Part shown: positions 1 to 59,972 of the stretch, piece by piece
Position numbering within the stretch: the stretch's first letter is position 1
How the letters are laid out: every line of letters begins with the position of its first letter
From: Jiangella aurantiaca
GTDB lineage: Bacteria > Actinomycetota > Actinomycetes > Jiangellales > Jiangellaceae
DNA: 59,972 bases
Assembly: GCF_004349105.1 (NCBI RefSeq)
Contig: NZ_SMLB01000035.1
Location: 1-59,972 of the forward strand
Reading direction: 5' to 3'
Notes under the pieces: generated by a model
Database searches by the model: none
What the model was told of the DNA's origin: nothing
Seen by the model: the letters and a program-made list of their open reading frames with translations, nothing else
Translations under genes and position numbers: made by a program

Positions 1-843
1 GAACCCACCCTCGGCCTGCGCCGGCGAATCCGCCTGCACGTTGTCGGTGATGACGTTCCCGACGACGAGGTTGTCGCGCTGCGGGACGAACGCCTCCTGG
101 TAGTCCGACGTCAGCGTGAGCCCGACCCGGTTCCCGGCGAACCGGTTGCCGGTGATCAGCACCCCGCCGGAGGCGTTGGCGTTCTCGAACCCGACGGCGT
201 TCCGCTCGGCCACGTTGCCCGTGACGACGGCGTCGCAGTCCTCGCACTGGCCCAGGTAGAGGCCCGAGTCCGCGCCACCGGACGCGTAGCTGTCCACGAT
301 CGCGCCATGCTGGGAATGGAACGCGTAGATGCCGTACAGGCCGTTGTTCGTCGCGGTGACGTTGCGGACCTCGTACCGCTGCAGCAGCTCCTCCTCCGGC
401 GCCTCGCTCGAGTAGCCGTCGCCGGGGACGTTGCCGGACGCGTCGTGCACGCCCGAGATCAGGACGCCGGCCAGCGTGTGGCGGGTCGCGGTGAGGTTCT
501 GCACGCGGACGCCGTCGGCGATGCCGAGGATCCCGATCGCCCGCTCCCCCTCGCCGTCGACGACGACGGCGTTGCGGTCGGCGCCGCGGATGGTGACGTC
601 CGGCTTGTCGACGACGACGGCCTCCGGGTAGGTGCCCGCGTCGACCAGCACCATGCCGCCGTCGGCCACGGCCTCGACGGCCGCGGAGATCGTCGCCGCG
701 TCCGCCGGCACCCGCACCAGCTCCGCGCCGCCGCCGCTCGACGGGCTCGCGTCAGACGAGTCGCCGTCGTTGGAGTCGCCGGAACACCCCGCCACGACGA
801 GGGCGAGGACGAGCAGGGCCGAGTACCGGAATCGTGGTCTCAC
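1..843 (-). CDS. Right-handed beta-helix lipoprotein (3' end outside window)
   Basis: The minus strand reads open from a GTG at 843 to the window edge, so the C-terminus is missing. The protein starts with a short basic stretch, a hydrophobic segment and a lipobox-like VVAGC about 20 residues in, which predicts a lipoprotein on the outer face of the membrane. A Ser/Asp/Gly linker follows, then repeated strand-turn motifs such as VTIRGADRNAVV, VRVQNLTATRHT and VVTGNVAERNAVGF. These are typical of the NosD/PbH1 right-handed parallel beta-helix fold found in polysaccharide-active or periplasmic proteins. No catalytic residues can be assigned. Its upstream region is shared with the divergent VOC gene at 991. 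Confidence 0.8.
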   Translation of the reverse strand, partial: MRPRFRYSALLVLALVVAGCSGDSNDGDSSDASPSSGGGAELVRVPADAATISAAVEAVADGGMVLVDAGTYPEAVVVDKPDVTIRGADRNAVVVDGEGERAIGILGIADGVRVQNLTATRHTLAGVLISGVHDASGNVPGDGYSSEAPEEELLQRYEVRNVTATNNGLYGIYAFHSQHGAIVDSYASGGADSGLYLGQCEDCDAVVTGNVAERNAVGFENANASGGVLITGNRFAGNRVGLTLTSDYQEAFVPQRDNLVVGNVITDNVQADSPAQAEGGF

Positions 844-920
844 GGCCGCACCGTAACCAGGCCGTCACGCCGCCCGCCGCGGGTTCGGCCGAAATGTGAT
901 CAGTACGCCAGCCGGCGGGT

Positions 921-948
921 TGTCGTATCGGGCCACCCGCCGTTCGTC
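921..948 (+). promoter_or_regulatory. Possible ECF42-type promoter
   Basis: TGTCGT at 921 is followed after 18 bases by CGTC at 945, about 40 bases before the VOC gene start. Characterised ECF42 sigma factors recognise a TGTCGA-like -35 and a CGA/CGTC-like -10. The operon downstream encodes an ECF42-type factor, so self-activation is plausible. This is inference from motif resemblance only. Confidence 0.35.
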
Positions 949-990
949 TCGTGGGTAGAACGGCCGACAGATCGCAGGAAGGATGACGAC

Positions 991-1458
991 ATGACCGCGC
1001 TACCGATTCCCGACACCTACCGCCGGATCACCCCCTGCCTCGTCGTGCGCGGAGCGGCGCAGGCACTGGAGTTCTACGCCGACGTGTTCGGCGCGACCGA
1101 GCGCATGCGCTTCCCCGGGCCGGACGGCACCGTCGCGCACGCCGAGATCGTGATCGGCGACTCGGTGCTCATCGTCGAGGACGCGTCGCCGATGCTGGGC
1201 ACCGAGCCGCCGCCGGAGGGCGGGCTGCCCGGGTCGCCGGCGTTCCTGTTCCTCTACGTCGAGGACGTCGACGCCGTCGTGGCCCACGCCGTCGAGCGGG
1301 GCGCGACGCTGAAGCGGGCGCCGGAGGACCAGTTCTACGGCGACCGCGACGGCTACGTCATCGACCCGTTCGGGCACGGCTGGACCATCGCGACGCACGT
1401 CGAGGACGTCTCGCCGGACGAGCTGGGCCGCCGGCTGGCCGCGATGCAGGGATCCTGA
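991..1458 (+). CDS. VOC family (PhnB-like) protein
   Basis: This 155-residue protein belongs to the vicinal oxygen chelate superfamily (glyoxalase/bleomycin-resistance fold). It has paired beta-alpha-beta-beta-beta modules, visible as ITPCLVVRGAAQALEFYADVFGA and the C-terminal DRDGYVIDPFGHGWTIATH. The subgroup resembles PhnB-like proteins of unknown substrate. The start at 991 is set by AGGAAGG at 976-982; the open frame extends further upstream, but that part runs through the divergent lipoprotein gene. It leads a three-gene set with YciI and an ECF sigma factor, a pairing common in actinobacteria, so it may belong to the sigma factor's regulon. Confidence 0.88.
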   Translation: MTALPIPDTYRRITPCLVVRGAAQALEFYADVFGATERMRFPGPDGTVAHAEIVIGDSVLIVEDASPMLGTEPPPEGGLPGSPAFLFLYVEDVDAVVAHAVERGATLKRAPEDQFYGDRDGYVIDPFGHGWTIATHVEDVSPDELGRRLAAMQGS

Positions 1459-1462
1459 GCAG

Positions 1463-1804
1463 ATGAAGTACGTGCTGCTGTTCGTCGACACCGAGCAGTT
1501 CTCCGCCGACCTCGAGGCGATGACGCCTGACGACCGCGCTCGCGCGTTCGCCCGGGTGGACGAGTGGATGGCCGAGCACCGTCACCTCATCCGCGGCGGC
1601 AGCAAGCTGCAGGACGCCCACACCGCCACCACCGTACGCCTCGACGCCCCGGAACCGATCGTCACCGACGGCCCCTTCGTCGAGGGCAAGGAGGTGGTCA
1701 GCGGCTACCTGGAGGTCGACGTCGCCGATCTGGACGAGGCGCTGCGGATGGTGCGAACCTGGCCTGGCTGCCCGGTCGTGGAGATCCGGCCGCTGGAGTC
1801 ATGA
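1463..1804 (+). CDS. YciI/DGPF-domain protein
   Basis: This 113-residue single-domain protein of the YCII (DGPF) family has the diagnostic IVTDGPFVEGKEVVSGY segment and the ferredoxin-like alpha/beta pattern. The DGPF motif is complete. Family members are dimeric and of uncertain chemistry. Genes of this family are the characteristic neighbours of ECF42 sigma factors, and here the stop codon overlaps the sigma factor start as ATGA (1801-1804), so the two are translationally coupled. The gene starts 4 bases after the VOC gene. Confidence 0.92.
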   Translation: MKYVLLFVDTEQFSADLEAMTPDDRARAFARVDEWMAEHRHLIRGGSKLQDAHTATTVRLDAPEPIVTDGPFVEGKEVVSGYLEVDVADLDEALRMVRTWPGCPVVEIRPLES

Positions 1805-2997
1805 CGACCGACCCGGCACACGACCAGCTGGCCCGCGTGGTGCGCGAGCACGCGGGCCGGCTCGCGGCCGCGCTCGTCCGGCTGATCGGCGACTTCTCGG
1901 CCGCCGAGGACCTCGTGCAGGACGCCGTCGTCGCGGCGCTGCGGTCCTGGCCGGTCGACGGCATCCCGGACCGGCCGGACGCGTGGCTGTTCACCGTCGC
2001 CCGGCGCCGCGGCCTGGACGTGCTACGCCGCGAGACCCGGTACCGCGAGAAGCTGGCCCAGGTGCAGTGGCCGGTTCCGCCGGAGCCGGACGAGCGGCTG
2101 CGGCTGATCTTCACCTGCTGCCACCCCGCGCTCCTCCGGTCCGCGCAGGTCGCGCTGACGCTGCGAGTGGTGTGCGGGCTGACGACGGCGCAGATCGGGC
2201 GGGCGTTCCTGGTGCCGGAGACAACGGTGGCGCAGCGGATCACCCGGGCGAAGCGGAAGATCGCCGACGCCGGCATCCCGTACCGGATACCGGCCGGCGA
2301 GGATCTGCACGGCCGCGTCGGCGAGGTGCTCACCGTCGTGTACCTCATGCTCAACGAGGGCTACCTGTCGACGGCGGACGCGGTGCACTCGCAGCGGCTG
2401 GTCGAGGATGCGGAGTGGCTGGCGGCGCTGCTGCACGAGCTGCTGCCCGACGAGCCGGAGGTGGCCGGGCTGCTGGCGCTGATCAGGCTGCACCGGGCCC
2501 GCTCGGGCGGCCGGTTCGACGCCGACGGCGGCCTGGTGCTGCTGGCCGATCAGGACCGGTCCCGCTGGGACCACGCGGCCATCGCCGACGCCGTCGCGCT
2601 GCTCACCCGCGCCGCGCGGCGGCATCAGCCAGGCCCGTACCAGCTGCAGGCCGCCATCGTCGCCTGTCACGCCGAGGCGGCGCGCTGGGAGGACACCGAC
2701 TGGGAACAGATCGTGCTGCTCTACGACATGCTGCTGCACCTCGCGCCGTCGCCGGTCACCCGGCTGCACCGGGCCGTCGCGCTGCGCTACACCGCCGGTC
2801 CCGCGGCGGCCTTGCGCGAGCTGGACGACCTGGCCGATCGGCTCGACGGCTACCACCTCTTCCACGCGACGCGGGCCGGCCTGCTGCGCGACCTCGGCCG
2901 GCCCGATGAAGCCCGCTCCGCCGACCAGCGAGCGCTGCGGCTCACCCGCAACCCCGCCGAGCAGGCGATCCTCCACGAGCGGCTCCAGTGGACGTGA
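1801..2997 (+). CDS. ECF42-type RNA polymerase sigma factor with C-terminal TPR-like extension
   Basis: The 398-residue protein has an N-terminal sigma-70 region 2 (residues about 15-80, including AAEDLVQDAVVAALRSW) and region 4 (about 115-165, TTAQIGRAFLVPETTVAQRI). About 220 further residues rich in helical repeats follow (DUF6596-type: EVLTVVYLMLNEGY, RLHRAVALRYTAGPAAALREL). Factors of this build form the ECF42 group. They lack a classical anti-sigma factor, and the C-terminal extension is needed for activity in studied members. The ATG at 1801 overlaps the YciI stop codon. The gene converges with the hydrolase at 3001 with almost no spacer, so no terminator was seen between them. Confidence 0.92.
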   Translation: MTTDPAHDQLARVVREHAGRLAAALVRLIGDFSAAEDLVQDAVVAALRSWPVDGIPDRPDAWLFTVARRRGLDVLRRETRYREKLAQVQWPVPPEPDERLRLIFTCCHPALLRSAQVALTLRVVCGLTTAQIGRAFLVPETTVAQRITRAKRKIADAGIPYRIPAGEDLHGRVGEVLTVVYLMLNEGYLSTADAVHSQRLVEDAEWLAALLHELLPDEPEVAGLLALIRLHRARSGGRFDADGGLVLLADQDRSRWDHAAIADAVALLTRAARRHQPGPYQLQAAIVACHAEAARWEDTDWEQIVLLYDMLLHLAPSPVTRLHRAVALRYTAGPAAALRELDDLADRLDGYHLFHATRAGLLRDLGRPDEARSADQRALRLTRNPAEQAILHERLQWT

Positions 2998-3000
2998 GAC

Positions 3001-3804
3001 TCAGGCCCGGTAGAACTCCGCCAGTCGCGGCGCCAGCAGCGCGGGGTCGGCGACGTGCCCGGCGACCTCCATCACGAGCCGCTGGGCGTGCGGCAGGCTG
3101 GCCGCGGCGGCGTCAGCGGCGGCGCCGAAGAAGTCGACCGGCAGCCCGGCCGAGTGCGGGTCGACCGTCGAGCCGGTCGACAGCAGTACCGGCTGCGCGA
3201 TCATCGCCAGCCGGTCCGCGGGCGGCGGGCCGTCGCCCAGGCAGGCGGCGTCGTAGCGCAGGGTCGGCGCGAGTTCGAGCAGCGCCGGCCAGACCGGCGC
3301 CGCCGCCGCACCGGCGATGTCCTCGTCCGACGAGCCGGCCAGCCGCATGAACAGCCGCAGCGCCTGGTCGCGGTCGCCGGCGTCCAGCGCGGCGGTGACG
3401 TCGGCGACGTACTGCTGCCACGACCGGACCATCGGGTCGCCGACGAGGTACGGCACCTCGTGGACGGCGATCCGGTCGATCGGCAGCCCGGCAGCGGCGG
3501 CCTCCAGCGCCAGCGCACCGCCGGACGACGCGCCGAACAGGTGCGCTCGTCCGCCGGCCGCCTCGATGACGGCGGCGAGGTCCTCGATCTCGCGCTCGAC
3601 GGCGTACGGCGCGGTATCGCCGCTGTCACCCCGGCCGCGGCGCCGGTAGTTGACGACGGCGAACTCGGTGGCGGCGAGCTTCTCCCCCAGCGGCACACTC
3701 TCGCTGCCGTCGTCGAGCCCGCCCCCGACGAGCACCAGGGCCGGGCCGGCGTCGCTCAGGCGGCGCCGCCCGCCTTGTTGATCTTGGAGAAACCGGGGAA
3801 TCAA
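3001..3804 (-). CDS. Alpha/beta hydrolase, 5' end probably replaced by a repeat
   Basis: This alpha/beta hydrolase has an oxyanion region (GPALVLVGGGLDDGS), a nucleophile elbow (GASSG) and a C-terminal His (EVAGHVADP). The only start candidate that keeps the first strand is a TTG at 3804. It lies inside the loop of the inverted repeat at 3777-3848, and the first 15 or so residues are translated repeat. Relatives normally have a DGT-I-AY-type strand before GPALVLV, which is absent here. The most economical reading is that the repeat inserted into, or recombined with, the original start. The gene may be 5'-truncated and poorly expressed. It is convergent with the sigma factor. Confidence 0.75.
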   Translation of the reverse strand: MIPRFLQDQQGGRRRLSDAGPALVLVGGGLDDGSESVPLGEKLAATEFAVVNYRRRGRGDSGDTAPYAVEREIEDLAAVIEAAGGRAHLFGASSGGALALEAAAAGLPIDRIAVHEVPYLVGDPMVRSWQQYVADVTAALDAGDRDQALRLFMRLAGSSDEDIAGAAAAPVWPALLELAPTLRYDAACLGDGPPPADRLAMIAQPVLLSTGSTVDPHSAGLPVDFFGAAADAAAASLPHAQRLVMEVAGHVADPALLAPRLAEFYRA

Positions 3805-3848
3805 ACGGACAAATCACCCGGCAATTGCCCACTCTCTCCAAGATCAAC
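3777..3848. repeat. Dispersed inverted repeat, copy 1 (terminator-like)
   Basis: The arms GTTGATCTTGGAGA (3777-3790) and its exact complement (3835-3848) enclose a 44-base AT-richer loop. Weaker outer pairing follows (CCGCCCGCC against GGCGGGCGG). A related copy lies at 12890-12961. This copy sits at the 3' end of the GH36 operon and over the 5' end of the hydrolase. It could act as a terminator, but the similar sequence at two loci fits a dispersed repeat family. Confidence 0.8.
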
Positions 3849-3865
3849 TTGGGAGGGGCGGGCGG

Positions 3866-5191
3866 TCAGCGGGTCAGCAGCCGACGGGTGGTCGCGAGGC
3901 CCCAGTCGTCCAGGCCGAGGAGGCGGTCGCTGCTGACGACCGCGCCGCCGACCTGTTCGACGTGGGTGGCCCAGGCCTCGCGGTTCTCGACCTTGGCGCC
4001 GACGATGAGGCAGTCGGGGTCGTTGGCGAAGAACACGCCGTTCATGAACTGCCGGCCGTGGGCGCTGAGCATCGCCGCCGCCTGGCTGGGCGAGCACATG
4101 TCGCCGTCCTCGGGGGCGAAGCTGTGGCCGGTGTCGGCGCTGACTCGGATGGAGTCGACCAGGCCGACGGACGGGAGCACCGGGGCGCCGCAGCCGAGGA
4201 TGTGCGCCGACGGCCCGACGGCGTCGCGGATGAGCCGCAGGCCGTCGCGGTAGGCCGTCACCGGATCGGCCCCGGACGCCCGCGAGCCCGGGATCGCCCC
4301 CGCCGCGATGAAGTCGATCTTGAAGTAGTCGATGCCCCACTCGGCGAAGGTCGAGAAGACGGTCCGGATCCACTCCGCGGCCGCGGGGTGCGACAGGTCG
4401 ACGGAGTAGAGGTCCTGGTTCCAGTTGTGCCCGGCGTGCAGCGGCCCGCCGTGCGGGTGCCGGAGCAGCCAGTCGGGGTGCTCGGCGGCCAGCCGGGACC
4501 GCGCGCCGGCGAAGAACGGGGCCAGCCAGATGCCGGCCCGGCGGCCCTCGCCGCGGATCGTCTCGACCAGGCCGCGCAGGTCGGCGAAGCCGTCCGACGG
4601 GATCAGCCAGTCGCCGATCTCGGCGGAGTAGCCGTCGTCGATCTGGACGACGTCGACCGGCAGGTCCAGCGTCCGCATCGCCTCGAGGTTCTCGACGATG
4701 TCCTCGCGGCGCACGTCGCCCCAGTACTCGTACCAGGAGCACCACGCCGTCGGCGCCGGCTTCGGGGCCGCCAGCCCGGCCCCCGAGGCGGCGGACACCG
4801 CCCACGACCGCAGCGCTGCCTGCACGTCGTCACCGGGAACGACGGTGACCCGCACCGGCCCGTCCGCGCCGATCACCACCGACGACCCGGACACCGCCGC
4901 CTGCACCCGGACCCCCGTCGTGAACGGGTCCGCCGCCGCCACGACATGCACCGAGCCCGCGCCGTCGGCCACGGAGAGGACCCCCTCGCTGAAGTACCCG
5001 TCGGGGCCGGGCTGCGAGGACTGCCGGTAGTTGAGCATCCGGTTCCGCTCCGACGTCGGCCGGTGCGGCCGCGTCCCCAGCGGGTAGACGGACGTCGGGC
5101 TGAACGACTGCCAGCCGTGCTCGAAGACCTGAGCTCCGTCGGAGGAGACGGTCAGCTCGTGCACGACGTCGAATCCGGGCGAGAGTGTCAT
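3866..5191 (-). CDS. GH36-type alpha-galactosidase
   Basis: The 441-residue protein matches the catalytic half of family GH36 (melibiase). A beta-sandwich remnant forms the N-terminus, then a TIM barrel begins near WCSWYEYWGD (residues 150-159). VVQIDDGY (181-188) is a conserved barrel strand. DYFKIDF (288-294) carries the probable nucleophile Asp293, and RVSADTG (349-355) carries the probable acid/base Asp353. It hydrolyses terminal alpha-galactosides. It is shorter than the usual 700-residue enzymes. No signal peptide is visible, so it should act on imported oligosaccharides. It is last in the coupled sugar operon, 32 bases after the second permease gene. Confidence 0.88.
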   Translation of the reverse strand: MTLSPGFDVVHELTVSSDGAQVFEHGWQSFSPTSVYPLGTRPHRPTSERNRMLNYRQSSQPGPDGYFSEGVLSVADGAGSVHVVAAADPFTTGVRVQAAVSGSSVVIGADGPVRVTVVPGDDVQAALRSWAVSAASGAGLAAPKPAPTAWCSWYEYWGDVRREDIVENLEAMRTLDLPVDVVQIDDGYSAEIGDWLIPSDGFADLRGLVETIRGEGRRAGIWLAPFFAGARSRLAAEHPDWLLRHPHGGPLHAGHNWNQDLYSVDLSHPAAAEWIRTVFSTFAEWGIDYFKIDFIAAGAIPGSRASGADPVTAYRDGLRLIRDAVGPSAHILGCGAPVLPSVGLVDSIRVSADTGHSFAPEDGDMCSPSQAAAMLSAHGRQFMNGVFFANDPDCLIVGAKVENREAWATHVEQVGGAVVSSDRLLGLDDWGLATTRRLLTR

Positions 5192-5223
5192 GGATCGGAG
5201 AGTCTTTCGTCGTAGGGCGGCCG

Positions 5224-6057
5224 TCAGGCCTTGAGTCCGGACATCGCGATGCCGCGGATGAACTGTTTCTGCAGCAGGACGAAGACCAGCACCATCGGCA
5301 GGATCGTCAGCAGCGAGCCCGCCATCAGGACGGGGTAGTCGGTGCCCTGGGCGCCCTGCAGCGTCGCGAGGCCGACGGGCAGCGTCATCCGGTCCGGGAT
5401 GGTGTTGACGATCAGCGGCCACAGCAGGTCGTTCCAGGAGAACAGGGACGTGAGGATGGTCAGCGCGGCCAGCGCCGGCCGGCACAGCGGCAGGACGATC
5501 CGCAGGTAGATCTGCCACGGGTTGGCGCCGTCCATGCGCGCGGCCTCGTCCAGCTCCGGCGGCAGCGTCCGCATGAACTGGTACAGGACGAAGACGCCGA
5601 ACGCGCTGAACGCGCCGGGCAGCGCCAGGGCCTGGATCGAGTTCAGCCAGCCCATCGTCCGGATCACCTCGTACTGCGGGATCACGAACAGCTGCGGCGG
5701 CACCATCAGCACGACGAGGAAGCCGGCCAGCAGCGGCCCGCGGAACCGGAACCGCAGCCGGGCGAACACGTACGCCGCCAGCGACGCCACCAGCAGCTGC
5801 CCGACGACCCGCAGCACCAGCGCGAGGACGCTGTTCACCGCCATCGAGCCGACCGGGACGACGTCGAAGAAGGCCGAGTAGTTCGACCACTGCGCCGACT
5901 CCGGGAGCACCGTCGGCGGCACCCGGGTCGACTCCCCCAGCGTCTTCAGCGACGTGAGGAACTGCCAGATGAACGGCGACACCATGAGCAGCGCGCCGGC
6001 CATGAGCACGACGTGCGTCACCAGGTGCCGCGACGCACGCACCCGCGTCTTACGCAT
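5224..6057 (-). CDS. Carbohydrate ABC transporter permease (MalG type)
   Basis: This is a 277-residue inner-membrane permease of the CUT1 family with six predicted helices. The cytoplasmic EAA loop EAARMDGANPWQIYLRIVLP (around residue 175) contacts the ATPase. The start overlaps the end of the MalF-type gene by 8 bases. It forms the membrane channel with the 6050-6934 product and receives sugar from the lipoprotein encoded at 6931-8214. No ATPase gene is present in the operon. Many actinobacterial CUT1 systems share a single MsiK-type ATPase encoded elsewhere. Confidence 0.95.
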   Translation of the reverse strand: MRKTRVRASRHLVTHVVLMAGALLMVSPFIWQFLTSLKTLGESTRVPPTVLPESAQWSNYSAFFDVVPVGSMAVNSVLALVLRVVGQLLVASLAAYVFARLRFRFRGPLLAGFLVVLMVPPQLFVIPQYEVIRTMGWLNSIQALALPGAFSAFGVFVLYQFMRTLPPELDEAARMDGANPWQIYLRIVLPLCRPALAALTILTSLFSWNDLLWPLIVNTIPDRMTLPVGLATLQGAQGTDYPVLMAGSLLTILPMVLVFVLLQKQFIRGIAMSGLKA

Positions 6058-6934
6058 AGGTCACCCACCGTCGCTGCAGGCGGAACTGCACGGCCGTCAC
6101 CGCGAGCGTCACCACCAGGGTGACCAGCGCGATCACCGCACCGAGCGGCCGGTCGTTGCGCACGAACGCCTCCTCGTAGAACAGGTAGACGATCGTCTTG
6201 GAGTCGGCCAGCGCCGGGTTCGTCCGGCCGAGCATGATGAACAGCAGGTCGAACATCTGCAGCGACCCGATCACCGACAGCACCGACACCAGGAAGATCG
6301 ACGGGGTCAGCAGCGGCACCGTGACGGAGAAGAAGCGGCGCACCGGCCCGGCGCCGTCGAGCATCGCCGCCTCCTCCAGGGTCTGCGGCACCGCCTCGAG
6401 CCCGGCGGCCAGGATGATGAGGTTGGTGCCCAGCGCCATCCAGATCCCGACGACGGCGACGGCGTACAGCGCGGTGTCCGGGTCGGCCACCCACGCCCGG
6501 GTCGGCCCGCCGACGGCGTCGAGCACCTCGTTGAGCAGCCCGAAGTCGCCGTTGTAGATGTAGCGCCAGACCATCGCGACGGCCACCGGCATGGTCACGA
6601 CGGGGATGAAGTACAGCGTGCGGTAGAACGACCGGCCGCGCAGCCCACGCTGGTGCAGGAGGGCCGCGACCACCATCGCGATCGGCACGCCGAGCAGCAC
6701 GATCGCCGCGTACACCAGCGTGTTGACCAGCGCCCGCCAGATGTCGTCGCCGTCGAAGAGCCGCTGCCAGTTCCCGAACCCGGTGATCGTGTACCCGGTG
6801 AACGCGGTGCCCTCGGAGAAGCTGAGCAGGACGGTGCGCAGCAGCGGCCACAGGTAGAAGATCACCAGGCCGGCGAACGGCACCGCGAGCAGGACCGCCG
6901 CCCACGCGTTGTCCGGGTACCGGTTCGGCCTCAT
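6050..6934 (-). CDS. Carbohydrate ABC transporter permease (MalF type)
   Basis: The 294-residue CUT1 permease has six transmembrane segments and the EAA loop EEAAMLDGAGPVRRFFSVTV. The start ATG overlaps the stop of the binding-protein gene as ATGA at 6931-6934, so the pair is translationally coupled. It is the partner of the MalG-type protein at 5224. The surrounding alpha-galactosidase genes suggest an alpha-galactoside such as melibiose or raffinose as substrate, but the permease itself does not reveal specificity. Confidence 0.95.
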   Translation of the reverse strand: MRPNRYPDNAWAAVLLAVPFAGLVIFYLWPLLRTVLLSFSEGTAFTGYTITGFGNWQRLFDGDDIWRALVNTLVYAAIVLLGVPIAMVVAALLHQRGLRGRSFYRTLYFIPVVTMPVAVAMVWRYIYNGDFGLLNEVLDAVGGPTRAWVADPDTALYAVAVVGIWMALGTNLIILAAGLEAVPQTLEEAAMLDGAGPVRRFFSVTVPLLTPSIFLVSVLSVIGSLQMFDLLFIMLGRTNPALADSKTIVYLFYEEAFVRNDRPLGAVIALVTLVVTLAVTAVQFRLQRRWVTYA

Positions 6935-8214
6935 TCCTGCGCCAGCGCCTCGTTCATGGCGTTGGCCAGGTTCCCGGCCGCCTCCTCGACGGTCTGCTCA
7001 CCGGTCCACGCCGGCGTGAGGAACTCGCCCTCACGGCTGGCCCACGCGTCGGTGTTGCGCGACACCGGCAGCACGACGCCGTTCTCCGCCTGGTCGAGGA
7101 AGGCCTGCAGGTTGAACTGCGGGAACGCGTCGACGAACGCCTCCTGCGTGCCCTCGTAGGACCCGATGACGGTGCCGGTCTCGCTGGAGATCCGCGACGC
7201 CTCCTCACCGCTGAGGAAGACGGCCAGCCGGGCGGCCTCCTCCGGGTGCTCGGTCGAGGCGAGCGCGACGTTGCCGATGCCGTTGATGATGGTCGCCTCC
7301 TGGGCGCCGCCCGGCAGCTCGGTGACGTCGAAGTTCTGCGACGAGTACTCGTCGTTGGCGAACCGGATCGCGTAGAAGGAGCCGGTGGTCAGCATGGCCA
7401 GCCGGCCGGACATGAACTGGGCGACGGACTCGGTGTCGGCGAACGACTCCAGCGTCGGCGACACGTGGTGGACGTTGATCATGTCGGTCCAGAACGTGAT
7501 GCCCTCGATCGCCTCCGGGCTGTCATAGCCCGACGTCGTGCCGTCCTCGGAGATCACCTCACCGCCGGCCTGGTAGATCGTGTTGTAGTACGTGGCCTGC
7601 GGGTCCATCGGCGCCCCGATGCCGTACACGCTGCCGTCGGGCTTGGTCAGCGCCTTCGCGGCGGTGATGACGTCGTCCCAGGTCCAGTCCGGGGTCGGGT
7701 AGGCCACGCCGGCCTCGTCGAACAGCGCCTTGTTGTACCAGAGCCCGATGGTGTCGAAGTCCTTCGGCAGCGCGTACGTGGTGCCGTCGTCGACGAACAG
7801 GTCGACCAGCTGCTCCGGGTACTTCTCGATGTCCAGGCCGGACTCTTCGAACGCGTCGTCCAGCGGCAGCAGCACGCCGCCGTCGATGTACTGGCCGATC
7901 TTCGCGCCGAGCATCCAGGCGACGTCCGGGCCGGTGCCGCCGGCGGTCGACGTCTGCAGCGTGCTCCAGTAGTCGGTCCACGGGATGATCTGGATGTCCA
8001 CCGTGACGCCGGGATTCTCCTCCTCGAACACGTCGAGGATCTGCCGGATGGCCGGCTCCTGGTCGGGGGAGAACGTCGCGAAGGTCAGGTTCACCTCCTC
8101 GCCGTCACCGCCGCCGTCCGAGCCGCCGGCCGAGGCGCCGTTGTCGCCGCACGCGGCCAGCGTCAGGACCGCCGCCGCGGCCGCCAGGCCGATCAGGGTC
8201 TTCGTCGACTTCAT
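6931..8214 (-). CDS. Extracellular sugar-binding lipoprotein (family 1 SBP)
   Basis: The 427-residue solute-binding protein has a lysine-containing n-region, a hydrophobic core and the lipobox LAAC with lipidated Cys22, followed by a Gly/Ser linker. The body shows family 1 features: VNLTFATFSPDQEP, GTGPDVAWM, YALPKDFDTIGLWYNKALF and SGRLAMLTTGSF. It should capture an oligosaccharide outside the membrane and deliver it to the two permeases downstream. The ATG at 8214 overlaps the GH97 stop codon, and AGAGAGG precedes it at good spacing. Confidence 0.95.
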   Translation of the reverse strand: MKSTKTLIGLAAAAAVLTLAACGDNGASAGGSDGGGDGEEVNLTFATFSPDQEPAIRQILDVFEEENPGVTVDIQIIPWTDYWSTLQTSTAGGTGPDVAWMLGAKIGQYIDGGVLLPLDDAFEESGLDIEKYPEQLVDLFVDDGTTYALPKDFDTIGLWYNKALFDEAGVAYPTPDWTWDDVITAAKALTKPDGSVYGIGAPMDPQATYYNTIYQAGGEVISEDGTTSGYDSPEAIEGITFWTDMINVHHVSPTLESFADTESVAQFMSGRLAMLTTGSFYAIRFANDEYSSQNFDVTELPGGAQEATIINGIGNVALASTEHPEEAARLAVFLSGEEASRISSETGTVIGSYEGTQEAFVDAFPQFNLQAFLDQAENGVVLPVSRNTDAWASREGEFLTPAWTGEQTVEEAAGNLANAMNEALAQE

Positions 8215-10745
8215 CGTGTACCTCTCTCTACGTTCATCGGGGAGAGCGTGATCCAGGGGTCGATCCAGTCCACGTGCGCGGGCTCGGCACCGGCGGCCGC
8301 ATCCTGGACGACCAGTCGCAGCCGGGTGACGCCGGTGAGATCCACGTCGAGCTCGTGCGCGGGTTCTCCGGCGGCGACCTCGACGGTGGTCAGGACGCGC
8401 CCGTCGCCGACGACGGCGCAGGTCGCCGTCGTGCCGGCCGGGCTCTCGTCGTCGACGCCGACGGACGCGGTGAGCCGCGCCTCGGCGCCGTCGAGCACCC
8501 AGGTGACCTCCGACGGGGCACAGACCCCGAGTCCCTTGGGGTGGTGCACACCGGCCACGGACATCGGCCGGCCGTCGGCGGGGTTGCCCTCGCCGTTGGA
8601 CATGTCCCGCTCGACCGGGCCGCTGCCGTTGGCGGCGGCGACGGGGGTGAGCGCGACGAGCGACGCGGGCTGGGCGCCGAGGGGGCTGACGACGCGCACA
8701 TGCGCGAGGGTGGAGCGCCGGGCGCCGAGCGGGTCCCCGGCGTGGACGGCCAGGACGGCGACGTGGCCGGGCTCGGTGTCCGCCGGGACGGTGACCGACC
8801 AGGCCACGGACCCGTCGGCGGCCCGCGGCCGGGCGAGCCGGGGCGCGTCCCAGCCGGGCGGCACGACGAGGTGCGGCTCGGCGCCGGTCACGACGGCGGC
8901 GATCTCGACCGGCTCGCCCGGCCCGCCGCGCAGGATCGCGTCGGCGACGGTGACCGCCGGCTGCGGCGGACGGGGCGGGCGGGTGTATCCGGACGGCACG
9001 AGCAGGACGACCGCCCCGCCGTTCGGCCGCAGCGTGAGGTCGACGGTGTCGGCGGCGGTGACCGCTCGGGTCTCCTGAGTGAGCCGGTCGTTGTCGTCGT
9101 CGGTGATGACGGTCGCGGCGTACGCGGCGCCGGCGTCCAGGCCGAGCGTGCTGAGGTCGACGCTCACCGTCTTCGGCTCGCCGAGCGCGGAGAGAGCGCC
9201 CGCGAACCACTCCGCGCCGGAGCGACGGGCCAGCACGACGTACTCCCCCGGCCGCCCGGCGAGCAGGCGGGTCTCGTCCCAGGCCGCCTGGATCCGCTCG
9301 ATCGCCGCCTCGGCGATCGGCCGCTTCGCGTACTCGTCGACGTCATCGGCGAAGTTCAGGAGCCCCGACTCCAGCACGACGGCCAGCGCCAGCTCGTGCG
9401 CCTCGGTCGTCAGCCGGGCGGCGGCCGAGAACGTCACCGGCGTGTAGTCGGCCGAGCCGACGACGTTGCGGGTGAACGGGACGATCGTGTTGTGCTCCGG
9501 CGTCAGCGGCTCGCTGTAGAAGACGTAGTACTCGGCGCCGCGGACCGCCTCGTAGCTCATGACGTGCGGATACGTGCGAGCCCAGCCACGCGGGATGACC
9601 GAGCCGTGGAAGTTGATCATCAGGCCGACCCGGGCGCACTCGGCGATGACCTCGTCGTACCAGCGGTACCGCTCCTGCGCCTCGGACTCCATGAAGTCGA
9701 CCTTGACGCCGGCGATGCCCCACGACGCCCACTCGGCCAGCTTGCGCCGCTGCTCCGGCGTCGCGAGGTGATCCCAGACCACCCAGACGAACACGCCGAC
9801 GCCGCGCTCGCTGGCCGCGGCGACCAGCTCCGGCATCCAGACGCCGTCCCAGCCGCAGTCGACCAGCACGTACTCCCAGCCGCGGGCGGCGGCGTAGTCG
9901 AGCATCCGCAGCTGCTTGGACAGCTGCGCGCCGCTGTAGAAGTCCGACCACCACGACCACGCCGCGCGGCCCGGCCGCGCCCACGCCGGGACGACGCCGC
10001 CCTCGACCGGCGGCGCGAGGTCGTCGACCAGATGCGACGCGACGACGGTCGCGAGGTCGCCGAGGATCACCACCCGCCACGGCGTCGCCACGCTCTCACC
10101 CGACAGGACGACGTCGCCGGCCAGTGTGACGGCGACGGCGCCGCCACCGGCGTACCGGGCGAACGACCCGCCGTACCGGCCGTCCAAGTCCGCCTCGGTG
10201 ACCAGCGCGAACGTGTCGTCCGCCAGCTCGACGAGGAACGGGAAGCCGTAGTCGCCGGGCTCCAGCGCGTCCAGCGTGCTGGTGAACCGGGTGGTCTCGT
10301 ACCAGGGCGTGTAGGTGAGCGGCCAGACCGCAGCCGTCGCCGGCAACCGCAGGTCCACGTCGCCGCCGGTGACGGTGGCGCCGTCGAGGCCGCTGAGCGC
10401 GAACCGCAAGGCGACGCCGTCGGGCGCGGCCCGCAGCACGACCGCGACCTCGCCGCCGCCCGCGCAGGCGAACCGGACGGTGCGTTCCCGGTGGTCGACG
10501 GTGTGCCGGCCGACGCGCTTGCCGACGACGAGGTCGTACACCTCGGCGACCTCGCGGGTGTCGTCGGACAGGTACGTCGCGCCGGACAGCAGGTCGCGGC
10601 CGTCGGCCGTGCGCAGGTGCAGCGGCGCCGGCGGCGTGACCTGCACGCCGCCGGACAGCACCGTCCAGGTGAGCCGGCCGCGGAACCAGGTCAGCGCGAC
10701 GGTGTTCCGGCCGTGCCGCACGGACCAGGTGGTGGACTCAGACAC
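8211..10745 (-). CDS. Cytosolic GH97 glycoside hydrolase with C-terminal NPCBM-like domain
   Basis: The 844-residue protein has an N-terminal GH97 beta-sandwich (residues about 8-245), a TIM barrel (about 260-520), a C-terminal beta domain and a galactose-binding-like NPCBM region (about 720-840, HHPKGLGVCAPSEVTWVLDG). In the barrel, AGVKVDFM carries Asp350 and MSYEAV carries Glu399. An Asp at the first position is the hallmark of retaining GH97 alpha-galactosidases; the inverting SusB type lacks it. No signal peptide is present. The GTG start at 10745 overlaps the ROK gene by 8 bases. It likely cleaves imported alpha-galactosides beside GH36. Confidence 0.88.
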   Translation of the reverse strand: MSESTTWSVRHGRNTVALTWFRGRLTWTVLSGGVQVTPPAPLHLRTADGRDLLSGATYLSDDTREVAEVYDLVVGKRVGRHTVDHRERTVRFACAGGGEVAVVLRAAPDGVALRFALSGLDGATVTGGDVDLRLPATAAVWPLTYTPWYETTRFTSTLDALEPGDYGFPFLVELADDTFALVTEADLDGRYGGSFARYAGGGAVAVTLAGDVVLSGESVATPWRVVILGDLATVVASHLVDDLAPPVEGGVVPAWARPGRAAWSWWSDFYSGAQLSKQLRMLDYAAARGWEYVLVDCGWDGVWMPELVAAASERGVGVFVWVVWDHLATPEQRRKLAEWASWGIAGVKVDFMESEAQERYRWYDEVIAECARVGLMINFHGSVIPRGWARTYPHVMSYEAVRGAEYYVFYSEPLTPEHNTIVPFTRNVVGSADYTPVTFSAAARLTTEAHELALAVVLESGLLNFADDVDEYAKRPIAEAAIERIQAAWDETRLLAGRPGEYVVLARRSGAEWFAGALSALGEPKTVSVDLSTLGLDAGAAYAATVITDDDNDRLTQETRAVTAADTVDLTLRPNGGAVVLLVPSGYTRPPRPPQPAVTVADAILRGGPGEPVEIAAVVTGAEPHLVVPPGWDAPRLARPRAADGSVAWSVTVPADTEPGHVAVLAVHAGDPLGARRSTLAHVRVVSPLGAQPASLVALTPVAAANGSGPVERDMSNGEGNPADGRPMSVAGVHHPKGLGVCAPSEVTWVLDGAEARLTASVGVDDESPAGTTATCAVVGDGRVLTTVEVAAGEPAHELDVDLTGVTRLRLVVQDAAAGAEPAHVDWIDPWITLSPMNVERGTR

Positions 10746-11967
10746 GACGAACTCCTGGACGACGGCGCACGTCGGCGGCGACGCGCTGGCGGGACGGGAA
10801 GACCAACTCCTGGATGGCGACCGCGGCGGCACCGCGGGCCCACTCCTCGAACGGCAGGTCGCGCACGTGGATGGGCACCTGGTGGGCGGCGCCGAACGCC
10901 TGCTCCGCGAACGCCTCGCGGATCGCGGTCTCGAACAGGTCGTAACTGGACACGCCCTCGCCGGCGACGATGACCCGCTCCGGGCCGAGCAGGTTGGCCA
11001 CCGACGCCAGCGCCAGCCCGATCAGCCGGCCGGCCCGGGCGAAGATCGCCCGGACCCGCTCGTCGCCGGACCGGGCCAGCTCGACCGCGGTCTCGATGGT
11101 GAGGTCGTCGCGGCCGGTGGCGGCCCTGCAGCTGTCCAGCAGGGCCTTCGTCGACGCCTCGGCCTCGACGCAGCCGTGCGCGCCGCAGTGGCACTGGACG
11201 GACGGGTCGCCGAGCGGCAGGTGCCCGATCTCGCCGGCGACGCTGTGCGCGCCGCGGACCAGGCCGCCGTCGACGACGATCGCGCAGCCGATGCCGGTGC
11301 CGATCGTGACGACGGCGAAGTTCGTGATGCCGCGGCCGAGCCCGAACCACTGCTCGGCGACGGTGAGCGCCTTGACGTCGTTCTCGACGACGACGGGAGC
11401 GCCGATGGCCCGCGACACGGCGGCGCCCAGGTCGACGTCGCGCCAGCCGAGGAACGGCGAGTAGCGCACGTAGCCGGTGTCGTGGTCGATGTCGCCGGAG
11501 AGGCTGAGCCCGAGGTCGTGCGGCGCGACGACGAAGCCGGCCTCGTCGGCGCGGGCGACCAGCTCGCGGTAGAACGCGGCGATGGCGGCGACCGCGGCGT
11601 CGACGGTGTTTTCGGCCAGCGGGCGCCGCTCGGACACCCGCGGCGCACCGGCGAGGTCGCACACCACGCCGATCAGCTCGTCGCGCCTGACGATGATGCC
11701 GAACGAGCCGGTCTGCCGCGCGTGCACCCGCAGCGGGCTGCTCGGCCGGCCCATCCGGGTCTCGTCACTCGTGGCCGGCTGGTCCGGCGCGTACTCGAGG
11801 TAGCCCTCGTCGATGAGCAGCTTCGCCACCCGGGTGACGGCCGCCGACGACAGCCCTGTCTCGCGGGCGATGTCGACGCGGGCGATCGGCCCGGCGGTGA
11901 GCGCGGTGAGGAAGACGGCGCCCTCGGCCGGAGTTCCCTCGACCGGGCCGCCTCGTTGGATCGGCAC
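10738..11967 (-). CDS. ROK family transcriptional regulator
   Basis: This 409-residue protein has an N-terminal winged helix-turn-helix (residues about 15-75, ARVDIARETGLSSAAVTRVAKLL) and a C-terminal ROK sugar-kinase-like domain. It has a DLGLSLSG-type phosphate loop and the zinc-binding signature CHCGAHGCVEAEA. Such proteins are sugar-responsive repressors of adjacent uptake operons. It is the first gene of the operon, so it should be autoregulated. The start is GTG at 11967, preceded by an AT-rich intergenic patch that may contain its operator. Confidence 0.92.
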   Translation of the reverse strand: MPIQRGGPVEGTPAEGAVFLTALTAGPIARVDIARETGLSSAAVTRVAKLLIDEGYLEYAPDQPATSDETRMGRPSSPLRVHARQTGSFGIIVRRDELIGVVCDLAGAPRVSERRPLAENTVDAAVAAIAAFYRELVARADEAGFVVAPHDLGLSLSGDIDHDTGYVRYSPFLGWRDVDLGAAVSRAIGAPVVVENDVKALTVAEQWFGLGRGITNFAVVTIGTGIGCAIVVDGGLVRGAHSVAGEIGHLPLGDPSVQCHCGAHGCVEAEASTKALLDSCRAATGRDDLTIETAVELARSGDERVRAIFARAGRLIGLALASVANLLGPERVIVAGEGVSSYDLFETAIREAFAEQAFGAAHQVPIHVRDLPFEEWARGAAAVAIQELVFPSRQRVAADVRRRPGVRRV

Positions 11968-11985
11968 GGGAGTGACGCTACGAAG

Positions 11986-12006
11986 ACTTAATAAACTTTG
12001 TCAAGT
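11986..12006. promoter_or_regulatory. AT-rich candidate operator between ROK operon and AraC gene
   Basis: Between the divergent ROK and AraC genes lies a strikingly AT-rich patch for this genome. It contains ACTTTGTCAAGT (11995-12006, ACTT-N4-AAGT inverted repeat) with a further ACTT at 11986. Its position suits an operator for the ROK repressor, the AraC activator, or both. Assignment is by position and symmetry only. Confidence 0.4.
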
Positions 12007-12032
12007 ATGTAACTCGTGCCATACTCGGAGCC

Positions 12033-12905
12033 GTGCCAGCCCGCGACGGTCTTCGCCCACAGCGGCTGTATGCCGTCCCGCGGCGCCAGGTCACCGCGGC
12101 GCTGACGGCGCCGGTCACCCGGCGACTGGTGGTCACCGACGCCGGCTACTCCCCCGCACCCGCGCGGTTCGAGGTTTCGCGGCCGGCCGGGTCGCGGCAG
12201 ACCGTCGTCATCTGCGCCGGCGGCAGCGGCTGGGCGGACGTCGGCGGGAACCGGCACCGCATCGGGGCGGGCGCGGCGCTGGTCATCCCGGCCGGGACGC
12301 CGCACGCGTACGGCGGGTCGCCGTCGTCGCCGTGGACGGTGTGGTGGTGCCATCTGCGCGGCAGCGACGTGCCGGAGCTGGTCGAGGCGCTGGGCGCCCC
12401 GGTGGTGCCGATCCGGAACCTGGACCGCGCGGTCGCGCTGGCCGACGAGATCGTAGCGCGGCTCGCCCGCGACGAGGACTCGCCCGGCCGGCTGGTAGGC
12501 GTCTCCGGCGCTGCCTGGAAGCTGCTGACCCAGCTGATCGCGGACCGGGCGTCGGCGCCGTCACCGGCCGAGGACCCGCTGGAGCGGGCGATGGACTACC
12601 TGGCCTCCCGGCTGGACGGGACGGTTCGGGTGCCGGAGCTGGCCGCGCTGGTCGGCGTGTCGCCGTCGCACCTGACGACGCTGTTCCGCCGGGCCACCGG
12701 CGGCGGGGTCCACGCGTACCAGACGACGCTGCGGATGGAGCGGGCCCGGCTGCTGCTGACGACGACCGAGGCGACGGTCAGCGAGATCGCCCGCGACGTC
12801 GGCTACGGCGACCCGTTCCACTTCTCGCGGCAGTTCCGCCAGCTGCACGCGATGAGCCCGACCGACTACCGCCGCACCACCCCACCAAAGTTGATCTTGG
12901 AGTAA
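12033..12905 (+). CDS. AraC family regulator with N-terminal cupin
   Basis: The 290-residue protein has an N-terminal sugar-sensing cupin (RHRIGAGAALVIPAGTPHAYGG, residues about 70-95) and a C-terminal pair of helix-turn-helix motifs (about 195-285: VPELAALVGVSPSHLTTLFR and VSEIARDVGYGDPFHFSRQF). This is the usual layout of regulators that activate glycoside hydrolase genes. The start is GTG at 12033 with GGAG upstream. The last residues (KLILE) and the stop codon are encoded by the left arm of inverted repeat copy 2, so the native C-terminus may have been altered. It probably controls the ROK-led operon, the secreted GH97, or both. Confidence 0.92.
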   Translation: MPARDGLRPQRLYAVPRRQVTAALTAPVTRRLVVTDAGYSPAPARFEVSRPAGSRQTVVICAGGSGWADVGGNRHRIGAGAALVIPAGTPHAYGGSPSSPWTVWWCHLRGSDVPELVEALGAPVVPIRNLDRAVALADEIVARLARDEDSPGRLVGVSGAAWKLLTQLIADRASAPSPAEDPLERAMDYLASRLDGTVRVPELAALVGVSPSHLTTLFRRATGGGVHAYQTTLRMERARLLLTTTEATVSEIARDVGYGDPFHFSRQFRQLHAMSPTDYRRTTPPKLILE

Positions 12906-12961
12906 TCGGCGGGTTGCGAGGCGAATTGCCCGATCAATACCCCGGATACTCCAAGATCAAC
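12890..12961. repeat. Dispersed inverted repeat, copy 2 (between convergent genes)
   Basis: The arms GTTGATCTTGGAGTA (12890-12904) and its exact complement (12947-12961) surround a 42-base loop. Outer CCCACC/GGTGGG pairing adds to the stem. The loop shares the tract AATTGCC and a CCCCGG end with the loop of copy 1 in opposite orientation. It separates the convergent AraC and GH97 genes, where a bidirectional terminator would be expected, and it supplies the AraC stop codon. Confidence 0.8.
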
Positions 12962-13012
12962 GTGGGTGGGGAGCCCTCGCCGCGTGGACCGGACGAGGAC
13001 TCCCCGGGTAGA

Positions 13013-15670
13013 TCAGTTCGTGACGGTGATCCGGTCGATGTCGGGCGCCGGGCCGGATCCGCCGGCGACGGTGAACGTGTTGCTCGCGCCGGCGTTGAGG
13101 CCGAGGCCGGCGGTGACCGTCGCGGTCGCCGCCGCGCCGCCCGTCGACGGGAACTCGACGGTGACCGGCGCGCCGCCGTTGACGCTGACCTGCGCCGTGC
13201 TGTCGGCGGTCGCGGCGTAGTCGATGCGGACCGTGTGGTTGCCGGCCACGGTCGCCGTGACGCCGTTGACCGTCACCGACCCGCCGCCGCCGAGCCCCGT
13301 CACCTTCGAGCCGCCGGAGCAGCCGCCGCACGCGGCCACTGTCGCGCCACCGGCCAGCGTGTTGCCGGCCGCCTCCGCCTCGGTGCGCCGCGAGACGATG
13401 AGCGCGTCGATGTCCGGCCCGTACGCCGACGGGTTCGAGAACCGGATCGTGTTCGCCCCGGCGTTGAGCGGCACGTCGATGGTCCACTTGTTGACGAACT
13501 CCCAGCCGCCGGAGTCCTTCAGCGCCTCGGTGCTGATGACCGAGCCGTTGACCTCGATCTGGATCGACCGCGGGTCGCCGGACGTGTAGGTGAACGTCAG
13601 CTCGTGGGTGCCGGTGGCGCCGGCCATGACGTTGTTGAACTGCACCGCGCCGCCGTTGCCGAGGAACCCGACCTTGGCGCCCTTCGAACAGCCCTTGCAG
13701 TTGTCGACCAGCGCGCCGCCGGAGATGGTGTTGCCGGCTGCCTCGGCCTCATACCGCACGTCGCCGCCGCCGATCTGCGCCAGCGGGGTCTTCGACAGGT
13801 GCACGGCCACGCCGCCAGTGGCGATCATCGGCAGCGACAGCGTCGACGCGCTGGTCACCGTCTGCGTCGTCACTCCGGACACCCGCCCGTTCGCGTCGTC
13901 GCCGAAGATCGTCGCGGTGTACGTCCCGGAGCCCAGGAACGACAGCGGCACGGTCGCCGTCCGGGCCGGGTCGGTCATCGCGCCGATGAACCAGTCGTCG
14001 CCACTGCGCCGGGCCATCGTCACGTGGTCGCCGGGGAAGCCCTCGACGACGCGCGTCTCGTCCCACACCGTCGGGATCGCCCGCATGAGGTGCCGGCCCG
14101 GCCACTGCTCGTACGCGGCGGCGGAGTCGGAGTAGTTGACCATCGCCGACGTGAACACGATCGACTGCGCCAGCGTGTGCGCCTGGGTGAGGATCGAGCC
14201 GTTCAGCGAGATCATCGTCGGCGTGTAGTCCATGCCGCCGATCGGGTTGCGCACGAACGGGAACGTCGCGTCCAGCCGGGCCGTCGTCGGCGGCGGGTAG
14301 AGGTAGTGCTCGGTGCCGGCGACCGCCTCCGACGTGATTACCCATGGCCAGGTGCGGTTCTCGCCGCCCGGCTTGGTGCTGCCGTGGAAGTTCAGCATCA
14401 ACTCGTGCTCGCCGGCTGCGTCACCGATCGACTGGTACCAGCCCATGACCTCCTGCGAGTCGTTGAGGAAGAAGTCGACCTTGAGCCCGACGACGCCGTA
14501 CGCCTTGTGCTCGGCGACCAGCGCGTCGGCCTGGGCGGGCGTGGCGAACGGCTCGGCGGTGACCCAGGCGAAGATGTCGACGTTCCGTTGCGCGGCGTAC
14601 TGCGAGATCGCCGGCAGGTCGACGTCGGGGTCGTAGCAGCAGTCGACCGTCACGTACTCGAAGCCCATCGACGCGGCGAAGTCGACCATCTGCTTCTGCT
14701 TGTCCAGGTCGGCGGCGCTGTCGCCGTCGCTGAACCACGACCACGCGGCCCGGCCCGGCTTCACCCAGTCGGCGTTCGTGCCGGCCGGCGGGTTCAGGTG
14801 CTGCACGAGGTCCGAGTTGACCAGCACGTTCAGGTCCTCGGCGATGATCGCGGCCCGCCACGGCGTCTGGAACGGGTACGTGCTGCTGATCGGGAACGCC
14901 TGATCCGGCGTCCGCTCCACGTTCAGCAGGCCGTCGTTCGCCTGGCTGCCCTTCAGCAGCGACGGCGCGTAGCCGGCGTTCGCGTTGTAGACGTTCGCCT
15001 CGGAGATCACGGTGAAATAGGCGTTGTCGTCGATGGACGCCAGCAGCGGCATGGTCAGCTCGGTGCCGTCGTTGAGCCCGGAGGCCGAGCGGTAGACGTA
15101 GTCCTGCTCGTAGTTGCCGTTCCACACCGCGGCCCAGCCACCAGTCGGCGCCGGCAGCCGGAACCCGCTCATCTCGTCCGTGATCGAGACGGCACCGCCG
15201 CCGCCCGGCAGCACGTAGCGGTAGGCGACGCCGTCGTCGTAGGCGCGCACCACCAGCTGCATCGTCTGGCCGCCCTTGGTGTAGCTGAGCACCAGCTGGT
15301 TGGCGTGGTCGCGGTACGACGGCTTGGTGCCAGCCGGCAGCGTGTAGGTCTGGTCGATGGTCGTGCGGCTCTGCGACGCGTACGTCAGGCCGCTGGAGAA
15401 GTCGACGGCGCTGGTCGCGATGCCCAGCGGCGACTCCTCGAAGATCGTCGTGGTGCCGGCGGTGACCTCGTAGGTCAGCGCGCCGGAGGGCTGCTCGTGG
15501 ACGGCGAAGGTGATCTGGCCGTCGGGGGACGCCACGGTGTGCGTGGCCAGCGCCTGGGCCGGGACCACTCCGATGTCCGTCACCGTCAGCGATGCGACGA
15601 CGGACGCGGTGACGGCGACGGCGGCGGCCAGGCCGGTTGATCGGCGGCGTTTCTTGGAGCCTGCGAACAC
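13013..15670 (-). CDS. Secreted GH97 alpha-galactosidase-like enzyme with two CBM35-like domains
   Basis: The 885-residue protein has a Sec signal peptide (KKRRR, then a hydrophobic run ending near AQA, residue 40). The GH97 N-terminal sandwich covers about 43-300, and the TIM barrel has VVGLKVDFF (Asp399) and VITSEAV (Glu448), consistent with the retaining GH97 subgroup. After the C-terminal beta domain come two tandem galactose-binding modules (about 639-760 and 763-885). Both start with EAEAAGNT and both carry a CxxC pair (NCKGC, ACGGC). It should act outside the cell on polymeric or complex alpha-galactosides, feeding the ABC importer. AGGAGG sets the GTG start at 15670. Confidence 0.9.
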   Translation of the reverse strand: MFAGSKKRRRSTGLAAAVAVTASVVASLTVTDIGVVPAQALATHTVASPDGQITFAVHEQPSGALTYEVTAGTTTIFEESPLGIATSAVDFSSGLTYASQSRTTIDQTYTLPAGTKPSYRDHANQLVLSYTKGGQTMQLVVRAYDDGVAYRYVLPGGGGAVSITDEMSGFRLPAPTGGWAAVWNGNYEQDYVYRSASGLNDGTELTMPLLASIDDNAYFTVISEANVYNANAGYAPSLLKGSQANDGLLNVERTPDQAFPISSTYPFQTPWRAAIIAEDLNVLVNSDLVQHLNPPAGTNADWVKPGRAAWSWFSDGDSAADLDKQKQMVDFAASMGFEYVTVDCCYDPDVDLPAISQYAAQRNVDIFAWVTAEPFATPAQADALVAEHKAYGVVGLKVDFFLNDSQEVMGWYQSIGDAAGEHELMLNFHGSTKPGGENRTWPWVITSEAVAGTEHYLYPPPTTARLDATFPFVRNPIGGMDYTPTMISLNGSILTQAHTLAQSIVFTSAMVNYSDSAAAYEQWPGRHLMRAIPTVWDETRVVEGFPGDHVTMARRSGDDWFIGAMTDPARTATVPLSFLGSGTYTATIFGDDANGRVSGVTTQTVTSASTLSLPMIATGGVAVHLSKTPLAQIGGGDVRYEAEAAGNTISGGALVDNCKGCSKGAKVGFLGNGGAVQFNNVMAGATGTHELTFTYTSGDPRSIQIEVNGSVISTEALKDSGGWEFVNKWTIDVPLNAGANTIRFSNPSAYGPDIDALIVSRRTEAEAAGNTLAGGATVAACGGCSGGSKVTGLGGGGSVTVNGVTATVAGNHTVRIDYAATADSTAQVSVNGGAPVTVEFPSTGGAAATATVTAGLGLNAGASNTFTVAGGSGPAPDIDRITVTN

Positions 15671-15973
15671 GGCACTCCTCCTCGAGGTGCTGCGGTCTGC
15701 GTACGGGGGCGGGGCGCGATCCCCCGCCGCGTGACGCTAGCCGTGACTCCAGGTCGGCCGGAATGACGAAAACGCGCCCGCACCTGGAGAAAGCGATGAT
15801 CTTGATCGAAAGGCGGGTACGCGCGGAAACGAGGACGGAGCGGACGGTGAACTCTCCCCCGGCGACCGGTTGCGGACTGGCCTCCACCGCCGCGTCCACT
15901 GGCGCACGCCGCCGGCTTCGCCGACGGGGACGAGGTGCAGCTGCAGTGCCTCATCACCGGCCGGGCGGCGTGA
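15671..15973. other. Intergenic region with a possible gene remnant
   Basis: About 300 bases separate two minus-strand genes. The left part holds the Shine-Dalgarno of the secreted GH97. The right part (about 15850-15972, plus strand) reads as a short open stretch without a start codon that ends in HAAGFADGDEVQLQCLITGR and a TGA. It resembles the C-terminus of a real protein rather than random frame. The parent family was not recognised. Confidence 0.35.
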
Positions 15974-17710
15974 CTATTCGACGAGCTTGCCCTCGGTGGA
16001 GACGTCCTGGATGTGACCGGCGATCTCGGCGGGCACCGGCGGGATCTCCTCACGGACGACGCCCGCGGCGGGCGACCACACGAGGTTGACGCGCAGCGCG
16101 GGATCGAGCTCGGGATAGTCGCTGCGGTTGTGGCAGCCGCGCGTCTCGCGGCGCTCGAGCGCGGCCTCGAGCGTCGCCCGGGCGGCCAGCGCGGACGCCT
16201 TCAGGTCGAAGGCGTGGGCGAGGTCCTGGAACCCGGCGATGTCGGGGTGGATGCCGACGTCGCTCATCCGCGCCTCGATCCGGTCGAGCTCGGCGAGCCC
16301 CGCCTTGAGGCCGGCCTCGTCGCGGACGACGCCGGCGTGCTCGGTCATGGTGTCGCGGATCGCCCGCTGCAGCGCGCGCACGTTCTCGGGGCCGTCGGCC
16401 GCCAGGAGGTCATCGATCTCGGCGCGGGCCAGCGCCACCGCCTCGGCCGAGCGGCGCTGGGCGTCGAGGCCGGCGGAGTGCGCGACGGCGGCCCGGCCCA
16501 CGAGGCGGCCGAAGACGAGCAGCTCGATGAGGGAGTTGCCGCCGAGCCGGTTGGCGCCGTGCAGCCCGCTGGAGGCCTCGCCGATCGCGTACAGGCCGTC
16601 GACGTCGGTGCCGTGGTCCTCGGGCCGGACCCACACGCCGCCCATCGAGTAGTGCGCGGTCGGCGCGACCTCGATCGGGTCGGTGGTGATGTCGAGCATC
16701 TGGACCTCGAGCATCGTCTGGTAGACGCGCGGCAGCCGGGTCATGATCGTCTCGCGCGGCAGGTGTGACACGTCGAGCCAGACGCCGCCCTTCTCGGTGC
16801 CGCGTCCCTCCTTGATCTCGGTGTACGCGGCGAGTGCGACGCGGTCGCGGGTCGACAGTTCCATGCGCTCGGGGTCGTACTTCTCCATGAACCGCTCGCC
16901 GAGGGCGTTGCGCAGGATGCCGCCCTCGCCGCGGGCGGCCTCGGAGATGAGCGTCCCGGCCGCGTTCTCGGGCTCGATGATGCCGGAGGGGTGGAACTGG
17001 ACGAGCTCGGGATCGCGCAGCCGCGCGCCCGCCTCGACCGCGAGCCGGAACGAGTCGCCGGTGTTCTCGTCGCGGCGCGAGGAGGTGCGGCGCCAGATCC
17101 GGTTGTGGCCGCCGGCCGCGAGGATCACGGCATCGGCGTGGATGAGGTACCGGGTGCCGTCGCGCAGGTCGAAGCCGTAGGCGCCGAAGACGACGTGGTC
17201 GCGCACGAGGATGCGGGTGACGTACACGGTGTCGAGGATCGGGATGTCCAGCTGCTCGGTGCGGCGCACCAGCGTGCGCTGGATCTCCAGCCCCGTGTAG
17301 TCGCCGGCGAACGCGGTGCGCCGGTAGGTGTGCGCCCCGAAGAAGCGCTGCGAGATGCGCCCGTCGGTCTCGCGGGCGAACTCCATCCCGTACCGCTCGA
17401 GGTCGCGGATGCCGCGCTCGGCACCCCGCGTGACGATCTCGACCGTGTGCGGGTTGGCGAGGAAGTAGCTCTCCTTGATCGTGTCGGCGGCGTGCTGCTG
17501 CCAGCTGTCGTCGGCGTCGATGGTGCCGAGCGCGGCGTTGATGCCGCCGGCCGCGAGCGCGGTATGGGCGTCCTGGCGCGGCCGCTTGCCGACGGCGAGC
17601 ACGTCGACGCCCTGCTCGGCGACCTCGATGGCCGCCCGCAGGCCCGACCCTCCCGTGCCGATGACGAGCACCGTGGTGGACAGCTGCCGTTCGCCTGTCG
17701 ATCCGTTCAT
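15974..17710 (-). CDS. SdhA/FrdA-like FAD-binding flavoprotein
   Basis: The 578-residue flavoprotein has an N-terminal dinucleotide fold (VLVIGTGGSGLRAAIE), and the segment DAHTALAAGGINAALG places His49 where succinate dehydrogenase/fumarate reductase bind FAD covalently. Aspartate oxidases lack that His. The substrate region FHPSGI, the THYSMGG-like AHYSMGGVWV and ASSGLHGANRLGGNSL are also present, as is the C-terminal helical domain with RRETRGCHNRSDYP. Length is normal for the family. No iron-sulfur (SdhB) or membrane-anchor gene adjoins it, so it is either an orphan subunit or a soluble oxidoreductase of unknown acceptor. The gene is divergent from a LysR regulator. Confidence 0.85.
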   Translation of the reverse strand: MNGSTGERQLSTTVLVIGTGGSGLRAAIEVAEQGVDVLAVGKRPRQDAHTALAAGGINAALGTIDADDSWQQHAADTIKESYFLANPHTVEIVTRGAERGIRDLERYGMEFARETDGRISQRFFGAHTYRRTAFAGDYTGLEIQRTLVRRTEQLDIPILDTVYVTRILVRDHVVFGAYGFDLRDGTRYLIHADAVILAAGGHNRIWRRTSSRRDENTGDSFRLAVEAGARLRDPELVQFHPSGIIEPENAAGTLISEAARGEGGILRNALGERFMEKYDPERMELSTRDRVALAAYTEIKEGRGTEKGGVWLDVSHLPRETIMTRLPRVYQTMLEVQMLDITTDPIEVAPTAHYSMGGVWVRPEDHGTDVDGLYAIGEASSGLHGANRLGGNSLIELLVFGRLVGRAAVAHSAGLDAQRRSAEAVALARAEIDDLLAADGPENVRALQRAIRDTMTEHAGVVRDEAGLKAGLAELDRIEARMSDVGIHPDIAGFQDLAHAFDLKASALAARATLEAALERRETRGCHNRSDYPELDPALRVNLVWSPAAGVVREEIPPVPAEIAGHIQDVSTEGKLVE

Positions 17711-17734
17711 ATCTCCACGCTAGGTGGGCTCGTG

Positions 17735-17780
17735 CAATGACGCCAATGCATTGTTCGAGTGATTTCGATGTGCTTAGGCT
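17735..17780 (+). promoter_or_regulatory. LysR promoter with overlapping LysR-type palindrome
   Basis: TTGTTC (17751-17756) and TAGGCT (17775-17780) are separated by 18 bases, which gives a good housekeeping promoter for the LysR gene. The palindrome CAATGCATTG (17744-17753) overlaps the -35, and a CAATG half-site lies upstream at 17735. Its position between divergent genes suits LysR autorepression and control of the flavoprotein gene. Confidence 0.5.
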
Positions 17781-17786
17781 ATGGTC

Positions 17787-18752
17787 ATGAACCTCGAGCA
17801 ACTGCGCGGCTTCGTCGAGGTCGCCCGGCTCGGCCACTTCACGCGGGCCGCGGAGCACCTGCACCTGGCGCAGCCATCGCTCAGCCGGCAGATCGCGTCG
17901 CTGGAGCACGAGCTCGGCGCCGAGCTGTTCCACCGCGCCCGCGGCCACATCTCGCTCACCGCGGCCGGCGAGGCGCTGCTGCCGCTGGCCCGGCGCATGC
18001 TGGCCGACGCCGACTCCGTCCGCCGCGAGATGGCCGAGCTCGCCGGGTTGCGGCGCGGACGGGTCCGGCTGGGCGCCACACCCACGCTGTGCATCAGCCT
18101 GGTCGCCGAGGCGCTCAGCGCCTTCCACGGCGCCCATCCGGGCATCGAGCTGCACCTCACGGAGGGCGGCTCGCGCAGCCTGATCGACGAGCTGGCCGAA
18201 GGTGCGCTCGACCTCGCGCTCATCACCGCGTCCGAGGGACGGCCGGGCGGCGGCGCGAGCCTCACCCGCACTCCCCTGCTCACCGAGGAGCTGGTGGTCA
18301 TCTCGTCCGCCGCGCGGCCGCCCGTCACCGCGGAGAAGGCGATCGGCCTGGAGCAGCTGGCGCGGCTCCCCCAGATCGTCTTCCACGAGAGCTACGACCT
18401 GCGGGTCACGACCGAGGCGGCCTTCCGCGCCGCCGGGCTCACGCCGTCGGTGGTGCTCGAAGGGGCCGAGATGGACGCGGTGCTGCGGTTCGTCGAGCGC
18501 GGCCTGGGCGTCGCCGTCGTTCCCGCGATGGTGCTGCTCGACCGCCCGGGGCTCCGCTCCGTGCGCCTCACGAAACCGCGGCTGACCCGCACCGTCAGCC
18601 TGGCCCACCGATCCGACGTCACCCCGACCCGAGCGGCCGAGGCGATGCAGCACGTGATCGTCGCCACCGCCGACGCGCTGGCAGCCGGCAGCGCGCTGAT
18701 CAGTCCGGCGCGGGCTCCGGGTCGGGGCCGCCGGTCCACACCCAGCGGGTGA
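17787..18752 (+). CDS. LysR family transcriptional regulator
   Basis: This is a full-length LysR regulator of 321 residues with an N-terminal winged helix (NLEQLRGFVEVARLGHFTRA, SLSRQIASLEHELGAELF) and a two-lobed effector domain from about residue 90 (RLGATPTLCISLVAEALSAF, HESYDLRV, GLGVAVVPAMVL). Of two in-frame ATGs I chose the second (17787). It gives the usual MNLEQL start and lies 6 bases after a TAGGCT -10, consistent with leaderless mRNA. It is divergent from the SdhA-like gene and probably controls it. The last 53 bases overlap the convergent PNPOx gene, which is why the C-terminus is Arg/Pro-rich and atypical. Confidence 0.93.
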   Translation: MNLEQLRGFVEVARLGHFTRAAEHLHLAQPSLSRQIASLEHELGAELFHRARGHISLTAAGEALLPLARRMLADADSVRREMAELAGLRRGRVRLGATPTLCISLVAEALSAFHGAHPGIELHLTEGGSRSLIDELAEGALDLALITASEGRPGGGASLTRTPLLTEELVVISSAARPPVTAEKAIGLEQLARLPQIVFHESYDLRVTTEAAFRAAGLTPSVVLEGAEMDAVLRFVERGLGVAVVPAMVLLDRPGLRSVRLTKPRLTRTVSLAHRSDVTPTRAAEAMQHVIVATADALAAGSALISPARAPGRGRRSTPSG

Positions 18753-19176
18753 ACGTCGGCCCGGTCAGCGCCTCCCACCAGGCCAGCGCGCGCTCCGGAC
18801 GCAGCTCCCAGAGCCGGTTCGGCGCGTCCATGTCCAGCCGGTAGGCGTGGCCGTCGGGCGTGACGTATTTGGCCGCCATGGCGGCGTCGATCCGCGACCG
18901 CACCGCGTCGTCGTCGACCCGCACCGTCGTCCCCTCGACCACCAGCACGTCGTGCCCGCCGTCGAGGTGGACGGAGGCCCGCGGCTCGGCGGTGAGGTTG
19001 CGGCCCTTCACCGAGGCCGGGTCGGTGCTGAAGTACAGGCGGCCGTCCTGCCAGACGCCCCACAGCGGCACCACGTGCGGGCGGCCGTCGGGACGGGTGG
19101 TACACAGCCAGTAGTCGGTGGCGCGTTCCAGGCGGCGGCGATGCAGCGGCCACGGGACGCGATGGGTGGCGGTCAT
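18700..19176 (-). CDS. Pyridoxamine 5'-phosphate oxidase-like flavin/F420-binding protein
   Basis: The 158-residue protein has the split-barrel fold of the PNPOx-like superfamily. DYWLCTTRPDGRPHVVPLWGVW near residue 22 and KGRNLTAEPRASVHL near 58 are the cofactor-binding strands. Actinobacterial members often bind F420 or FMN and act as general reductases. No substrate can be named. The 3' end overlaps the LysR gene on the other strand by 53 bases. Confidence 0.88.
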   Translation of the reverse strand: MTATHRVPWPLHRRRLERATDYWLCTTRPDGRPHVVPLWGVWQDGRLYFSTDPASVKGRNLTAEPRASVHLDGGHDVLVVEGTTVRVDDDAVRSRIDAAMAAKYVTPDGHAYRLDMDAPNRLWELRPERALAWWEALTGPTFTRWVWTGGPDPEPAPD

Positions 19177-19235
19177 GGACGCACCCTCTCATCCCGCGCC
19201 GACAGCGTGGCCGGCACGGGAGGAGGGCGCCGGCG

Positions 19236-20684
<1,449 letters not shown>

Positions 20685-20702
20685 TTACGCATGATTATGC
20701 AA
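20685..20702. promoter_or_regulatory. ARG box (ArgR operator) upstream of argG
   Basis: TTACGCATGATTATGCAA fits the actinobacterial ARG box consensus (AWTGCAT-RWWY-ATGCAWT) with only two or so deviations and lies 19 bases upstream of the argG start. A second half-site, TATGCAGG, lies between it and the gene (20676-20683). Arginine-dependent repression of argG is expected. Confidence 0.7.
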
Positions 20703-20974
20703 GCGGGAGCCCCCGTGATCTGCCGCACCCCACTCCCGGCCGCCGCTCGCGCCCGGGCTCACGGTGGGCCGGCGGCTCGGTTGGCCGGGCGGCGTGCGTA
20801 TGGCGTTCGTCGGCGGACGCGTCGGGGTCGTACCGTTCGCCGTCGCCTCGGCTTGCCGTTGCCCAGCGGTGAACGCCTTGATCATGTTCCCTCGCGGTCG
20901 CCGACACGCCGCCAGGGAACATGATCAAGGAAACGGCAGCCAACAGCCGACGTCGCAGACCTCGGCGAGTGCGC
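20703..20974. other. Gene-free region with one strong inverted repeat
   Basis: These 272 bases between argG and the ArsR-like gene contain the inverted repeat at 20876-20930 and no convincing reading frame. Short frames here have poor codon use and no ribosome-binding site. The right part should contain the ArsR-like gene's transcription end. Confidence 0.5.
20876..20930. repeat. Perfect 17-bp inverted repeat with GATCATG core
   Basis: The arms CCTTGATCATGTTCCCT (20876-20892) and its exact complement (20914-20930) enclose a 21-base loop. The layout resembles the repeats at 3777 and 12890 (TTGATC arms, low-GC stem, non-coding location), but the sequence differs. It lies 45 bases past the ArsR-like gene stop and probably ends that transcript. 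Confidence 0.75.
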
Positions 20975-21532
20975 CTACTCCTCCGGGTCGGGCAGCGCCG
21001 GGTGCTCCGTCGGGTACAACCCCGCCACGAAGCCGAAGACGGTCTCGCCCGAACGCGGGATGATGCTGAACTCGCGCACCAACTCCAGCACCTTCTCCCA
21101 GAACTCCATCGCCCGATCCCGCGGAATGCGGGCGTGCCGATGGATGCTCATCAGCACGTCCGCCTCGTACGCCGCCCGCGCCTCGGCCGCTGCGACGGAG
21201 AGGTCGTTCTCCCAGATCACCGGGTGGTCGATTTTTCCGATGCGGAACAGCCGCGCCGTGCGACCGTAGTAACGCTCGTCGATCGCCCGCACGCGCCGGG
21301 TCCGTACTACCCGCAGCAGACCGGCGTCGACCAGCACGCCGACATGGTGGGCGACGGTGCTCTTGGGACGGCCGATCGCCGTGGCCAGCTCGGACACCGT
21401 CGCGGCCCGCTCGAGGACCAGATCGAGGATGGTCGATCGCAGCGGATCGGACATCGCGCGCAGCTGGGCGGGCGCCGTCACGACGGCCTGGTCGTCCAGC
21501 TCGTAGTCGGGCATCGCGCGATCGATCGACAT
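20975..21532 (-). CDS. ArsR/winged-helix transcriptional regulator
   Basis: The 185-residue protein has a single winged helix-turn-helix near the N-terminus (LRAMSDPLRSTILDLVLERAATVSELATAI, then RPKSTVAHHVGVLVDAGLL). About 90 C-terminal residues are of a helical effector type seen in actinobacterial ArsR-like repressors. No metal-binding Cys motif is visible, so it is unlikely to sense metals. It is divergent from the hydrolase operon at 21608 and likely represses it through the palindrome between them. Confidence 0.88.
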   Translation of the reverse strand: MSIDRAMPDYELDDQAVVTAPAQLRAMSDPLRSTILDLVLERAATVSELATAIGRPKSTVAHHVGVLVDAGLLRVVRTRRVRAIDERYYGRTARLFRIGKIDHPVIWENDLSVAAAEARAAYEADVLMSIHRHARIPRDRAMEFWEKVLELVREFSIIPRSGETVFGFVAGLYPTEHPALPDPEE

Positions 21533-21558
21533 TTCCGGTCCGTTCCACTAGTTTGGAT

Positions 21559-21578
21559 TGATCCGCACTTCTGGATCA
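21559..21578. promoter_or_regulatory. Palindromic candidate operator of the ArsR-like regulator
   Basis: TGATCC (21559-21564) and GGATCA (21573-21578) form a perfect inverted repeat with an 8-base spacer, in the 75-base gap between divergent genes. It is 26 bases from the regulator start and 29 from the hydrolase start. Its position fits simultaneous control of both. Confidence 0.45.
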
Positions 21579-21607
21579 TACAGGCCACACCCGAGAGGCG
21601 ACCGACC

Positions 21608-22312
21608 ATGCACATCGTTCTGATCCCCGGGCTCTGGCTCGACGGCTCGTCGTGGGACCAGGTGGTCCCCATCCTCGAGCAGGCCGGGCACACGACGCAC
21701 CCGCTCACTCTCCCCGGCATGGAGTCCAAGGACGCCGACCGCTCGGCCGTCACGCTGCAGGACCACGTCGACGCGGTCGTGGCGGCGATCGACGCGGTAC
21801 CGGAGGACGAGGGCAAGGTGCTGGTGGTCGGGCACTCGCTCGGCTCGGCGCTGGCCTACGCCGCCGCCGACGCGCGGCCGGACCGCGTCGCCCGCACCGT
21901 CTACATCGGCGGGTTCCCGGCGAAGGACGGCGAGCCGCTCGGCGCGTTCGCCGCCGAGAACGGCGAGATCCCGCTGCCCAGCTGGGAGGACATCGGCGAG
22001 GACGACCTGAAGGACCTCGACGACGCCGCCCGCGCCGACTTCCGCTCCCGGGCGATCCCGTCGCCCGAGCAGGTCACCACCGACCCGGTCCGGCTCACCG
22101 ACGACCGCCGTTACGACGTCCCGGCCACCGTCATCTGCCCGGAGTTCTCCGCCGGCCAGCTGCGCGCCTGGATCGACGCCGGCGAGCCGCCCGTGCAGGA
22201 GTTCACCAGGCTCCGCGACGTCGAGTACGTCGACCTGCCGACCGGGCACTGGCCGCAGTTCAGCCGGCCCGAGAACCTCGGCCGGGCCATCAACGACGCC
22301 GCGGCGCGATGA
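21608..22312 (+). CDS. Alpha/beta hydrolase (esterase-like)
   Basis: The 234-residue enzyme has oxyanion strand MHIVLIPGLWLDGSSWD, nucleophile elbow GHSLGSA (Ser near 79) and the terminal histidine in PTGHWPQFS. The acidic residue probably lies near CPEFSAGQ. It resembles small salicylate-esterase-like hydrolases of unknown substrate. It is the first gene of a three-gene unit with DinB and PCD-VOC proteins, and its stop codon overlaps the next start as ATGA. The divergent ArsR-like gene suggests inducible expression. Confidence 0.9.
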   Translation: MHIVLIPGLWLDGSSWDQVVPILEQAGHTTHPLTLPGMESKDADRSAVTLQDHVDAVVAAIDAVPEDEGKVLVVGHSLGSALAYAAADARPDRVARTVYIGGFPAKDGEPLGAFAAENGEIPLPSWEDIGEDDLKDLDDAARADFRSRAIPSPEQVTTDPVRLTDDRRYDVPATVICPEFSAGQLRAWIDAGEPPVQEFTRLRDVEYVDLPTGHWPQFSRPENLGRAINDAAAR

Positions 22313-22848
22313 CGGTCACCGACGAGCACGGCCGGCCGGAGCCGCCGGTCGACGGCGACGAGCTCGCGACGCTGACCGGCTTCCTCGACTACCAGCGCGC
22401 GACGCTGGCGTGGAAGTGCCGCGGCCTCGACAGCGCGGGGCTGAACGCCACCGTCGGCGCGTCCACGATGACGCTCGGCGGGCTGCTCAAGCACCTCGCC
22501 TTCGTCGAGGACGACTGGTTCACCCGCAGTCTGTTCGACCGCGAGCGCAGCGCCCCATGGAACGACGTCGACTGGGCCGCCGACAACGACTGGGACTGGC
22601 ACTCCGCCACCGACGACACGCCGGAGCACCTGTTCGCGCTCTGGGAGGAGGCGGTCGCGCGGTCCCGGACGAACCTCGCCGAAGCGCTCACGTACGGCGG
22701 CCTCGACCAGCCGGCGAAGCGCACCTGGCCCGACGGCCGTGCCCCCAGCGTGCGCTGGATCCTCACCCACATGATCGAGGAGTACGCGCGGCACAACGGC
22801 CACGCCGACCTCCTCCGCGAATCCGTCGACGGCAGTACCGGAGAGTGA
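22309..22848 (+). CDS. DinB family (DUF664) protein
   Basis: The 179-residue protein matches the four-helix DinB/YfiT-like fold. It starts with LTGFLDYQRATLAWKCRGLD, has the metal-site motif LGGLLKHLAFVEDDWF (His near 63) and ends with WILTHMIEEYARHNGHADLLRE, with two further metal-ligand histidines. In actinobacteria such proteins are often mycothiol-dependent enzymes, but no reaction can be assigned here. It is translationally coupled to the hydrolase. Confidence 0.92.
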   Translation: MTVTDEHGRPEPPVDGDELATLTGFLDYQRATLAWKCRGLDSAGLNATVGASTMTLGGLLKHLAFVEDDWFTRSLFDRERSAPWNDVDWAADNDWDWHSATDDTPEHLFALWEEAVARSRTNLAEALTYGGLDQPAKRTWPDGRAPSVRWILTHMIEEYARHNGHADLLRESVDGSTGE

Positions 22849-22849
22849 C

Positions 22850-23515
22850 ATGGCCACACCCATCACCGCACGCGCGTTCCACGAGGACGAGACCACCCAG
22901 GACTGGCGGGTCGTCGGCGACGGCGCCTGCGCGGTCTTCCGCACCGGCTCCTTCGCCGACGGCGCCCGGCTCGCCCAGGCCCTCGCCGCGGCCGTCCCCG
23001 ACGCCGGGCCGCACCATCCCGACGTCGACCTGCAGCGTGACACCGTCACCGTCCGGCTGATCACCGTCACCGACCATTACACGGGCCTCACCGACCGCGA
23101 CCTCGATCTGGCGCGGCGGATCTCCGCGGTCGCCCGCGAGCAGGGGCTCGCCGCCGAGCCGGCCCTGGTCCAGACGGTCCAGCTGACCATCGACGCGCTG
23201 GTCAGCGCGGACGTGATGCCGTTCTGGGCGGCTGTGCTCGGCTACGAGCGGCGCGCCGACAACCCCGACGAGGACCTCGTCGACCCGCGCTGGCGCGGCG
23301 CGTCGATCTGGTTCCAGGACATGGACGCGCCCCGCCCGCAGCGCAACCGCATCCACGTCGACGTCTGGGTGCCGCCGGAGCTCGCCGAGGAGCGCGTCGC
23401 GGCGGCGCTGGCCGCCGGCGGCACGCTGATCCGCGACAAGTCACCCACCTGGTGGACGCTCGCCGACGCCGAGGGCAACGAGGTCGACGTCGCCACGGTC
23501 GCCGGGCGCGACTGA
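22850..23515 (+). CDS. 4a-hydroxytetrahydrobiopterin dehydratase-like/VOC fusion
   Basis: This is a two-domain protein of 221 residues. Residues about 12-98 match pterin-4a-carbinolamine dehydratase, with PHHPDVDLQRDTVTVRL and HYTGLTDRDLDLARRIS. Residues about 105-220 form a VOC (glyoxalase-like) domain. The His-His-Pro active motif is retained. The fusion occurs in other actinobacteria but its physiological substrate is unknown. The start follows the DinB stop by one base, so the three genes form one operon ending at the strong hairpin at 23519. Confidence 0.85.
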   Translation: MATPITARAFHEDETTQDWRVVGDGACAVFRTGSFADGARLAQALAAAVPDAGPHHPDVDLQRDTVTVRLITVTDHYTGLTDRDLDLARRISAVAREQGLAAEPALVQTVQLTIDALVSADVMPFWAAVLGYERRADNPDEDLVDPRWRGASIWFQDMDAPRPQRNRIHVDVWVPPELAEERVAAALAAGGTLIRDKSPTWWTLADAEGNEVDVATVAGRD

Positions 23516-23518
23516 CGG

Positions 23519-23563
23519 GGGTCCGGCGCCGCGCATCCGCCCGGAGTGCGCGGCGCCGGACCC
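23519..23563. terminator. Strong bidirectional terminator hairpin
   Basis: Two exactly complementary 17-base arms (23519-23535 and 23547-23563), starting GGGTCCGGCGCC, enclose an 11-base loop. They lie between the convergent PCD-VOC and phoD genes. No U-tract is present, as is normal for high-GC actinobacteria. Confidence 0.85.
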
Positions 23564-23578
23564 GGCCTTGGAGCGGGG

Positions 23579-25255
23579 TCAGCGCTGCAGGTCCGCCGTC
23601 TCGTCGACGTCGTCGACCTCGTAGACGGGACCGGCGTCGCGCTCGGCCTGCGCCCGCAGCTGCGCCGTCCGCGGCTCCTGGAACTCGACGGTGACGCCGG
23701 GCCGGCCGGCCTCGACCAGGAACTCCGCCGCCGTCCGCACCGTCGCGCCGTCCGGCTGCCAGACGGTGTCGACCAGCCGCAAGGAGCTGAGCATCCGCTC
23801 CGGCGTCACGTCGCAGACGACGTAGCCGCGCTGGTTGTCGAAGTACTTCCAGTGCGGGCTCTCCTCGGCGATCGGCCGGTAGGTGTTCTGGAACGCGACC
23901 GGGTCGGAGTTGCCGCCGGACGAGATCGAGGTGCCGGTGATCTCCGCGCCCACGACCGGCGACGACGGGTCGTCGAAGTCGGGGTGGAGGTCGGCGACCC
24001 AGGTGCAGTGCCGGTCCCCCGTCAGCACGACCGGGTTGTTCACCGCGTCGCTGCCGAACACCTCCAGCAACCGGCGGCGCTGCACGCGGTAGCCGTCCCA
24101 GTTGTCGAGGTCGAACGTGTCGACCTCGCCGGCGGTGCGGTCGTTCTGCGCCCACATCACCTGGTTGGCCAGCAGGTTCCAGCGCGTCCCGCGGTCGGTG
24201 AGGCCGTCGACCAGCCAGCGCTCCTGCTCCTCGCCGGTCATCGTCAGCGGTGCGGTCTCGGCCTGCTCCAGCGTCGACGGCTGGTCCGAGCGAAACTGCC
24301 GGGTGTCGAGGACGTGCAGGTCGACGAGGTCGCCGAACCGCAGCCGGCGGTACAGCTGCAGGTCGAGACCGCGCGGCCGGGAGCCGCTGCGCAGCGGCAT
24401 GTGCTCGTAGTAGGCCTGGAACGCGGCCTGCCGCCGGGCCCGGAACGCCTCGGGCGTCTGCAGGTCGGGATCCTGCGGGATCTCGTCGGCCCAGTTGTTG
24501 TCGACCTCGTGGTCGTCCCAGGTGACGATCCACGGGAAGCTCGCGTGCGCCGCCTGCAGGTTCGGGTCGGACCGGTACTGGGCGTGCCGGTTGCGGTACT
24601 CCACCAGCGTCATCGGCTCGCCGGTGCCCTCATGGGTGCGGACAGTGGTCGTGCGCGGCACCGACTCGTAGATGTAGTCGCCGAGGAACGCGACGAAGTC
24701 CAGGTTCTCACCGGCCAAGTGGTGATAGGCGGTGAAGTAGCCGTCCTGCCAGTTCTGGCAGCTGGCGAACGCGAACCGGACGGCGACGACGGAGCCCGCG
24801 GGCGCCGTCTTGGTGCGGCCGATCGGCGAGAGCTGGCCGCCGGCGCGGAAGCGGTAGACGTACTCCGCGCCCGGCCGCAGGCCGTCGACCTCTGCGTGGA
24901 CGCTGTGGCCGTGCTGCGGGAGCGCGACGGTCCGGCCGCGGCGGACGACCCGGGCAAAGGTGTCGTCCTCGGCGACCTCCCATTCGACGGGGTACGGGCG
25001 GTCCGGCATGCCGCCGCCGTCGAGCGGGTCCGGCGCGAGCCGGGTCCACAGGACGACGCCGCTGGGCAGCGGGTCGCCTGAGGCGACGCCGAGTGAGAAG
25101 ACACCGTCCGGCAGCGTGCCGCCGGTACCGGGCGCCGCGGCGTATGCGCCGTCGACGCGGATGAGGGACGGGACGGTAGCGGCCGCGGCGGCGGCCGCGC
25201 CGAGGCCGGTGACGAAGAGACGCCGGGACAGGGGACGCTGGGGGGAGACATCCAT
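23579..25255 (-). CDS. phoD: PhoD-type alkaline phosphatase
   Basis: This is a secreted phosphodiesterase/phosphomonoesterase of about 558 residues. A twin-arginine signal (SRRLFVTGLG) and alanine-rich hydrophobic run begin the protein, followed by a PhoD N-terminal beta domain (FSLGVASGDPLPSGVVLWTRL). The catalytic domain shows FASCQNW, FLGDYIYE, WDDHEVDNNW, NQVMWAQ and LTGDRHCTW, the Fe/Ca-binding set of the family. It is exported folded by Tat. I chose the ATG at 25255, which has GGGAAG at suitable distance, over a GTG two codons upstream. It likely serves phosphate scavenging. No PHO box was identified. Confidence 0.94.
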   Translation of the reverse strand: MDVSPQRPLSRRLFVTGLGAAAAAAATVPSLIRVDGAYAAAPGTGGTLPDGVFSLGVASGDPLPSGVVLWTRLAPDPLDGGGMPDRPYPVEWEVAEDDTFARVVRRGRTVALPQHGHSVHAEVDGLRPGAEYVYRFRAGGQLSPIGRTKTAPAGSVVAVRFAFASCQNWQDGYFTAYHHLAGENLDFVAFLGDYIYESVPRTTTVRTHEGTGEPMTLVEYRNRHAQYRSDPNLQAAHASFPWIVTWDDHEVDNNWADEIPQDPDLQTPEAFRARRQAAFQAYYEHMPLRSGSRPRGLDLQLYRRLRFGDLVDLHVLDTRQFRSDQPSTLEQAETAPLTMTGEEQERWLVDGLTDRGTRWNLLANQVMWAQNDRTAGEVDTFDLDNWDGYRVQRRRLLEVFGSDAVNNPVVLTGDRHCTWVADLHPDFDDPSSPVVGAEITGTSISSGGNSDPVAFQNTYRPIAEESPHWKYFDNQRGYVVCDVTPERMLSSLRLVDTVWQPDGATVRTAAEFLVEAGRPGVTVEFQEPRTAQLRAQAERDAGPVYEVDDVDETADLQR

Positions 25256-25562
25256 GCGCACACGCTTCCCGTGCGGGTTGACGAGCAGTACGACGGAAGG
25301 TGACCGTCCGCTGAACGTCCCGCCGGATCACTCGTGCGGCGCGTCGAGGGCGGCCAGCAGCGGGCCGGCCAGATCGTCGGTCTGCTCCACCAGCTGCCGG
25401 CTGCTCGCCTGGATGTCCTGCACACCGCCTGCCTCCCCCGCGGTGTCACTGCGCCGCAGCGTACCGCCGGGACCTCGGGGTCCGGGATCTCGTCCTCGGG
25501 GACAGCGATCCGGCACCTCAGGTGGAGGCCCGCCACCCGCCCCGATTCCTAGCGTGCTGGAC
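25256..25562. other. Intergenic region between phoD and the D-Ala cassette
   Basis: About 300 bases hold the divergent promoters of phoD and the VanX-like gene, plus a possible 31-codon minus-strand gene (25328-25423). The right end has TAGCGT at 25550, seven bases before the VanX-like ATG and without a Shine-Dalgarno, which suggests a leaderless transcript. Confidence 0.5.
25328..25423 (-). CDS. Possible 31-residue small protein
   Basis: A GTG at 25423, preceded by an excellent GGGGGAGG at 8-base spacing, opens a 31-residue frame. It begins VQDIQASSRQLVEQTDDL and ends in LLAALDAPHE before a TGA. The composition is helical and codon third positions are GC-rich. No family was recognised, and the frame could be a gene remnant. 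It would be read in the same direction as phoD, immediately upstream of it. Confidence 0.35.
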   Translation of the reverse strand: MQDIQASSRQLVEQTDDLAGPLLAALDAPHE

Positions 25563-26195
25563 ATGACGATCCTCCTGTCCGACCCGCGAGTCGCAGCGAT
25601 CCCCGTCGAGGACGAGGGCGAGCCGCTGGTCGAGCTCACCGCCCCCTTCGGCCCGGCCCGCGCACGGGTGCGGGTCTCGCTCGCCCAGCGGCTGCTGCTG
25701 GCCCGCGACCGCCTTCCCGCCGGTATCGAGCTGCGGGTGGTCGAGGGACACCGCAGCGTCGCCGACCAGCGCGCCATCATCGCCAGCTACGCCGCCGAGC
25801 TGTCCGCCGTCCACCCCGGCGTCGACCGCGACCCCGCCGAGCTGGACCGCCTCACGAGCCGGTTCGTCGCACCGGTCGCGGTCGCGCCGCACGTGGCCGG
25901 CGCCGCGGTCGACCTCACGCTGGTCGACGGCGACGGGCGGGAGCTGGACCTCGGCACGCCGATCGACGCCACGCCGGAGCAGAGCGACGGCGCCTGCTAC
26001 TTCGCCGCGCGCAACATCTCGGCCACCGCCCGCGTCCACCGGGCGCTACTGGCCGACGTGCTGACGTCCGTCGGGCTGGTCAACTACCCGACCGAGTGGT
26101 GGCACTGGAGCTACGGCGACCGCTACTGGGCCCTGACGGTCGGCGCGCCGGCCGCCCTGTACGGCCCGATCGGCGCCCACCTGGTGGCGGCATGA
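25563..26195 (+). CDS. VanX-like M15 D-alanyl-D-alanine dipeptidase
   Basis: The 210-residue protein keeps the zinc and catalytic residues of VanX. His110 and Asp117 are in PHVAGAAVDLTL, and Glu178 and His181 are in PTEWWHW. The spacing is almost identical to VanX (116, 123, 181, 184). VanX hydrolyses free D-Ala-D-Ala so that it cannot enter peptidoglycan. No signal peptide is present, which fits a cytosolic dipeptidase rather than a VanY carboxypeptidase. It leads a coupled set with a racemase and a D-Ala ligase, overlapping the next start as ATGA. Transcription may be leaderless from TAGCGT at 25550. Confidence 0.88.
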   Translation: MTILLSDPRVAAIPVEDEGEPLVELTAPFGPARARVRVSLAQRLLLARDRLPAGIELRVVEGHRSVADQRAIIASYAAELSAVHPGVDRDPAELDRLTSRFVAPVAVAPHVAGAAVDLTLVDGDGRELDLGTPIDATPEQSDGACYFAARNISATARVHRALLADVLTSVGLVNYPTEWWHWSYGDRYWALTVGAPAALYGPIGAHLVAA

Positions 26196-27388
26196 GCCGC
26201 CCGACCAATGTCATGAACGCAGCCGTCGCCACGCGCTCGCAAGCAGCCGCCGTCGTGACCAGCCGGCCCACACTCACCGCCGACCTCACCGCCGTCGCCG
26301 CCAACACCCGCACGATCGCCACCCGCGCTCCCGGCGCGGCGCTGATGGCGGTCGTCAAGGCGGACGGGTTCGGGCACGGCGCCGCCGACGTCGCCCGGAC
26401 GGCGCTCGCCGCGGGCGCGACCCGGCTCGGCGTCACCAGCGTCGACGAGGCTCTGGAACTTCGAGCGGCCAGGATCGGCGCTCCGATCCTGAGCTGGCTG
26501 AACCCCGTCGACGCGGACTTCGGCGCGGCCGTCGCCGCCGGCGTCGACCTCGCCGTCGCCAGCCGCCCGCACCTGGACGCCGTCGTCGCGGCGGCGCCGG
26601 GCACCGGGCCGGCCCGCGTGCACCTGCACCTCGACACCGGCATGGCCCGCGACGGCGCGCCGCCGGCCGAGTGGGCGCAGCTGTGCCGCGCCGCCCGGCT
26701 GGCCGAGCAGCGCGGGCAGCTCCGGGTCGACGGCGTCATGGGCCATCTTGCCTGCGCGGACGTCCCCGCCGACCGGTCCAACGCGATCGGCCGGACTCGG
26801 TTCGCCTGGGGCCTCGAGGTCGCCCGCTCGCTGGGGCTGCGGCCGGCGCACCGGCACCTCGCGGCGACCGCCGCGACCCTCACCGACCCGCGCACGCACC
26901 ATACGCTGGTCCGGATCGGCGCCGGGCTGTTCGGCATCGACCCGTCGCGGACGGTGCGGCTGCGGCCCGCGCTGACGCTGACGGCGCCGGTGGTCTCGGT
27001 CCGCCGGGTCCGGGCCGGCACGCCGGTCGCCTACGGGCACACCTGGACCGCGCCCGCCGCGACGCACCTGGGGCTGCTGCCGCTCGGCTACGCCGACGGC
27101 CTGCCGCGGGCCGCGTCCGGACGGGCGGAGGTGCAGGTCCGCGGCCGGCGCCGCCCGATCGTCGGGCTGCTGTCGATGGACCAGGCGGTCGTCGACCTCG
27201 GCGACGACGACCCGGTCGAGCCCGGCGAGGTCGCGACGGTGTTCGGTCCCGGCGACGACGGCGAACCGACGGCCGCCGAGTGGGCGACCTGGGCCGGGAC
27301 GATCGAGCACGAGATCGTCACCGGCATCGGCGCGCGGGTGGCGCGCCGATGCCGGACCGCCGCGACGGAACTCTGGAGCGTCCGATGA
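26192..27388 (+). CDS. Alanine-racemase-like PLP enzyme with altered active site
   Basis: The 398-residue enzyme has the fold-type III alanine racemase plan. The PLP lysine is Lys56 in VVKADGFGHG, the pocket arginine is in LVRIGAGLFG, and the catalytic tyrosine of the partner subunit is in PVAYGHTW. Several usually invariant residues differ. The tyrosine of the C-terminal GTI-x-YE motif (Tyr354 in Geobacillus Alr) is His373 here, the CMDQ motif reads SMDQ, and YGHG/LYG read FGHG/LFG. In VanT serine racemases that same tyrosine is replaced by Asn. It may therefore racemise serine or another amino acid rather than alanine. An internal ATG at 26213 is an alternative start. Confidence 0.88.
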   Translation: MSRPTNVMNAAVATRSQAAAVVTSRPTLTADLTAVAANTRTIATRAPGAALMAVVKADGFGHGAADVARTALAAGATRLGVTSVDEALELRAARIGAPILSWLNPVDADFGAAVAAGVDLAVASRPHLDAVVAAAPGTGPARVHLHLDTGMARDGAPPAEWAQLCRAARLAEQRGQLRVDGVMGHLACADVPADRSNAIGRTRFAWGLEVARSLGLRPAHRHLAATAATLTDPRTHHTLVRIGAGLFGIDPSRTVRLRPALTLTAPVVSVRRVRAGTPVAYGHTWTAPAATHLGLLPLGYADGLPRAASGRAEVQVRGRRRPIVGLLSMDQAVVDLGDDDPVEPGEVATVFGPGDDGEPTAAEWATWAGTIEHEIVTGIGARVARRCRTAATELWSVR

Positions 27389-28347
27389 CCGGCCGCGCGG
27401 CGACGTCCGCCGCCTGGGTCGCGGTCATCGGCGGCGGCCAGAACTGCGAGCACGACGTGTCGCTGGCCTCGGCGGCCGCGGTCGCCGGCGCGCTGGAGGA
27501 CGCCGGGTACGCCGTCGTCCGCCTGACCATCGATCGCGACGGCAGCTGGCGGCACGGCGTCGACGGCTGTCCCGTCGACCTCGCCGACGCGATCCACGTC
27601 CTGCGGACCTGCGACGTCGCCGTCCCAGTGCTGCACGGGCCGCGCGGTGAGGACGGCACGCTCGCCGCGCTGTGCGAGCTGGCCGGCGTCGCGTACGTGG
27701 GGTCCGGCGTGCTGGCCGGCGCCTTGGCGATGGACAAGTGGGCGACGAAGCTGGTCGCGGCCGACCTCGCGATCGCCACGGCGCCCGGCGTGCTGCTGAC
27801 CCCGTCGACAGCGCCCGGCTACCGCTGGACCCGTCCGGTCGTCGTCAAGCCGGTTGCCGCGGGGTCGAGCCAGGGCGTGTCGCTGGTCGCGTCCGCGCCC
27901 GGGCTCGCCCCCGCCCTGGACGCCGCGTTCGCGCTGGACCGCCGCGTGCTCGTCGAGGACGTCGTCACCGGCCGCGAGATCGACGTCGCCGTCCTGGGCC
28001 GCCCGGACGGGTCGCGCACGGTCGCGCCAGCGCTGGAGATCGTCGTCGACGGGCTGTTCGACTTCGCGACGAAGTACGGCGGCGGCGCCGACTTCCGCGT
28101 CCCGGCCGAGCTCGCCGACGCCGAGCGCAAGGAGCTGGAGGAGGCCGCCGTCGCGATGTTCGACGCGCTCGGCTGCGCGGGCGTCGCCCGCGTCGACTTC
28201 TTCCTGACGGCGGACGGGCCGGTGCTCAACGAGGTCAACACGATGCCGGGGTTCACCGAGCAGTCGCAGGTGCCGAAGATGTTCGCCTCGGCGGGCGTCT
28301 CGTACGCGGAGCTGCTCGACGTGCTCGTCCGCGACGTCCTCGGATGA
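27385..28347 (+). CDS. ddl: D-alanine--D-alanine (or D-X) ligase
   Basis: This is a compact ATP-grasp ligase of 320 residues. Glu22 lies in GGGQNCEHDVSLAS, Ser161/162 in KPVAAGSSQGVS and Tyr231 in LFDFATKYGGG. These correspond to the Glu/Ser/Tyr triad of DdlB, and the ATP/Mg site DFFLTADGPVLNEVNTMPGF is intact. The Lys-Tyr of the omega loop excludes a VanA-type D-lactate ligase, which has His there, but does not separate D-Ala from D-Ser specificity. It is shorter than typical actinobacterial housekeeping Ddl and is coupled to the racemase by ATGA. It most likely makes an alternative or supplementary dipeptide for peptidoglycan. Confidence 0.9.
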   Translation: MTGRAATSAAWVAVIGGGQNCEHDVSLASAAAVAGALEDAGYAVVRLTIDRDGSWRHGVDGCPVDLADAIHVLRTCDVAVPVLHGPRGEDGTLAALCELAGVAYVGSGVLAGALAMDKWATKLVAADLAIATAPGVLLTPSTAPGYRWTRPVVVKPVAAGSSQGVSLVASAPGLAPALDAAFALDRRVLVEDVVTGREIDVAVLGRPDGSRTVAPALEIVVDGLFDFATKYGGGADFRVPAELADAERKELEEAAVAMFDALGCAGVARVDFFLTADGPVLNEVNTMPGFTEQSQVPKMFASAGVSYAELLDVLVRDVLG

Positions 28348-28460
28348 GCCGGCCGCCTCGCGCCGCCGTCGTCGCCGCACTGACCGGCCTCGAGGTGCTC
28401 GGCGTGGTTCCATTACAGGGACACGCGCTCGTGTATCTCGCCGGAGGCCCGACCACATGA
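28344..28460 (+). CDS. Possible 38-residue linker peptide between ddl and kinase genes
   Basis: An ATG overlapping the ddl stop (ATGA) opens a 38-residue frame that ends exactly where the kinase ATG begins (ATGA at 28457). The peptide (starting MSRPPRAAVVAALTGLEVLG) has one moderately hydrophobic stretch. Start and stop coupling at both ends argues for translation. The frame may merely carry ribosomes from ddl to the kinase. A good Shine-Dalgarno for the kinase (CCGGAGG) lies inside it. No homologue family was recognised. Confidence 0.4.
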   Translation: MSRPPRAAVVAALTGLEVLGVVPLQGHALVYLAGGPTT

Positions 28461-29683
28461 CGACGGACTGGCGGGCGTGGGTCCCCGACATCGCCGCGGC
28501 GACGATCGTGGCCTTCCTCGGGCTGTACGAGGCGGCGACGGCGTGGGTTCTGCCGACGTCGCGGATCGAGCTGGTGTTCGTCGCGATCGGGACCGCCGTC
28601 GCGGTCGGGCTCAGCCGCCGGTTGCCGGCCGCCGCACTCGGCCTGGTGTGGGCGGTGTGCGGGCTGCAAGTGCTCCTCGGCATCGACCTCATGCTCGTGC
28701 AGCTGACCATCGCCGCGGTGGCGTTCGGCACGGCTCGCTGGGGCAGCGCCGCGACGGTGTGGCTGAGCGCGCTGTCCATCCCGGTCGCCGCGATGATCGT
28801 CACCGTCTTCGTGAACTCCCGCGGCCTGGGTGGGCTGGCCGACCTCGCCGGCAACGAGAGCCTCGTCGACACCGTCCGCGAGCTCAGCACGACATGGCAG
28901 CTCACCGGGGCCATCATCGGGATGGCGGCGCTCGGCGCGCCGTGGCTGGCCGGGTTGGCGCTGCGGTTCGGCGACCGCGCCCGGGTCTCGAAGGCGTCGC
29001 AGGAGGCGGCCGAGGAGGACGCCGCGCGCGCCGTCCGCGAGACCGAGCAGGCCCGCGAGATCGCCCGGTTACGCGAGGAGCAGGCCCGGCTGGCCAACGA
29101 CGTGCATGATGTGGTCGGGCACTCGCTGGCGGTGATCCTGGCCCAGGCCGAGTCCGCCCAGTACCTCGACGACACCGACCCGAAGGCGCTGAAGGAGACG
29201 ATGGCGAAGATCGCGACGTCGGCGCGGACCTCGCTGCGCGATGTCCGGCAGGTGCTGGCCGACACCCGGCAGCCGGCGGCGCAGCCGGGCGGACTCGGCA
29301 CCCTGATCGACGGCATCCGCGCGAGCGGGCACGAGGTGGTGTCGACCGAGATCGGGACGCCACGGCCGCTGCCGCCGGAGCTCGACGTGGTCGCGTTCCG
29401 GGTGCTGCAGGAGATGCTGACCAACGCGATCAAGCACGGCCGCCGCGACTCGCCGGTGTACGTCGAACAGCACTGGGAGGGCGAGCTGCGCATCGAGGTC
29501 CGCAACGTCGTCGCGCCGTCGCCGTTCGCGCCGGCGTCAGGGGGCGGCGGCGCCGGGCTGGACGGCATGCGACGCCGCCTGGAGTCCGTCGGCGGCCGCC
29601 TCGACGTCCGCCGCCGCGACGAGGAGGGCGGCACGACCTTCACGGCGACGGCGTGGGTGCCCGTCCGGGCGAGCGGCGCATGA
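28457..29683 (+). CDS. Membrane sensor histidine kinase (HisKA_3 type)
   Basis: The 408-residue kinase has about five transmembrane helices in residues 10-175, a short coiled coil (EDAARAVRETEQAREIARL) and the HisKA_3 dimerisation helix LANDVHDVVGHSLAVILAQAE with the phosphorylated His. The ATPase domain follows (LQEMLTNAIKHG N-box, GAGLDGMRRRLESVGG G-box). There is no large extracellular sensor, as in DesK/LiaS-like kinases that sense membrane or wall stress. It is coupled by ATGA to its regulator at 29680 and lies in the same direction as the VanX/racemase/ligase genes, so it probably controls them. Confidence 0.93.
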   Translation: MTTDWRAWVPDIAAATIVAFLGLYEAATAWVLPTSRIELVFVAIGTAVAVGLSRRLPAAALGLVWAVCGLQVLLGIDLMLVQLTIAAVAFGTARWGSAATVWLSALSIPVAAMIVTVFVNSRGLGGLADLAGNESLVDTVRELSTTWQLTGAIIGMAALGAPWLAGLALRFGDRARVSKASQEAAEEDAARAVRETEQAREIARLREEQARLANDVHDVVGHSLAVILAQAESAQYLDDTDPKALKETMAKIATSARTSLRDVRQVLADTRQPAAQPGGLGTLIDGIRASGHEVVSTEIGTPRPLPPELDVVAFRVLQEMLTNAIKHGRRDSPVYVEQHWEGELRIEVRNVVAPSPFAPASGGGGAGLDGMRRRLESVGGRLDVRRRDEEGGTTFTATAWVPVRASGA

Positions 29684-30351
29684 CCGGTGACATCCGGGTG
29701 CTCCTGGTCGACGACCAGGAGCTGTTCCGCGAGGGCGTCCGGGTCATCGTCGACGCCCAGGACGGCATGACGGTGGTCGGCTCGGCCGGCGACGGGCTCG
29801 AGGCGATCCGCCTGGTCGACCAGCTCGCACCTGACGTCGTCCTCATGGACATCCGGATGCCCGACATGGACGGCGTCGAGGCGACCCGGCAGATCTTCCT
29901 GCCCGACCGGGTCGCGCGGCGGGAGCGGCCGGTGCGCGTCGTCGTCCTGACGACGTTCAACCTCGGCGACCGCGCGGCGACGGCGATCCGGTACGGCGCC
30001 AGCGGGTTCCTGCTCAAGGACACCACGCCACTGCAGCTGCGCGACGCGATCCGGACGGTGTACGCGGGCAACGCGGTGCTGGCGCCGCAGGACCTCGCGA
30101 CGCTCCTGGACGGGCAGTTCCGGTCCCGCTCCCCCGCGCCGGCGGCGTACTTGTCGCTGACGGACAAGGAGCGCGAGGTGTTCACCGCCGTGGCGCGCGG
30201 CCTGTCCAACACCGAGATCGCCGGCCTGGTGTTCGCCAGCGAGTCGACCGTGAAGACGCACGTGGGCGCTATCCTCCGCAAGCTGGCGCTGCGCGACCGC
30301 GTCCAGATCGTCGTCTTCGCCCACGAGCACGGCCTGCTCGACCAATCGTGA
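29680..30351 (+). CDS. NarL/LuxR family response regulator
   Basis: The 223-residue regulator has a receiver domain (VLLVDDQELFREGV, phosphorylated Asp in VVLMDIRMPDMDG, Lys in GFLLKDTTP) and a LuxR helix-turn-helix (LSLTDKEREVFTAVARGLSNTEIAGLVFASESTVKTHV). It is the partner of the kinase upstream. Classical vancomycin-resistance regulators VanR are OmpR-type, so this NarL-type pair differs. About 230 non-coding bases follow, without an obvious terminator hairpin. Confidence 0.95.
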   Translation: MTGDIRVLLVDDQELFREGVRVIVDAQDGMTVVGSAGDGLEAIRLVDQLAPDVVLMDIRMPDMDGVEATRQIFLPDRVARRERPVRVVVLTTFNLGDRAATAIRYGASGFLLKDTTPLQLRDAIRTVYAGNAVLAPQDLATLLDGQFRSRSPAPAAYLSLTDKEREVFTAVARGLSNTEIAGLVFASESTVKTHVGAILRKLALRDRVQIVVFAHEHGLLDQS

Positions 30352-30511
30352 GGGCCGCAGGACGCGCCGCGCCTCGCGCCGGCGCCCGCCTCGGCAAGGC
30401 TCACCGCCGCCCAGAATCGGACATTCCGCCCGCTGAGCGACGACCAGCCCAGCCCAGGGGATGGTCAACCCCAGCCAACGAGACGCCCGCGCGGGCCGGG
30501 TGGATTGCGGC

Positions 30512-30607
30512 TAGAGTCCGCTCGTGACCGCGGATCGCTCGGCCGAGTCCGGCCTCGCCGCGTGCGGCACTGCGGACGAGACATGCGCACCGTCGGCGTC
30601 GACCTGA
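30512..30607 (+). other. Leaderless-type promoter and 27-codon upstream ORF
   Basis: TAGAGT at 30512-30517 is followed after six bases by GTG at 30524, the spacing expected for a leaderless transcript. The GTG opens a 27-codon frame (VTADRSAESGLAACGTADE...) that ends at 30607, overlapping the start of the DUF429 gene in another frame by 25 bases. It may be a leader peptide, or the promoter may simply serve DUF429. Weak evidence. Confidence 0.3.
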
Positions 30608-31371
30608 GCGCAGAACCGGCCGGAACCGCCGTCGCGACGGTGGAGTGGGCCGGCGGCGGCGTCGTCGTGACCGGGCTGGCTGAGCGGGCCGGCGACGACG
30701 TCGTCATCGAGGCGGTCGCGGGAGCGGCGAAGAGCGGCATCGACTGCCCGTTCGGCTGGCCGCTGCCGTTCGTCGAGTTCGTGTCCGGGCACCGCGACGG
30801 GCACGTGTCGGGCCACCCGACCCTCGTGGGGCGCGACTGGCGGCGCGAGCTGGCCAACCGCACGACCGACGAGGTCGTCCGGAGCGACACCGGGCTCATC
30901 CCGCTCAGCGTCGCCGCCGACCGGATCGGGCACGCGGCCCTCCGCTGCGCCTGGCTGCTCGCCCAGCTCAGCCGGCGCGGACTCGACGTCCACCGCGCGG
31001 GTACCGGCGCCGTCGTAGAGGTGTATCCCGCCGCGTCGCTGAAGGTCTGGGGCCTGCGCCACCGCGGCTACAAGGGCGGCCCGAACCGGACGGCGCGCGA
31101 CGACCTGGTGACGGCCCTGCGCGACGCCGCGCCCTGGCTGGACCTCGGCCCGTACGACGACGTCTGCCGTCGCTCCGACCACGCGCTCGACGCCGTCGTC
31201 GCCGCCCTGAGCGCCCGCGCGGCCGCACTCGGCCTGGTGACCGTGCCGGCCGGCGACCAGATCGAGAAGGCCCGCGTCGAGGGCTGGATCGCCGTCCCGA
31301 CGTGCGGCCTCGCGGACCTGCCCGGCGGGCGGCCGGCTGACGGTGTTCATCGCGGCGGGGCCGGCGGCTAG
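30583..31371 (+). CDS. DUF429 family protein
   Basis: The 262-residue protein starts RTVGVDLSAEPAGTAVATVEW, a ribonuclease-H-like first strand with an acidic residue. It contains GIDCPFGWPLPFVEF, RRTTDEVVR-like NRTTDEVVRSDTG, AVVEVYPAASLKVWGL and SDHALDAVVAALSARAAALG, which define DUF429. The family resembles predicted nucleases, but activity is not established. The region up to the next gene is only 9 bases, and a -10-like TAGCCT overlaps this gene's stop codon. Confidence 0.88.
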   Translation: MRTVGVDLSAEPAGTAVATVEWAGGGVVVTGLAERAGDDVVIEAVAGAAKSGIDCPFGWPLPFVEFVSGHRDGHVSGHPTLVGRDWRRELANRTTDEVVRSDTGLIPLSVAADRIGHAALRCAWLLAQLSRRGLDVHRAGTGAVVEVYPAASLKVWGLRHRGYKGGPNRTARDDLVTALRDAAPWLDLGPYDDVCRRSDHALDAVVAALSARAAALGLVTVPAGDQIEKARVEGWIAVPTCGLADLPGGRPADGVHRGGAGG

Positions 31372-31380
31372 CCTGAGCCC

Positions 31381-32823
31381 GTGACGACGCAGCCGCCGAT
31401 CCCGGACCCGGCACTGGTGGTGCTGGTCGGCGCCTCCGGCGCGGGCAAGTCGGTGTGGGCGCAGGCCCGCTACCGGGCGCAGGAGATCGTGTCCTCCGAC
31501 GACCTGCGCGGCGTGGTCGGCAGCGGCCGGCACGACCTCGACGCGACCGACGACGCGTTCGCGCTGCTCGACCGCATCGTCGCCGCGCGCGCCGGCCGCG
31601 GGCTCACCGTCGTCGTCGACACGCTGGGCCTGGACGCCGACCGCCGCCGCGGCTACCTGGCCGTCGCCCGCGACGCCGGGCTGCCCGCCGTCGCCGTCCT
31701 GTTCGACACGCCCGCCGAGCTGTGCCGGGCCCGCAACGCCGCCCGCGACCGGCCGGTGCCGGCGCCGGCGCTGGCCGGCCAGCTGCGCCGCGCCGGCCAG
31801 GTCGGGGCCGAGCTGGACGGCGAGGGCTGGGACCTCGTCGTCACGGTCGACGCCGACGCCTCGCCCGCCGACACCGCCGTGACGCCCGTGTCCGCCGTCA
31901 CCCCGGCTGCGACCGACCGGCAGGTGATCCTGCAGGTCTCCCGGTTCCCATGGGGCGACGACCCGGCCGGCTGGCTGAAGGAGGTCGCGCTGGCCGCGGA
32001 CGAGGCGGGATTCGCGGGCCTGGCGCTGATGGACCACCTGATCCAGATCCCGCAGGTCGGGCGCGCGTGGGACCCGATCCCGGATTCGTTCACGACGCTC
32101 GGCATGCTGGCCGGTCTCGGCACCGGGCTGCGGCTCGGCCCGCTGTGCACGCCGGTGACGTTCCGGCCGGGCGGGGTGATCGCGAAGGCGGTCGCCACGC
32201 TCGACGTGCTGAGCGGCGGGCGGGCGTTCGTCGGCATCGGCGCCGGCTGGTTCGGCCGCGAGCACGACGTGCACGGGCTGGCCTTCCCCGGACCGAAGGA
32301 GCGGCTGGACGAGCTGGAGCGCGCCATCGAGATCATGCGCGCGCTGTGGGCGTCGGGCACCAAGGCGTACTCCGGCACCAGGGTGCAACTGCCGGAGACG
32401 ACGTCCTACCCGCGGCCGGTCGGCCGGCCGGAGATCGTCGTCGGCGGGTCCGGCAACCGGTCGCTGCGCATCGCCGCCGAGCTCGGCGACGCCTGCAACC
32501 TGCGCACCGACGACGGTCTCGACGAGCGGCTGGCGGTGTTCGAGAAGCACCGCGACCGCACGGGCCGCGACGTCGCCGTCACCGTTCTCGACCTGCCGAT
32601 CGTCGGCCGCGACCGAGACGACGTCTGGCGGCGGGTCGAGCGGGCGCGCGGCAACGCCACCGCGGCCGCCTACGCCCGCAAACACCACGCCACGACGGTG
32701 GAACAGACGGCCGAGCGGTACCGGTCGCTGTTCTCGCGCGGCGTCCGCACCATCTTCGTCGCCGTCCAGGATCTCGCCTCGCCCGACGACGTCCGCGCGC
32801 TGGCACCGATCGCCGCGCCCTGA
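31381..32823 (+). CDS. P-loop kinase fused to luciferase-like F420/flavin monooxygenase
   Basis: Two unrelated domains share one 480-residue frame. Residues about 10-165 are a P-loop kinase of the polynucleotide-kinase/zeta-like group, with Walker A VGASGAGKSVWA, VSSDDLRG and TVVVDTLGLDADRRR. A short Thr/Pro/Val linker leads to residues about 178-475, a luciferase-like monooxygenase (LLM) with MDHLIQIPQVGRAWDP, FVGIGAGWFGREH and PEIVVGGSGNRSLRIAAELGD. The latter is typical of F420-dependent actinobacterial enzymes. The chemistry linking them is unknown. Start GTG at 31381 lies 6 bases after TAGCCT, suggesting a leaderless mRNA. Confidence 0.85.
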   Translation: MTTQPPIPDPALVVLVGASGAGKSVWAQARYRAQEIVSSDDLRGVVGSGRHDLDATDDAFALLDRIVAARAGRGLTVVVDTLGLDADRRRGYLAVARDAGLPAVAVLFDTPAELCRARNAARDRPVPAPALAGQLRRAGQVGAELDGEGWDLVVTVDADASPADTAVTPVSAVTPAATDRQVILQVSRFPWGDDPAGWLKEVALAADEAGFAGLALMDHLIQIPQVGRAWDPIPDSFTTLGMLAGLGTGLRLGPLCTPVTFRPGGVIAKAVATLDVLSGGRAFVGIGAGWFGREHDVHGLAFPGPKERLDELERAIEIMRALWASGTKAYSGTRVQLPETTSYPRPVGRPEIVVGGSGNRSLRIAAELGDACNLRTDDGLDERLAVFEKHRDRTGRDVAVTVLDLPIVGRDRDDVWRRVERARGNATAAAYARKHHATTVEQTAERYRSLFSRGVRTIFVAVQDLASPDDVRALAPIAAP

Positions 32824-32828
32824 CGCCG

Positions 32829-32948
32829 TCACCGGAAGTCGCGCTCCAGCCAGGACGTCGGCGGCTCGTCCCGTACCAGCAGCACGAAGATCGCCAGCAG
32901 CACCAGCAGCGCCGCGAGCGCGATCCAGTCGTCCCGGCTCCAGCGCAT
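32829..32948 (-). CDS. Small single-pass membrane protein (39 residues)
   Basis: An ATG at 32948 overlaps the stop of the upstream lipoprotein gene (TGATG) and opens a 39-residue frame, MRWSRDDWIALAALLVLLAI then FVLLVRDEPP and a polar tail. One clear transmembrane helix covers residues 8-25, with a charged N-terminus. The tight coupling supports a real gene, possibly a partner of the SGNH lipoprotein. No family was recognised. Confidence 0.6.
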   Translation of the reverse strand: MRWSRDDWIALAALLVLLAIFVLLVRDEPPTSWLERDFR

Positions 32949-33748
32949 CACGGCACCAGCCCCAGCGTGCGTTCGAGCAGGTCGCACCAGGCCGTGATCC
33001 CCGCGGGCGACGGATGCACCCCGTCGGACAGCCAGTCCTCGGCGAGCGTCCCCGCCCAGTCGACGACGACGAGGTTCGGGTGCTCGGCGGCGAGCGCCCG
33101 CAGCTGGTCGTTGATCCAGTCTGAGTTGTGCCGGTCCGCCGAGCGCTGCTCGGCGTCCCCGCTCCAGCGGTCGACGTGGACGGTGAGCCAGTACACCGGC
33201 CGGCCGTCGGCGGCGGCCAGCACCCGCTCGACCTGCCGCCACCAGCCCAGCGGCGCGAAGATGTCGTTCGCGCCGCTCACCACGACGATGCCGCGGTCCG
33301 GGATCAGCCCGGCGTGGTCGACGATCCAGTCCGCCGCCGGCGCTGTCGGCCGGCCCGGGTGCGCGTTGACGGCGACCGGCACGCCGTACGCCGCACCGAG
33401 CCGGGTGGCCAGCGCGTCCGCCGTCGCCCGCGCGATGGAGTCGCCGACGACGAGGACGCCGTCGGCGTCGACGACCGCCCGGAACTGGTCCGGGTCGCTG
33501 ATCCGCGGCGTGTTGCCGCGCCACTCGCCGAGCGAGCCGGAGCCCGGCACCGTCCGGTTCTCGGTGAGTGCCGGCGGCAGGGCGCGGGCCGACGGGCTCG
33601 GCGGTAGCTCCCGCGCGGGTTCCGCGGCCGGCGGCGCGGGCTCGGCCGCCAGCGGCGACGGTGCCGCGAGCAGGGCGACGTCGCGCGGTCCCGCGCACGC
33701 GGCCAGAGCCAGGACGAGGGCGCACGCGGGCAGGGTGAACCGGGGCAT
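32948..33748 (-). CDS. SGNH/GDSL-type hydrolase lipoprotein
   Basis: The 266-residue protein begins with a lipoprotein signal (hydrophobic run, LAAC with Cys18) and a Pro/Ala-rich linker to about residue 70. The SGNH domain follows: VLVVGDSIARA (block I Ser), VVSGANDI (block III Gly/Asn) and DWLSDGVHPSPAG (Asp-x-x-His). These make a complete catalytic set for an extracellular esterase or acetylhydrolase, perhaps acting on cell-wall glycans. A 39-residue membrane peptide gene is coupled downstream. Confidence 0.9.
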   Translation of the reverse strand: MPRFTLPACALVLALAACAGPRDVALLAAPSPLAAEPAPPAAEPARELPPSPSARALPPALTENRTVPGSGSLGEWRGNTPRISDPDQFRAVVDADGVLVVGDSIARATADALATRLGAAYGVPVAVNAHPGRPTAPAADWIVDHAGLIPDRGIVVVSGANDIFAPLGWWRQVERVLAAADGRPVYWLTVHVDRWSGDAEQRSADRHNSDWINDQLRALAAEHPNLVVVDWAGTLAEDWLSDGVHPSPAGITAWCDLLERTLGLVP

Positions 33749-34045
33749 GGTGGTGCCCTTCCGGGAGCCGGTGCCGCCGCAGCGCGCACCGTGACGGGAG
33801 TTCTGGCGGCGTCATGCCGCGCGGCCGCTCGGGCGGCCGTGGTTCGGGCCGTGCGCTCAGCCGGGCCCGTCGCGCCCCTTCGCCATCGCCGACCCCCCGA
33901 TCCGGGCGGGTGCTGCCGCCTCACTCAGGAGACGTAGCGAAGCGGCGCGAACGTTGCATTGGTGGTATTCAAGCGGCCATGCAGTGCATCGCCGCGGCCA
34001 TGCGTCCTCGGTTGTGAGAGCGTGATCGCGGCAAGGGAGGGCAGC
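33749..34045. other. Intergenic region, nothing recognised
   Basis: About 300 bases separate the SGNH gene (minus) from the decayed sigma-factor locus (plus). A relatively AT-rich stretch near 33950-33975 may hold the former sigma gene promoter. AAGGGAGG at 34033 is a strong ribosome-binding site for the GTG at 34046. No other gene or hairpin was seen. Confidence 0.4.
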
Positions 34046-34364
34046 GTGGACTCGCAGGACGAAGAGCACTTCCGGCGCTTCGTGGAGGGCCGGTCGCTCG
34101 CGCTGCTCCGGACGGCGTACGCGCTGTGCGGCGATCGGTACGCGCCGGAGGACCTGGTCCAGGGAGCGCTGGCCAAGCATCGCGATCCGGGCGACCCACG
34201 CGCTGCGGTGGGAGTCGCCCACCACCGTCGTGATCGACGCCTACGACGAGTCCGATTCCGCCCTGGTCCGGTGCTCCGTCGGCGGCGACTGCGAACTGGC
34301 CACCGCGCCCCGTCAGATCGACGACGACCCGGGCACGTTCGACAGCCCGTACGTCCTCGGCTGA
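34046..34364 (+). pseudogene. Decayed SigE-family sigma factor fused out of frame to the end of its partner gene
   Basis: A GTG with strong AAGGGAGG upstream starts a typical SigE-family N-terminus (DEEHFRRFVEGRSLALLRTA, then YALCGDRYAPEDLVQGALAK). The match ends after about 42 residues, at roughly 34171. From there a different frame reads ATHALRWESPTTVVIDAYDE and ends in GTFDSPYVLG plus TGA. That is the C-terminus of the beta-propeller-like protein usually encoded just after such sigma genes. One internal deletion joining the two genes explains this. Both products are lost. An intact, different sigma/partner pair follows at 34408. Confidence 0.75.
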
Positions 34365-34407
34365 CCACGCGGCTCAACGGTTCCGGCCGCCGGCGCGTGT
34401 TACCAGT

Positions 34408-34902
34408 GTGAGCACGATGGCCGAGGACTTCGCCGACTGGTACCTCGCGCTGCGGCCGCGGGTCCTGCGTGCCGTCACCGTGGCCGTCGGCGATCGCGAC
34501 CTGGCCGAGGAGGCCACCGCCGAGGCGTTCGCCCGGGCGCTGGCCCGCTGGCCGGCCGGTGCGGCGCTGGACTCGCCGGTCACCTGGCTGCTCAAGGTTG
34601 CCCTCAACGAGGTCCGGTCGCGGTGGCGGCGCTCCCGGCTGGAGCGCCGGCACCTGCAGCGCCTCGCCGCGGAGCCGGAGCGGCACGCCCCGGCCGCCGA
34701 GCCGCGCGACGACGCGTTGTGGGCGGCGGTCGCCGCCCTGCCGGAGCGTGGCCGCCAGGTCGTCGCCATGCGGTACGTCCTCGACCTCACCGAGCCCGAG
34801 ATCGCCGCCGCCTTGGGCATCACCCGCGGCACGGTGGCGTCCACGCTGAGCCGGGCGCGGCAGCAGCTCGCGACCGCACTCACCCGGGAGGAGACCCCAT
34901 GA
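34408..34902 (+). CDS. ECF RNA polymerase sigma factor (SigE-like)
   Basis: The 164-residue sigma factor has region 2 (FADWYLALRPRVLRAVTVAVGDRDLAEEATAEAFARALARW) and region 4 (LPERGRQVVAMRYVLDLTEPEIAAALGITRGTVASTLSRAR). The linker between them is short and there is no C-terminal extension. GTG at 34408 or ATG at 34417 may be the start, and neither has a clear Shine-Dalgarno. The stop overlaps the next gene as ATGA. That gene encodes a one-helix membrane protein which by position should be its anti-sigma or output partner. Confidence 0.9.
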   Translation: MSTMAEDFADWYLALRPRVLRAVTVAVGDRDLAEEATAEAFARALARWPAGAALDSPVTWLLKVALNEVRSRWRRSRLERRHLQRLAAEPERHAPAAEPRDDALWAAVAALPERGRQVVAMRYVLDLTEPEIAAALGITRGTVASTLSRARQQLATALTREETP

Positions 34903-36047
34903 CCGCGTTCGACGACGAGCTGGCCCGTGCGCTGCGCGACGTCCCGGTCGGCGGGTACGCGCCCATCGAGGAGCTGCAGGACCGTGCCCGGCAGCTGCAC
35001 ACCCGCCGCCGGCTGGCCGGCGCAGGCCTCGCGGTGGCCGCGGCCGTCCTGGTCGCGGTTTCCTCGGCCCTCGCCCTCACCGGCGGCGACGGCGACACGG
35101 TCACCCCCGCGCCCCCGGTGGGCACCGCCCCGAGCTCCACGCCGGAGCCCACGACCGCCCCACCCGCCGGCCCGGACTGCCCCGGCACCTGGTCCGAGCG
35201 GTTCGACGCGACCCAGCCGCGGAGCATGGCCACGCCGGTGGCGGGGCCCGGCGACCTGCCCGACGAGGTCCGGCTGCTCTGGGCCGCCGACGCCGCGCCC
35301 GACCCGGACCAGGCGTACGCCATGGACAACAGCTCCGTCCTGGGCCAGGTCGGCGCCGCGTTCGAGCGGTGCCCGCAGCCGCAGCCGGACCGGAGCGTCG
35401 TCGTCGTGCAGCTCGACGGCGACGTCGTCCAGCGCAGCGCCGTGATCTCCGAGGCCGGGAGCTGGCTCCGGGTGGATCCGGCCACCGCCCGCACCCTCGA
35501 CGCCGACGGCGTCCCGGTCCTCGTCGAGAACCCGGACGCCAGCGCCGACGACGGCGTCCGGGCCGAGTGGGAGGCCGGAGGCCTGGCCTGGGAGGTCCAG
35601 TCGGAGGACCTGAGCGACGCGGAGCTGATCGAGCTCGTGCGCACCATGCGCCTCGACGGTGACAGCATCGACTTGAGCGCCTGGTCGGTCGCCACCGGGG
35701 CCGAGCGGTTCGTGACCGGCGCGGGCGTCGACGTCGAGCCCGGCCGCGCGGACCTCACCGTCGTGGCCGACGGCCTGCAGCTGACCGTCACCGACGAGGA
35801 CCGCGACCCCTGGCGAACCGCCACACCCGGCAGCCGCGAAGTCGCGGTCGCCGGCGGCACCGGCGTCCTACGCGAGGTCGCCGACGGCGTCGCCATGCTC
35901 ACCTGGCAGCCGACGCCGCGGACCACCGCCACGCTGACCGGCGATCTGGACGGCGAGGAGCTGCTCGCGATCGCCAGGACCGTCGCCCCCGTGCCGGCCG
36001 ACGACCAGCGCCTCACCGAGGTGTGGTCGGCCGGTGCGGAGCAGTGA
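34899..36047 (+). CDS. Single-pass membrane protein, likely anti-sigma partner
   Basis: The 382-residue protein has about 40 cytoplasmic residues (FDDELARALRDVPVGGYAPIEELQDRARQL), one transmembrane helix (about 41-62, AGLAVAAAVLVAVSSALALT), a Pro/Thr linker and an extracytoplasmic domain of about 280 residues that was not recognised. The layout matches anti-sigma-like proteins coupled to SigE-type factors, although no zinc-binding HxxxCxxC motif is present. The outer domain contains two cysteines (residues about 95 and 154) that could pair. The gene is translationally coupled to the sigma gene. Confidence 0.75.
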   Translation: MTAFDDELARALRDVPVGGYAPIEELQDRARQLHTRRRLAGAGLAVAAAVLVAVSSALALTGGDGDTVTPAPPVGTAPSSTPEPTTAPPAGPDCPGTWSERFDATQPRSMATPVAGPGDLPDEVRLLWAADAAPDPDQAYAMDNSSVLGQVGAAFERCPQPQPDRSVVVVQLDGDVVQRSAVISEAGSWLRVDPATARTLDADGVPVLVENPDASADDGVRAEWEAGGLAWEVQSEDLSDAELIELVRTMRLDGDSIDLSAWSVATGAERFVTGAGVDVEPGRADLTVVADGLQLTVTDEDRDPWRTATPGSREVAVAGGTGVLREVADGVAMLTWQPTPRTTATLTGDLDGEELLAIARTVAPVPADDQRLTEVWSAGAEQ

Positions 36048-36053
36048 GGCCCG

Positions 36054-37124
36054 TCAGCGACGCAACGCCAGGTACTCGGCCCGGGCGGCGAAGATGCCGC
36101 GCATCTCGGCGGTCACCCCGACCATGAACTCGTCGCGGTAGGTGGAGTCGGTGAGGATGGAGATGGCGTAGTAGAGCCCGGTGAACGCCGCCATCCCGCC
36201 GGCCACCCGCAGCAGCGTCTCCGTCAGCCGGACGGGGTGGCCGAGCAGAGTGAACGGGTACTCCCAGGAGCCGGCGGTCCCGGCCCAGTCCACTCCGACG
36301 TCCGGGGTCAGCGCGAACAGCCCGAACGCGATGAAGAACGCGCCCACACCGGCGGCGACGACGCAGACCTGCAGCGCCTGGCTCACCACCAGCGTCAGGC
36401 CGACGTTGAGGCGCTGGCGGCGGGTCAGCGGCCGGGCGCCGTCGTTCAGGTCCGCCTCGAGCTGGTGCACCAGCCCCGGCGCCCGCACGGCCAGGAACAC
36501 CAGGCCGAGGCCGAACAGCAGCCCCGTCACGACCAGCACGAACGGCCGCGGCATCGTGCCGAACATCTGCCACATCTCGGCGTTGACGAACAGCACCAGC
36601 GAGAAGATCAGCAGCAGCGGCAGTGTCCGGACCAGCCGGCCCAGCGACGCCGCCAGCTCGTCGGCCATCCGGCTGAGCGCCCAGAACACCGTGGCGATCA
36701 GCCCATACCCCACCACCAGGTACACCAGCAGCAGGAACAGCGAATTGCCCACGACGATGCCGAAGAACTGCCGCCACTGGCCGCCGAAGATCACCGGCAG
36801 CAGCGCCGGCACCAGCACGAACGCGGCCAGCTCGGGTCGGCCGACCTCGCGCGGCAGCTCCATGAACCCGCGGCCGCGGACCCGGTTGAGCATCCCGAAC
36901 GCGACGATCAGGATGGCCAGCCCGCCGAGCGCCGCCGCCAGGTTGAGCAGGAACGGCCACTCCAGCTCCGTCGCGGCGAGCATCTCGCCCAGGAACACCA
37001 GCGCGAGCCACGGCGCCGCGCGCGTGAAGATGTCCTCGCTCGCGCTGTAGTCCTCGATGAACAGCGGCAGCCCGCTGCGCCGGAACCGGCGCTCGTAGTC
37101 GGCGAGGTCGTCCTGTTCAGCCAC
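36054..37124 (-). CDS. Polytopic membrane protein of unknown function
   Basis: The 356-residue protein begins AEQDDLADYERRFRRSGLPL, then has eight or nine predicted transmembrane helices. A central charged cytoplasmic loop (HQLEADLNDGARPLTRRQRL) separates two groups of helices. No transporter signature or catalytic motif was recognised. The GTG at 37124 is chosen because GGGGAAC precedes it and because it directly follows repeat element D, whose gene-proximal end lies 16 bases upstream. Sharing that element with a kinase, a receiver and an exporter suggests common regulation, probably in the envelope. Confidence 0.75.
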   Translation of the reverse strand: MAEQDDLADYERRFRRSGLPLFIEDYSASEDIFTRAAPWLALVFLGEMLAATELEWPFLLNLAAALGGLAILIVAFGMLNRVRGRGFMELPREVGRPELAAFVLVPALLPVIFGGQWRQFFGIVVGNSLFLLLVYLVVGYGLIATVFWALSRMADELAASLGRLVRTLPLLLIFSLVLFVNAEMWQMFGTMPRPFVLVVTGLLFGLGLVFLAVRAPGLVHQLEADLNDGARPLTRRQRLNVGLTLVVSQALQVCVVAAGVGAFFIAFGLFALTPDVGVDWAGTAGSWEYPFTLLGHPVRLTETLLRVAGGMAAFTGLYYAISILTDSTYRDEFMVGVTAEMRGIFAARAEYLALRR

Positions 37125-37140
37125 TAGCCGTTCCCCACGT

Positions 37141-37244
37141 GTCGGGCCTTGCACGACGTCCTCGCAATCCCTGCGTGCCTTCCGCTCCGGACCGACTCGT
37201 GGGGACCTTCGGCTCCCAGTCGCCGTCGGTGTGCAAGGCTCTCC
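37141..37244 (-). promoter_or_regulatory. 105-bp element, copy D (diverged)
   Basis: In the direction of the gene it precedes, this copy has end GAGCCTTGCAC, central GCCGAAGGTCCC and end GTGCAAGGCCCGAC. The two ends are complementary. It aligns along its length with copies A-C, but both ends carry matching substitutions (CTTGCAC/GTGCAAG instead of CATGCAAA/TTTGCATG), so pairing is preserved. It ends 16 bases upstream of the membrane protein start at 37124. Confidence 0.65.
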
Positions 37245-37376
37245 ACAGGCCGGACTCTACCGACCCGGGTACGACCGGAACCGACCGTTCCACCAGCGGA
37301 TGGTTCCCGCGTCGTCCGGGTACCATCCGGGTCTGTCGCGGTTCGCCGTGACGTCGTCGGCCCATGAGGAGGAGCG

Positions 37377-37853
37377 GTGACCGAGCAGCGCTACCGGAGG
37401 GACGAGGACCAGGCCGACCGCTACGACCGGCACTGGAACGAGCTGCTCCAGGAACTGCGGATCGCCCAGACCGGCGTGCAGATCCTGTTCGCCTTCCTGC
37501 TGACCATCGCGTTCACTTCGCCGTTCCGCGACTCCGACGAGTTCACCCACGACGTGTTCGCGGTGACGATCGTCGTCGCGGCGATGTCCATGGCGCTGCT
37601 GATCGCGCCCGTGTCGTTCCACCGGATCGTGTTCCGGAAGCGGATCCGCGACAAAATGATCCCGATGGCTTCCAAGATGACCGCCGGTGGTCTGTTCCTG
37701 CTGATGCTCGCCGTGTGCGGCGGGCTGCTCCTCGCGCTCGACGTCGTGCTGGCCCGCTGGCTGGCGATCGTCGTCAGCGGAACCGCGCTGCTGTGGTTCG
37801 TCACGTTCTGGTACGTCATCCCGGGCCGGGTGCGGGCGCGGAGCACGTCTTGA
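37377..37853 (+). CDS. DUF6328 family membrane protein
   Basis: The 158-residue protein has a charged N-terminus (YDRHWNELLQELRIAQTGVQ) and four predicted transmembrane helices. These occur as two hairpins separated by HRIVFRKRIRDKMIPMASKM. This is the layout of the actinobacterial DUF6328 family, which has no known function. GTG at 37377 follows GAGGAGGAG at good spacing. The stop overlaps the TTG start of the NUDIX gene. It is divergent from the membrane protein at 36054, with element D and a partly palindromic stretch (about 37258-37330) between them. Confidence 0.85.
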   Translation: MTEQRYRRDEDQADRYDRHWNELLQELRIAQTGVQILFAFLLTIAFTSPFRDSDEFTHDVFAVTIVVAAMSMALLIAPVSFHRIVFRKRIRDKMIPMASKMTAGGLFLLMLAVCGGLLLALDVVLARWLAIVVSGTALLWFVTFWYVIPGRVRARSTS

Positions 37854-38725
37854 CCCTCGTCCACCACCGGCACGACGGCGACGGCTGGGTCGACTGCGCC
37901 TGCGGGCAGCGGCACTGGGGCCGGTTCGGCGCGGCCGGGTTGCTGGTGGTCGACGACGAGCGCGGCGTGCTGCTGCAGCACCGGGCGCACTGGAGCCACC
38001 ACGGCGGCACCTGGGGCATGCCTGGCGGCGCGCGATCGTCGGCGGAGACGGCCGTCGATGCGGCGCTGCGCGAGGCCGCCGAGGAGGCCGCCGTCCCGCC
38101 CGACGCCGTCCGGCCCAGCCACGCCTGGGTCGAGGACCACGGCACGTGGTCCTACACCACGATCGTCGCGCGCCCCGTCCGGCCGGTGGTCGCCCGGGCC
38201 GCCGACCCGGAGAGCCTGGACATCACCTGGATCGCCCTCGACGAGGTCGCGTCGCTGCCGCTGCTGCCGGCATTCGGCGCGCTGTGGCCGCGCATCCACG
38301 CGGCGGCGCCGTCCGACCTGGTGCTGGTGGTCGACGCCGCCAACGTGGTGGGCTCGCGCCCGGACGGCTGGTGGCGCGACCGCGCCGGCGCGACCGTCCG
38401 GCTCCGCGACGAACTGGGCCTGCTGGCGCCGGTTCCCGCGACGTCGCTCGGGCTGCCGGCGACGCAGTGGTGGCCGCGGATCGTGCTGGTCACGGAGGGC
38501 CGGGCACGCGGCATCACCTCGCTGGACGGCGTCACGGTGATCGACGCTCCCGGCAGCGGCGACGACGCCGTCGCGGCGGCCGTCGCGGCCGCGGTGACCG
38601 ATCGGCCGCAGGACTACGTCGTCGCGGTGACGGCGGACCGGGAGCTGCGGTCCCGCGTCGACGCCGCCGGCGGCCGGAACCTGGGCCCGTCAGCGCTGTT
38701 CGAGATCACCCACCGCGGCGACTGA
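37850..38725 (+). CDS. NUDIX hydrolase fused to NYN/YacP-like domain
   Basis: The 291-residue protein has a NUDIX domain in its first half (about 28-140), with box GGARSSAETAVDAALREAAE followed by EAAV. It fits GX5EX7REUXEEXGU except for the final glycine. The second half (about 155-290) has LVLVVDAANVVGSRPDGWW, APGSGDDAV and AVTADRELRSRV, matching the NYN/PIN nuclease fold of YacP-like RNases. A nucleotide-processing role combining both activities is possible but unproven. The start is TTG at 37850, coupled to the DUF6328 stop as TTGA. Confidence 0.82.
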   Translation: MTLVHHRHDGDGWVDCACGQRHWGRFGAAGLLVVDDERGVLLQHRAHWSHHGGTWGMPGGARSSAETAVDAALREAAEEAAVPPDAVRPSHAWVEDHGTWSYTTIVARPVRPVVARAADPESLDITWIALDEVASLPLLPAFGALWPRIHAAAPSDLVLVVDAANVVGSRPDGWWRDRAGATVRLRDELGLLAPVPATSLGLPATQWWPRIVLVTEGRARGITSLDGVTVIDAPGSGDDAVAAAVAAAVTDRPQDYVVAVTADRELRSRVDAAGGRNLGPSALFEITHRGD

Positions 38726-38746
38726 CGGCGCCGGCCGGGCCGTGGC

Positions 38747-39607
38747 TCAGGCGGACTTGCGCTTCGCGGCGGTCTTCTTCGCCGTCTTCTTCGCGGGAGC
38801 CGGCTTCTCCTCGGCCTTGCCCGCCGCTCGGTTCTGCTTGGCCTCCTCGACGCTGCGGCGCAGGGCGTCCATGAGGTCGACGACCTTGCCCTCGGCCGGC
38901 TCGGCCTCCGGCGGCGTGACCACCTCGGCGCCTTCGGCCTTCGCGTTGACGACCTCGAGCAGTGCCTCGCGGTACTCGTCGTGGTACTCGTCGGGGTCGA
39001 AGTCGCCGGACAGGGTGTCGATGTAGGACTCGGCCATCGCCATCTCCTGCTTGCGGACCTCGATGTCCTCGCCCAGGAAGTCGAACTCGGGCTTGCGGAT
39101 CTCGTCGGGCCACAGCATGGTCTGCACGATCAGCACGCCCTCGAACGAGCGCAGCACCGCCAGCCGCTCCTTGTTGCGCAGCGCCACCTTGACGACGCCG
39201 ACCCGGCCGGACCGCTCCAGCGAGTCGCGCAGCAGCGCGTACGGCTTGGTGTCGCCGGTGGGCTCGGCGTAGTAGGCGCGGTTCAGCGACGTGGGATCGA
39301 TCTGCGAGAACGGCACGAACCCGAGCACCTCGACCGCCCGCGACGAGGTGATGGGGAGGTCCTCGAAGTCCTCGTCGGTGAGCACGACCATCTGGCCGCC
39401 GGGCAGCTCATAGCCCTTGGCGATGTCGGCGTAGGCCACCTCGTGCCCGCCGGCCTCGCACACGCGCTTGTACCGGATGCGCCCGCCGTCGGCGGCGTGC
39501 ACCTGCCGGAAGCTGACGTCCTTCTCCTGGGTGGCCGACACCAGCCGGACCGGGATCGACACCAGCCCGAACGAGATCGAGCCCTTCCAGACCGTCTGCA
39601 CAGGCAT
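38747..39607 (-). CDS. ku: Non-homologous end-joining protein Ku
   Basis: The 286-residue bacterial Ku begins VQTVWKGSISFGLVSIPVRL, contains the beta-barrel ring that binds DNA ends (VCEAGGHEV, YELPGGQMVVLTDEDFEDLP, EKPYALLRDSL-like TKPYALLRDSLERSG), and ends in a lysine/alanine-rich tail (KKTAKKTAAKRKSA). Such extended basic tails occur in actinobacterial Ku proteins and help DNA binding. No ligase LigD gene is adjacent, so the partner must be elsewhere. The ATG at 39607 is the only sensible start. Confidence 0.97.
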   Translation of the reverse strand: MPVQTVWKGSISFGLVSIPVRLVSATQEKDVSFRQVHAADGGRIRYKRVCEAGGHEVAYADIAKGYELPGGQMVVLTDEDFEDLPITSSRAVEVLGFVPFSQIDPTSLNRAYYAEPTGDTKPYALLRDSLERSGRVGVVKVALRNKERLAVLRSFEGVLIVQTMLWPDEIRKPEFDFLGEDIEVRKQEMAMAESYIDTLSGDFDPDEYHDEYREALLEVVNAKAEGAEVVTPPEAEPAEGKVVDLMDALRRSVEEAKQNRAAGKAEEKPAPAKKTAKKTAAKRKSA

Positions 39608-39722
39608 GTTCCACTCCGTCCGCCGGCACCTCGTCGTCGTGCCCGTTCCAAGCCTAGTGTGGCTCGTCACCGCCCCGGCGCGCCTCCTGGGCCCCGCCCT
39701 GCTCGCGTGTCACCCTCGAAAC

Positions 39723-39932
39723 ATGAGGGCAAGACGAGATCTCAACGTCGCGGCGCCCGAGCTGCTCATCGGCTCCCTCACGGCCTGGTGCGGCGAGTGC
39801 GACGCGGAGACCGAGTTCGACAAGGTCCCCGGCGGGATGGGCGTGGAGTACGCGTGCCGGGACTGCTCGGCGGCCGTGTTCAACGGCGACCTGCCGCTGA
39901 TCGAGTCGATCTTCCAGCCGGTCGCCGTCTAG
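39723..39932 (+). CDS. Small CxxC zinc-ribbon-like protein
   Basis: The 69-residue protein has two cysteine pairs, WCGECDAET (residues 23-26) and ACRDCSAAV (45-48), spaced as in small zinc ribbons. The rest is mildly acidic, with no transmembrane segment. The start at 39723 is supported by coding-like third positions. It is convergent with the multicopper oxidase gene (12-base gap). Function is unknown; it could bind zinc or copper. Confidence 0.65.
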   Translation: MRARRDLNVAAPELLIGSLTAWCGECDAETEFDKVPGGMGVEYACRDCSAAVFNGDLPLIESIFQPVAV

Positions 39933-39944
39933 CGCGCGTCCCGG

Positions 39945-41492
39945 CTACGCGCCGGCGACGGTGAAGCTGAACATCATGCCACTGTGCATGTGTTCGGGGA
40001 TGTGGCAGTGCGCCATCCACAGCCCCGGATTCGTCACGTCGAACAGGATGTCGACGACCTGACCCGTGCGGACCAGCACGGTGTCCTTCCAGACGAGGTT
40101 GGGCTCGGCCACCTCGTCGCGGGCCAGGACGAGGAACCGGCCGGCGCCGTGCAGGTGGAACGGGTGGTGCATGGGGTGGTCGGAGTCCATCTCGTTGACC
40201 AGCCGGATCTTCACCCGGTCGCCGACGCGGAACCGCCAGTCGACGGTGTCGGCGTCGGTCCCCGCGGTTCGGTCGACGAACATCCAGTGCATGGTCTCGG
40301 CGGTGCTGCTCCGGTTCATCTCCGCCATCTCGTCTTCCCACTCGATGCCGTCGGAGACGGCGTGCCCGCCGGCACCGCCGTGGTCGCCGTGGCCGCCGTC
40401 ATCGCCCTGCCCGTGATGGCCGTGGTGATCGTGATGGCCGGCCGTGTGGTCCATCCGGGCGACCAGGGCGAGCACCTTGTCCGGCGGCGCGGTGAGCCAC
40501 GGTCCCAGCGTCTCGCGCTCGGCGGTCAGCTCGGGGTCGCGGCGCAGCACCTCGAACGCCTCCCCCGCCACGGACGCCACCGGCTCACCCACCACCGCCA
40601 CCGTGGCCAGCGGGTACGTGTGGTCGGGGGTGCGGTGCTCCAGGGTCAGCTCGCCGGGCTCGTCGGCCAGCACGTCCACGACCGCCCGCTCCGACGGCGC
40701 CAGTAGCACCTGTGTCACGAACTCGTCGTGCTCGACCCGGCCGCTGTCGCCGCCGACGAGCTTCATCCGGGCGCCGGGGAGGCGCAGGTCGAACACCCGG
40801 GCGCCGGCGGTGTTCGTCAGCCACAGCCGGACCACCTCCCCGGGCCGGGCTGCCAGCCGTGGGTGCGGCTCGCCACTGGTCAGGAAGACGTTGCCGAACC
40901 GGCCCATGGCCGCGTGGTTGGTCTCGCCCCGGCTGAACGGCACGACCCGGCCGTCGTCGCCGAGCAGCAGGTCGTCCACGGTGAGGACGAGGTCGCGATC
41001 GGCCGGCGGCCAGTAGTCCGCCTCCGCCGGGACGACCACGATGTTGCCGTACAGGCCCAGCTCCTGGGCGTAGTCCTCGCGGACGTGCGGGTGGTACCAG
41101 TACAGGCCGGGGTCGGGGAACTGGATGCGGTACGTGAAGCTGCCGCCGACGGGCACCGGCTCCTGCGTCTCGTGCGGCACGCCGTCGTAGCGGTTCTCCA
41201 GCCGCAGGCCGTGCCAGTGCACCGTGGTCTCGAGGTCGCCGTGGTTCGTGACGTTCACGACCAGCTCGCTGCCCTGCACGACCCGCAGCGTGGGGCCCGG
41301 AATCGAGCCGTTGTAGCCCAGCATCCGGACCGTTGCCTCGCCGAGACGCTTGGCCACCGGGGCGATCGTGAGGTCCAGCGTGTCGCCATCGGCGAGCTCC
41401 AGGAGCGCCGGCCGTCCCGCCTCCGGCAGCCCCGAAGGATCGGCCGGGAACTCACCGGACTGGTCGTGATGGTGGTGGTGATGCGTGTTCAT
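39945..41492 (-). CDS. Multicopper oxidase with natural N-terminal His tag and His-rich insert
   Basis: The 515-residue three-cupredoxin oxidase has all copper motifs: HWHG (about residue 92), WYHPHVR (about 132), HPMHHPFHLHG (about 440) and HCHIPEHMHSGM (about 493, with the type 1 Cys). It begins MNTHHHHHHDQ and has a second His-rich insert (DHTAGHHDHHGHHGQGDDGG, near 348), both likely metal-collecting. There is no signal peptide or Tat motif, unlike CueO/CopA, so it may be cytosolic or surface-associated by another route. It probably oxidises Cu(I) or phenolic/metal substrates. It is last of three co-directional genes. Confidence 0.92.
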   Translation of the reverse strand: MNTHHHHHHDQSGEFPADPSGLPEAGRPALLELADGDTLDLTIAPVAKRLGEATVRMLGYNGSIPGPTLRVVQGSELVVNVTNHGDLETTVHWHGLRLENRYDGVPHETQEPVPVGGSFTYRIQFPDPGLYWYHPHVREDYAQELGLYGNIVVVPAEADYWPPADRDLVLTVDDLLLGDDGRVVPFSRGETNHAAMGRFGNVFLTSGEPHPRLAARPGEVVRLWLTNTAGARVFDLRLPGARMKLVGGDSGRVEHDEFVTQVLLAPSERAVVDVLADEPGELTLEHRTPDHTYPLATVAVVGEPVASVAGEAFEVLRRDPELTAERETLGPWLTAPPDKVLALVARMDHTAGHHDHHGHHGQGDDGGHGDHGGAGGHAVSDGIEWEDEMAEMNRSSTAETMHWMFVDRTAGTDADTVDWRFRVGDRVKIRLVNEMDSDHPMHHPFHLHGAGRFLVLARDEVAEPNLVWKDTVLVRTGQVVDILFDVTNPGLWMAHCHIPEHMHSGMMFSFTVAGA

Positions 41493-41505
41493 GGTGCGCC
41501 GCCCG

Positions 41506-42108
41506 TCAGCCGGTGATGGCCACGACGATCATAGCCGCGGCGAGGAGGGTGTCGAGGACCACGCAGAACTCGGCCAGCGAGCGCACGACGACCCGGTTCG
41601 TGCGGTGGTGCCACACGTCCCACGCCGCGTGCCCGAGCAGCCCCACGGCCACGAGGTAGGCGCCGGCATCGCCGCCGACGAGCACGGTGACGGCAGCGGC
41701 CGCGCCGAACCCGGCCATGGCGAGCGACTGGAGGGGCAGCCCGTGGGCCGGCGTCGCGCGGCGGCGAAGCAGCCCGTACGCGGCGAGCGGGACGGCGGCG
41801 CCGAGCAGCACCCAGGTCCCGTCCACGCCGCCGGCGCCGGTGACGCCGGCCAGGATCTCGGCCGCGGTGATGACCGCGAAGGTGCCGAGGAACAACGGCC
41901 ACGCCGACGCCGCCCGTCCGAGGGCGGCGGCGCCCAGGTAGACGATGCCGGAGGCGGCCAGGATCGGCGCGAGGTCGGCGCCGAAGGACAGGTCCGACGC
42001 CACGAACGCGGCCAGGGCGAGACCGGCGGCGGCCGGCCAGCGGCGCACGACGCCGCGGAGCGAGCGAGCGACGGGTCGCGGGCGGGCGACCGGAACGGTG
42101 GTGGTCAT
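41506..42108 (-). CDS. Polytopic membrane protein of the copper-oxidase operon
   Basis: The 200-residue protein has six predicted transmembrane helices and an Arg-rich N-terminus. GHAAWDVWHH near residue 165 places histidines and tryptophans at a helix end, which could bind metal or heme. GGAGGC supports the ATG at 42108. It lies 13 bases before the oxidase gene and 36 bases after the other small membrane protein. Function is unknown; context suggests metal handling. Confidence 0.75.
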   Translation of the reverse strand: MTTTVPVARPRPVARSLRGVVRRWPAAAGLALAAFVASDLSFGADLAPILAASGIVYLGAAALGRAASAWPLFLGTFAVITAAEILAGVTGAGGVDGTWVLLGAAVPLAAYGLLRRRATPAHGLPLQSLAMAGFGAAAAVTVLVGGDAGAYLVAVGLLGHAAWDVWHHRTNRVVVRSLAEFCVVLDTLLAAAMIVVAITG

Positions 42109-42144
42109 GAGAAGCCTCCTCGGGTGGCGGGTGCTGACCAGCGT

Positions 42145-42588
42145 TCAGTGGTGGGTGTGCGTCAGGTACTCGTCGCGGCGGCGGAGCATGACCGCCAGCA
42201 TCAGCGGGAACATCGCGACGTGCTCCACGATCATCGCCGTGCCGGCGCTGATGACGTTCAGCAGGACCAGCGCGGTCGCGATGAGCGCGGGGACGAGCAT
42301 CGCGGCGCTCATCTCCACCGTGGCCGCCCAGCCGTGACGGCGGACGCGCATCCACGCGGCCATGGAGACCGTCATGGTCAGCCCCATCTCGACGAGGACG
42401 ACCTCGGGGTAGCGGTCGATGGAGTAGGCGACGCCGCCGGCGGCGAGGGCCGCGCGCAGCGCGCCGCCGAGGACGAACATGCCGGCCAGCATCGCGACGA
42501 CCATCTCCACGTAGTGGCCGGCGAAGCGGGTCCAGCGACGGGTGGCCGGGCGACGCAGCCCGGCGGTCTCGGTCATGACAGGCGACAT
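42145..42588 (-). CDS. Small polytopic membrane protein, His-ending
   Basis: The 147-residue protein has four predicted transmembrane helices, with the motif GHYVEMVVAMLAGMFVLGG in the first and VEMSAAMLVPALI in the third. Glu and Met residues inside helices hint at metal coordination. It ends in THTHH. GGGAGGACG sets the ATG at 42588. It is the first gene of the unit leading to the multicopper oxidase. No family was recognised, although Met-rich helices of this kind occur in copper-related membrane proteins. Confidence 0.75.
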   Translation of the reverse strand: MSPVMTETAGLRRPATRRWTRFAGHYVEMVVAMLAGMFVLGGALRAALAAGGVAYSIDRYPEVVLVEMGLTMTVSMAAWMRVRRHGWAATVEMSAAMLVPALIATALVLLNVISAGTAMIVEHVAMFPLMLAVMLRRRDEYLTHTHH

Positions 42589-42697
42589 CTCGTCCTCCCG
42601 GTGGTGTGTGCTGACGTCGACGAGTCTGCTTTGACCTGCGACGACGCAACCAGTGCGCGCGGTCACGACCTGAGGGTGGGAGCTGCACCCGGTGGAC

Positions 42698-42710
42698 GTG
42701 CATACTGCAC
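42698..42710. promoter_or_regulatory. GTGCA-N3-TGCAC palindrome, copy 1
   Basis: GTGCATACTGCAC lies between the divergent copper-oxidase operon and the kinase gene, 19 bases before element A. The same palindrome, with one different centre base and the same flank GAC, lies beyond element B at 45398. The pairing with two of the four elements suggests an operator of a shared regulator. Confidence 0.5.
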
Positions 42711-42728
42711 ATCTCGAACCGGGACCCC

Positions 42729-42834
42729 GGAGGGTTATGCAAAACCGACGGGCGATGGGGGCCGAAGGTCCCCCTGAGCCCTCGGTCCAGGGCGGATGTC
42801 GACTGGAGAGTTCGTGATCTTTGCATCACCCGAC
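42729..42834 (+). promoter_or_regulatory. 105-bp element, copy A
   Basis: This 106-bp element has ends GGGTTATGCAAAACC and CTTTGCATCACCCGAC, which are complementary except for one position, and a central palindrome GGGGGCCGAAGGTCCCCC. It is closely similar to copies B and C over its full length. It ends 29 bases before the kinase ATG at 42864, and a TAGGCT -10 lies at 42841, so the gene-proximal end (TTGCAT) may serve as the -35. Confidence 0.75.
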
Positions 42835-42863
42835 TCTGATTAGGCTCTGCATGGAGGCCGCCG

Positions 42864-44918
42864 ATGGACGCTGGTGGGCGCATCGCGCTGACACCTGGGC
42901 TGGCCGCCGCGTTCCCGGTGGCGTTCCTCCTCCTGACCCTGCTCACGCGGCTCGGCAACGCGGTGTACTGGAGCGGGCCCGGCGGCGGCGTGGTGCTGAC
43001 CGGGCTGTTCGTCCTGCCGCTGCTGTACACCATGCCGTGGGGCCGGGCGCTGTGGGCACGCCACCGCGGCCCGCTGCTGGCGGTGCAGGCGGCCCTGACG
43101 TACGCGCCGCTGCTGGTCTTCGGCCAGGACTGGATCACCATCGCACCCGCTCTGCTCGCCGGGCTGCTGCTCCTGACGGTGGCGGCGCCGGCCTCGTGGC
43201 TGCTGTTCGGCGGCGTGATCGCGCTCGAGGCGGTGCGCGTGGCCGTCCTGGGCGTCCCGTGGCCCGGGAACGACGCCGCGATCGTCATCTGGATGCTGGT
43301 CGCACCTGCCAACAGCGGGGTGGCGTTCTTCGGCCTGGTCCGGCTGGCCGACCTGGTCACGGCGTTGCACGCGGCGCGGACGGAGCTGGCCGTGCTGGCG
43401 GTCGGCGAGGAGCGGCGCCGCTCCACCGAGCTGCTGCGCGCGGCGGTCGGCGACCATCTCGAGAGGGTCGCCGGCCGGGCTCGCGACGCCCTGGGCGCGC
43501 TCGCCCGCAGCCCCGACGTGGCGCGCGAGCAGCTCGCCGCCGCCGGACGCAGCGCGCGCCGCGCGCTGGAGCAGGTGCGGACGGCGGTGGCCGCCGACCG
43601 GCGCGGTCCACCGGCCGACGACGCCGGCGGGGAGGTCGACCAGCACCGGCACGGCGTCGACGTCGCACCGCGCCTGGCCCGGCTGACGCTGGCGGTGGTG
43701 CTCGCCGCCTACGCCGCGATTCTGATGACGAACGTCCTGGTCAGCGGCGGCCGGACGGTGGCGATCGGCGCGGCGGCGGCCTCCATCGCCCTGGTGGCGG
43801 CGCTGCAGCTGCACCACTCGTTCCGGTGGCGGGCGGGACAGCCGCCGCGCGGCTGGCGCTGGACGCTCGCCGTCCAGACGCTGCTGCCGTTCGCGTGGTT
43901 CCCGGCCTACGACTGGAACGTCCTCACGCTGGCCGGGCCGGCCGCCGGCTCGGCGCTGCTGCTGCTCCCCCGCCGGTGGGCGTGGACGGCGGCCGCGGCG
44001 ATCCTGGCCGGCGTCGCCGTCGCGTGGAGCCTGCCGGTGCTCGACCTGTACTACGGCGCCGGCAACCGCGCCGTCTACGTCGTGGCCACGGACAACGCCA
44101 CCGTCCTCTACCAGCTGGGCGCGGCGGCGACGGGCGCCATTGTCGTCTACGGGCTCTCCCGCCTCCCCGACCTCGCCGAGCAGGTCGCCGCCGCCCGGCG
44201 CGAGCTGGCCCGGGCCGCCGTCGAGCGCGAACGGCAGCGGGTCGCCCAGGACACCCACGACCTGCTCGGGCTGGGTCTGTCCGCGGTCGCGCTCAAGAGC
44301 GACCTGGCCGGGCGGCTCGTCGGCCGCGACGAGGACCGGGCCCGCGCCGAGCTGGACGCGCTGCTGCGGCTCACGGCCCGCGCCCGCGCCGACATCCGGG
44401 CCGTCACCACCGGTGAGGGTGACCTGTCCGTGTCCGCCGAGCTGGCGGCCGCCCGCGACGTGCTCGCCTCCGCCGGCGTCGCCACCGAGCTGCGCGGGAC
44501 GGCGGCCGGTGCCGCCCTGCCGCCGCCGGTCGACGGCGTGCTGGCCACCGTGCTGCGGGAAGGCGTCACGAACGTGCTGCGCCACAGCGCAGCGACGCGG
44601 TGCGTCATCGAGCTGACCACCGACGGTGGCAGCGTCGGGCTGAGGGTGCGCAACGACGGCGTCCGCGCCAACCCGCCCGAGCCCACGGGAAGGCAGCGGC
44701 CCGGCGGGAACGGCCTGCCCAACCTGTCCGCCCGGGTCGCCGCGCTCGGCGGCCGGTTGACCACGCACGCGGACGGCGGACACTTCGAGCTGGCCGCCAC
44801 GGTGCCGCTGGCGGACGCCTCAGACGTGCGGCGTGGCGAAGACCCGCCCGCCGCGGGCGACCGTGCGCACAGCCTCGACGAGGTCGTCGGCGGGACCGTC
44901 CTTGACCAGGAACCCTGA
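42864..44918 (+). CDS. Sensor histidine kinase with duplicated membrane/DHp module
   Basis: The 684-residue protein has two consecutive sensor units. Unit 1 (residues 10-245) has about five membrane helices and a coiled segment AARTELAVLAVGEERRRSTE that aligns with a HisKA_3 dimerisation helix but lacks the phosphorylatable His. Unit 2 has membrane helices (270-432), AARRELARAAVERERQRVAQ then DTHDLLG with His465, and an ATPase domain (LREGVTNVLRHS, GNGLPNLSARVAALGG). The first unit is thus a degenerate duplicate. The last 30 or so residues are unusual because the gene overlaps the convergent receiver gene by 99 bases. GGAGG before 42864 sets the start. Confidence 0.88.
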   Translation: MDAGGRIALTPGLAAAFPVAFLLLTLLTRLGNAVYWSGPGGGVVLTGLFVLPLLYTMPWGRALWARHRGPLLAVQAALTYAPLLVFGQDWITIAPALLAGLLLLTVAAPASWLLFGGVIALEAVRVAVLGVPWPGNDAAIVIWMLVAPANSGVAFFGLVRLADLVTALHAARTELAVLAVGEERRRSTELLRAAVGDHLERVAGRARDALGALARSPDVAREQLAAAGRSARRALEQVRTAVAADRRGPPADDAGGEVDQHRHGVDVAPRLARLTLAVVLAAYAAILMTNVLVSGGRTVAIGAAAASIALVAALQLHHSFRWRAGQPPRGWRWTLAVQTLLPFAWFPAYDWNVLTLAGPAAGSALLLLPRRWAWTAAAAILAGVAVAWSLPVLDLYYGAGNRAVYVVATDNATVLYQLGAAATGAIVVYGLSRLPDLAEQVAAARRELARAAVERERQRVAQDTHDLLGLGLSAVALKSDLAGRLVGRDEDRARAELDALLRLTARARADIRAVTTGEGDLSVSAELAAARDVLASAGVATELRGTAAGAALPPPVDGVLATVLREGVTNVLRHSAATRCVIELTTDGGSVGLRVRNDGVRANPPEPTGRQRPGGNGLPNLSARVAALGGRLTTHADGGHFELAATVPLADASDVRRGEDPPAAGDRAHSLDEVVGGTVLDQEP

Positions 44919-45215
44919 CACGCCCGCGGCCCGCGCCCGGTCGAGGCCGTCCGGCCGGACCAGGCCGGTGAGGATCAGCACTCGGCACGCGGGCAGCCGC
45001 TCGTGCAGCTCGGCGGCCGCGGTGAGACCGTCGACGCCGGGCAGGTCGACGTCGAGCAGCGCCACGTCGGGCCGGCAGTCCAGCGCGGCGGGCACGATCC
45101 GGTCGCCGGCGGCCACCGCGGCGGCGACGGCCAGATCGTCCTCCAGCTGCAGGAGGGCGACCAGCGTGTCGCGGAGGATGTCGACGTCCTCGGCGACCAG
45201 GACCCGGATGAGCAT
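44820..45215 (-). CDS. Receiver-only response regulator (LuxR domain lost)
   Basis: The 131-residue protein is a complete receiver domain: VLVAEDVDILRDTL, phosphorylated Asp in ALLDVDLPG, LILTG, Lys in GFLVKDGP. It ends at residue 131, where its neighbour at 45426 continues into a LuxR DNA-binding domain. The two are clearly paralogous, about two thirds identical by eye. The stop lies inside the convergent kinase gene. Loss of the output domain by a deletion joining the two gene ends is likely. It could act as a phosphate sink or partner of the kinase. ATG 45215 is chosen; ATGs at 45233 and 45245 are in frame. Confidence 0.85.
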   Translation of the reverse strand: MLIRVLVAEDVDILRDTLVALLQLEDDLAVAAAVAAGDRIVPAALDCRPDVALLDVDLPGVDGLTAAAELHERLPACRVLILTGLVRPDGLDRARAAGVSGFLVKDGPADDLVEAVRTVARGGRVFATPHV

Positions 45216-45235
45216 GGTCACATTCCCATTCATTG

Positions 45236-45344
45236 GTCGGGTCATGCAAAGATCACGAACGCTCTCCAGTCGACATTCGCCCTGGACCGAAGACTCAGGG
45301 GGACCTTCGGCCCCCCATCGTCCGTCGGTTTTGCATGACCCTCC
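45236..45344 (-). promoter_or_regulatory. 105-bp element, copy B
   Basis: This 109-bp copy has perfectly complementary 12-base ends GGGTCATGCAAA and TTTGCATGACCC and a central GGGGGGCCGAAGGTCCCCC. Read in gene direction it ends 20 bases before the receiver-only gene start. Copies A and B are in inverted orientation and flank the kinase and receiver genes. Confidence 0.75.
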
Positions 45345-45397
45345 CAGGCTCGGCCGGGCGCCGTCACCCCGGCCAGTGCCGCCGGCACGACCTCACC

Positions 45398-45410
45398 GTG
45401 CAGAATGCAC
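45398..45410. promoter_or_regulatory. GTGCA-N3-TGCAC palindrome, copy 2
   Basis: GTGCAGAATGCAC lies 53 bases outside element B, between it and the end of the NarL-type gene. Read in gene direction it is GACGTGCATTCTGCAC, against GACGTGCATACTGCAC at 42698, so 15 of 16 bases agree. It is a candidate regulator-binding site common to the promoters of the kinase and the receiver-only gene. Confidence 0.5.
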
Positions 45411-45425
45411 GTCGATCCAGGCCGG

Positions 45426-46031
45426 TCAGAGCCAGCCGGCCTCGCGGGCGATGCGGGCGGCGTCCACCCGGTTGCGCGCCCCCAGCTTGGTGACCGCCGA
45501 CGCCAGGTAGTTCCGGACCGTGCCGTAGGACAGGTACATCTCCGCGGCGATCTCGGCCGCCGAGGCGCCGGCCGCGTGCCGCTCCAGCACCTCGGCCTCG
45601 CGGGGCGAGAGCGGGTTCTCCGTCGCCTCCAACGCCGCCAGCGCCACCGCGGGGTCGACCACCCGCTCCCCCACGGCCACCCGCCGGACCGCGTCGACCA
45701 GCTCCGGCGCCGGCGCGTCCTTGACCATGAACCCGGACGCGTGGGCGGCGAGCGCGCGGCGCAGGACGCCCGGACGGCCCAGGCCGGTCAGGATCAGCGT
45801 CTGGCACTCCGGCAGCCGCTCGTGCAGCTCGGCGGCCGCGGTGATCCCGTCGACGCCGGGTAGATCGATGTCCAGCACCGCGACGTCCGGGCGGTGCTCG
45901 AGGGCGGCCGGCACGATCTCGTCACCGGCACCTACCTGGGCGACGACCTCGAGGTCGTCCTCCAGGTCCAGCAGCGCCACCAGGGTGTCGCGCAGGATCC
46001 GCATGTCCTCGGCCACCAGAATCCGGACCAT
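45426..46031 (-). CDS. NarL/LuxR family response regulator
   Basis: The 201-residue regulator has a receiver (ILVAEDMRILRDTLVALLDL, Asp in AVLDIDLPG, Lys in GFMVKDAP) and a C-terminal LuxR helix-turn-helix (NPLSPREAEVLERHAAGASA then AAEIAAEMYLSYGTVRNYLA). It belongs to the DesR-like group. It is the last gene downstream of the double ABC exporter (22 bases after the second ATPase gene), so it may be expressed with it. The most probable kinase is the one at 42864. Its receiver paralogue is at 44820. Confidence 0.94.
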   Translation of the reverse strand: MVRILVAEDMRILRDTLVALLDLEDDLEVVAQVGAGDEIVPAALEHRPDVAVLDIDLPGVDGITAAAELHERLPECQTLILTGLGRPGVLRRALAAHASGFMVKDAPAPELVDAVRRVAVGERVVDPAVALAALEATENPLSPREAEVLERHAAGASAAEIAAEMYLSYGTVRNYLASAVTKLGARNRVDAARIAREAGWL

Positions 46032-46052
46032 CGGTGCCTCCAGCCGGCGGCG

Positions 46053-46748
46053 TTAGGCGGCTTCGGCGGCGCTGACGACGCGGCCGTCGCGCAGCTCGAG
46101 CGTCCGGTCGGCCTGCTCCATCAACGCGGGGTCGTGGGTCGCGACGACCGCCGTCATGCCGCGCCGGCGCACGAGGTCGTGGATCAGCTCCATCACCGAG
46201 GCTCCGGTGCGGGTGTCCAGCTGCGCCGTCGGCTCGTCGGCGATCAGCACGTCCGGGTCGCCGGCGAGGGCGCGGGCGATGCCGACCCGCTGCTGCTGGC
46301 CGCCGGACAGCTCGTACGGCCGCTGCCCGGTGTGGCCCTCCAGCCCGACCAGCGCCAGCAGCTCCACGACCCGCGCCGCCCGGGCGACCGGGTCGAGCTC
46401 CTGCAGCCTCAGCGGTATCTCGACGTTCTCGGCGGCGGTGAGGATCGGGATCAGCCCGAACGACTGGAACACGTAGCCGATCTGGTGCCGGCGGACGGGG
46501 ACGAGCTCCTTCTCGCTCATCGCGGACACCTCGAGGTCGCCCACGAACACCTGGCCGCCGGTCGGCCGGTCCAGCGCGCCGAGCAGGTTCAGCAGAGTCG
46601 TCTTGCCCGACCCAGACGGCCCCTTCACCACCAGCAGCTCGCCGGGGTGCGCCTCGAGGTCGACGGAGCGGCAGGCGTGCACCTCGCGCGCGCCGCTGCC
46701 GAACACCCGGCTGACGGCGACCGCGCGGACGGCGTGGTTGTCACTCAC
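46053..46748 (-). CDS. ABC transporter ATPase (MacB/LolD type)
   Basis: This is a 231-residue ATPase with Walker A GPSGSGKTTLLN, signature LSGGQQQRVGIARAL, Walker B VLIADEPT and a DTRTGASVMELIHDL segment after it. It is of the type that drives FtsX-like permeases. I chose GTG at 46748 because GGAGAAAGG stands at proper distance. It overlaps the end of the first ATPase gene by 8 bases, so the two ATPases are coupled and may form a heterodimer or serve one permease each. Confidence 0.94.
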   Translation of the reverse strand: MSDNHAVRAVAVSRVFGSGAREVHACRSVDLEAHPGELLVVKGPSGSGKTTLLNLLGALDRPTGGQVFVGDLEVSAMSEKELVPVRRHQIGYVFQSFGLIPILTAAENVEIPLRLQELDPVARAARVVELLALVGLEGHTGQRPYELSGGQQQRVGIARALAGDPDVLIADEPTAQLDTRTGASVMELIHDLVRRRGMTAVVATHDPALMEQADRTLELRDGRVVSAAEAA

Positions 46749-47658
46749 CGGCGACCCTTTCTCCACGACGCTCCCGTTCGTCCGGCCACACGCCGATGTG
46801 GTCCGGTTCCAGCGCCAGCCGGACGCGATCCTGCAGCCGCAGCGCGCCGACGAAGTCGTCGGGGAGCTGCAGCCGGCCGGCGCGGTCCAGGACGGCGAAC
46901 TCCTCGGCGATGTGCTGCTCCCGGCCGTGCTCGTCCAGCTCGGTGCGCCGCAGGATCTCCGTCGCCGTGCGGCCGTCGCGGATCTGCACCGTCCGCCCCA
47001 CGTGCCCGGCGACGGCCTGGTCGTGCGTCACCACCAGCACCGTCACGCCGAACTCGGTGTTCGCGTGCCGGATCGCCTCGAACACGTCCGCCGACGTCGC
47101 CTCGTCGAGCTCGCCGGTGGGCTCGTCGGCCAGCAGCACGCGCGGCTCGTTGACCATCGCGACCGCGATGGCGACCCGCTGTTGCTCGCCGCCGGACATC
47201 TCCGCGGGCCGGCGGTCGCGGCAGTGCGCCACGCCCATCGTCTCCAGCAGCATGTCGACCCGCTCGGCCCGCGCCCGGCCGCGCCGCCGCGCGATGGCGG
47301 CCGGTACGGCGACGTTCTCGGCGGCTGTCAGGTAGGGCAGCAGGTTGCGCGACGTCTGCTGCCATACGAACCCGACGGTGTGCCGCTGGTAGCGGACCCG
47401 CTCGCGGCCCTTCATCGTCAGCATGTCGTGCCCGGCCACCTTCGCCACGCCCGCCGTCGGGGTGTCCAGCCCGGACAGGATGTTCAGTAGCGTCGACTTG
47501 CCCGACCCGGAGGCGCCGACGACGGCGACCACCTCGCCCGCGTCGACCCGCAGGTTGAGGCCCTGCAGCGCCTGCACCTCGACGCCCTCGGCGGTGTAGA
47601 TGCGCACGAGGTCCTCGCACACGATGTCGCGGCGCTCGGCCGCCAGCAGCTCCGTCAC
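46741..47658 (-). CDS. ABC transporter ATPase with C-terminal extension
   Basis: The 305-residue ATPase has Walker A GASGSGKSTLLN, signature MSGGEQQRVAIAVAM and Walker B VLLADEPTGELDEA. After the usual end (about residue 230) it carries about 75 further residues (LDRAGRLQLPDDFVGALRLQ...) rich in charged and hydrophobic heptads, possibly a regulatory tail resembling a SpoVT/AbrB-like strand. The ATG overlaps the permease stop as ATGA. It is part of the same export complex as the permeases at 47655 and 50458. Confidence 0.93.
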   Translation of the reverse strand: MTELLAAERRDIVCEDLVRIYTAEGVEVQALQGLNLRVDAGEVVAVVGASGSGKSTLLNILSGLDTPTAGVAKVAGHDMLTMKGRERVRYQRHTVGFVWQQTSRNLLPYLTAAENVAVPAAIARRRGRARAERVDMLLETMGVAHCRDRRPAEMSGGEQQRVAIAVAMVNEPRVLLADEPTGELDEATSADVFEAIRHANTEFGVTVLVVTHDQAVAGHVGRTVQIRDGRTATEILRRTELDEHGREQHIAEEFAVLDRAGRLQLPDDFVGALRLQDRVRLALEPDHIGVWPDERERRGERVAGE

Positions 47659-50348
47659 GTCTCGTCACCCATTCGTAGCATCCCCGCCGGCGTCAGCCGC
47701 CGTCCCGTCAGCACCGACACCACCACCGCCACGCCGACCACCAGCACGAACCCCAGCGTCACCGCACCCAGCAGGCCGAGCGGCAGGTGCACCGCCGGCT
47801 GCTCGCCGCCGCCGGTCAGCGACCGCAGGTCGACGCCGGACAGCACCGCCCACGGCAGCACCGCGCCCAGCAGCAGCCCGGTGACCAGCGACACCGCCGC
47901 CACCGGCGCGGCCTCCCAGACGACCAGGCCCTCGCCCTGCCGGCCGGACAGCCCCAGCGTGCGCAGCTGCGAGAGCAGCCGGCCCCGTGACGGCGCGCCC
48001 ACCACCATGGTGAGCACGACGGCGGCAGCGCACAACAACCCGGTGAGCGCGATAGCGCCGACGATGGCCCGCGCGGTGCCGTCGTTCACCGGCCCGCGAA
48101 GGTCCGCGATCGCCGACGCGGGCGTCGTCACCGTCCGCTCACCCAGCTCGGCGGCGACGGCGGACGCGCTGCCGCCGGAGCCGAGGTCGACCAGGGTGAG
48201 CCGCGGCGGGATGATGGTGACGCCGGCGTCTTCGAGCACACCGCGGTCGGCCAGCATCCACTGGCTGCCCGACGTGAGCCCCGGGATCGAGTCGGCCGTC
48301 CCGGCCACCACGGCGTCCAGCCGCTCACTCAGCGACAGCGTGCCGGTGGCGCCCTCGTCGACGACCCCGTCCGCGACCAGCAGCGGGATCGCGCCGTCCG
48401 GCCCCGGCGTGGTCAGGCCGGACGGCAGCGGGTCCAGCGCGGACCCGCCGGCGCGCACCTGGTCGAGCGCGGCGACGTCGACGACGTAGAGGGGGACGCG
48501 GTTGTCGATGGGGCCGACCTTGAACAGCGTCGGCCCGGGCGTGACGACGGCCGCGACGGCGTCGACGCCCGGTACGTCCCGGACGGCGGCCAGCTCGGCC
48601 TCGGTGAGTGGCGCGCCGGACACCCGGACGTCAGCACCGACCTGCCGCCACGCGGTCTGCTCGATGCCCCGCTCGGTGGTGGACCACACGACGGTCGAGA
48701 ACGCGGCGATCGACATGCCGACGACCAGCGCGAGCATCGGGACGAACCCGGCGACGGGATCGCGCACCGCCCGGGCGGTCCCGAGATAGGCGACGGTGCC
48801 GCGGCGGCCGCCGAGCACCCGGCCCAGCGTCGCCATCGGCCGCGGGTACAGCCGCATGACCAGCACACTCACGGCCAGCGCGAGCAGCAGCGGCGTCGCG
48901 GCGGTGAGCGGGTCGATCCCGGCGCCGCCGGCGTCCAGGCCGCGGGCGTTGAGCGCGAGGCCGGCCGCTGCGGCCGCGCCGACGGCCAGCCCCTCGACCA
49001 GCTTGCGGGCCCGCGACGGGCGGCCCAGCCCGAGGTCGCGGCGGACGGCGCGCAGCCCTTTCGGGCGCGCGGCCAGCGGCAGCAGCACCGCCGGCGCCAG
49101 CCCCACCACCAGCGGCAGCAGCAGGCCGGCGGCCCCGCCGGCGCCGTCGGCGAACCGGCCGACGACGACCGTGGCCAGCGCGGCGGCCGGCAGCCCGAGC
49201 AGCACACCCTCGGTGGCCGTCAGCAGCCGCAGCTGCAGCGGCGACGCGCCCCGGGCTCCGATGAGCGCCAGCGCGGACCGGCGCCGCTCGACCATCAGCC
49301 GGGCCGCCAGCGCCAGCACCGCCAGGGCGACGCCGAGCGGCCCGGCCGCGACGATCGCCATGACCGCCTGCGCGCTGTCGTGCCGCTCGGCCACCCGGTC
49401 CAGGACGTCGATGGAGCCGGTGGTGAGGATCGGGCTGAACGGCAGCTGCCCGGGGTCCGCGTCGATCACCGGGGCGGCCGCGACGAACCGGCTCAGCGCG
49501 TCGCGCAGCGGCACCGCGACGTCCGCCCGCGCCGCCGAGACGTCGACCGGGTACCAGAGCCGGGTCTCCATCGGCGACCCGAGCGCCGGCGCCAGCGCCG
49601 CCCAGGAGTCGGGATCCACGTACGCCGCGACCGTGAGCACCCGGCCGAGGTTCCAGTCGTCGAAGACCTCCGGCTGGAGCGCGGCCCGGTGGTGCGCCCA
49701 GACCGGCGCGGCGGCGTCCAGCGGCTCATACACGCCGGACAGCCGGTACACCAGGTCCGGCCCGGTGGCCGGCACGCCCGCCGGCGACTCCGGGGCGGTG
49801 ACGTCGCCGACCGCCCAGCCGAGCTCCTCGGCCGACGTCCGCGCCAGCATCACGTCGACGACGAGCGGCTCCCCCGGCGCCGCGGGCTCGGTCGCCGGCG
49901 CCGGCGACTCACCCTCGACGACACGGACGGTCTCGGCCCAGTACGGGTCGGCGGTCGGCAGCAGGTCGGTCGCGCTCTCCGTCGCGCGCACGTCGACCCT
50001 GGCCGGCGGCGCGGTGACGACGAACCGGCCCGGCCCGGTCGCGTCCCGCACGGCCGCCGGCGCGTCGTCGCGGATCGACGCGAGCGCCTGGTCGAACGGC
50101 CCCCAGACGTCGCCGTCGGCGCCCATCGGCGGCGGCTGACCGGCCACCGACGTCACGTCCCGCAGCGTCGCCGGCATGCGTGCCATCTCCGCGTGCAGGT
50201 CGTCGGTGAACACCTGCTCGGCCAGCCGCGGCAGCGCTGCCGCCACCAGCGCCAGCACGAACACCACGCCGACGACGACCAGCGCCGCGGCGCGGTCGGC
50301 GAGGAACTGCCGGCGGAACAGCCGCCCGGTCCCCAACCCCCGGCTCAC
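47655..50348 (-). CDS. FtsX/MacB-like ABC permease 1
   Basis: The 897-residue permease has an N-terminal transmembrane helix (ALVVVGVVFVLALVAAALP), a large extracytoplasmic domain (about 40-330) and a first helix group (about 330-520). A second extracytoplasmic domain (about 560-760) and three C-terminal helices follow (LTGLLCAAAVVLTMVVGA, AAPVAAVSLVTGLLLGAVLP, LLGAVTLGFVLVVGVAVVVS). This 10-helix double-FtsX form is typical of actinobacterial export or mechanotransmission systems. GGGAAGG precedes the GTG at 50348. The substrate is unknown; candidates include lipids, peptides or lipoproteins. Confidence 0.92.
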   Translation of the reverse strand: MSRGLGTGRLFRRQFLADRAAALVVVGVVFVLALVAAALPRLAEQVFTDDLHAEMARMPATLRDVTSVAGQPPPMGADGDVWGPFDQALASIRDDAPAAVRDATGPGRFVVTAPPARVDVRATESATDLLPTADPYWAETVRVVEGESPAPATEPAAPGEPLVVDVMLARTSAEELGWAVGDVTAPESPAGVPATGPDLVYRLSGVYEPLDAAAPVWAHHRAALQPEVFDDWNLGRVLTVAAYVDPDSWAALAPALGSPMETRLWYPVDVSAARADVAVPLRDALSRFVAAAPVIDADPGQLPFSPILTTGSIDVLDRVAERHDSAQAVMAIVAAGPLGVALAVLALAARLMVERRRSALALIGARGASPLQLRLLTATEGVLLGLPAAALATVVVGRFADGAGGAAGLLLPLVVGLAPAVLLPLAARPKGLRAVRRDLGLGRPSRARKLVEGLAVGAAAAAGLALNARGLDAGGAGIDPLTAATPLLLALAVSVLVMRLYPRPMATLGRVLGGRRGTVAYLGTARAVRDPVAGFVPMLALVVGMSIAAFSTVVWSTTERGIEQTAWRQVGADVRVSGAPLTEAELAAVRDVPGVDAVAAVVTPGPTLFKVGPIDNRVPLYVVDVAALDQVRAGGSALDPLPSGLTTPGPDGAIPLLVADGVVDEGATGTLSLSERLDAVVAGTADSIPGLTSGSQWMLADRGVLEDAGVTIIPPRLTLVDLGSGGSASAVAAELGERTVTTPASAIADLRGPVNDGTARAIVGAIALTGLLCAAAVVLTMVVGAPSRGRLLSQLRTLGLSGRQGEGLVVWEAAPVAAVSLVTGLLLGAVLPWAVLSGVDLRSLTGGGEQPAVHLPLGLLGAVTLGFVLVVGVAVVVSVLTGRRLTPAGMLRMGDET

Positions 50349-50399
50349 CGTCGCTCTGCCTTCCCGGTCGCGCTCCGAGGCTCGTTCGCTCCGCGGGAG

Positions 50400-50436
50400 C
50401 CTCCACCCGGCTCGGCGCAGCCGAACCGGGTGGAGG
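50400..50436. other. Strong hairpin between two permease genes
   Basis: The arms CCTCCACCCGG (400-410) and TCGGC (412-416) pair with GCCGA (420-424) and CCGGGTGGAGG (426-436) around a 3-base loop, leaving one unpaired C/A position. It lies in the 109-base gap between two co-transcribed permease genes, where a full terminator would be unexpected. It may attenuate downstream expression or protect mRNA. Confidence 0.75.
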
Positions 50437-50457
50437 CGACCACTCCGCTCACTCGCC

Positions 50458-53400
50458 TCATCGCCGCTCCTCTCCGGGCACCGCTACTGCCGCGTCATGC
50501 CCGGCCCGCGACGCGTGCAGCAGCGCGACCGCGGCGACCACCCCGGCCAGCACCACCCCGAACACCGCCAGAGCGCCGCGGCTGGCGCCGCCGACCGGGT
50601 CCAGCGCCTGCGGCACCCCGGAGGTCGCGGCCCGGGCCAGCACCGTCACCGTCAGGGCAGCGACCACCAGCCCGCCCACCGCGCCCGCCACCATCGCCAG
50701 CAGCCCCATTCCGGCCTGCTCGATCCGCCGCGACCGGGCTTGCTCCGATGGCGCCACGCCGACGACCCGCAGGACGGCCAGCTCGCCGCGCCGCTGCCGC
50801 TGCAGCGTCGCCGCCGACGCGACCGCGCCGATCGCCGTCAGCACGACCGCCGCCGCGGCCACCGACCAGAACGCCGGCACCACGTGCCGCGCCAGCCCGT
50901 GGTCCAGTAATCCGGACCGGACCGTCTCGCGGTCGGTCACCTGGGCCGCGCCGGCCAGCCCGGCCTTCTCGACGGCCGCGGCCAGCCCGGCGGTGTCACC
51001 GCCGTCCGCGCTCAGCCACACCTCGGTGATGCGCTGCGGCCGGTCCGCGACGCGCAGCAGCGTCGCGGTGACGCTCGGCAGGTCGGCGACGAATGCGACC
51101 GGGTCGGCCACGCCCGGCAGCACCGGCACCGTGTCGACCACCCGGGCGTCCACCCGGGCGCCGACGACGTGCAGGCTGACCGGGTCGCCGACCTGCAGAC
51201 CGAAGTGGTCCAGCGCGGCCTGTGAGGCGACGACGGGGACCGGCTCGTCCGCGGCGTCCGGCGGGGTCAGCCGTACGGTCGCGCCGGACGCGGCCGCGAC
51301 GACCGCCGCCGACAGCGGCGACGCCGTGCCGGGTTCGGCGGCCTCGATCCGGTAGCCGGCCTCGGCCTGCGGCGTCCACGGCGCGACGTCGCCCAGCGGC
51401 AGGTCGGTCGTGGCGCCGGACCCGTCGATGGCATGCAGCGCCGTCACGGCCGCCTCGGACGGCCCGGCCACCGCGACGCTGAGGTCGGCGGCGACGACGG
51501 TGCCGAACCCGGCCGGCACGGAGGCGACGCCGTCGTCGACGACGGCCTGTGCCAGCACGCCGTCGGCGTCGGCGACCAGCAGCGTGACCGCGGAGACGCC
51601 GGTCGCGTCGACCTCGAGCCGCTCGGTGCCTTCGGGCAGCTCCAGGCCGGTCAACGCCGGCCGCTCCGGCGCCACGTCGTCGGCCACCCGGCCGGCGGGG
51701 AACACGTCGTCGCGGGCCTCGATCATGCCGCGCAGCCCATCGGCGGGCATGGCCAGCAGCGCGGTGCTCTCATCGCCGATGCGGGCGCCGGTGGACAGAA
51801 CGCCGACGGCATCGCTCGCGCCCTCGATGTCGTTGTACGGCCCGGCGGACTCCGCCGGGCGGGCCGGGGTGAGCGGCCCGGCGCGATCGAACGTCACCCG
51901 CACGTCGGCGCCGGAGTGGACGTCCGCGAGGTCCTCCTGCAGGCCGGTCCAGGTCGCCGAGTACGACGCCGCGAGCACCCCAGCGCCCGCCGTCACCACC
52001 ACCAATACGACCACCGACGCGTACACCGGCAGCCGGCGAGTCACCTGCCAGGCCGGCAGCAGCAGCCCGAGCCGGCGGCGGCCGGCCAGCGCCCGCTCGG
52101 CCAGCGCCAGTGGGAACGGGACGGCGAGCAACGCAAGTGCGGCGCAGGCCAGCAGCGCCAGCGCCGGCCCTGGTGTGGCAAGAAGGTCCGCACTGCTGTT
52201 TCCGGAGGCGCCGTCGCCTGCCCCGTAGCGGCGCAGCTGCCAGATCGCGACAGCGGCGGCGATCAGCGCGACGGCGGCGAAGGTCCAGCCGATCGCCCCG
52301 GTGGCGCGGCGGCTGGTGAACGCGACGGTGTCCTCGACCCGGCGGCGGGCGGTCGCGGCGGCGCCTACGACCAGCAGCGCGAGCGTGCCGGCGGCGACAC
52401 CCGCGGCGCACCACGCGGCCACCCCGGCGTCGACGGCCGGGCCGCCGCCCGCGCGCAGCGCGAGCAGCGTCGCCGCGCCACCGAGCGCCGCAGCCGGCAC
52501 GACCACGGCCACCGACTCCAGGACCGACCACCACACCAGCTGCCCGCCGGACAGCCCGCGCGAGCGCAGCAGCGTCGTCTCGACCTCGCGGACGACGCCG
52601 AGCAGCCGGGCCACCTGGGCGCCGGTGACGATCGCGACGGCCACCAGCACGACCAGCGGGACCGCGGAGACGCTGGTGCCGCGGGCGACGTCGGCGTCCA
52701 GCGAGGCGGCGGTGGCGGCGAGCTCGCCGCTGGTCGCGACGCCGCGGACGTCGATCCGCTCGTCGCCCTCCAGCGCGCCGGGCAGTCCCGGCAGCGCATC
52801 GGCCAGCGCGGCGACCTGCCCGGGGGTGATCTCACCGACCTGCGGCATGATCCGCCAGCGCACCCGCGGCGACGCCTCGACGGCGGTCAGCGCGTCCTCG
52901 GTGACCACGAACGGGCCGTACGCGGAGCCGTCGACGCCGGCCACCTCGATCGGCTCGCCGAACCAGAACGGGTCGGCCGGGTCGGCGGGCAGCCAAGTGC
53001 CGGTGACCAGCACCCGGGTCTCGCCGACGGTGATCTCGTCGCCGGCGGAGAGGCCCAGCGCCTCGGCAGCGGTGGCGTGCAGCGCCGCCTCGGCGACGGC
53101 ATCCGTGCCGCCTGCGGCCGGCCAGGCGCCGCCGGTCAGCTCCGCGTGCTCCTCCAGGCGCTCATAGGCGGTGAGGACGCCGCGGGCCTCCTCGTCGCTG
53201 CCGGGCACGGTCAGGGCGTCCTCGCCGCCGGCCAGGCTGCGGTACACCTCCAGCGGCGCGCCGCCGGACCGCGCGGCGACCTCCTCGCGGACGGCGCGGT
53301 GCTGGGCCTCGGGGTCAGGGCCGAGCCGCGTGACGGCCTGCACGGCGGCCTCCGCCGGCGGCGCGTCGCGCAGCGCCTCACGGACGCCGTCCTGGCTGGC

Positions 53401-53508
53401 TACGACCAGGTAGCCGACCAGCCCGGTGGCGACGGCGGCCACCACGAACACCCACGCGGCCACCGTCGCGACGACGGCGGCATGGGCACGCGCGCGCTTG
53501 ACCCGCAT
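50458..53508 (-). CDS. FtsX/MacB-like ABC permease 2
   Basis: The 1016-residue permease has the same double-FtsX plan as its neighbour: a first helix (VVATVAAWVFVVAAVATGLV), large outer domains (about 35-280 and 510-870), a central set of helices (about 290-500) and three C-terminal helices (VVPAFWSVAAAAVVLTAIGA, AGMGLLAMVAGAVGGLVVAA, ALAVFGVVLAGVVAAVALLH). Sequence similarity to permease 1 is low, so the two probably form a heterodimer. ATG 53508 is chosen although no good Shine-Dalgarno is visible. Element C ends about 70 bases upstream, and it is the first gene of the exporter operon. Confidence 0.9.
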   Translation of the reverse strand: MRVKRARAHAAVVATVAAWVFVVAAVATGLVGYLVVASQDGVREALRDAPPAEAAVQAVTRLGPDPEAQHRAVREEVAARSGGAPLEVYRSLAGGEDALTVPGSDEEARGVLTAYERLEEHAELTGGAWPAAGGTDAVAEAALHATAAEALGLSAGDEITVGETRVLVTGTWLPADPADPFWFGEPIEVAGVDGSAYGPFVVTEDALTAVEASPRVRWRIMPQVGEITPGQVAALADALPGLPGALEGDERIDVRGVATSGELAATAASLDADVARGTSVSAVPLVVLVAVAIVTGAQVARLLGVVREVETTLLRSRGLSGGQLVWWSVLESVAVVVPAAALGGAATLLALRAGGGPAVDAGVAAWCAAGVAAGTLALLVVGAAATARRRVEDTVAFTSRRATGAIGWTFAAVALIAAAVAIWQLRRYGAGDGASGNSSADLLATPGPALALLACAALALLAVPFPLALAERALAGRRRLGLLLPAWQVTRRLPVYASVVVLVVVTAGAGVLAASYSATWTGLQEDLADVHSGADVRVTFDRAGPLTPARPAESAGPYNDIEGASDAVGVLSTGARIGDESTALLAMPADGLRGMIEARDDVFPAGRVADDVAPERPALTGLELPEGTERLEVDATGVSAVTLLVADADGVLAQAVVDDGVASVPAGFGTVVAADLSVAVAGPSEAAVTALHAIDGSGATTDLPLGDVAPWTPQAEAGYRIEAAEPGTASPLSAAVVAAASGATVRLTPPDAADEPVPVVASQAALDHFGLQVGDPVSLHVVGARVDARVVDTVPVLPGVADPVAFVADLPSVTATLLRVADRPQRITEVWLSADGGDTAGLAAAVEKAGLAGAAQVTDRETVRSGLLDHGLARHVVPAFWSVAAAAVVLTAIGAVASAATLQRQRRGELAVLRVVGVAPSEQARSRRIEQAGMGLLAMVAGAVGGLVVAALTVTVLARAATSGVPQALDPVGGASRGALAVFGVVLAGVVAAVALLHASRAGHDAAVAVPGEERR

Positions 53509-53579
53509 CAGCCGCGTCCGCCGGCTCGGTAACCGTTTCCCCCACGCATGATCGGCACAGATTACCTTTAGCCTCAGAT

Positions 53580-53687
53580 GTCGGGCCATACAAAGATCAC
53601 GAACGCTCTCCGGTCGACTTACGCACTGGACCGGGGACTCAGGGGACCTCCGGCCCCCCATCGCCCGCCGGTTCTGCATGGCCCTCC
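53580..53687 (-). promoter_or_regulatory. 105-bp element, copy C (overlaps methyltransferase end)
   Basis: This 108-bp copy has ends GGGCCATGCAGA and TTTGTATGGCCC and centre GGGGGGCCGGAGGTCCCC. Compared with B, the change TCAT to CCAT in one end is matched by ATGA to ATGG in the other. About 49 bases of it encode the last residues of the methyltransferase. It precedes the exporter operon by about 70 bases; GGCTAAAG between them may contain the -10. Confidence 0.7.
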
Positions 53688-54505
53688 GGGGGACGACGCA
53701 GGGCGTAACAGGCCACGGCGGTCGCCGCGGCCACGTTGAGCGAGTCGACCCCGCCCTGCATGGGGATGCGCACCCGCCGGTCCGCAGCCGCCATCCAGCG
53801 CGCGGACAGTCCGTGCCCCTCGCCGCCGACCAGCAGCGCCGTCCGCTCCGCGGGCTCCACCTCGGCGAGGTCGACGGCGTCGTCGGCCGGGGTGAGCGCC
53901 AGCGTCTCGAAGCCGGCGGCGGCCAGCGCCGCGGGCGCGTCGTACCACACGTCGACCCGGGTGTACGGGACGGTGAACACGGTGCCCATCGAGACCTTGA
54001 CGGCGCGCCGGTAGAGCGGGTCGGCACAGCGCGGCCCGAGCAGGACGGCGTCCCAGCCCAGCGCCGCCGCGCAGCGGAAGATCGCGCCGACGTTGGTGTG
54101 GTCGACGAGGTCCTCCAGCACGACCACCCGCCGGGCCGTCGCCAGTAGCGCGTCCATCGGCGGCAGCGGCCGGCGCTGCAGCGAGGCCAGCGCGCCGCGG
54201 TGGACGTGGAAGCCGGTGACGCCCTCGATCACCGGCTCCGGCGCGACGTAGACGGGGACGTCCCCGGCCGCGGCGAGCACGTCGGACAGCGCCTCGACCC
54301 AGCGCGGCGCCATGAGGAACGAGCGCGGCCGGTAGCCCGCGGCGATCGCCCGGCGGACCACCTTCTCGCCCTCGGCCAGGAACAGCCCGTGCTCGGCCTC
54401 CAGCGACGTGCGCAGCTGCACGTCGCGCAGCGCGACGTAGTCGGCCAGCCGGGGGTCGTCGACGCCCTCGACCTCGAGCAGGCGCGGCCCCGCGTCGCCC
54501 GTCAT
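53639..54505 (-). CDS. TrmH/SpoU family RNA methyltransferase
   Basis: The 288-residue protein has an N-terminal substrate-binding domain (ADYVALRDVQLRTSLEAEHG, about 18-110). The SpoU knot domain contains VVVLEDLVDHTNVGAIFRCA (motif 1), LLVGGEGHGLSARW (motif 2) and VRIPMQGGVDSLNVAAATAV (motif 3), all intact. It methylates ribose 2'-O in rRNA or tRNA; the target is not predictable. Its C-terminal residues (EGHAEPAGDGGPEVP) are encoded inside element C, which may have replaced the original end. The ATG at 54505 overlaps the TauE gene stop by one base. Confidence 0.93.
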   Translation of the reverse strand: MTGDAGPRLLEVEGVDDPRLADYVALRDVQLRTSLEAEHGLFLAEGEKVVRRAIAAGYRPRSFLMAPRWVEALSDVLAAAGDVPVYVAPEPVIEGVTGFHVHRGALASLQRRPLPPMDALLATARRVVVLEDLVDHTNVGAIFRCAAALGWDAVLLGPRCADPLYRRAVKVSMGTVFTVPYTRVDVWYDAPAALAAAGFETLALTPADDAVDLAEVEPAERTALLVGGEGHGLSARWMAAADRRVRIPMQGGVDSLNVAAATAVACYALRRPPEGHAEPAGDGGPEVP

Positions 54506-55254
54506 CACAGCACCAACAGGACGACGGCGACCACGCCGACCACGACGACGACCACGCGCAGCACCAGCGGCGGCAGCCGCCGGCCCACGCGGGCACCGAC
54601 CAGCCCGCCGGCCGCGGAGCCGAGCGCGATCAGCCCGGCCGCCGCCCAGTCGACGTCGCCGACGACCATGAAGACCAGCCCCGCGACCAGGTTCACCAGC
54701 CCGGCCTGCACGTTCTTGACGGCGTTCAGCCGCTGCAGCGTGTCGGACAGCGCCAGGCCCATGACAGCGAGCAGCAGCACGCCCTGCGCGGCGCCGAAGT
54801 AGCCGCCGTAGACCGCCGTCAGCAGCACCAGCAGCCAGACCCCCGGGCCACCGTGCTCCCGGTGGGCCGGCCGCTCCTTCAGCCGCCGCGCGATCCACGG
54901 CTGCGCGGCCACCAGCACGCAGGCCAGGATGATCAGCACCGGCACGATCGCCTCGAACGCACCGGGCGGCAGCGCCAGCAGCAGCACCGCGCCGGCGGCG
55001 CCGCCGACGAGCGCGGCCAGCCCGAACCGGAGCACCCGGTTGCGCTGGCCGCGCAGTTCCTCGCGATAGCCCCAGGCACCGACGAGCGAGCCCGGCACCA
55101 GTCCGACGGTGTTCGACACGTTGGCCACCACGGGTGGGTAGCCCAGCGCCAGCAGTGTCGGGAACGTGATCATCGTTCCGGAGCCGACGACGACGTTGAT
55201 CGCGCCCGCCGCGAACCCGGCCGCGACGATCGCGACGACGTCGAGCAGGCTCAC
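54505..55254 (-). CDS. TauE/SafE family sulfite/anion exporter
   Basis: The 249-residue membrane protein has eight helices and the duplicated family motif. NVVVGSGTMITFPTLLALGY follows the first helix and YGGYFGAAQGVLLLAVMGLA the fifth. This family exports sulfite, sulfoacetate or related organic acids. The GTG start overlaps the SPFH stop codon (GTGA). Neither its neighbours nor its sequence reveals the substrate. Confidence 0.93.
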   Translation of the reverse strand: MSLLDVVAIVAAGFAAGAINVVVGSGTMITFPTLLALGYPPVVANVSNTVGLVPGSLVGAWGYREELRGQRNRVLRFGLAALVGGAAGAVLLLALPPGAFEAIVPVLIILACVLVAAQPWIARRLKERPAHREHGGPGVWLLVLLTAVYGGYFGAAQGVLLLAVMGLALSDTLQRLNAVKNVQAGLVNLVAGLVFMVVGDVDWAAAGLIALGSAAGGLVGARVGRRLPPLVLRVVVVVVGVVAVVLLVL

Positions 55255-56528
55255 CCCGCCGGGGGCGCGGGCGGAGCGGGCGGCGACGGCGGCCGGTCGG
55301 AGTCGGTGCCGGGCTCGTCACCGGGGTCGGCGGCCAGGTCGCGGCCCAAGGCCGGACCGGCCTCGTCCTCGTCGCGGGATGCGTCGGACGCACCCTCGCC
55401 AGCCTCGCCGGCGGAGGCGCCGTCGTCCGCGCCCGCAGACGACAGCGGCGCCGACGGGTCGGATGCGGCCTGGGCGGCCTGCAGCGCGCGCCGGACCTCG
55501 TCCTGTGCGGCGGCGACGGCGGTCTCGCCCTCGGCGGCGGCCTGCTGGGCGGCGGCCTCGACCTCCTCGGCGGCGCCGTCGTCGGCCGGGATGGCGCCCG
55601 GCGCGAAGCCCGAGCCGAACCGGCCGACGGCGTCGCCCAGGCCCTCCAGCGCCTTGCCGAACTCGCTCGGCACGATCCAGACCTTGTTGGAGTCGCCCTT
55701 CGCGATCTCGGGCATCATCTGCAGATACTGGTAGGCCAGCAGCTTCTGGTCCGGATTGCCGCGGTGGATGGCGTCGAAGACGGCTCCGATGGCCTTCGCC
55801 TCACCGTCGGCGCGCAGGATCTGGGCCTGCTTCTCCGCCTCGGCCCGCAGGATCTGCGACTGCTTGTCGCCTTCGGCCGTGAGGATGGCCGACTGCTTCT
55901 GGCCCTCGGCGGTGAGGATCTGAGACTGCCGCACACCCTCGGCGTTGAGGATCGCCGCGCGCTTGTCGCGGTCGGCGCGCATCTGCTTCTCCATGGAGTC
56001 CTGGATGGAGGGCGGCGGGTCGATGGCCTTCAGCTCGACGCGGTTGACCCGGATACCCCACTTGCCGGTGGCGTCGTCGAGGACGCCGCGCAGCGCGTTG
56101 TTGATCTCTTCTCGGCTGGTCAGCGTGCGCTCGAGGTCCATGCCACCGATGACGTTACGCAGCGTGGTGACGGTCAGCTGCTCGATGCCCTGGATGTAGT
56201 TGGCGATCTCGTAGGTGGCCGCCTTGGGGTCGTTCACCTGGTAGTAGATGACGGTGTCGATGGACACGACCAGGTTGTCCTGCGTGATCACCGGCTGCGG
56301 CGGGAACGACACAACCTGCTCGCGCAGGTCCAGCAGCGGCAGCACGCGGTCGATGAACGGCACGACCACCGTCAGTCCGGGGTCGAGCGTGCGCTGGTAC
56401 CGGCCCAGCCGCTCGACGATGCCGGCCCGCGCCTGCGGCACGATGCGCACCGACTTGGCCAGCGTCACCAGCACGAAGATGGCCAGGAGGATGACGACGA
56501 GGAGGACGAATATCTGACCGGCTTCCAT
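55251..56528 (-). CDS. SPFH/band 7 (stomatin-like) membrane protein
   Basis: The 425-residue protein has one N-terminal membrane helix (residues 5-24), a band 7 domain (about 30-190; AGIVERLGRYQRTLDPGLTV, EELTVTTLRNVIGGM-like segment) and a long helix of near-repeats of about 11 residues (QSQILTAEG, QSAILTAEG, QSQILRAEA, QAQILRADG; 205-250). An acidic, proline-ended tail of about 100 low-complexity residues follows. It assembles membrane microdomain rings. The NfeD-family partner gene is just upstream, the normal pairing in bacteria. Confidence 0.95.
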   Translation of the reverse strand: MEAGQIFVLLVVILLAIFVLVTLAKSVRIVPQARAGIVERLGRYQRTLDPGLTVVVPFIDRVLPLLDLREQVVSFPPQPVITQDNLVVSIDTVIYYQVNDPKAATYEIANYIQGIEQLTVTTLRNVIGGMDLERTLTSREEINNALRGVLDDATGKWGIRVNRVELKAIDPPPSIQDSMEKQMRADRDKRAAILNAEGVRQSQILTAEGQKQSAILTAEGDKQSQILRAEAEKQAQILRADGEAKAIGAVFDAIHRGNPDQKLLAYQYLQMMPEIAKGDSNKVWIVPSEFGKALEGLGDAVGRFGSGFAPGAIPADDGAAEEVEAAAQQAAAEGETAVAAAQDEVRRALQAAQAASDPSAPLSSAGADDGASAGEAGEGASDASRDEDEAGPALGRDLAADPGDEPGTDSDRPPSPPAPPAPPAG

Positions 56529-56590
56529 GGAGACCTTCCGCTGCGTTCGTGAGGGCCAGGCGAGTCTGCGACAACCTATCAGTCAGGCGT

Positions 56591-57058
56591 CTAGCGGGGG
56601 TCGGCGTCGAACACGAGCGCCGTCGCGCCCTGGATCTCGATGACGTCGACGTCGCGGCCGGCCTCGATGACGGAGGTGCCGTCGTAGCTGCGGGCGGTCC
56701 AGATCTCGCCGGCCAGCTTGATCAGACCGCCCTCGGAGTCGACCGTCTCGACGACGACGCCCTTGCGGCCGACCAGCGCCGCGGCGCCGGTGCGGGTGCT
56801 GCCGCTGGTGCGCAGGTGCCGCTTGGCCACCGGCCGGACGAACCCGAGCAACCCGACGCTGACGACGGCGGCGACGAGGAGCTGCAGCCACAGCGCGTCG
56901 ACGCCGACGGCCGCGGCCAGCGCGCCGGCCAGCGCGCCGCCCGCCAGCATGAGGAAGATGAGGTCGAGCGTGGTGGTCTCGACGATGCCGAGGACGAACG
57001 CCAGCCCCAGCCAGGCGACCCACTCGTGATCGCCGAGCCAGTCCAGGAAGTCCTGCAT
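56591..57058 (-). CDS. NfeD family protein
   Basis: The 155-residue protein has three to four membrane helices (WVAWLGLAFVLGIVETTTLD onward, about 13-75) and a C-terminal OB-fold domain (about 88-152; ALVGRKGVVVETVDSEGGLI, GTSVIEAGRDVDVIEIQG). This is the short NfeD1b-like form without a protease domain. It works with the SPFH protein encoded 62 bases downstream, presumably anchoring or capping the microdomain. Confidence 0.94.
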   Translation of the reverse strand: MQDFLDWLGDHEWVAWLGLAFVLGIVETTTLDLIFLMLAGGALAGALAAAVGVDALWLQLLVAAVVSVGLLGFVRPVAKRHLRTSGSTRTGAAALVGRKGVVVETVDSEGGLIKLAGEIWTARSYDGTSVIEAGRDVDVIEIQGATALVFDADPR

Positions 57059-57067
57059 GGTCTCAGT

Positions 57068-57880
57068 CTAGGGGGCGGAGACGGTGTCGCGCGCCCCCGC
57101 GACGGCCCGCGCCGACCACCGTCCGTCCTCGTGCTGGACGCGCAGCGGAAGCCCGAACGCGGTGCTCAGGTGTTCGTCGATGAGCGTCGCGCCGATCGGC
57201 CCCGCGGCCACCACCCGGCCGCCGGACAGCAGCAGCGCGTGGGTGAACCCGGGCGGGATCTCCTCGACGTGGTGGGTCACCAGGACGGTGGCCGGCGAGG
57301 CGGGGTCGGCGGCGATCTCGCCGAGCGCGGCGACCAGCGTCTCGCGGCCGCCGAGGTCGAGGCCCGCGGTCGGCTCGTCGAGCAGCAGCAGCTCGGGGTC
57401 GGCCATCAACGCGCGGGCCAGCTGGGTGCGCTTGCGCTCGCCCTCGGACAGCGTGCCGAACGTGCGATCGGCGAGGTGCCCGATGCCCATGCGGTCCAGC
57501 AGCCAGCGGGCGCGGTCGTCGTCGAGGTTCTCGTACGACTCGCGCCAGCGGCCGAGCATTCCGTACGCGGCCGTGCGCACGACGTCGAGCACGGACTCCT
57601 GCCGCGGGATCCGCTCGGCAAGCGCGGCGCTGGTGATGCCGATGCGCGGCCGCAGCTCGAACACGTCGACCGCGCCCATCATCTCGCCGAGCACGGCGGC
57701 GTAGCCACTGGTCGGGTGCATCTGGGCAGCGGCGATCTGCAGCAGAGTGGTCTTGCCGGCGCCGTTGGGCCCGAGGATCACCCAGCGCTCGCCGTCGGCC
57801 ACCGCCCAGGTGACCTCGTCGAGCAGGCGGCTACCCGAGCGCACGAGCGTGACGTCGGCAAGTTCCAGCACATCGGACAT
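57068..57880 (-). CDS. ABC transporter ATP-binding protein
   Basis: The 270-residue ATPase has Walker A GPNGAGKTTLLQ, signature LSEGERKRTQLARAL, Walker B LLLLDEPTAGLDLGGRE and switch TVLVTHHVEEIP. The LSEGE variant and the VRSGSRLLDEVTW start match a group of actinobacterial single ATPases with no cognate permease, possibly ABC-F-like or molybdate ModF-like proteins of unclear role. No permease gene adjoins it. ATG 57880 is divergent from the hypothetical gene at 57983. Confidence 0.93.
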   Translation of the reverse strand: MSDVLELADVTLVRSGSRLLDEVTWAVADGERWVILGPNGAGKTTLLQIAAAQMHPTSGYAAVLGEMMGAVDVFELRPRIGITSAALAERIPRQESVLDVVRTAAYGMLGRWRESYENLDDDRARWLLDRMGIGHLADRTFGTLSEGERKRTQLARALMADPELLLLDEPTAGLDLGGRETLVAALGEIAADPASPATVLVTHHVEEIPPGFTHALLLSGGRVVAAGPIGATLIDEHLSTAFGLPLRVQHEDGRWSARAVAGARDTVSAP

Positions 57881-57942
57881 CGCGTGGACCGGCTCCCTCG
57901 GCAACGACTGAAGAGGCCCGTGACGGTGCTCGCCCCAGAACC

Positions 57943-57965
57943 CCCGCCCGACTCTATCGGGCGGG
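57943..57965. promoter_or_regulatory. Hairpin/palindrome in a divergent promoter region
   Basis: CCCGCCCGA and TCGGGCGGG form a perfect 9-bp inverted repeat with a 5-base loop between the ATPase and the hypothetical gene. TAGGCT at 57969 is the likely -10 for the plus-strand gene, so the palindrome sits between -35 and -10 and may be an operator. Confidence 0.45.
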
Positions 57966-57982
57966 TCGTAGGCTCTGAGGTC

Positions 57983-58738
57983 ATGGTCACCCTCCCCCGC
58001 TCCGCCCGCCTCGCGGCATGGGGCACGGCCTGGCTGCGGAACGAGGCGAGCCTCGACGACGTCGTCGACCGCGTCCGCGCCGACGACGAGCCGCACGACG
58101 CCGTCGACGTCCCGGGTAGCGCGACGGCCACCGGGTTGTCCGAGGCGCTGCGGGCGCTGCGCGGCGCCGGCGCCACGGCGTTCCGGGTCGCGCTGCCGGC
58201 GCCGGGCGATCCCAGCGGCCTGAGCGGCCCGGCCGACCTCAACGGCTACGCGGTCGACGCCGGCGAGGCGGTCATCGTCGACGGTGCGCCGTACGCGCTG
58301 GTGCCCGACGTCCGCACGTTCGGCCCACCGGGCGACCAGGGGCACATGGTCACCTGGATGGTCCGCCCCGCGCAGCCGGCGCCGTCCGGCCCGGCGCTGG
58401 CTGACGCCGACCGGGAGCTGACGGCAGCGCTGCTGGCGGCCGGGTCGATCCTCACCGACCTCGACGTGCCGTCGTGGCGGCCGGAGGTCGAGGCGCTGCT
58501 CGGCGACATCCGCGCCAACCGCGAGTCCGACCCGCTGCCGCGTGTTTTCCCGCCGCAGGCGCAGGCCGTGGCGGCGCGGGCGGCCCGGCTGCTCGCCGTC
58601 GTCCGGTTCGCGCTCGACGACGATGGCGGCGCCGTGACGGTGACGGAGGCGACCTCGCGGCGGGCGGCCCTGACGCCGCTGGAGCGCGCGTCGCGATCGG
58701 CATTGGCCACCGCGTGCAACGCACTGGCGTCGCGATAG
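57983..58738 (+). CDS. Hypothetical protein
   Basis: The 251-residue soluble protein begins VTLPRSARLAAWGTAWLRNE and contains LSGPADLNGYAVDAGEAVIV, APYALVPDVRTFGPPGDQGH and LPRVFPPQAQAVAARAARLL. It is conserved in style with actinobacterial proteins of unknown function encoded near serB. No known catalytic motif was recognised. ATG 57983 lies 8 bases after TAGGCT with no proper Shine-Dalgarno, which suggests a leaderless or nearly leaderless mRNA. It is followed by serB after 14 bases, so the two are likely co-transcribed. Confidence 0.8.
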   Translation: MVTLPRSARLAAWGTAWLRNEASLDDVVDRVRADDEPHDAVDVPGSATATGLSEALRALRGAGATAFRVALPAPGDPSGLSGPADLNGYAVDAGEAVIVDGAPYALVPDVRTFGPPGDQGHMVTWMVRPAQPAPSGPALADADRELTAALLAAGSILTDLDVPSWRPEVEALLGDIRANRESDPLPRVFPPQAQAVAARAARLLAVVRFALDDDGGAVTVTEATSRRAALTPLERASRSALATACNALASR

Positions 58739-58752
58739 CGTTGCGGCTTGCG

Positions 58753-59958
58753 ATGAGTCTGCCACCGGAACCCCCCGCCACCACCCTGCTGGTCACCCTC
58801 ACCGGGCGCGACCGGCCTGGCCTGACCGCCCAGTTGTTCGCGGCCCTGTCCGCCCACGACGTCGAGGTGCTCGACGTCGAGCAGGTCACCGTCCGCGGCC
58901 GCCTGGTGCTGGCGGTGCTGCTGAACCCGGCGTCCGCCGACGAGGCCGCCCTGCGCCGCACCCTGGCCGACCTCGCCGGCCTGCTCGACATCGAGATCGA
59001 GGTCTCGGCGGGTCACGGCGACCGCCGCCGTCCGCCGGGGCGCGCGCACATCACCGTCCTCGGCTTCCCGCTCCGGCCCGGCGCCGTTGCCGCGCTCACC
59101 GACGCCGTCGCGAAGGCCGGCGCGAACATCGACCGCATCGTGCGGCTGGCGTCGTACCCGGTCACGTCCATCGAGTTCGAGGTGTCCGGCGCCGACCCCG
59201 CCCGGCTGCGGGCCGACATCGCCGCCGTCGCGCTGGCCGAGGGCGCCGACGTCGCCGTCCAGCCGTCCGGGCTGCTGCGCCGGGCCAAGCGGCTGGTCGT
59301 CATGGACGTCGACTCCACGCTCGTGCAGGGCGAGGTCATCGAGATGCTGGCCGAGAAGGCCGGAGTCCTCGACCAGGTCGCCTCCGTCACGGAGCGGGCG
59401 ATGCGGGGCGAGCTGGACTTCGCGGCGTCGCTGCGCGAGCGGGTCCGGCTGCTCGCCGGACTGCCCGCGTCCGCCGTCGCCGAGGTGCGCGCCGCGGTGC
59501 AGCTGACGCCCGGCGCGCGGACGCTGGTGCGCACGCTGAAGCGGCTGGACTACAAGTGCGCGATCGTCAGCGGCGGGTTCTCGCAGATCACCGACCCGCT
59601 GGCCGACGAGCTCGGCATCGACTACGCCGCCGCCAACACGCTGGAGATCGCCGACGGTGTGTTGACGGGCGGGCTGGTCGGGCCGATCCTGGACCGCCCC
59701 GGCAAGGCGGCCGCGCTGGCGCGGTTCGCCGCGGCCGAGGGGATCCCGCTGTCGCAGACCATCGCGGTAGGCGACGGCGCCAACGACCTCGACATGATCG
59801 CCGCCGCCGGCCTCGGCGTCGCGTTCAACGCCAAGCCGATCGTCCGCAGCGCCGCCGACACCGCCGTCAACGTCCCGTACCTCGACGCGATCCTCTACCT
59901 GCTCGGCATCAGCCGCGACGACATCGAGGCCGCCGACGCCGCCGAGAAGAAGGCCTGA
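58753..59958 (+). CDS. serB: Phosphoserine phosphatase
   Basis: The 401-residue enzyme makes serine from phosphoserine. Two ACT-like regulatory domains come first (LLVTLTGRDRPGLTAQLFAA, HITVLGFPLRPGAVAALTDA), as in mycobacterial SerB2, where they bind serine. The HAD phosphatase follows from about residue 188: VVMDVDSTLVQGEVI (DxD nucleophile), IVSGGFSQI (motif II), the Lys in DRPGKAAAL and VGDGANDLDMIAAAGLGVAF (motif IV). All residues are present. Its stop lies 14 bases before the window end. Confidence 0.97.
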   Translation: MSLPPEPPATTLLVTLTGRDRPGLTAQLFAALSAHDVEVLDVEQVTVRGRLVLAVLLNPASADEAALRRTLADLAGLLDIEIEVSAGHGDRRRPPGRAHITVLGFPLRPGAVAALTDAVAKAGANIDRIVRLASYPVTSIEFEVSGADPARLRADIAAVALAEGADVAVQPSGLLRRAKRLVVMDVDSTLVQGEVIEMLAEKAGVLDQVASVTERAMRGELDFAASLRERVRLLAGLPASAVAEVRAAVQLTPGARTLVRTLKRLDYKCAIVSGGFSQITDPLADELGIDYAAANTLEIADGVLTGGLVGPILDRPGKAAALARFAAAEGIPLSQTIAVGDGANDLDMIAAAGLGVAFNAKPIVRSAADTAVNVPYLDAILYLLGISRDDIEAADAAEKKA

Positions 59959-59972
59959 CGGCCGGACCAGTA

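Follow-up and report, generated by a model that had tools for sequence, protein, structure and literature searches.

The window analyzed here is a 59,972-nucleotide stretch of Jiangella aurantiaca DNA (contig NZ_SMLB01000035.1, positions 1 to 59,972) that harbors four copies of a short repeated element, designated A, B, C and D. The four copies lie at the coordinates claimed in the first-pass annotation of this DNA, and their end-to-end alignment holds. Copy D (37141-37244, minus strand), a member of subfamily III, lies downstream of a TAGAGT -10-like box and ahead of a GTG start codon, and its 3' tail (37125-37140, minus strand) reaches that start codon at position 37124. The gene led by copy D (36054-37124, minus strand) has no Pfam hit. 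Copy A (42729-42834, plus strand; subfamily I) is positioned 29 nt upstream of the start of a histidine kinase gene (42864-44918, plus strand). The arms of its closing stem P1 occupy 42732-42743 and 42820-42831 on the plus strand, and its central hairpin spans 42757-42774. The 14 nt of its 3' tail (42835-42848, plus strand) belong to the inserted unit and are missing together with copy A from the empty allele.

Copy B (45236-45344, minus strand; subfamily I), with P1 arms at 45341-45330 and 45250-45239 and a hairpin at 45316-45298, all on the minus strand, precedes a receiver-only response regulator ORF (44820-45245, minus strand). The mechanical start of this ORF falls within the element, and the gene start was set by homology with the related genome G002 at the ATG 20 nt past the element. 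The receiver-only ORF is absent from the gene-caller output. Copy C (53580-53687, minus strand; subfamily I) lies between a SpoU methylase gene (53639-54505, minus strand) and an FtsX-like permease gene (50458-53508, minus strand) whose Pfam match is weak and under the cut-off. Copy C is inserted just upstream of the SpoU stop codon and overlaps the 3' end of the gene, as had been noticed from the sequence, and the SpoU C-terminus is 15 residues longer with copy C than in the empty alleles. The 14 nt of its 3' tail (53566-53579, minus strand), which are part of the inserted unit, are absent in 8/8 relatives.

All four copies are co-directional with the next gene, and their CCCGAC end lies 16 (D), 20 (B), 29 (A) or 71 (C) bases before the next start codon, which bears out the shared orientation and the 16-71-base spacing described earlier. 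Complementary ends and a central hairpin are likewise seen in the copies. Other parts of the first-pass annotation stand in a reduced form. The covarying end changes are real in copies B and D, and copy C pairs partly via G-U. Of the downstream products named, the histidine kinase (A) and the receiver-only regulator (B) are retained, while the exporter permease (C) is only weakly FtsX-like and the membrane protein (D) finds no Pfam counterpart. The sense-strand RNAs have fold z-scores of -5.6 (B), -3.1 (C), -2.8 (A) and only -1.3 (D). The sense strand folds with a lower energy than the antisense strand in copies B (-58.2 versus -45.6 kcal/mol) and C (-55.0 versus -39.7 kcal/mol), whereas both strands of copy A fold about equally and the antisense strand of copy D folds slightly better.

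A mobile repeat family of the Jiangellaceae

The first-pass annotation had proposed building a covariance model from the copies, and such a model, run on the own and related genomes, returns dozens of copies per genome. The model (R1) was built on an alignment (A3) of 35 of the 40 extracted copies. It finds at least 57 copies in the own genome with E values of 3e-5 or lower; the next two hits have E above 1. Since 150 of 7647 first-look candidates were scored, 57 is a lower bound. The complete sister genome G008 contains at least 63 copies at E 2.8e-4 or better, with 150 of 8847 candidates scored. A BLAST search of the own genome with copy B detects 12 places at E 3.8e-26 or better, including B, A and C, and three weaker accepted places, namely C30:40867 (8e-6), copy D (4e-4) and C28:356 (0.10); six further places at E above 2 were not accepted. 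All 15 accepted places are recovered by the covariance model.

The family is known here only from one actinobacterial family, the Jiangellaceae. BLAST with copy B hits 11 of 40 genomes, counting the own genome. R1 at E 0.1 matches 17 of 80 genomes (own included), of which ten are from the same genus, four are from the same family and three are marginal matches from other families. At E 0.001, R2, a covariance model from the 57 own copies, matches at least 13 of the 296 genomes searched from the class, which belong without exception to three genera of the Jiangellaceae, in a search with strict filters and 13 candidates scored per genome that could miss weak or distant members. Four genomes (G021, G048, G061 and G066) gave marginal matches at E 0.007-0.095, or E 0.0005-0.007 in a smaller search; they are unlisted by R2 at E 0.001 and were excluded as family members, yet their rows are present in alignment A6. 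The copy number within the genus spans 0 to more than 60, and two same-genus genomes, G004 and G009, have no copy by R1 (E 0.1) or R2 (E 0.001). G009 contains one weak 22-base match. Rfam 15 has no match at the gathering score in the window and, at E up to 5 at six loci, none at the element. Plasmids and phages searched with copy B gave no match, nor did viral contigs searched with the exact 22-base core pattern.

The element has moved, as a short, gene-free unit whose sites are empty in sister species. The copy A site is empty in Jiangella rhizosphaerae (L177) and in its G002 counterpart (L190), and the copy B site is empty in G002 (L184), which keeps the neighboring genes but lacks copies A and B. 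The copy C site is empty in all eight relatives aligned, always with the 14 flanking nt also gone. For copy D, the empty site is found in L177, L202, L205 and L203, where it shows a start of the leaderless type. The copy A junction is identical in L177 and G002. Beyond these sites, empty alleles of 52 copies, a set that excludes L123:3139 as well as the four copies in the window, were searched for in five genomes by their joined flanks. For 42 of the 57 own copies, at least one fetched relative spans both flanks (8/12 in subfamily I, 7/8 in II, 11/15 in III, 12/17 in IV and 4/5 in V), and not all 42 are plain empty alleles: most read as such, in a few cases the relative exceeds the joined flanks in length, and L112 is a weak empty site, with a fit in 3 of 4 relatives. 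Two sites, L125 in G002 and L119 in G008, look like losses, since they carry the tail but no element. At L123, the own genome has two tandem copies and the relative G001 has one.

The inserted unit measures about 120-127 nt. The P1 arms are its terminal inverted repeats, but the unit extends past the element by some 14 nt, chiefly at the 3' end. The insertions recovered from empty sites agree in part with the MITE origin that the first-pass annotation had kept in play; placement is not random, and target duplications appear at only some sites. A perfect 15-nt duplication accompanies the copy inside a terminator-like hairpin at L106, a 7-nt duplication accompanies the copy at a stop codon at L107, and some subfamily IV copies have CTAG-like bases on both flanks by eye. 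No target duplication is visible at copy C, at subfamily II sites or at L138, where 127 nt are inserted exactly between ...TCTGGAC and ATG.

Candidate mobilizing enzymes were sought by a profile search that covered Y1_Tnp and RVT_1. The Y1 transposase profile has no match in 12 same-genus genomes and is positive in 5 of 14 control genomes. The reverse transcriptase profile matches G006 only among 12 genomes, with none in G000, G002 or G008; such an enzyme may have been lost since mobilization. Three copy-rich stretches, two in G008 and one in G003, were inspected by eye from the first 40 residues of each called ORF, and no mobilizing gene was recognized.

Fold, covariation and the folded strand

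The fold consists of the closing stem P1, a P2-P3 stem that contains a GA/GA internal loop and a GRA hairpin, and P4, an arm that varies. The structure was derived initially from plain MAFFT alignments, in which 92.1% of cells are paired and 70 cells are changed on both sides versus 17. Two larger alignments were fitted to R1 and are thereby biased toward its structure: in A4 (57 own copies), standard pairs fill 93.2% of paired cells, falling to 34-48% after partners are slid by 1 to 3 columns, and 239 cells are changed on both sides versus 73 in shuffles; in A5 (63 G008 copies), 92.8% of cells are paired and 244 both-side changes contrast with 78 in shuffles. The P1 arms pair in 96.2% of cells in A4, and P4 pairs poorly (68% in both A4 and A5). 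In A4, covariation is found inside the element as well as at its ends, and the end sequences diverge while their pairing is kept. The absence of covariation from a larger alignment had been named beforehand as grounds for refuting a structured RNA; covariation is present in both A4 and A5.

Which strand is folded? G-U cells exceed A-C cells on the sense strand by 153 to 19 in A4 (own copies), 200 to 25 in A5 (G008 copies) and 218 to 58 in A6 (mixed), counts that are inflated by the common ancestry of the copies; the column sign tests are weaker and give p = 0.00016, 0.0025 and 0.008, respectively. By strand symmetry, a double-stranded DNA motif is expected to show no G-U bias, and we therefore infer from these alignments that the sense strand is under selection to fold, as RNA or as single-stranded DNA.

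Orthologous occupied sites offer a comparison that is made site by site. Using alignment A7, 18 groups of such sites were examined in 22 comparisons with P1 and core pairs counted; the set contains the hand-added site groups L104/L173 and L107/L314 and omits L046 and L047. Among the both-sided changes, 17 kept the pair and 5 left it unpaired in one or both members, and among the one-sided changes, 27 kept and 33 broke the pair. The 22 both-sided changes compare with 6.8 expected with random partners, a count reached in none of 5000 permutations. Gene conversion between copies or independent insertions at the same site could mimic part of this compensation. The selection for pairing suggested by the first-pass annotation is strongly supported by the covariation in A4 and A5 and by the G-U excess on the sense strand.

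Subfamilies at gene boundaries

The kind of gene boundary occupied differs between subfamilies. Sorted by eye, the 57 own copies fall into subfamilies I (12), II (8), III (15), IV (17) and V (5). A rule was used for all 207 copies; it requires a preceding GT for subfamily III, leaves 70 copies unsorted, including 4 own III copies, and puts 2 own IV copies into I. Co-directionality with the next gene is found in 30 of 31 copies of III (the remaining one has no gene call), 25/25 of II, 15/23 of IV, 39/58 of I and 57/70 unsorted copies. Because 18 of 58 copies of I and 8 of 23 copies of IV face the wrong way relative to the next gene, not all copies can be leaders.

Subfamily III sits between a -10 box and a start codon. 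At all 11 spanned sites of III, half or more of the spanning relatives read TAnnnT, 5-8 nt and ATG or GTG, versus none of the 31 spanned sites of the other subfamilies. Likewise, a TAnnnT ending 5-11 nt upstream of the copy accompanies 27 of 31 copies of III versus 2 of 106 in I, II and IV together (1/58, 0/25 and 1/23, respectively), and 10 of the 70 unsorted copies. Judged from this sequence pattern, the genes at empty III sites look leaderless. A Shine-Dalgarno-like word precedes the called start in 14 of 27 III copies versus 6 of 27 at a control place. A conserved leaderless peptide, read in the frame of the GTG at the 5' end of III, was considered and dropped, since codon positions are equally variable (0.38, 0.38 and 0.39 bits in 42 copies).

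Subfamily II copies sit inside operons, directly upstream of an ATGA or GTGA start/stop overlap. This two-gene overlap was seen by eye in relatives at L130, L132, L121, L133 and L136. All 25 copies are co-directional; in 19 of 25, the called start falls either 10 nt within the element or 11 nt past it, and in 19 of 25, a called co-directional frame overlaps the element. AAGGAGG occurs shortly before the P1 3' arm in 5 of 8 own copies and 9 of 25 copies overall, and in most of these the arm holds an ATG or GTG. A Shine-Dalgarno-like word is found at the called start in 8 of 23 II copies versus 2 of 23 at a control place. Subfamily IV favors gene 3' ends in either orientation, with 15 of 17 own copies at most 52 nt away versus 20 of 40 of the rest. 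Subfamily I has a co-directional start 20-80 nt downstream in 32 of 58 copies, and the I copies L143, L146 and L147 lie just upstream of an apparent ribosome-binding site by eye.

The genes themselves do not form a theme. The first-pass annotation had entertained a regulon of envelope and signaling genes, for which the genes directly downstream of further copies are informative. Twenty such genes, among 36 listed downstream genes, have no common function, with products that range over LigD polymerase, NIF3, a tRNA-editing domain, a RecQ-like helicase and alcohol dehydrogenase. Thus, a shared envelope/signaling regulon is unsupported.

Interpretation and relation to known systems

What kind of element lands at gene boundaries and keeps one strand folded? 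We consider it likely that it is a MITE-like, non-autonomous mobile element whose sense strand is folded and which acts as a structured mRNA after insertion. The comparisons above demonstrate its mobility, fold, folded strand and positions; we infer that the element is transcribed and alters translation or stability and that it is moved by an enzyme acting in trans. A non-autonomous element of about 120-127 nt would have inserted repeatedly, mobilized by a separate enzyme, with subfamilies going to different gene boundaries, and after insertion would join the mRNA. By landing between promoter and start codon, subfamily III probably gives apparently leaderless genes a new structured 5' end. A III copy would make up nearly the whole 5' leader, and the Shine-Dalgarno-like word that precedes the start in about half of these copies would keep the gene translatable. 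The structured single strand and the mobile element, posed earlier as alternatives, hold at once, and a pure regulon or a passive MITE each leaves half of the observations unaccounted for.

A more far-reaching reading is that the element is a mobile RNA leader that finds genes by punctuation, not by DNA sequence, and that the folded strand is the mobile form. The folded strand would be added to leaderless transcripts at their 5' end, or inserted into the open promoter bubble, and would also be joined at start/stop junctions, so that leaderless or coupled genes would repeatedly gain a structured leader. We regard this reading as speculative and doubtful. Placement at what looks like the +1 of leaderless genes is compatible with selection, given that few harmless places exist, and also with real targeting. 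If true, a punctuation-finding RNA leader would represent a new mobile-element class and offer leaderless genes a direct way of becoming leadered.

Other explanations dispense with either the mobility or the RNA. A true cis-regulatory RNA class, riboswitch-like or a protein-bound leader, whose regulon spread by ordinary duplication, would account for the conserved fold and its covariation, for the compensation at orthologous sites and for the tightly limited distance between element and start codon in III and II. We find it unlikely in view of copies at gene 3' ends and in antisense orientation, the swing from 0 to more than 60 copies within one genus, the functionally unrelated set of 20 downstream genes, and the lack of an Rfam match in the window at the gathering score or at six loci at E up to 5. 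The opposite simplification, an ordinary DNA MITE of a DDE transposase whose ends are kept alike by transposase binding and whose RNA fold is functionless, is quite unlikely. It fits the empty sites, the duplications at L106 (perfect, 15 nt) and L107 (7 nt) and the CTAG-like bases beside some IV copies by eye, but it does not predict the strand-specific G-U excess, covariation within the element rather than at its ends alone, compensation at individual sites or the placement of II and III, and no duplication is visible at copy C, L138 or the II sites. Finally, the nearly palindromic hairpin and the LuxR-type response regulator at 45426, near copies A and B, might suggest a palindromic DNA operator for this or a related protein. 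This is very improbable: G-U is preferred over A-C, which is unexpected for double-stranded DNA, the end sequences change while pairing persists, and G002 keeps the neighboring genes without A and B. The MITE-like element with a folded sense strand is our preferred reading. If the leaderless-to-leadered conversion read at 11 of 11 spanned III sites is true in RNA, the origin of bacterial 5' leaders becomes directly testable.

Known small repeats resemble the Jiangella element in part. REP/RAYT elements are dispersed hairpins, as is the element, but the Jiangella unit is over 100 nt long and the Y1 transposase is found in 0 of 12 same-genus genomes. ERIC, BOX, RUP and QMITE2, in the sections consulted of one survey (PMC10969869), have in common with it that they are short and gene-free, with inverted ends and a stable predicted transcript fold. 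The Jiangella element differs in being GC-rich, in having no consistent target duplication, in its placement at leaderless-type starts and ATGA/GTGA overlaps and in having no identified IS parent within the search for Y1_Tnp and RVT_1. Rickettsia palindromic elements, as outlined in the same survey (PMC10969869), also extend or enter reading frames, as II, copy C and L135 do here, whereas subfamily III, the one to which the codon test was applied, has no conserved peptide. Stem-loop families (PMC2267715) are another near kind of repeat. No paper recognized as describing the element turned up in the mostly open-access literature searched, which included the topics of Jiangella repeats, Jiangella small RNA and MITEs with leaderless genes.

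A further parallel is offered by bcr1-bcr18 of Bacillus cereus (Kristoffersen et al. 2011, PMC3446304). In the consulted parts of that paper, these are interspersed intergenic repeats, several families per genome, that occur in 5' UTRs, 3' UTRs and operon gaps; two strains have 50.9% and 40.0% of their copies represented in mRNA, and MITE-like bcr1-3 are named apart from bcr10 and bcr18 of conserved structure. Like them, the Jiangella element is interspersed, MITE-like or structured, and located in operon gaps or in what would be UTRs. In the descriptions consulted, neither bcr nor the ERIC/BOX/RUP, Rickettsia palindromic and stem-loop families are placed at leaderless starts or ATGA overlaps. 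Compared with bcr by description rather than by sequence, the Jiangella element unites mobility, strand-specific covariation and subfamily-specific positions at gene boundaries. Structured small bacterial repeats have been interpreted as selfish DNA in some cases and as RNA regulators in others; the Jiangella family, with its numerous copies, its empty sites, the available sister species and covariation specific to one strand, makes both roles testable in one system.

Tandem pairs and copy density

Covariance-model searches of the own genome, the complete sister genome G008 and the relative G003 place two element copies head-to-tail, separated by a spacer of 14-18 nt, at five places. These tandem pairs lie at L123:3015-3234 in the own genome, at G008:C1:403750-403979, G008:C1:1922456-1922689 and G008:C1:4006314-4006544, and at G003:C1:3737328-3737559. 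In contrast to the pair in the own genome, the corresponding site of the relative G001 carries one copy. The mean density in G008 is one copy per ~120 kb, and locus L383 (G008:C1:1682500-1699500) contains four copies in ~12 kb; by eye, this stretch resembles a housekeeping region.

A copy within a coding region and possible remnants in relatives

An apparent solute-binding lipoprotein gene carries a divergent copy (L135:12553-12661) in the part that encodes the N-terminal region, and in the alignment three relatives lack ~126 nt, a multiple of three, at this copy. The G002 and G008 relatives (L238 and L264) of the own-genome sites L125 and L119, respectively, retain the 3' end or tail of the element and lack its body, as if most of an older copy had been deleted.

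Other genes and the fold of copy B

The sole reverse-transcriptase match in 12 same-genus genomes is found in G006 (L268, G006:C101:54964-55629). In the window, a multicopper oxidase gene (39945-41492) lies between copies D and A. The minimum-energy fold of copy B (window 45236-45344) departs from the consensus by pairing the stretch that precedes the P1 3' arm with part of the P2 5' strand, and this predicted alternative pairing may possibly constitute a two-state switch.
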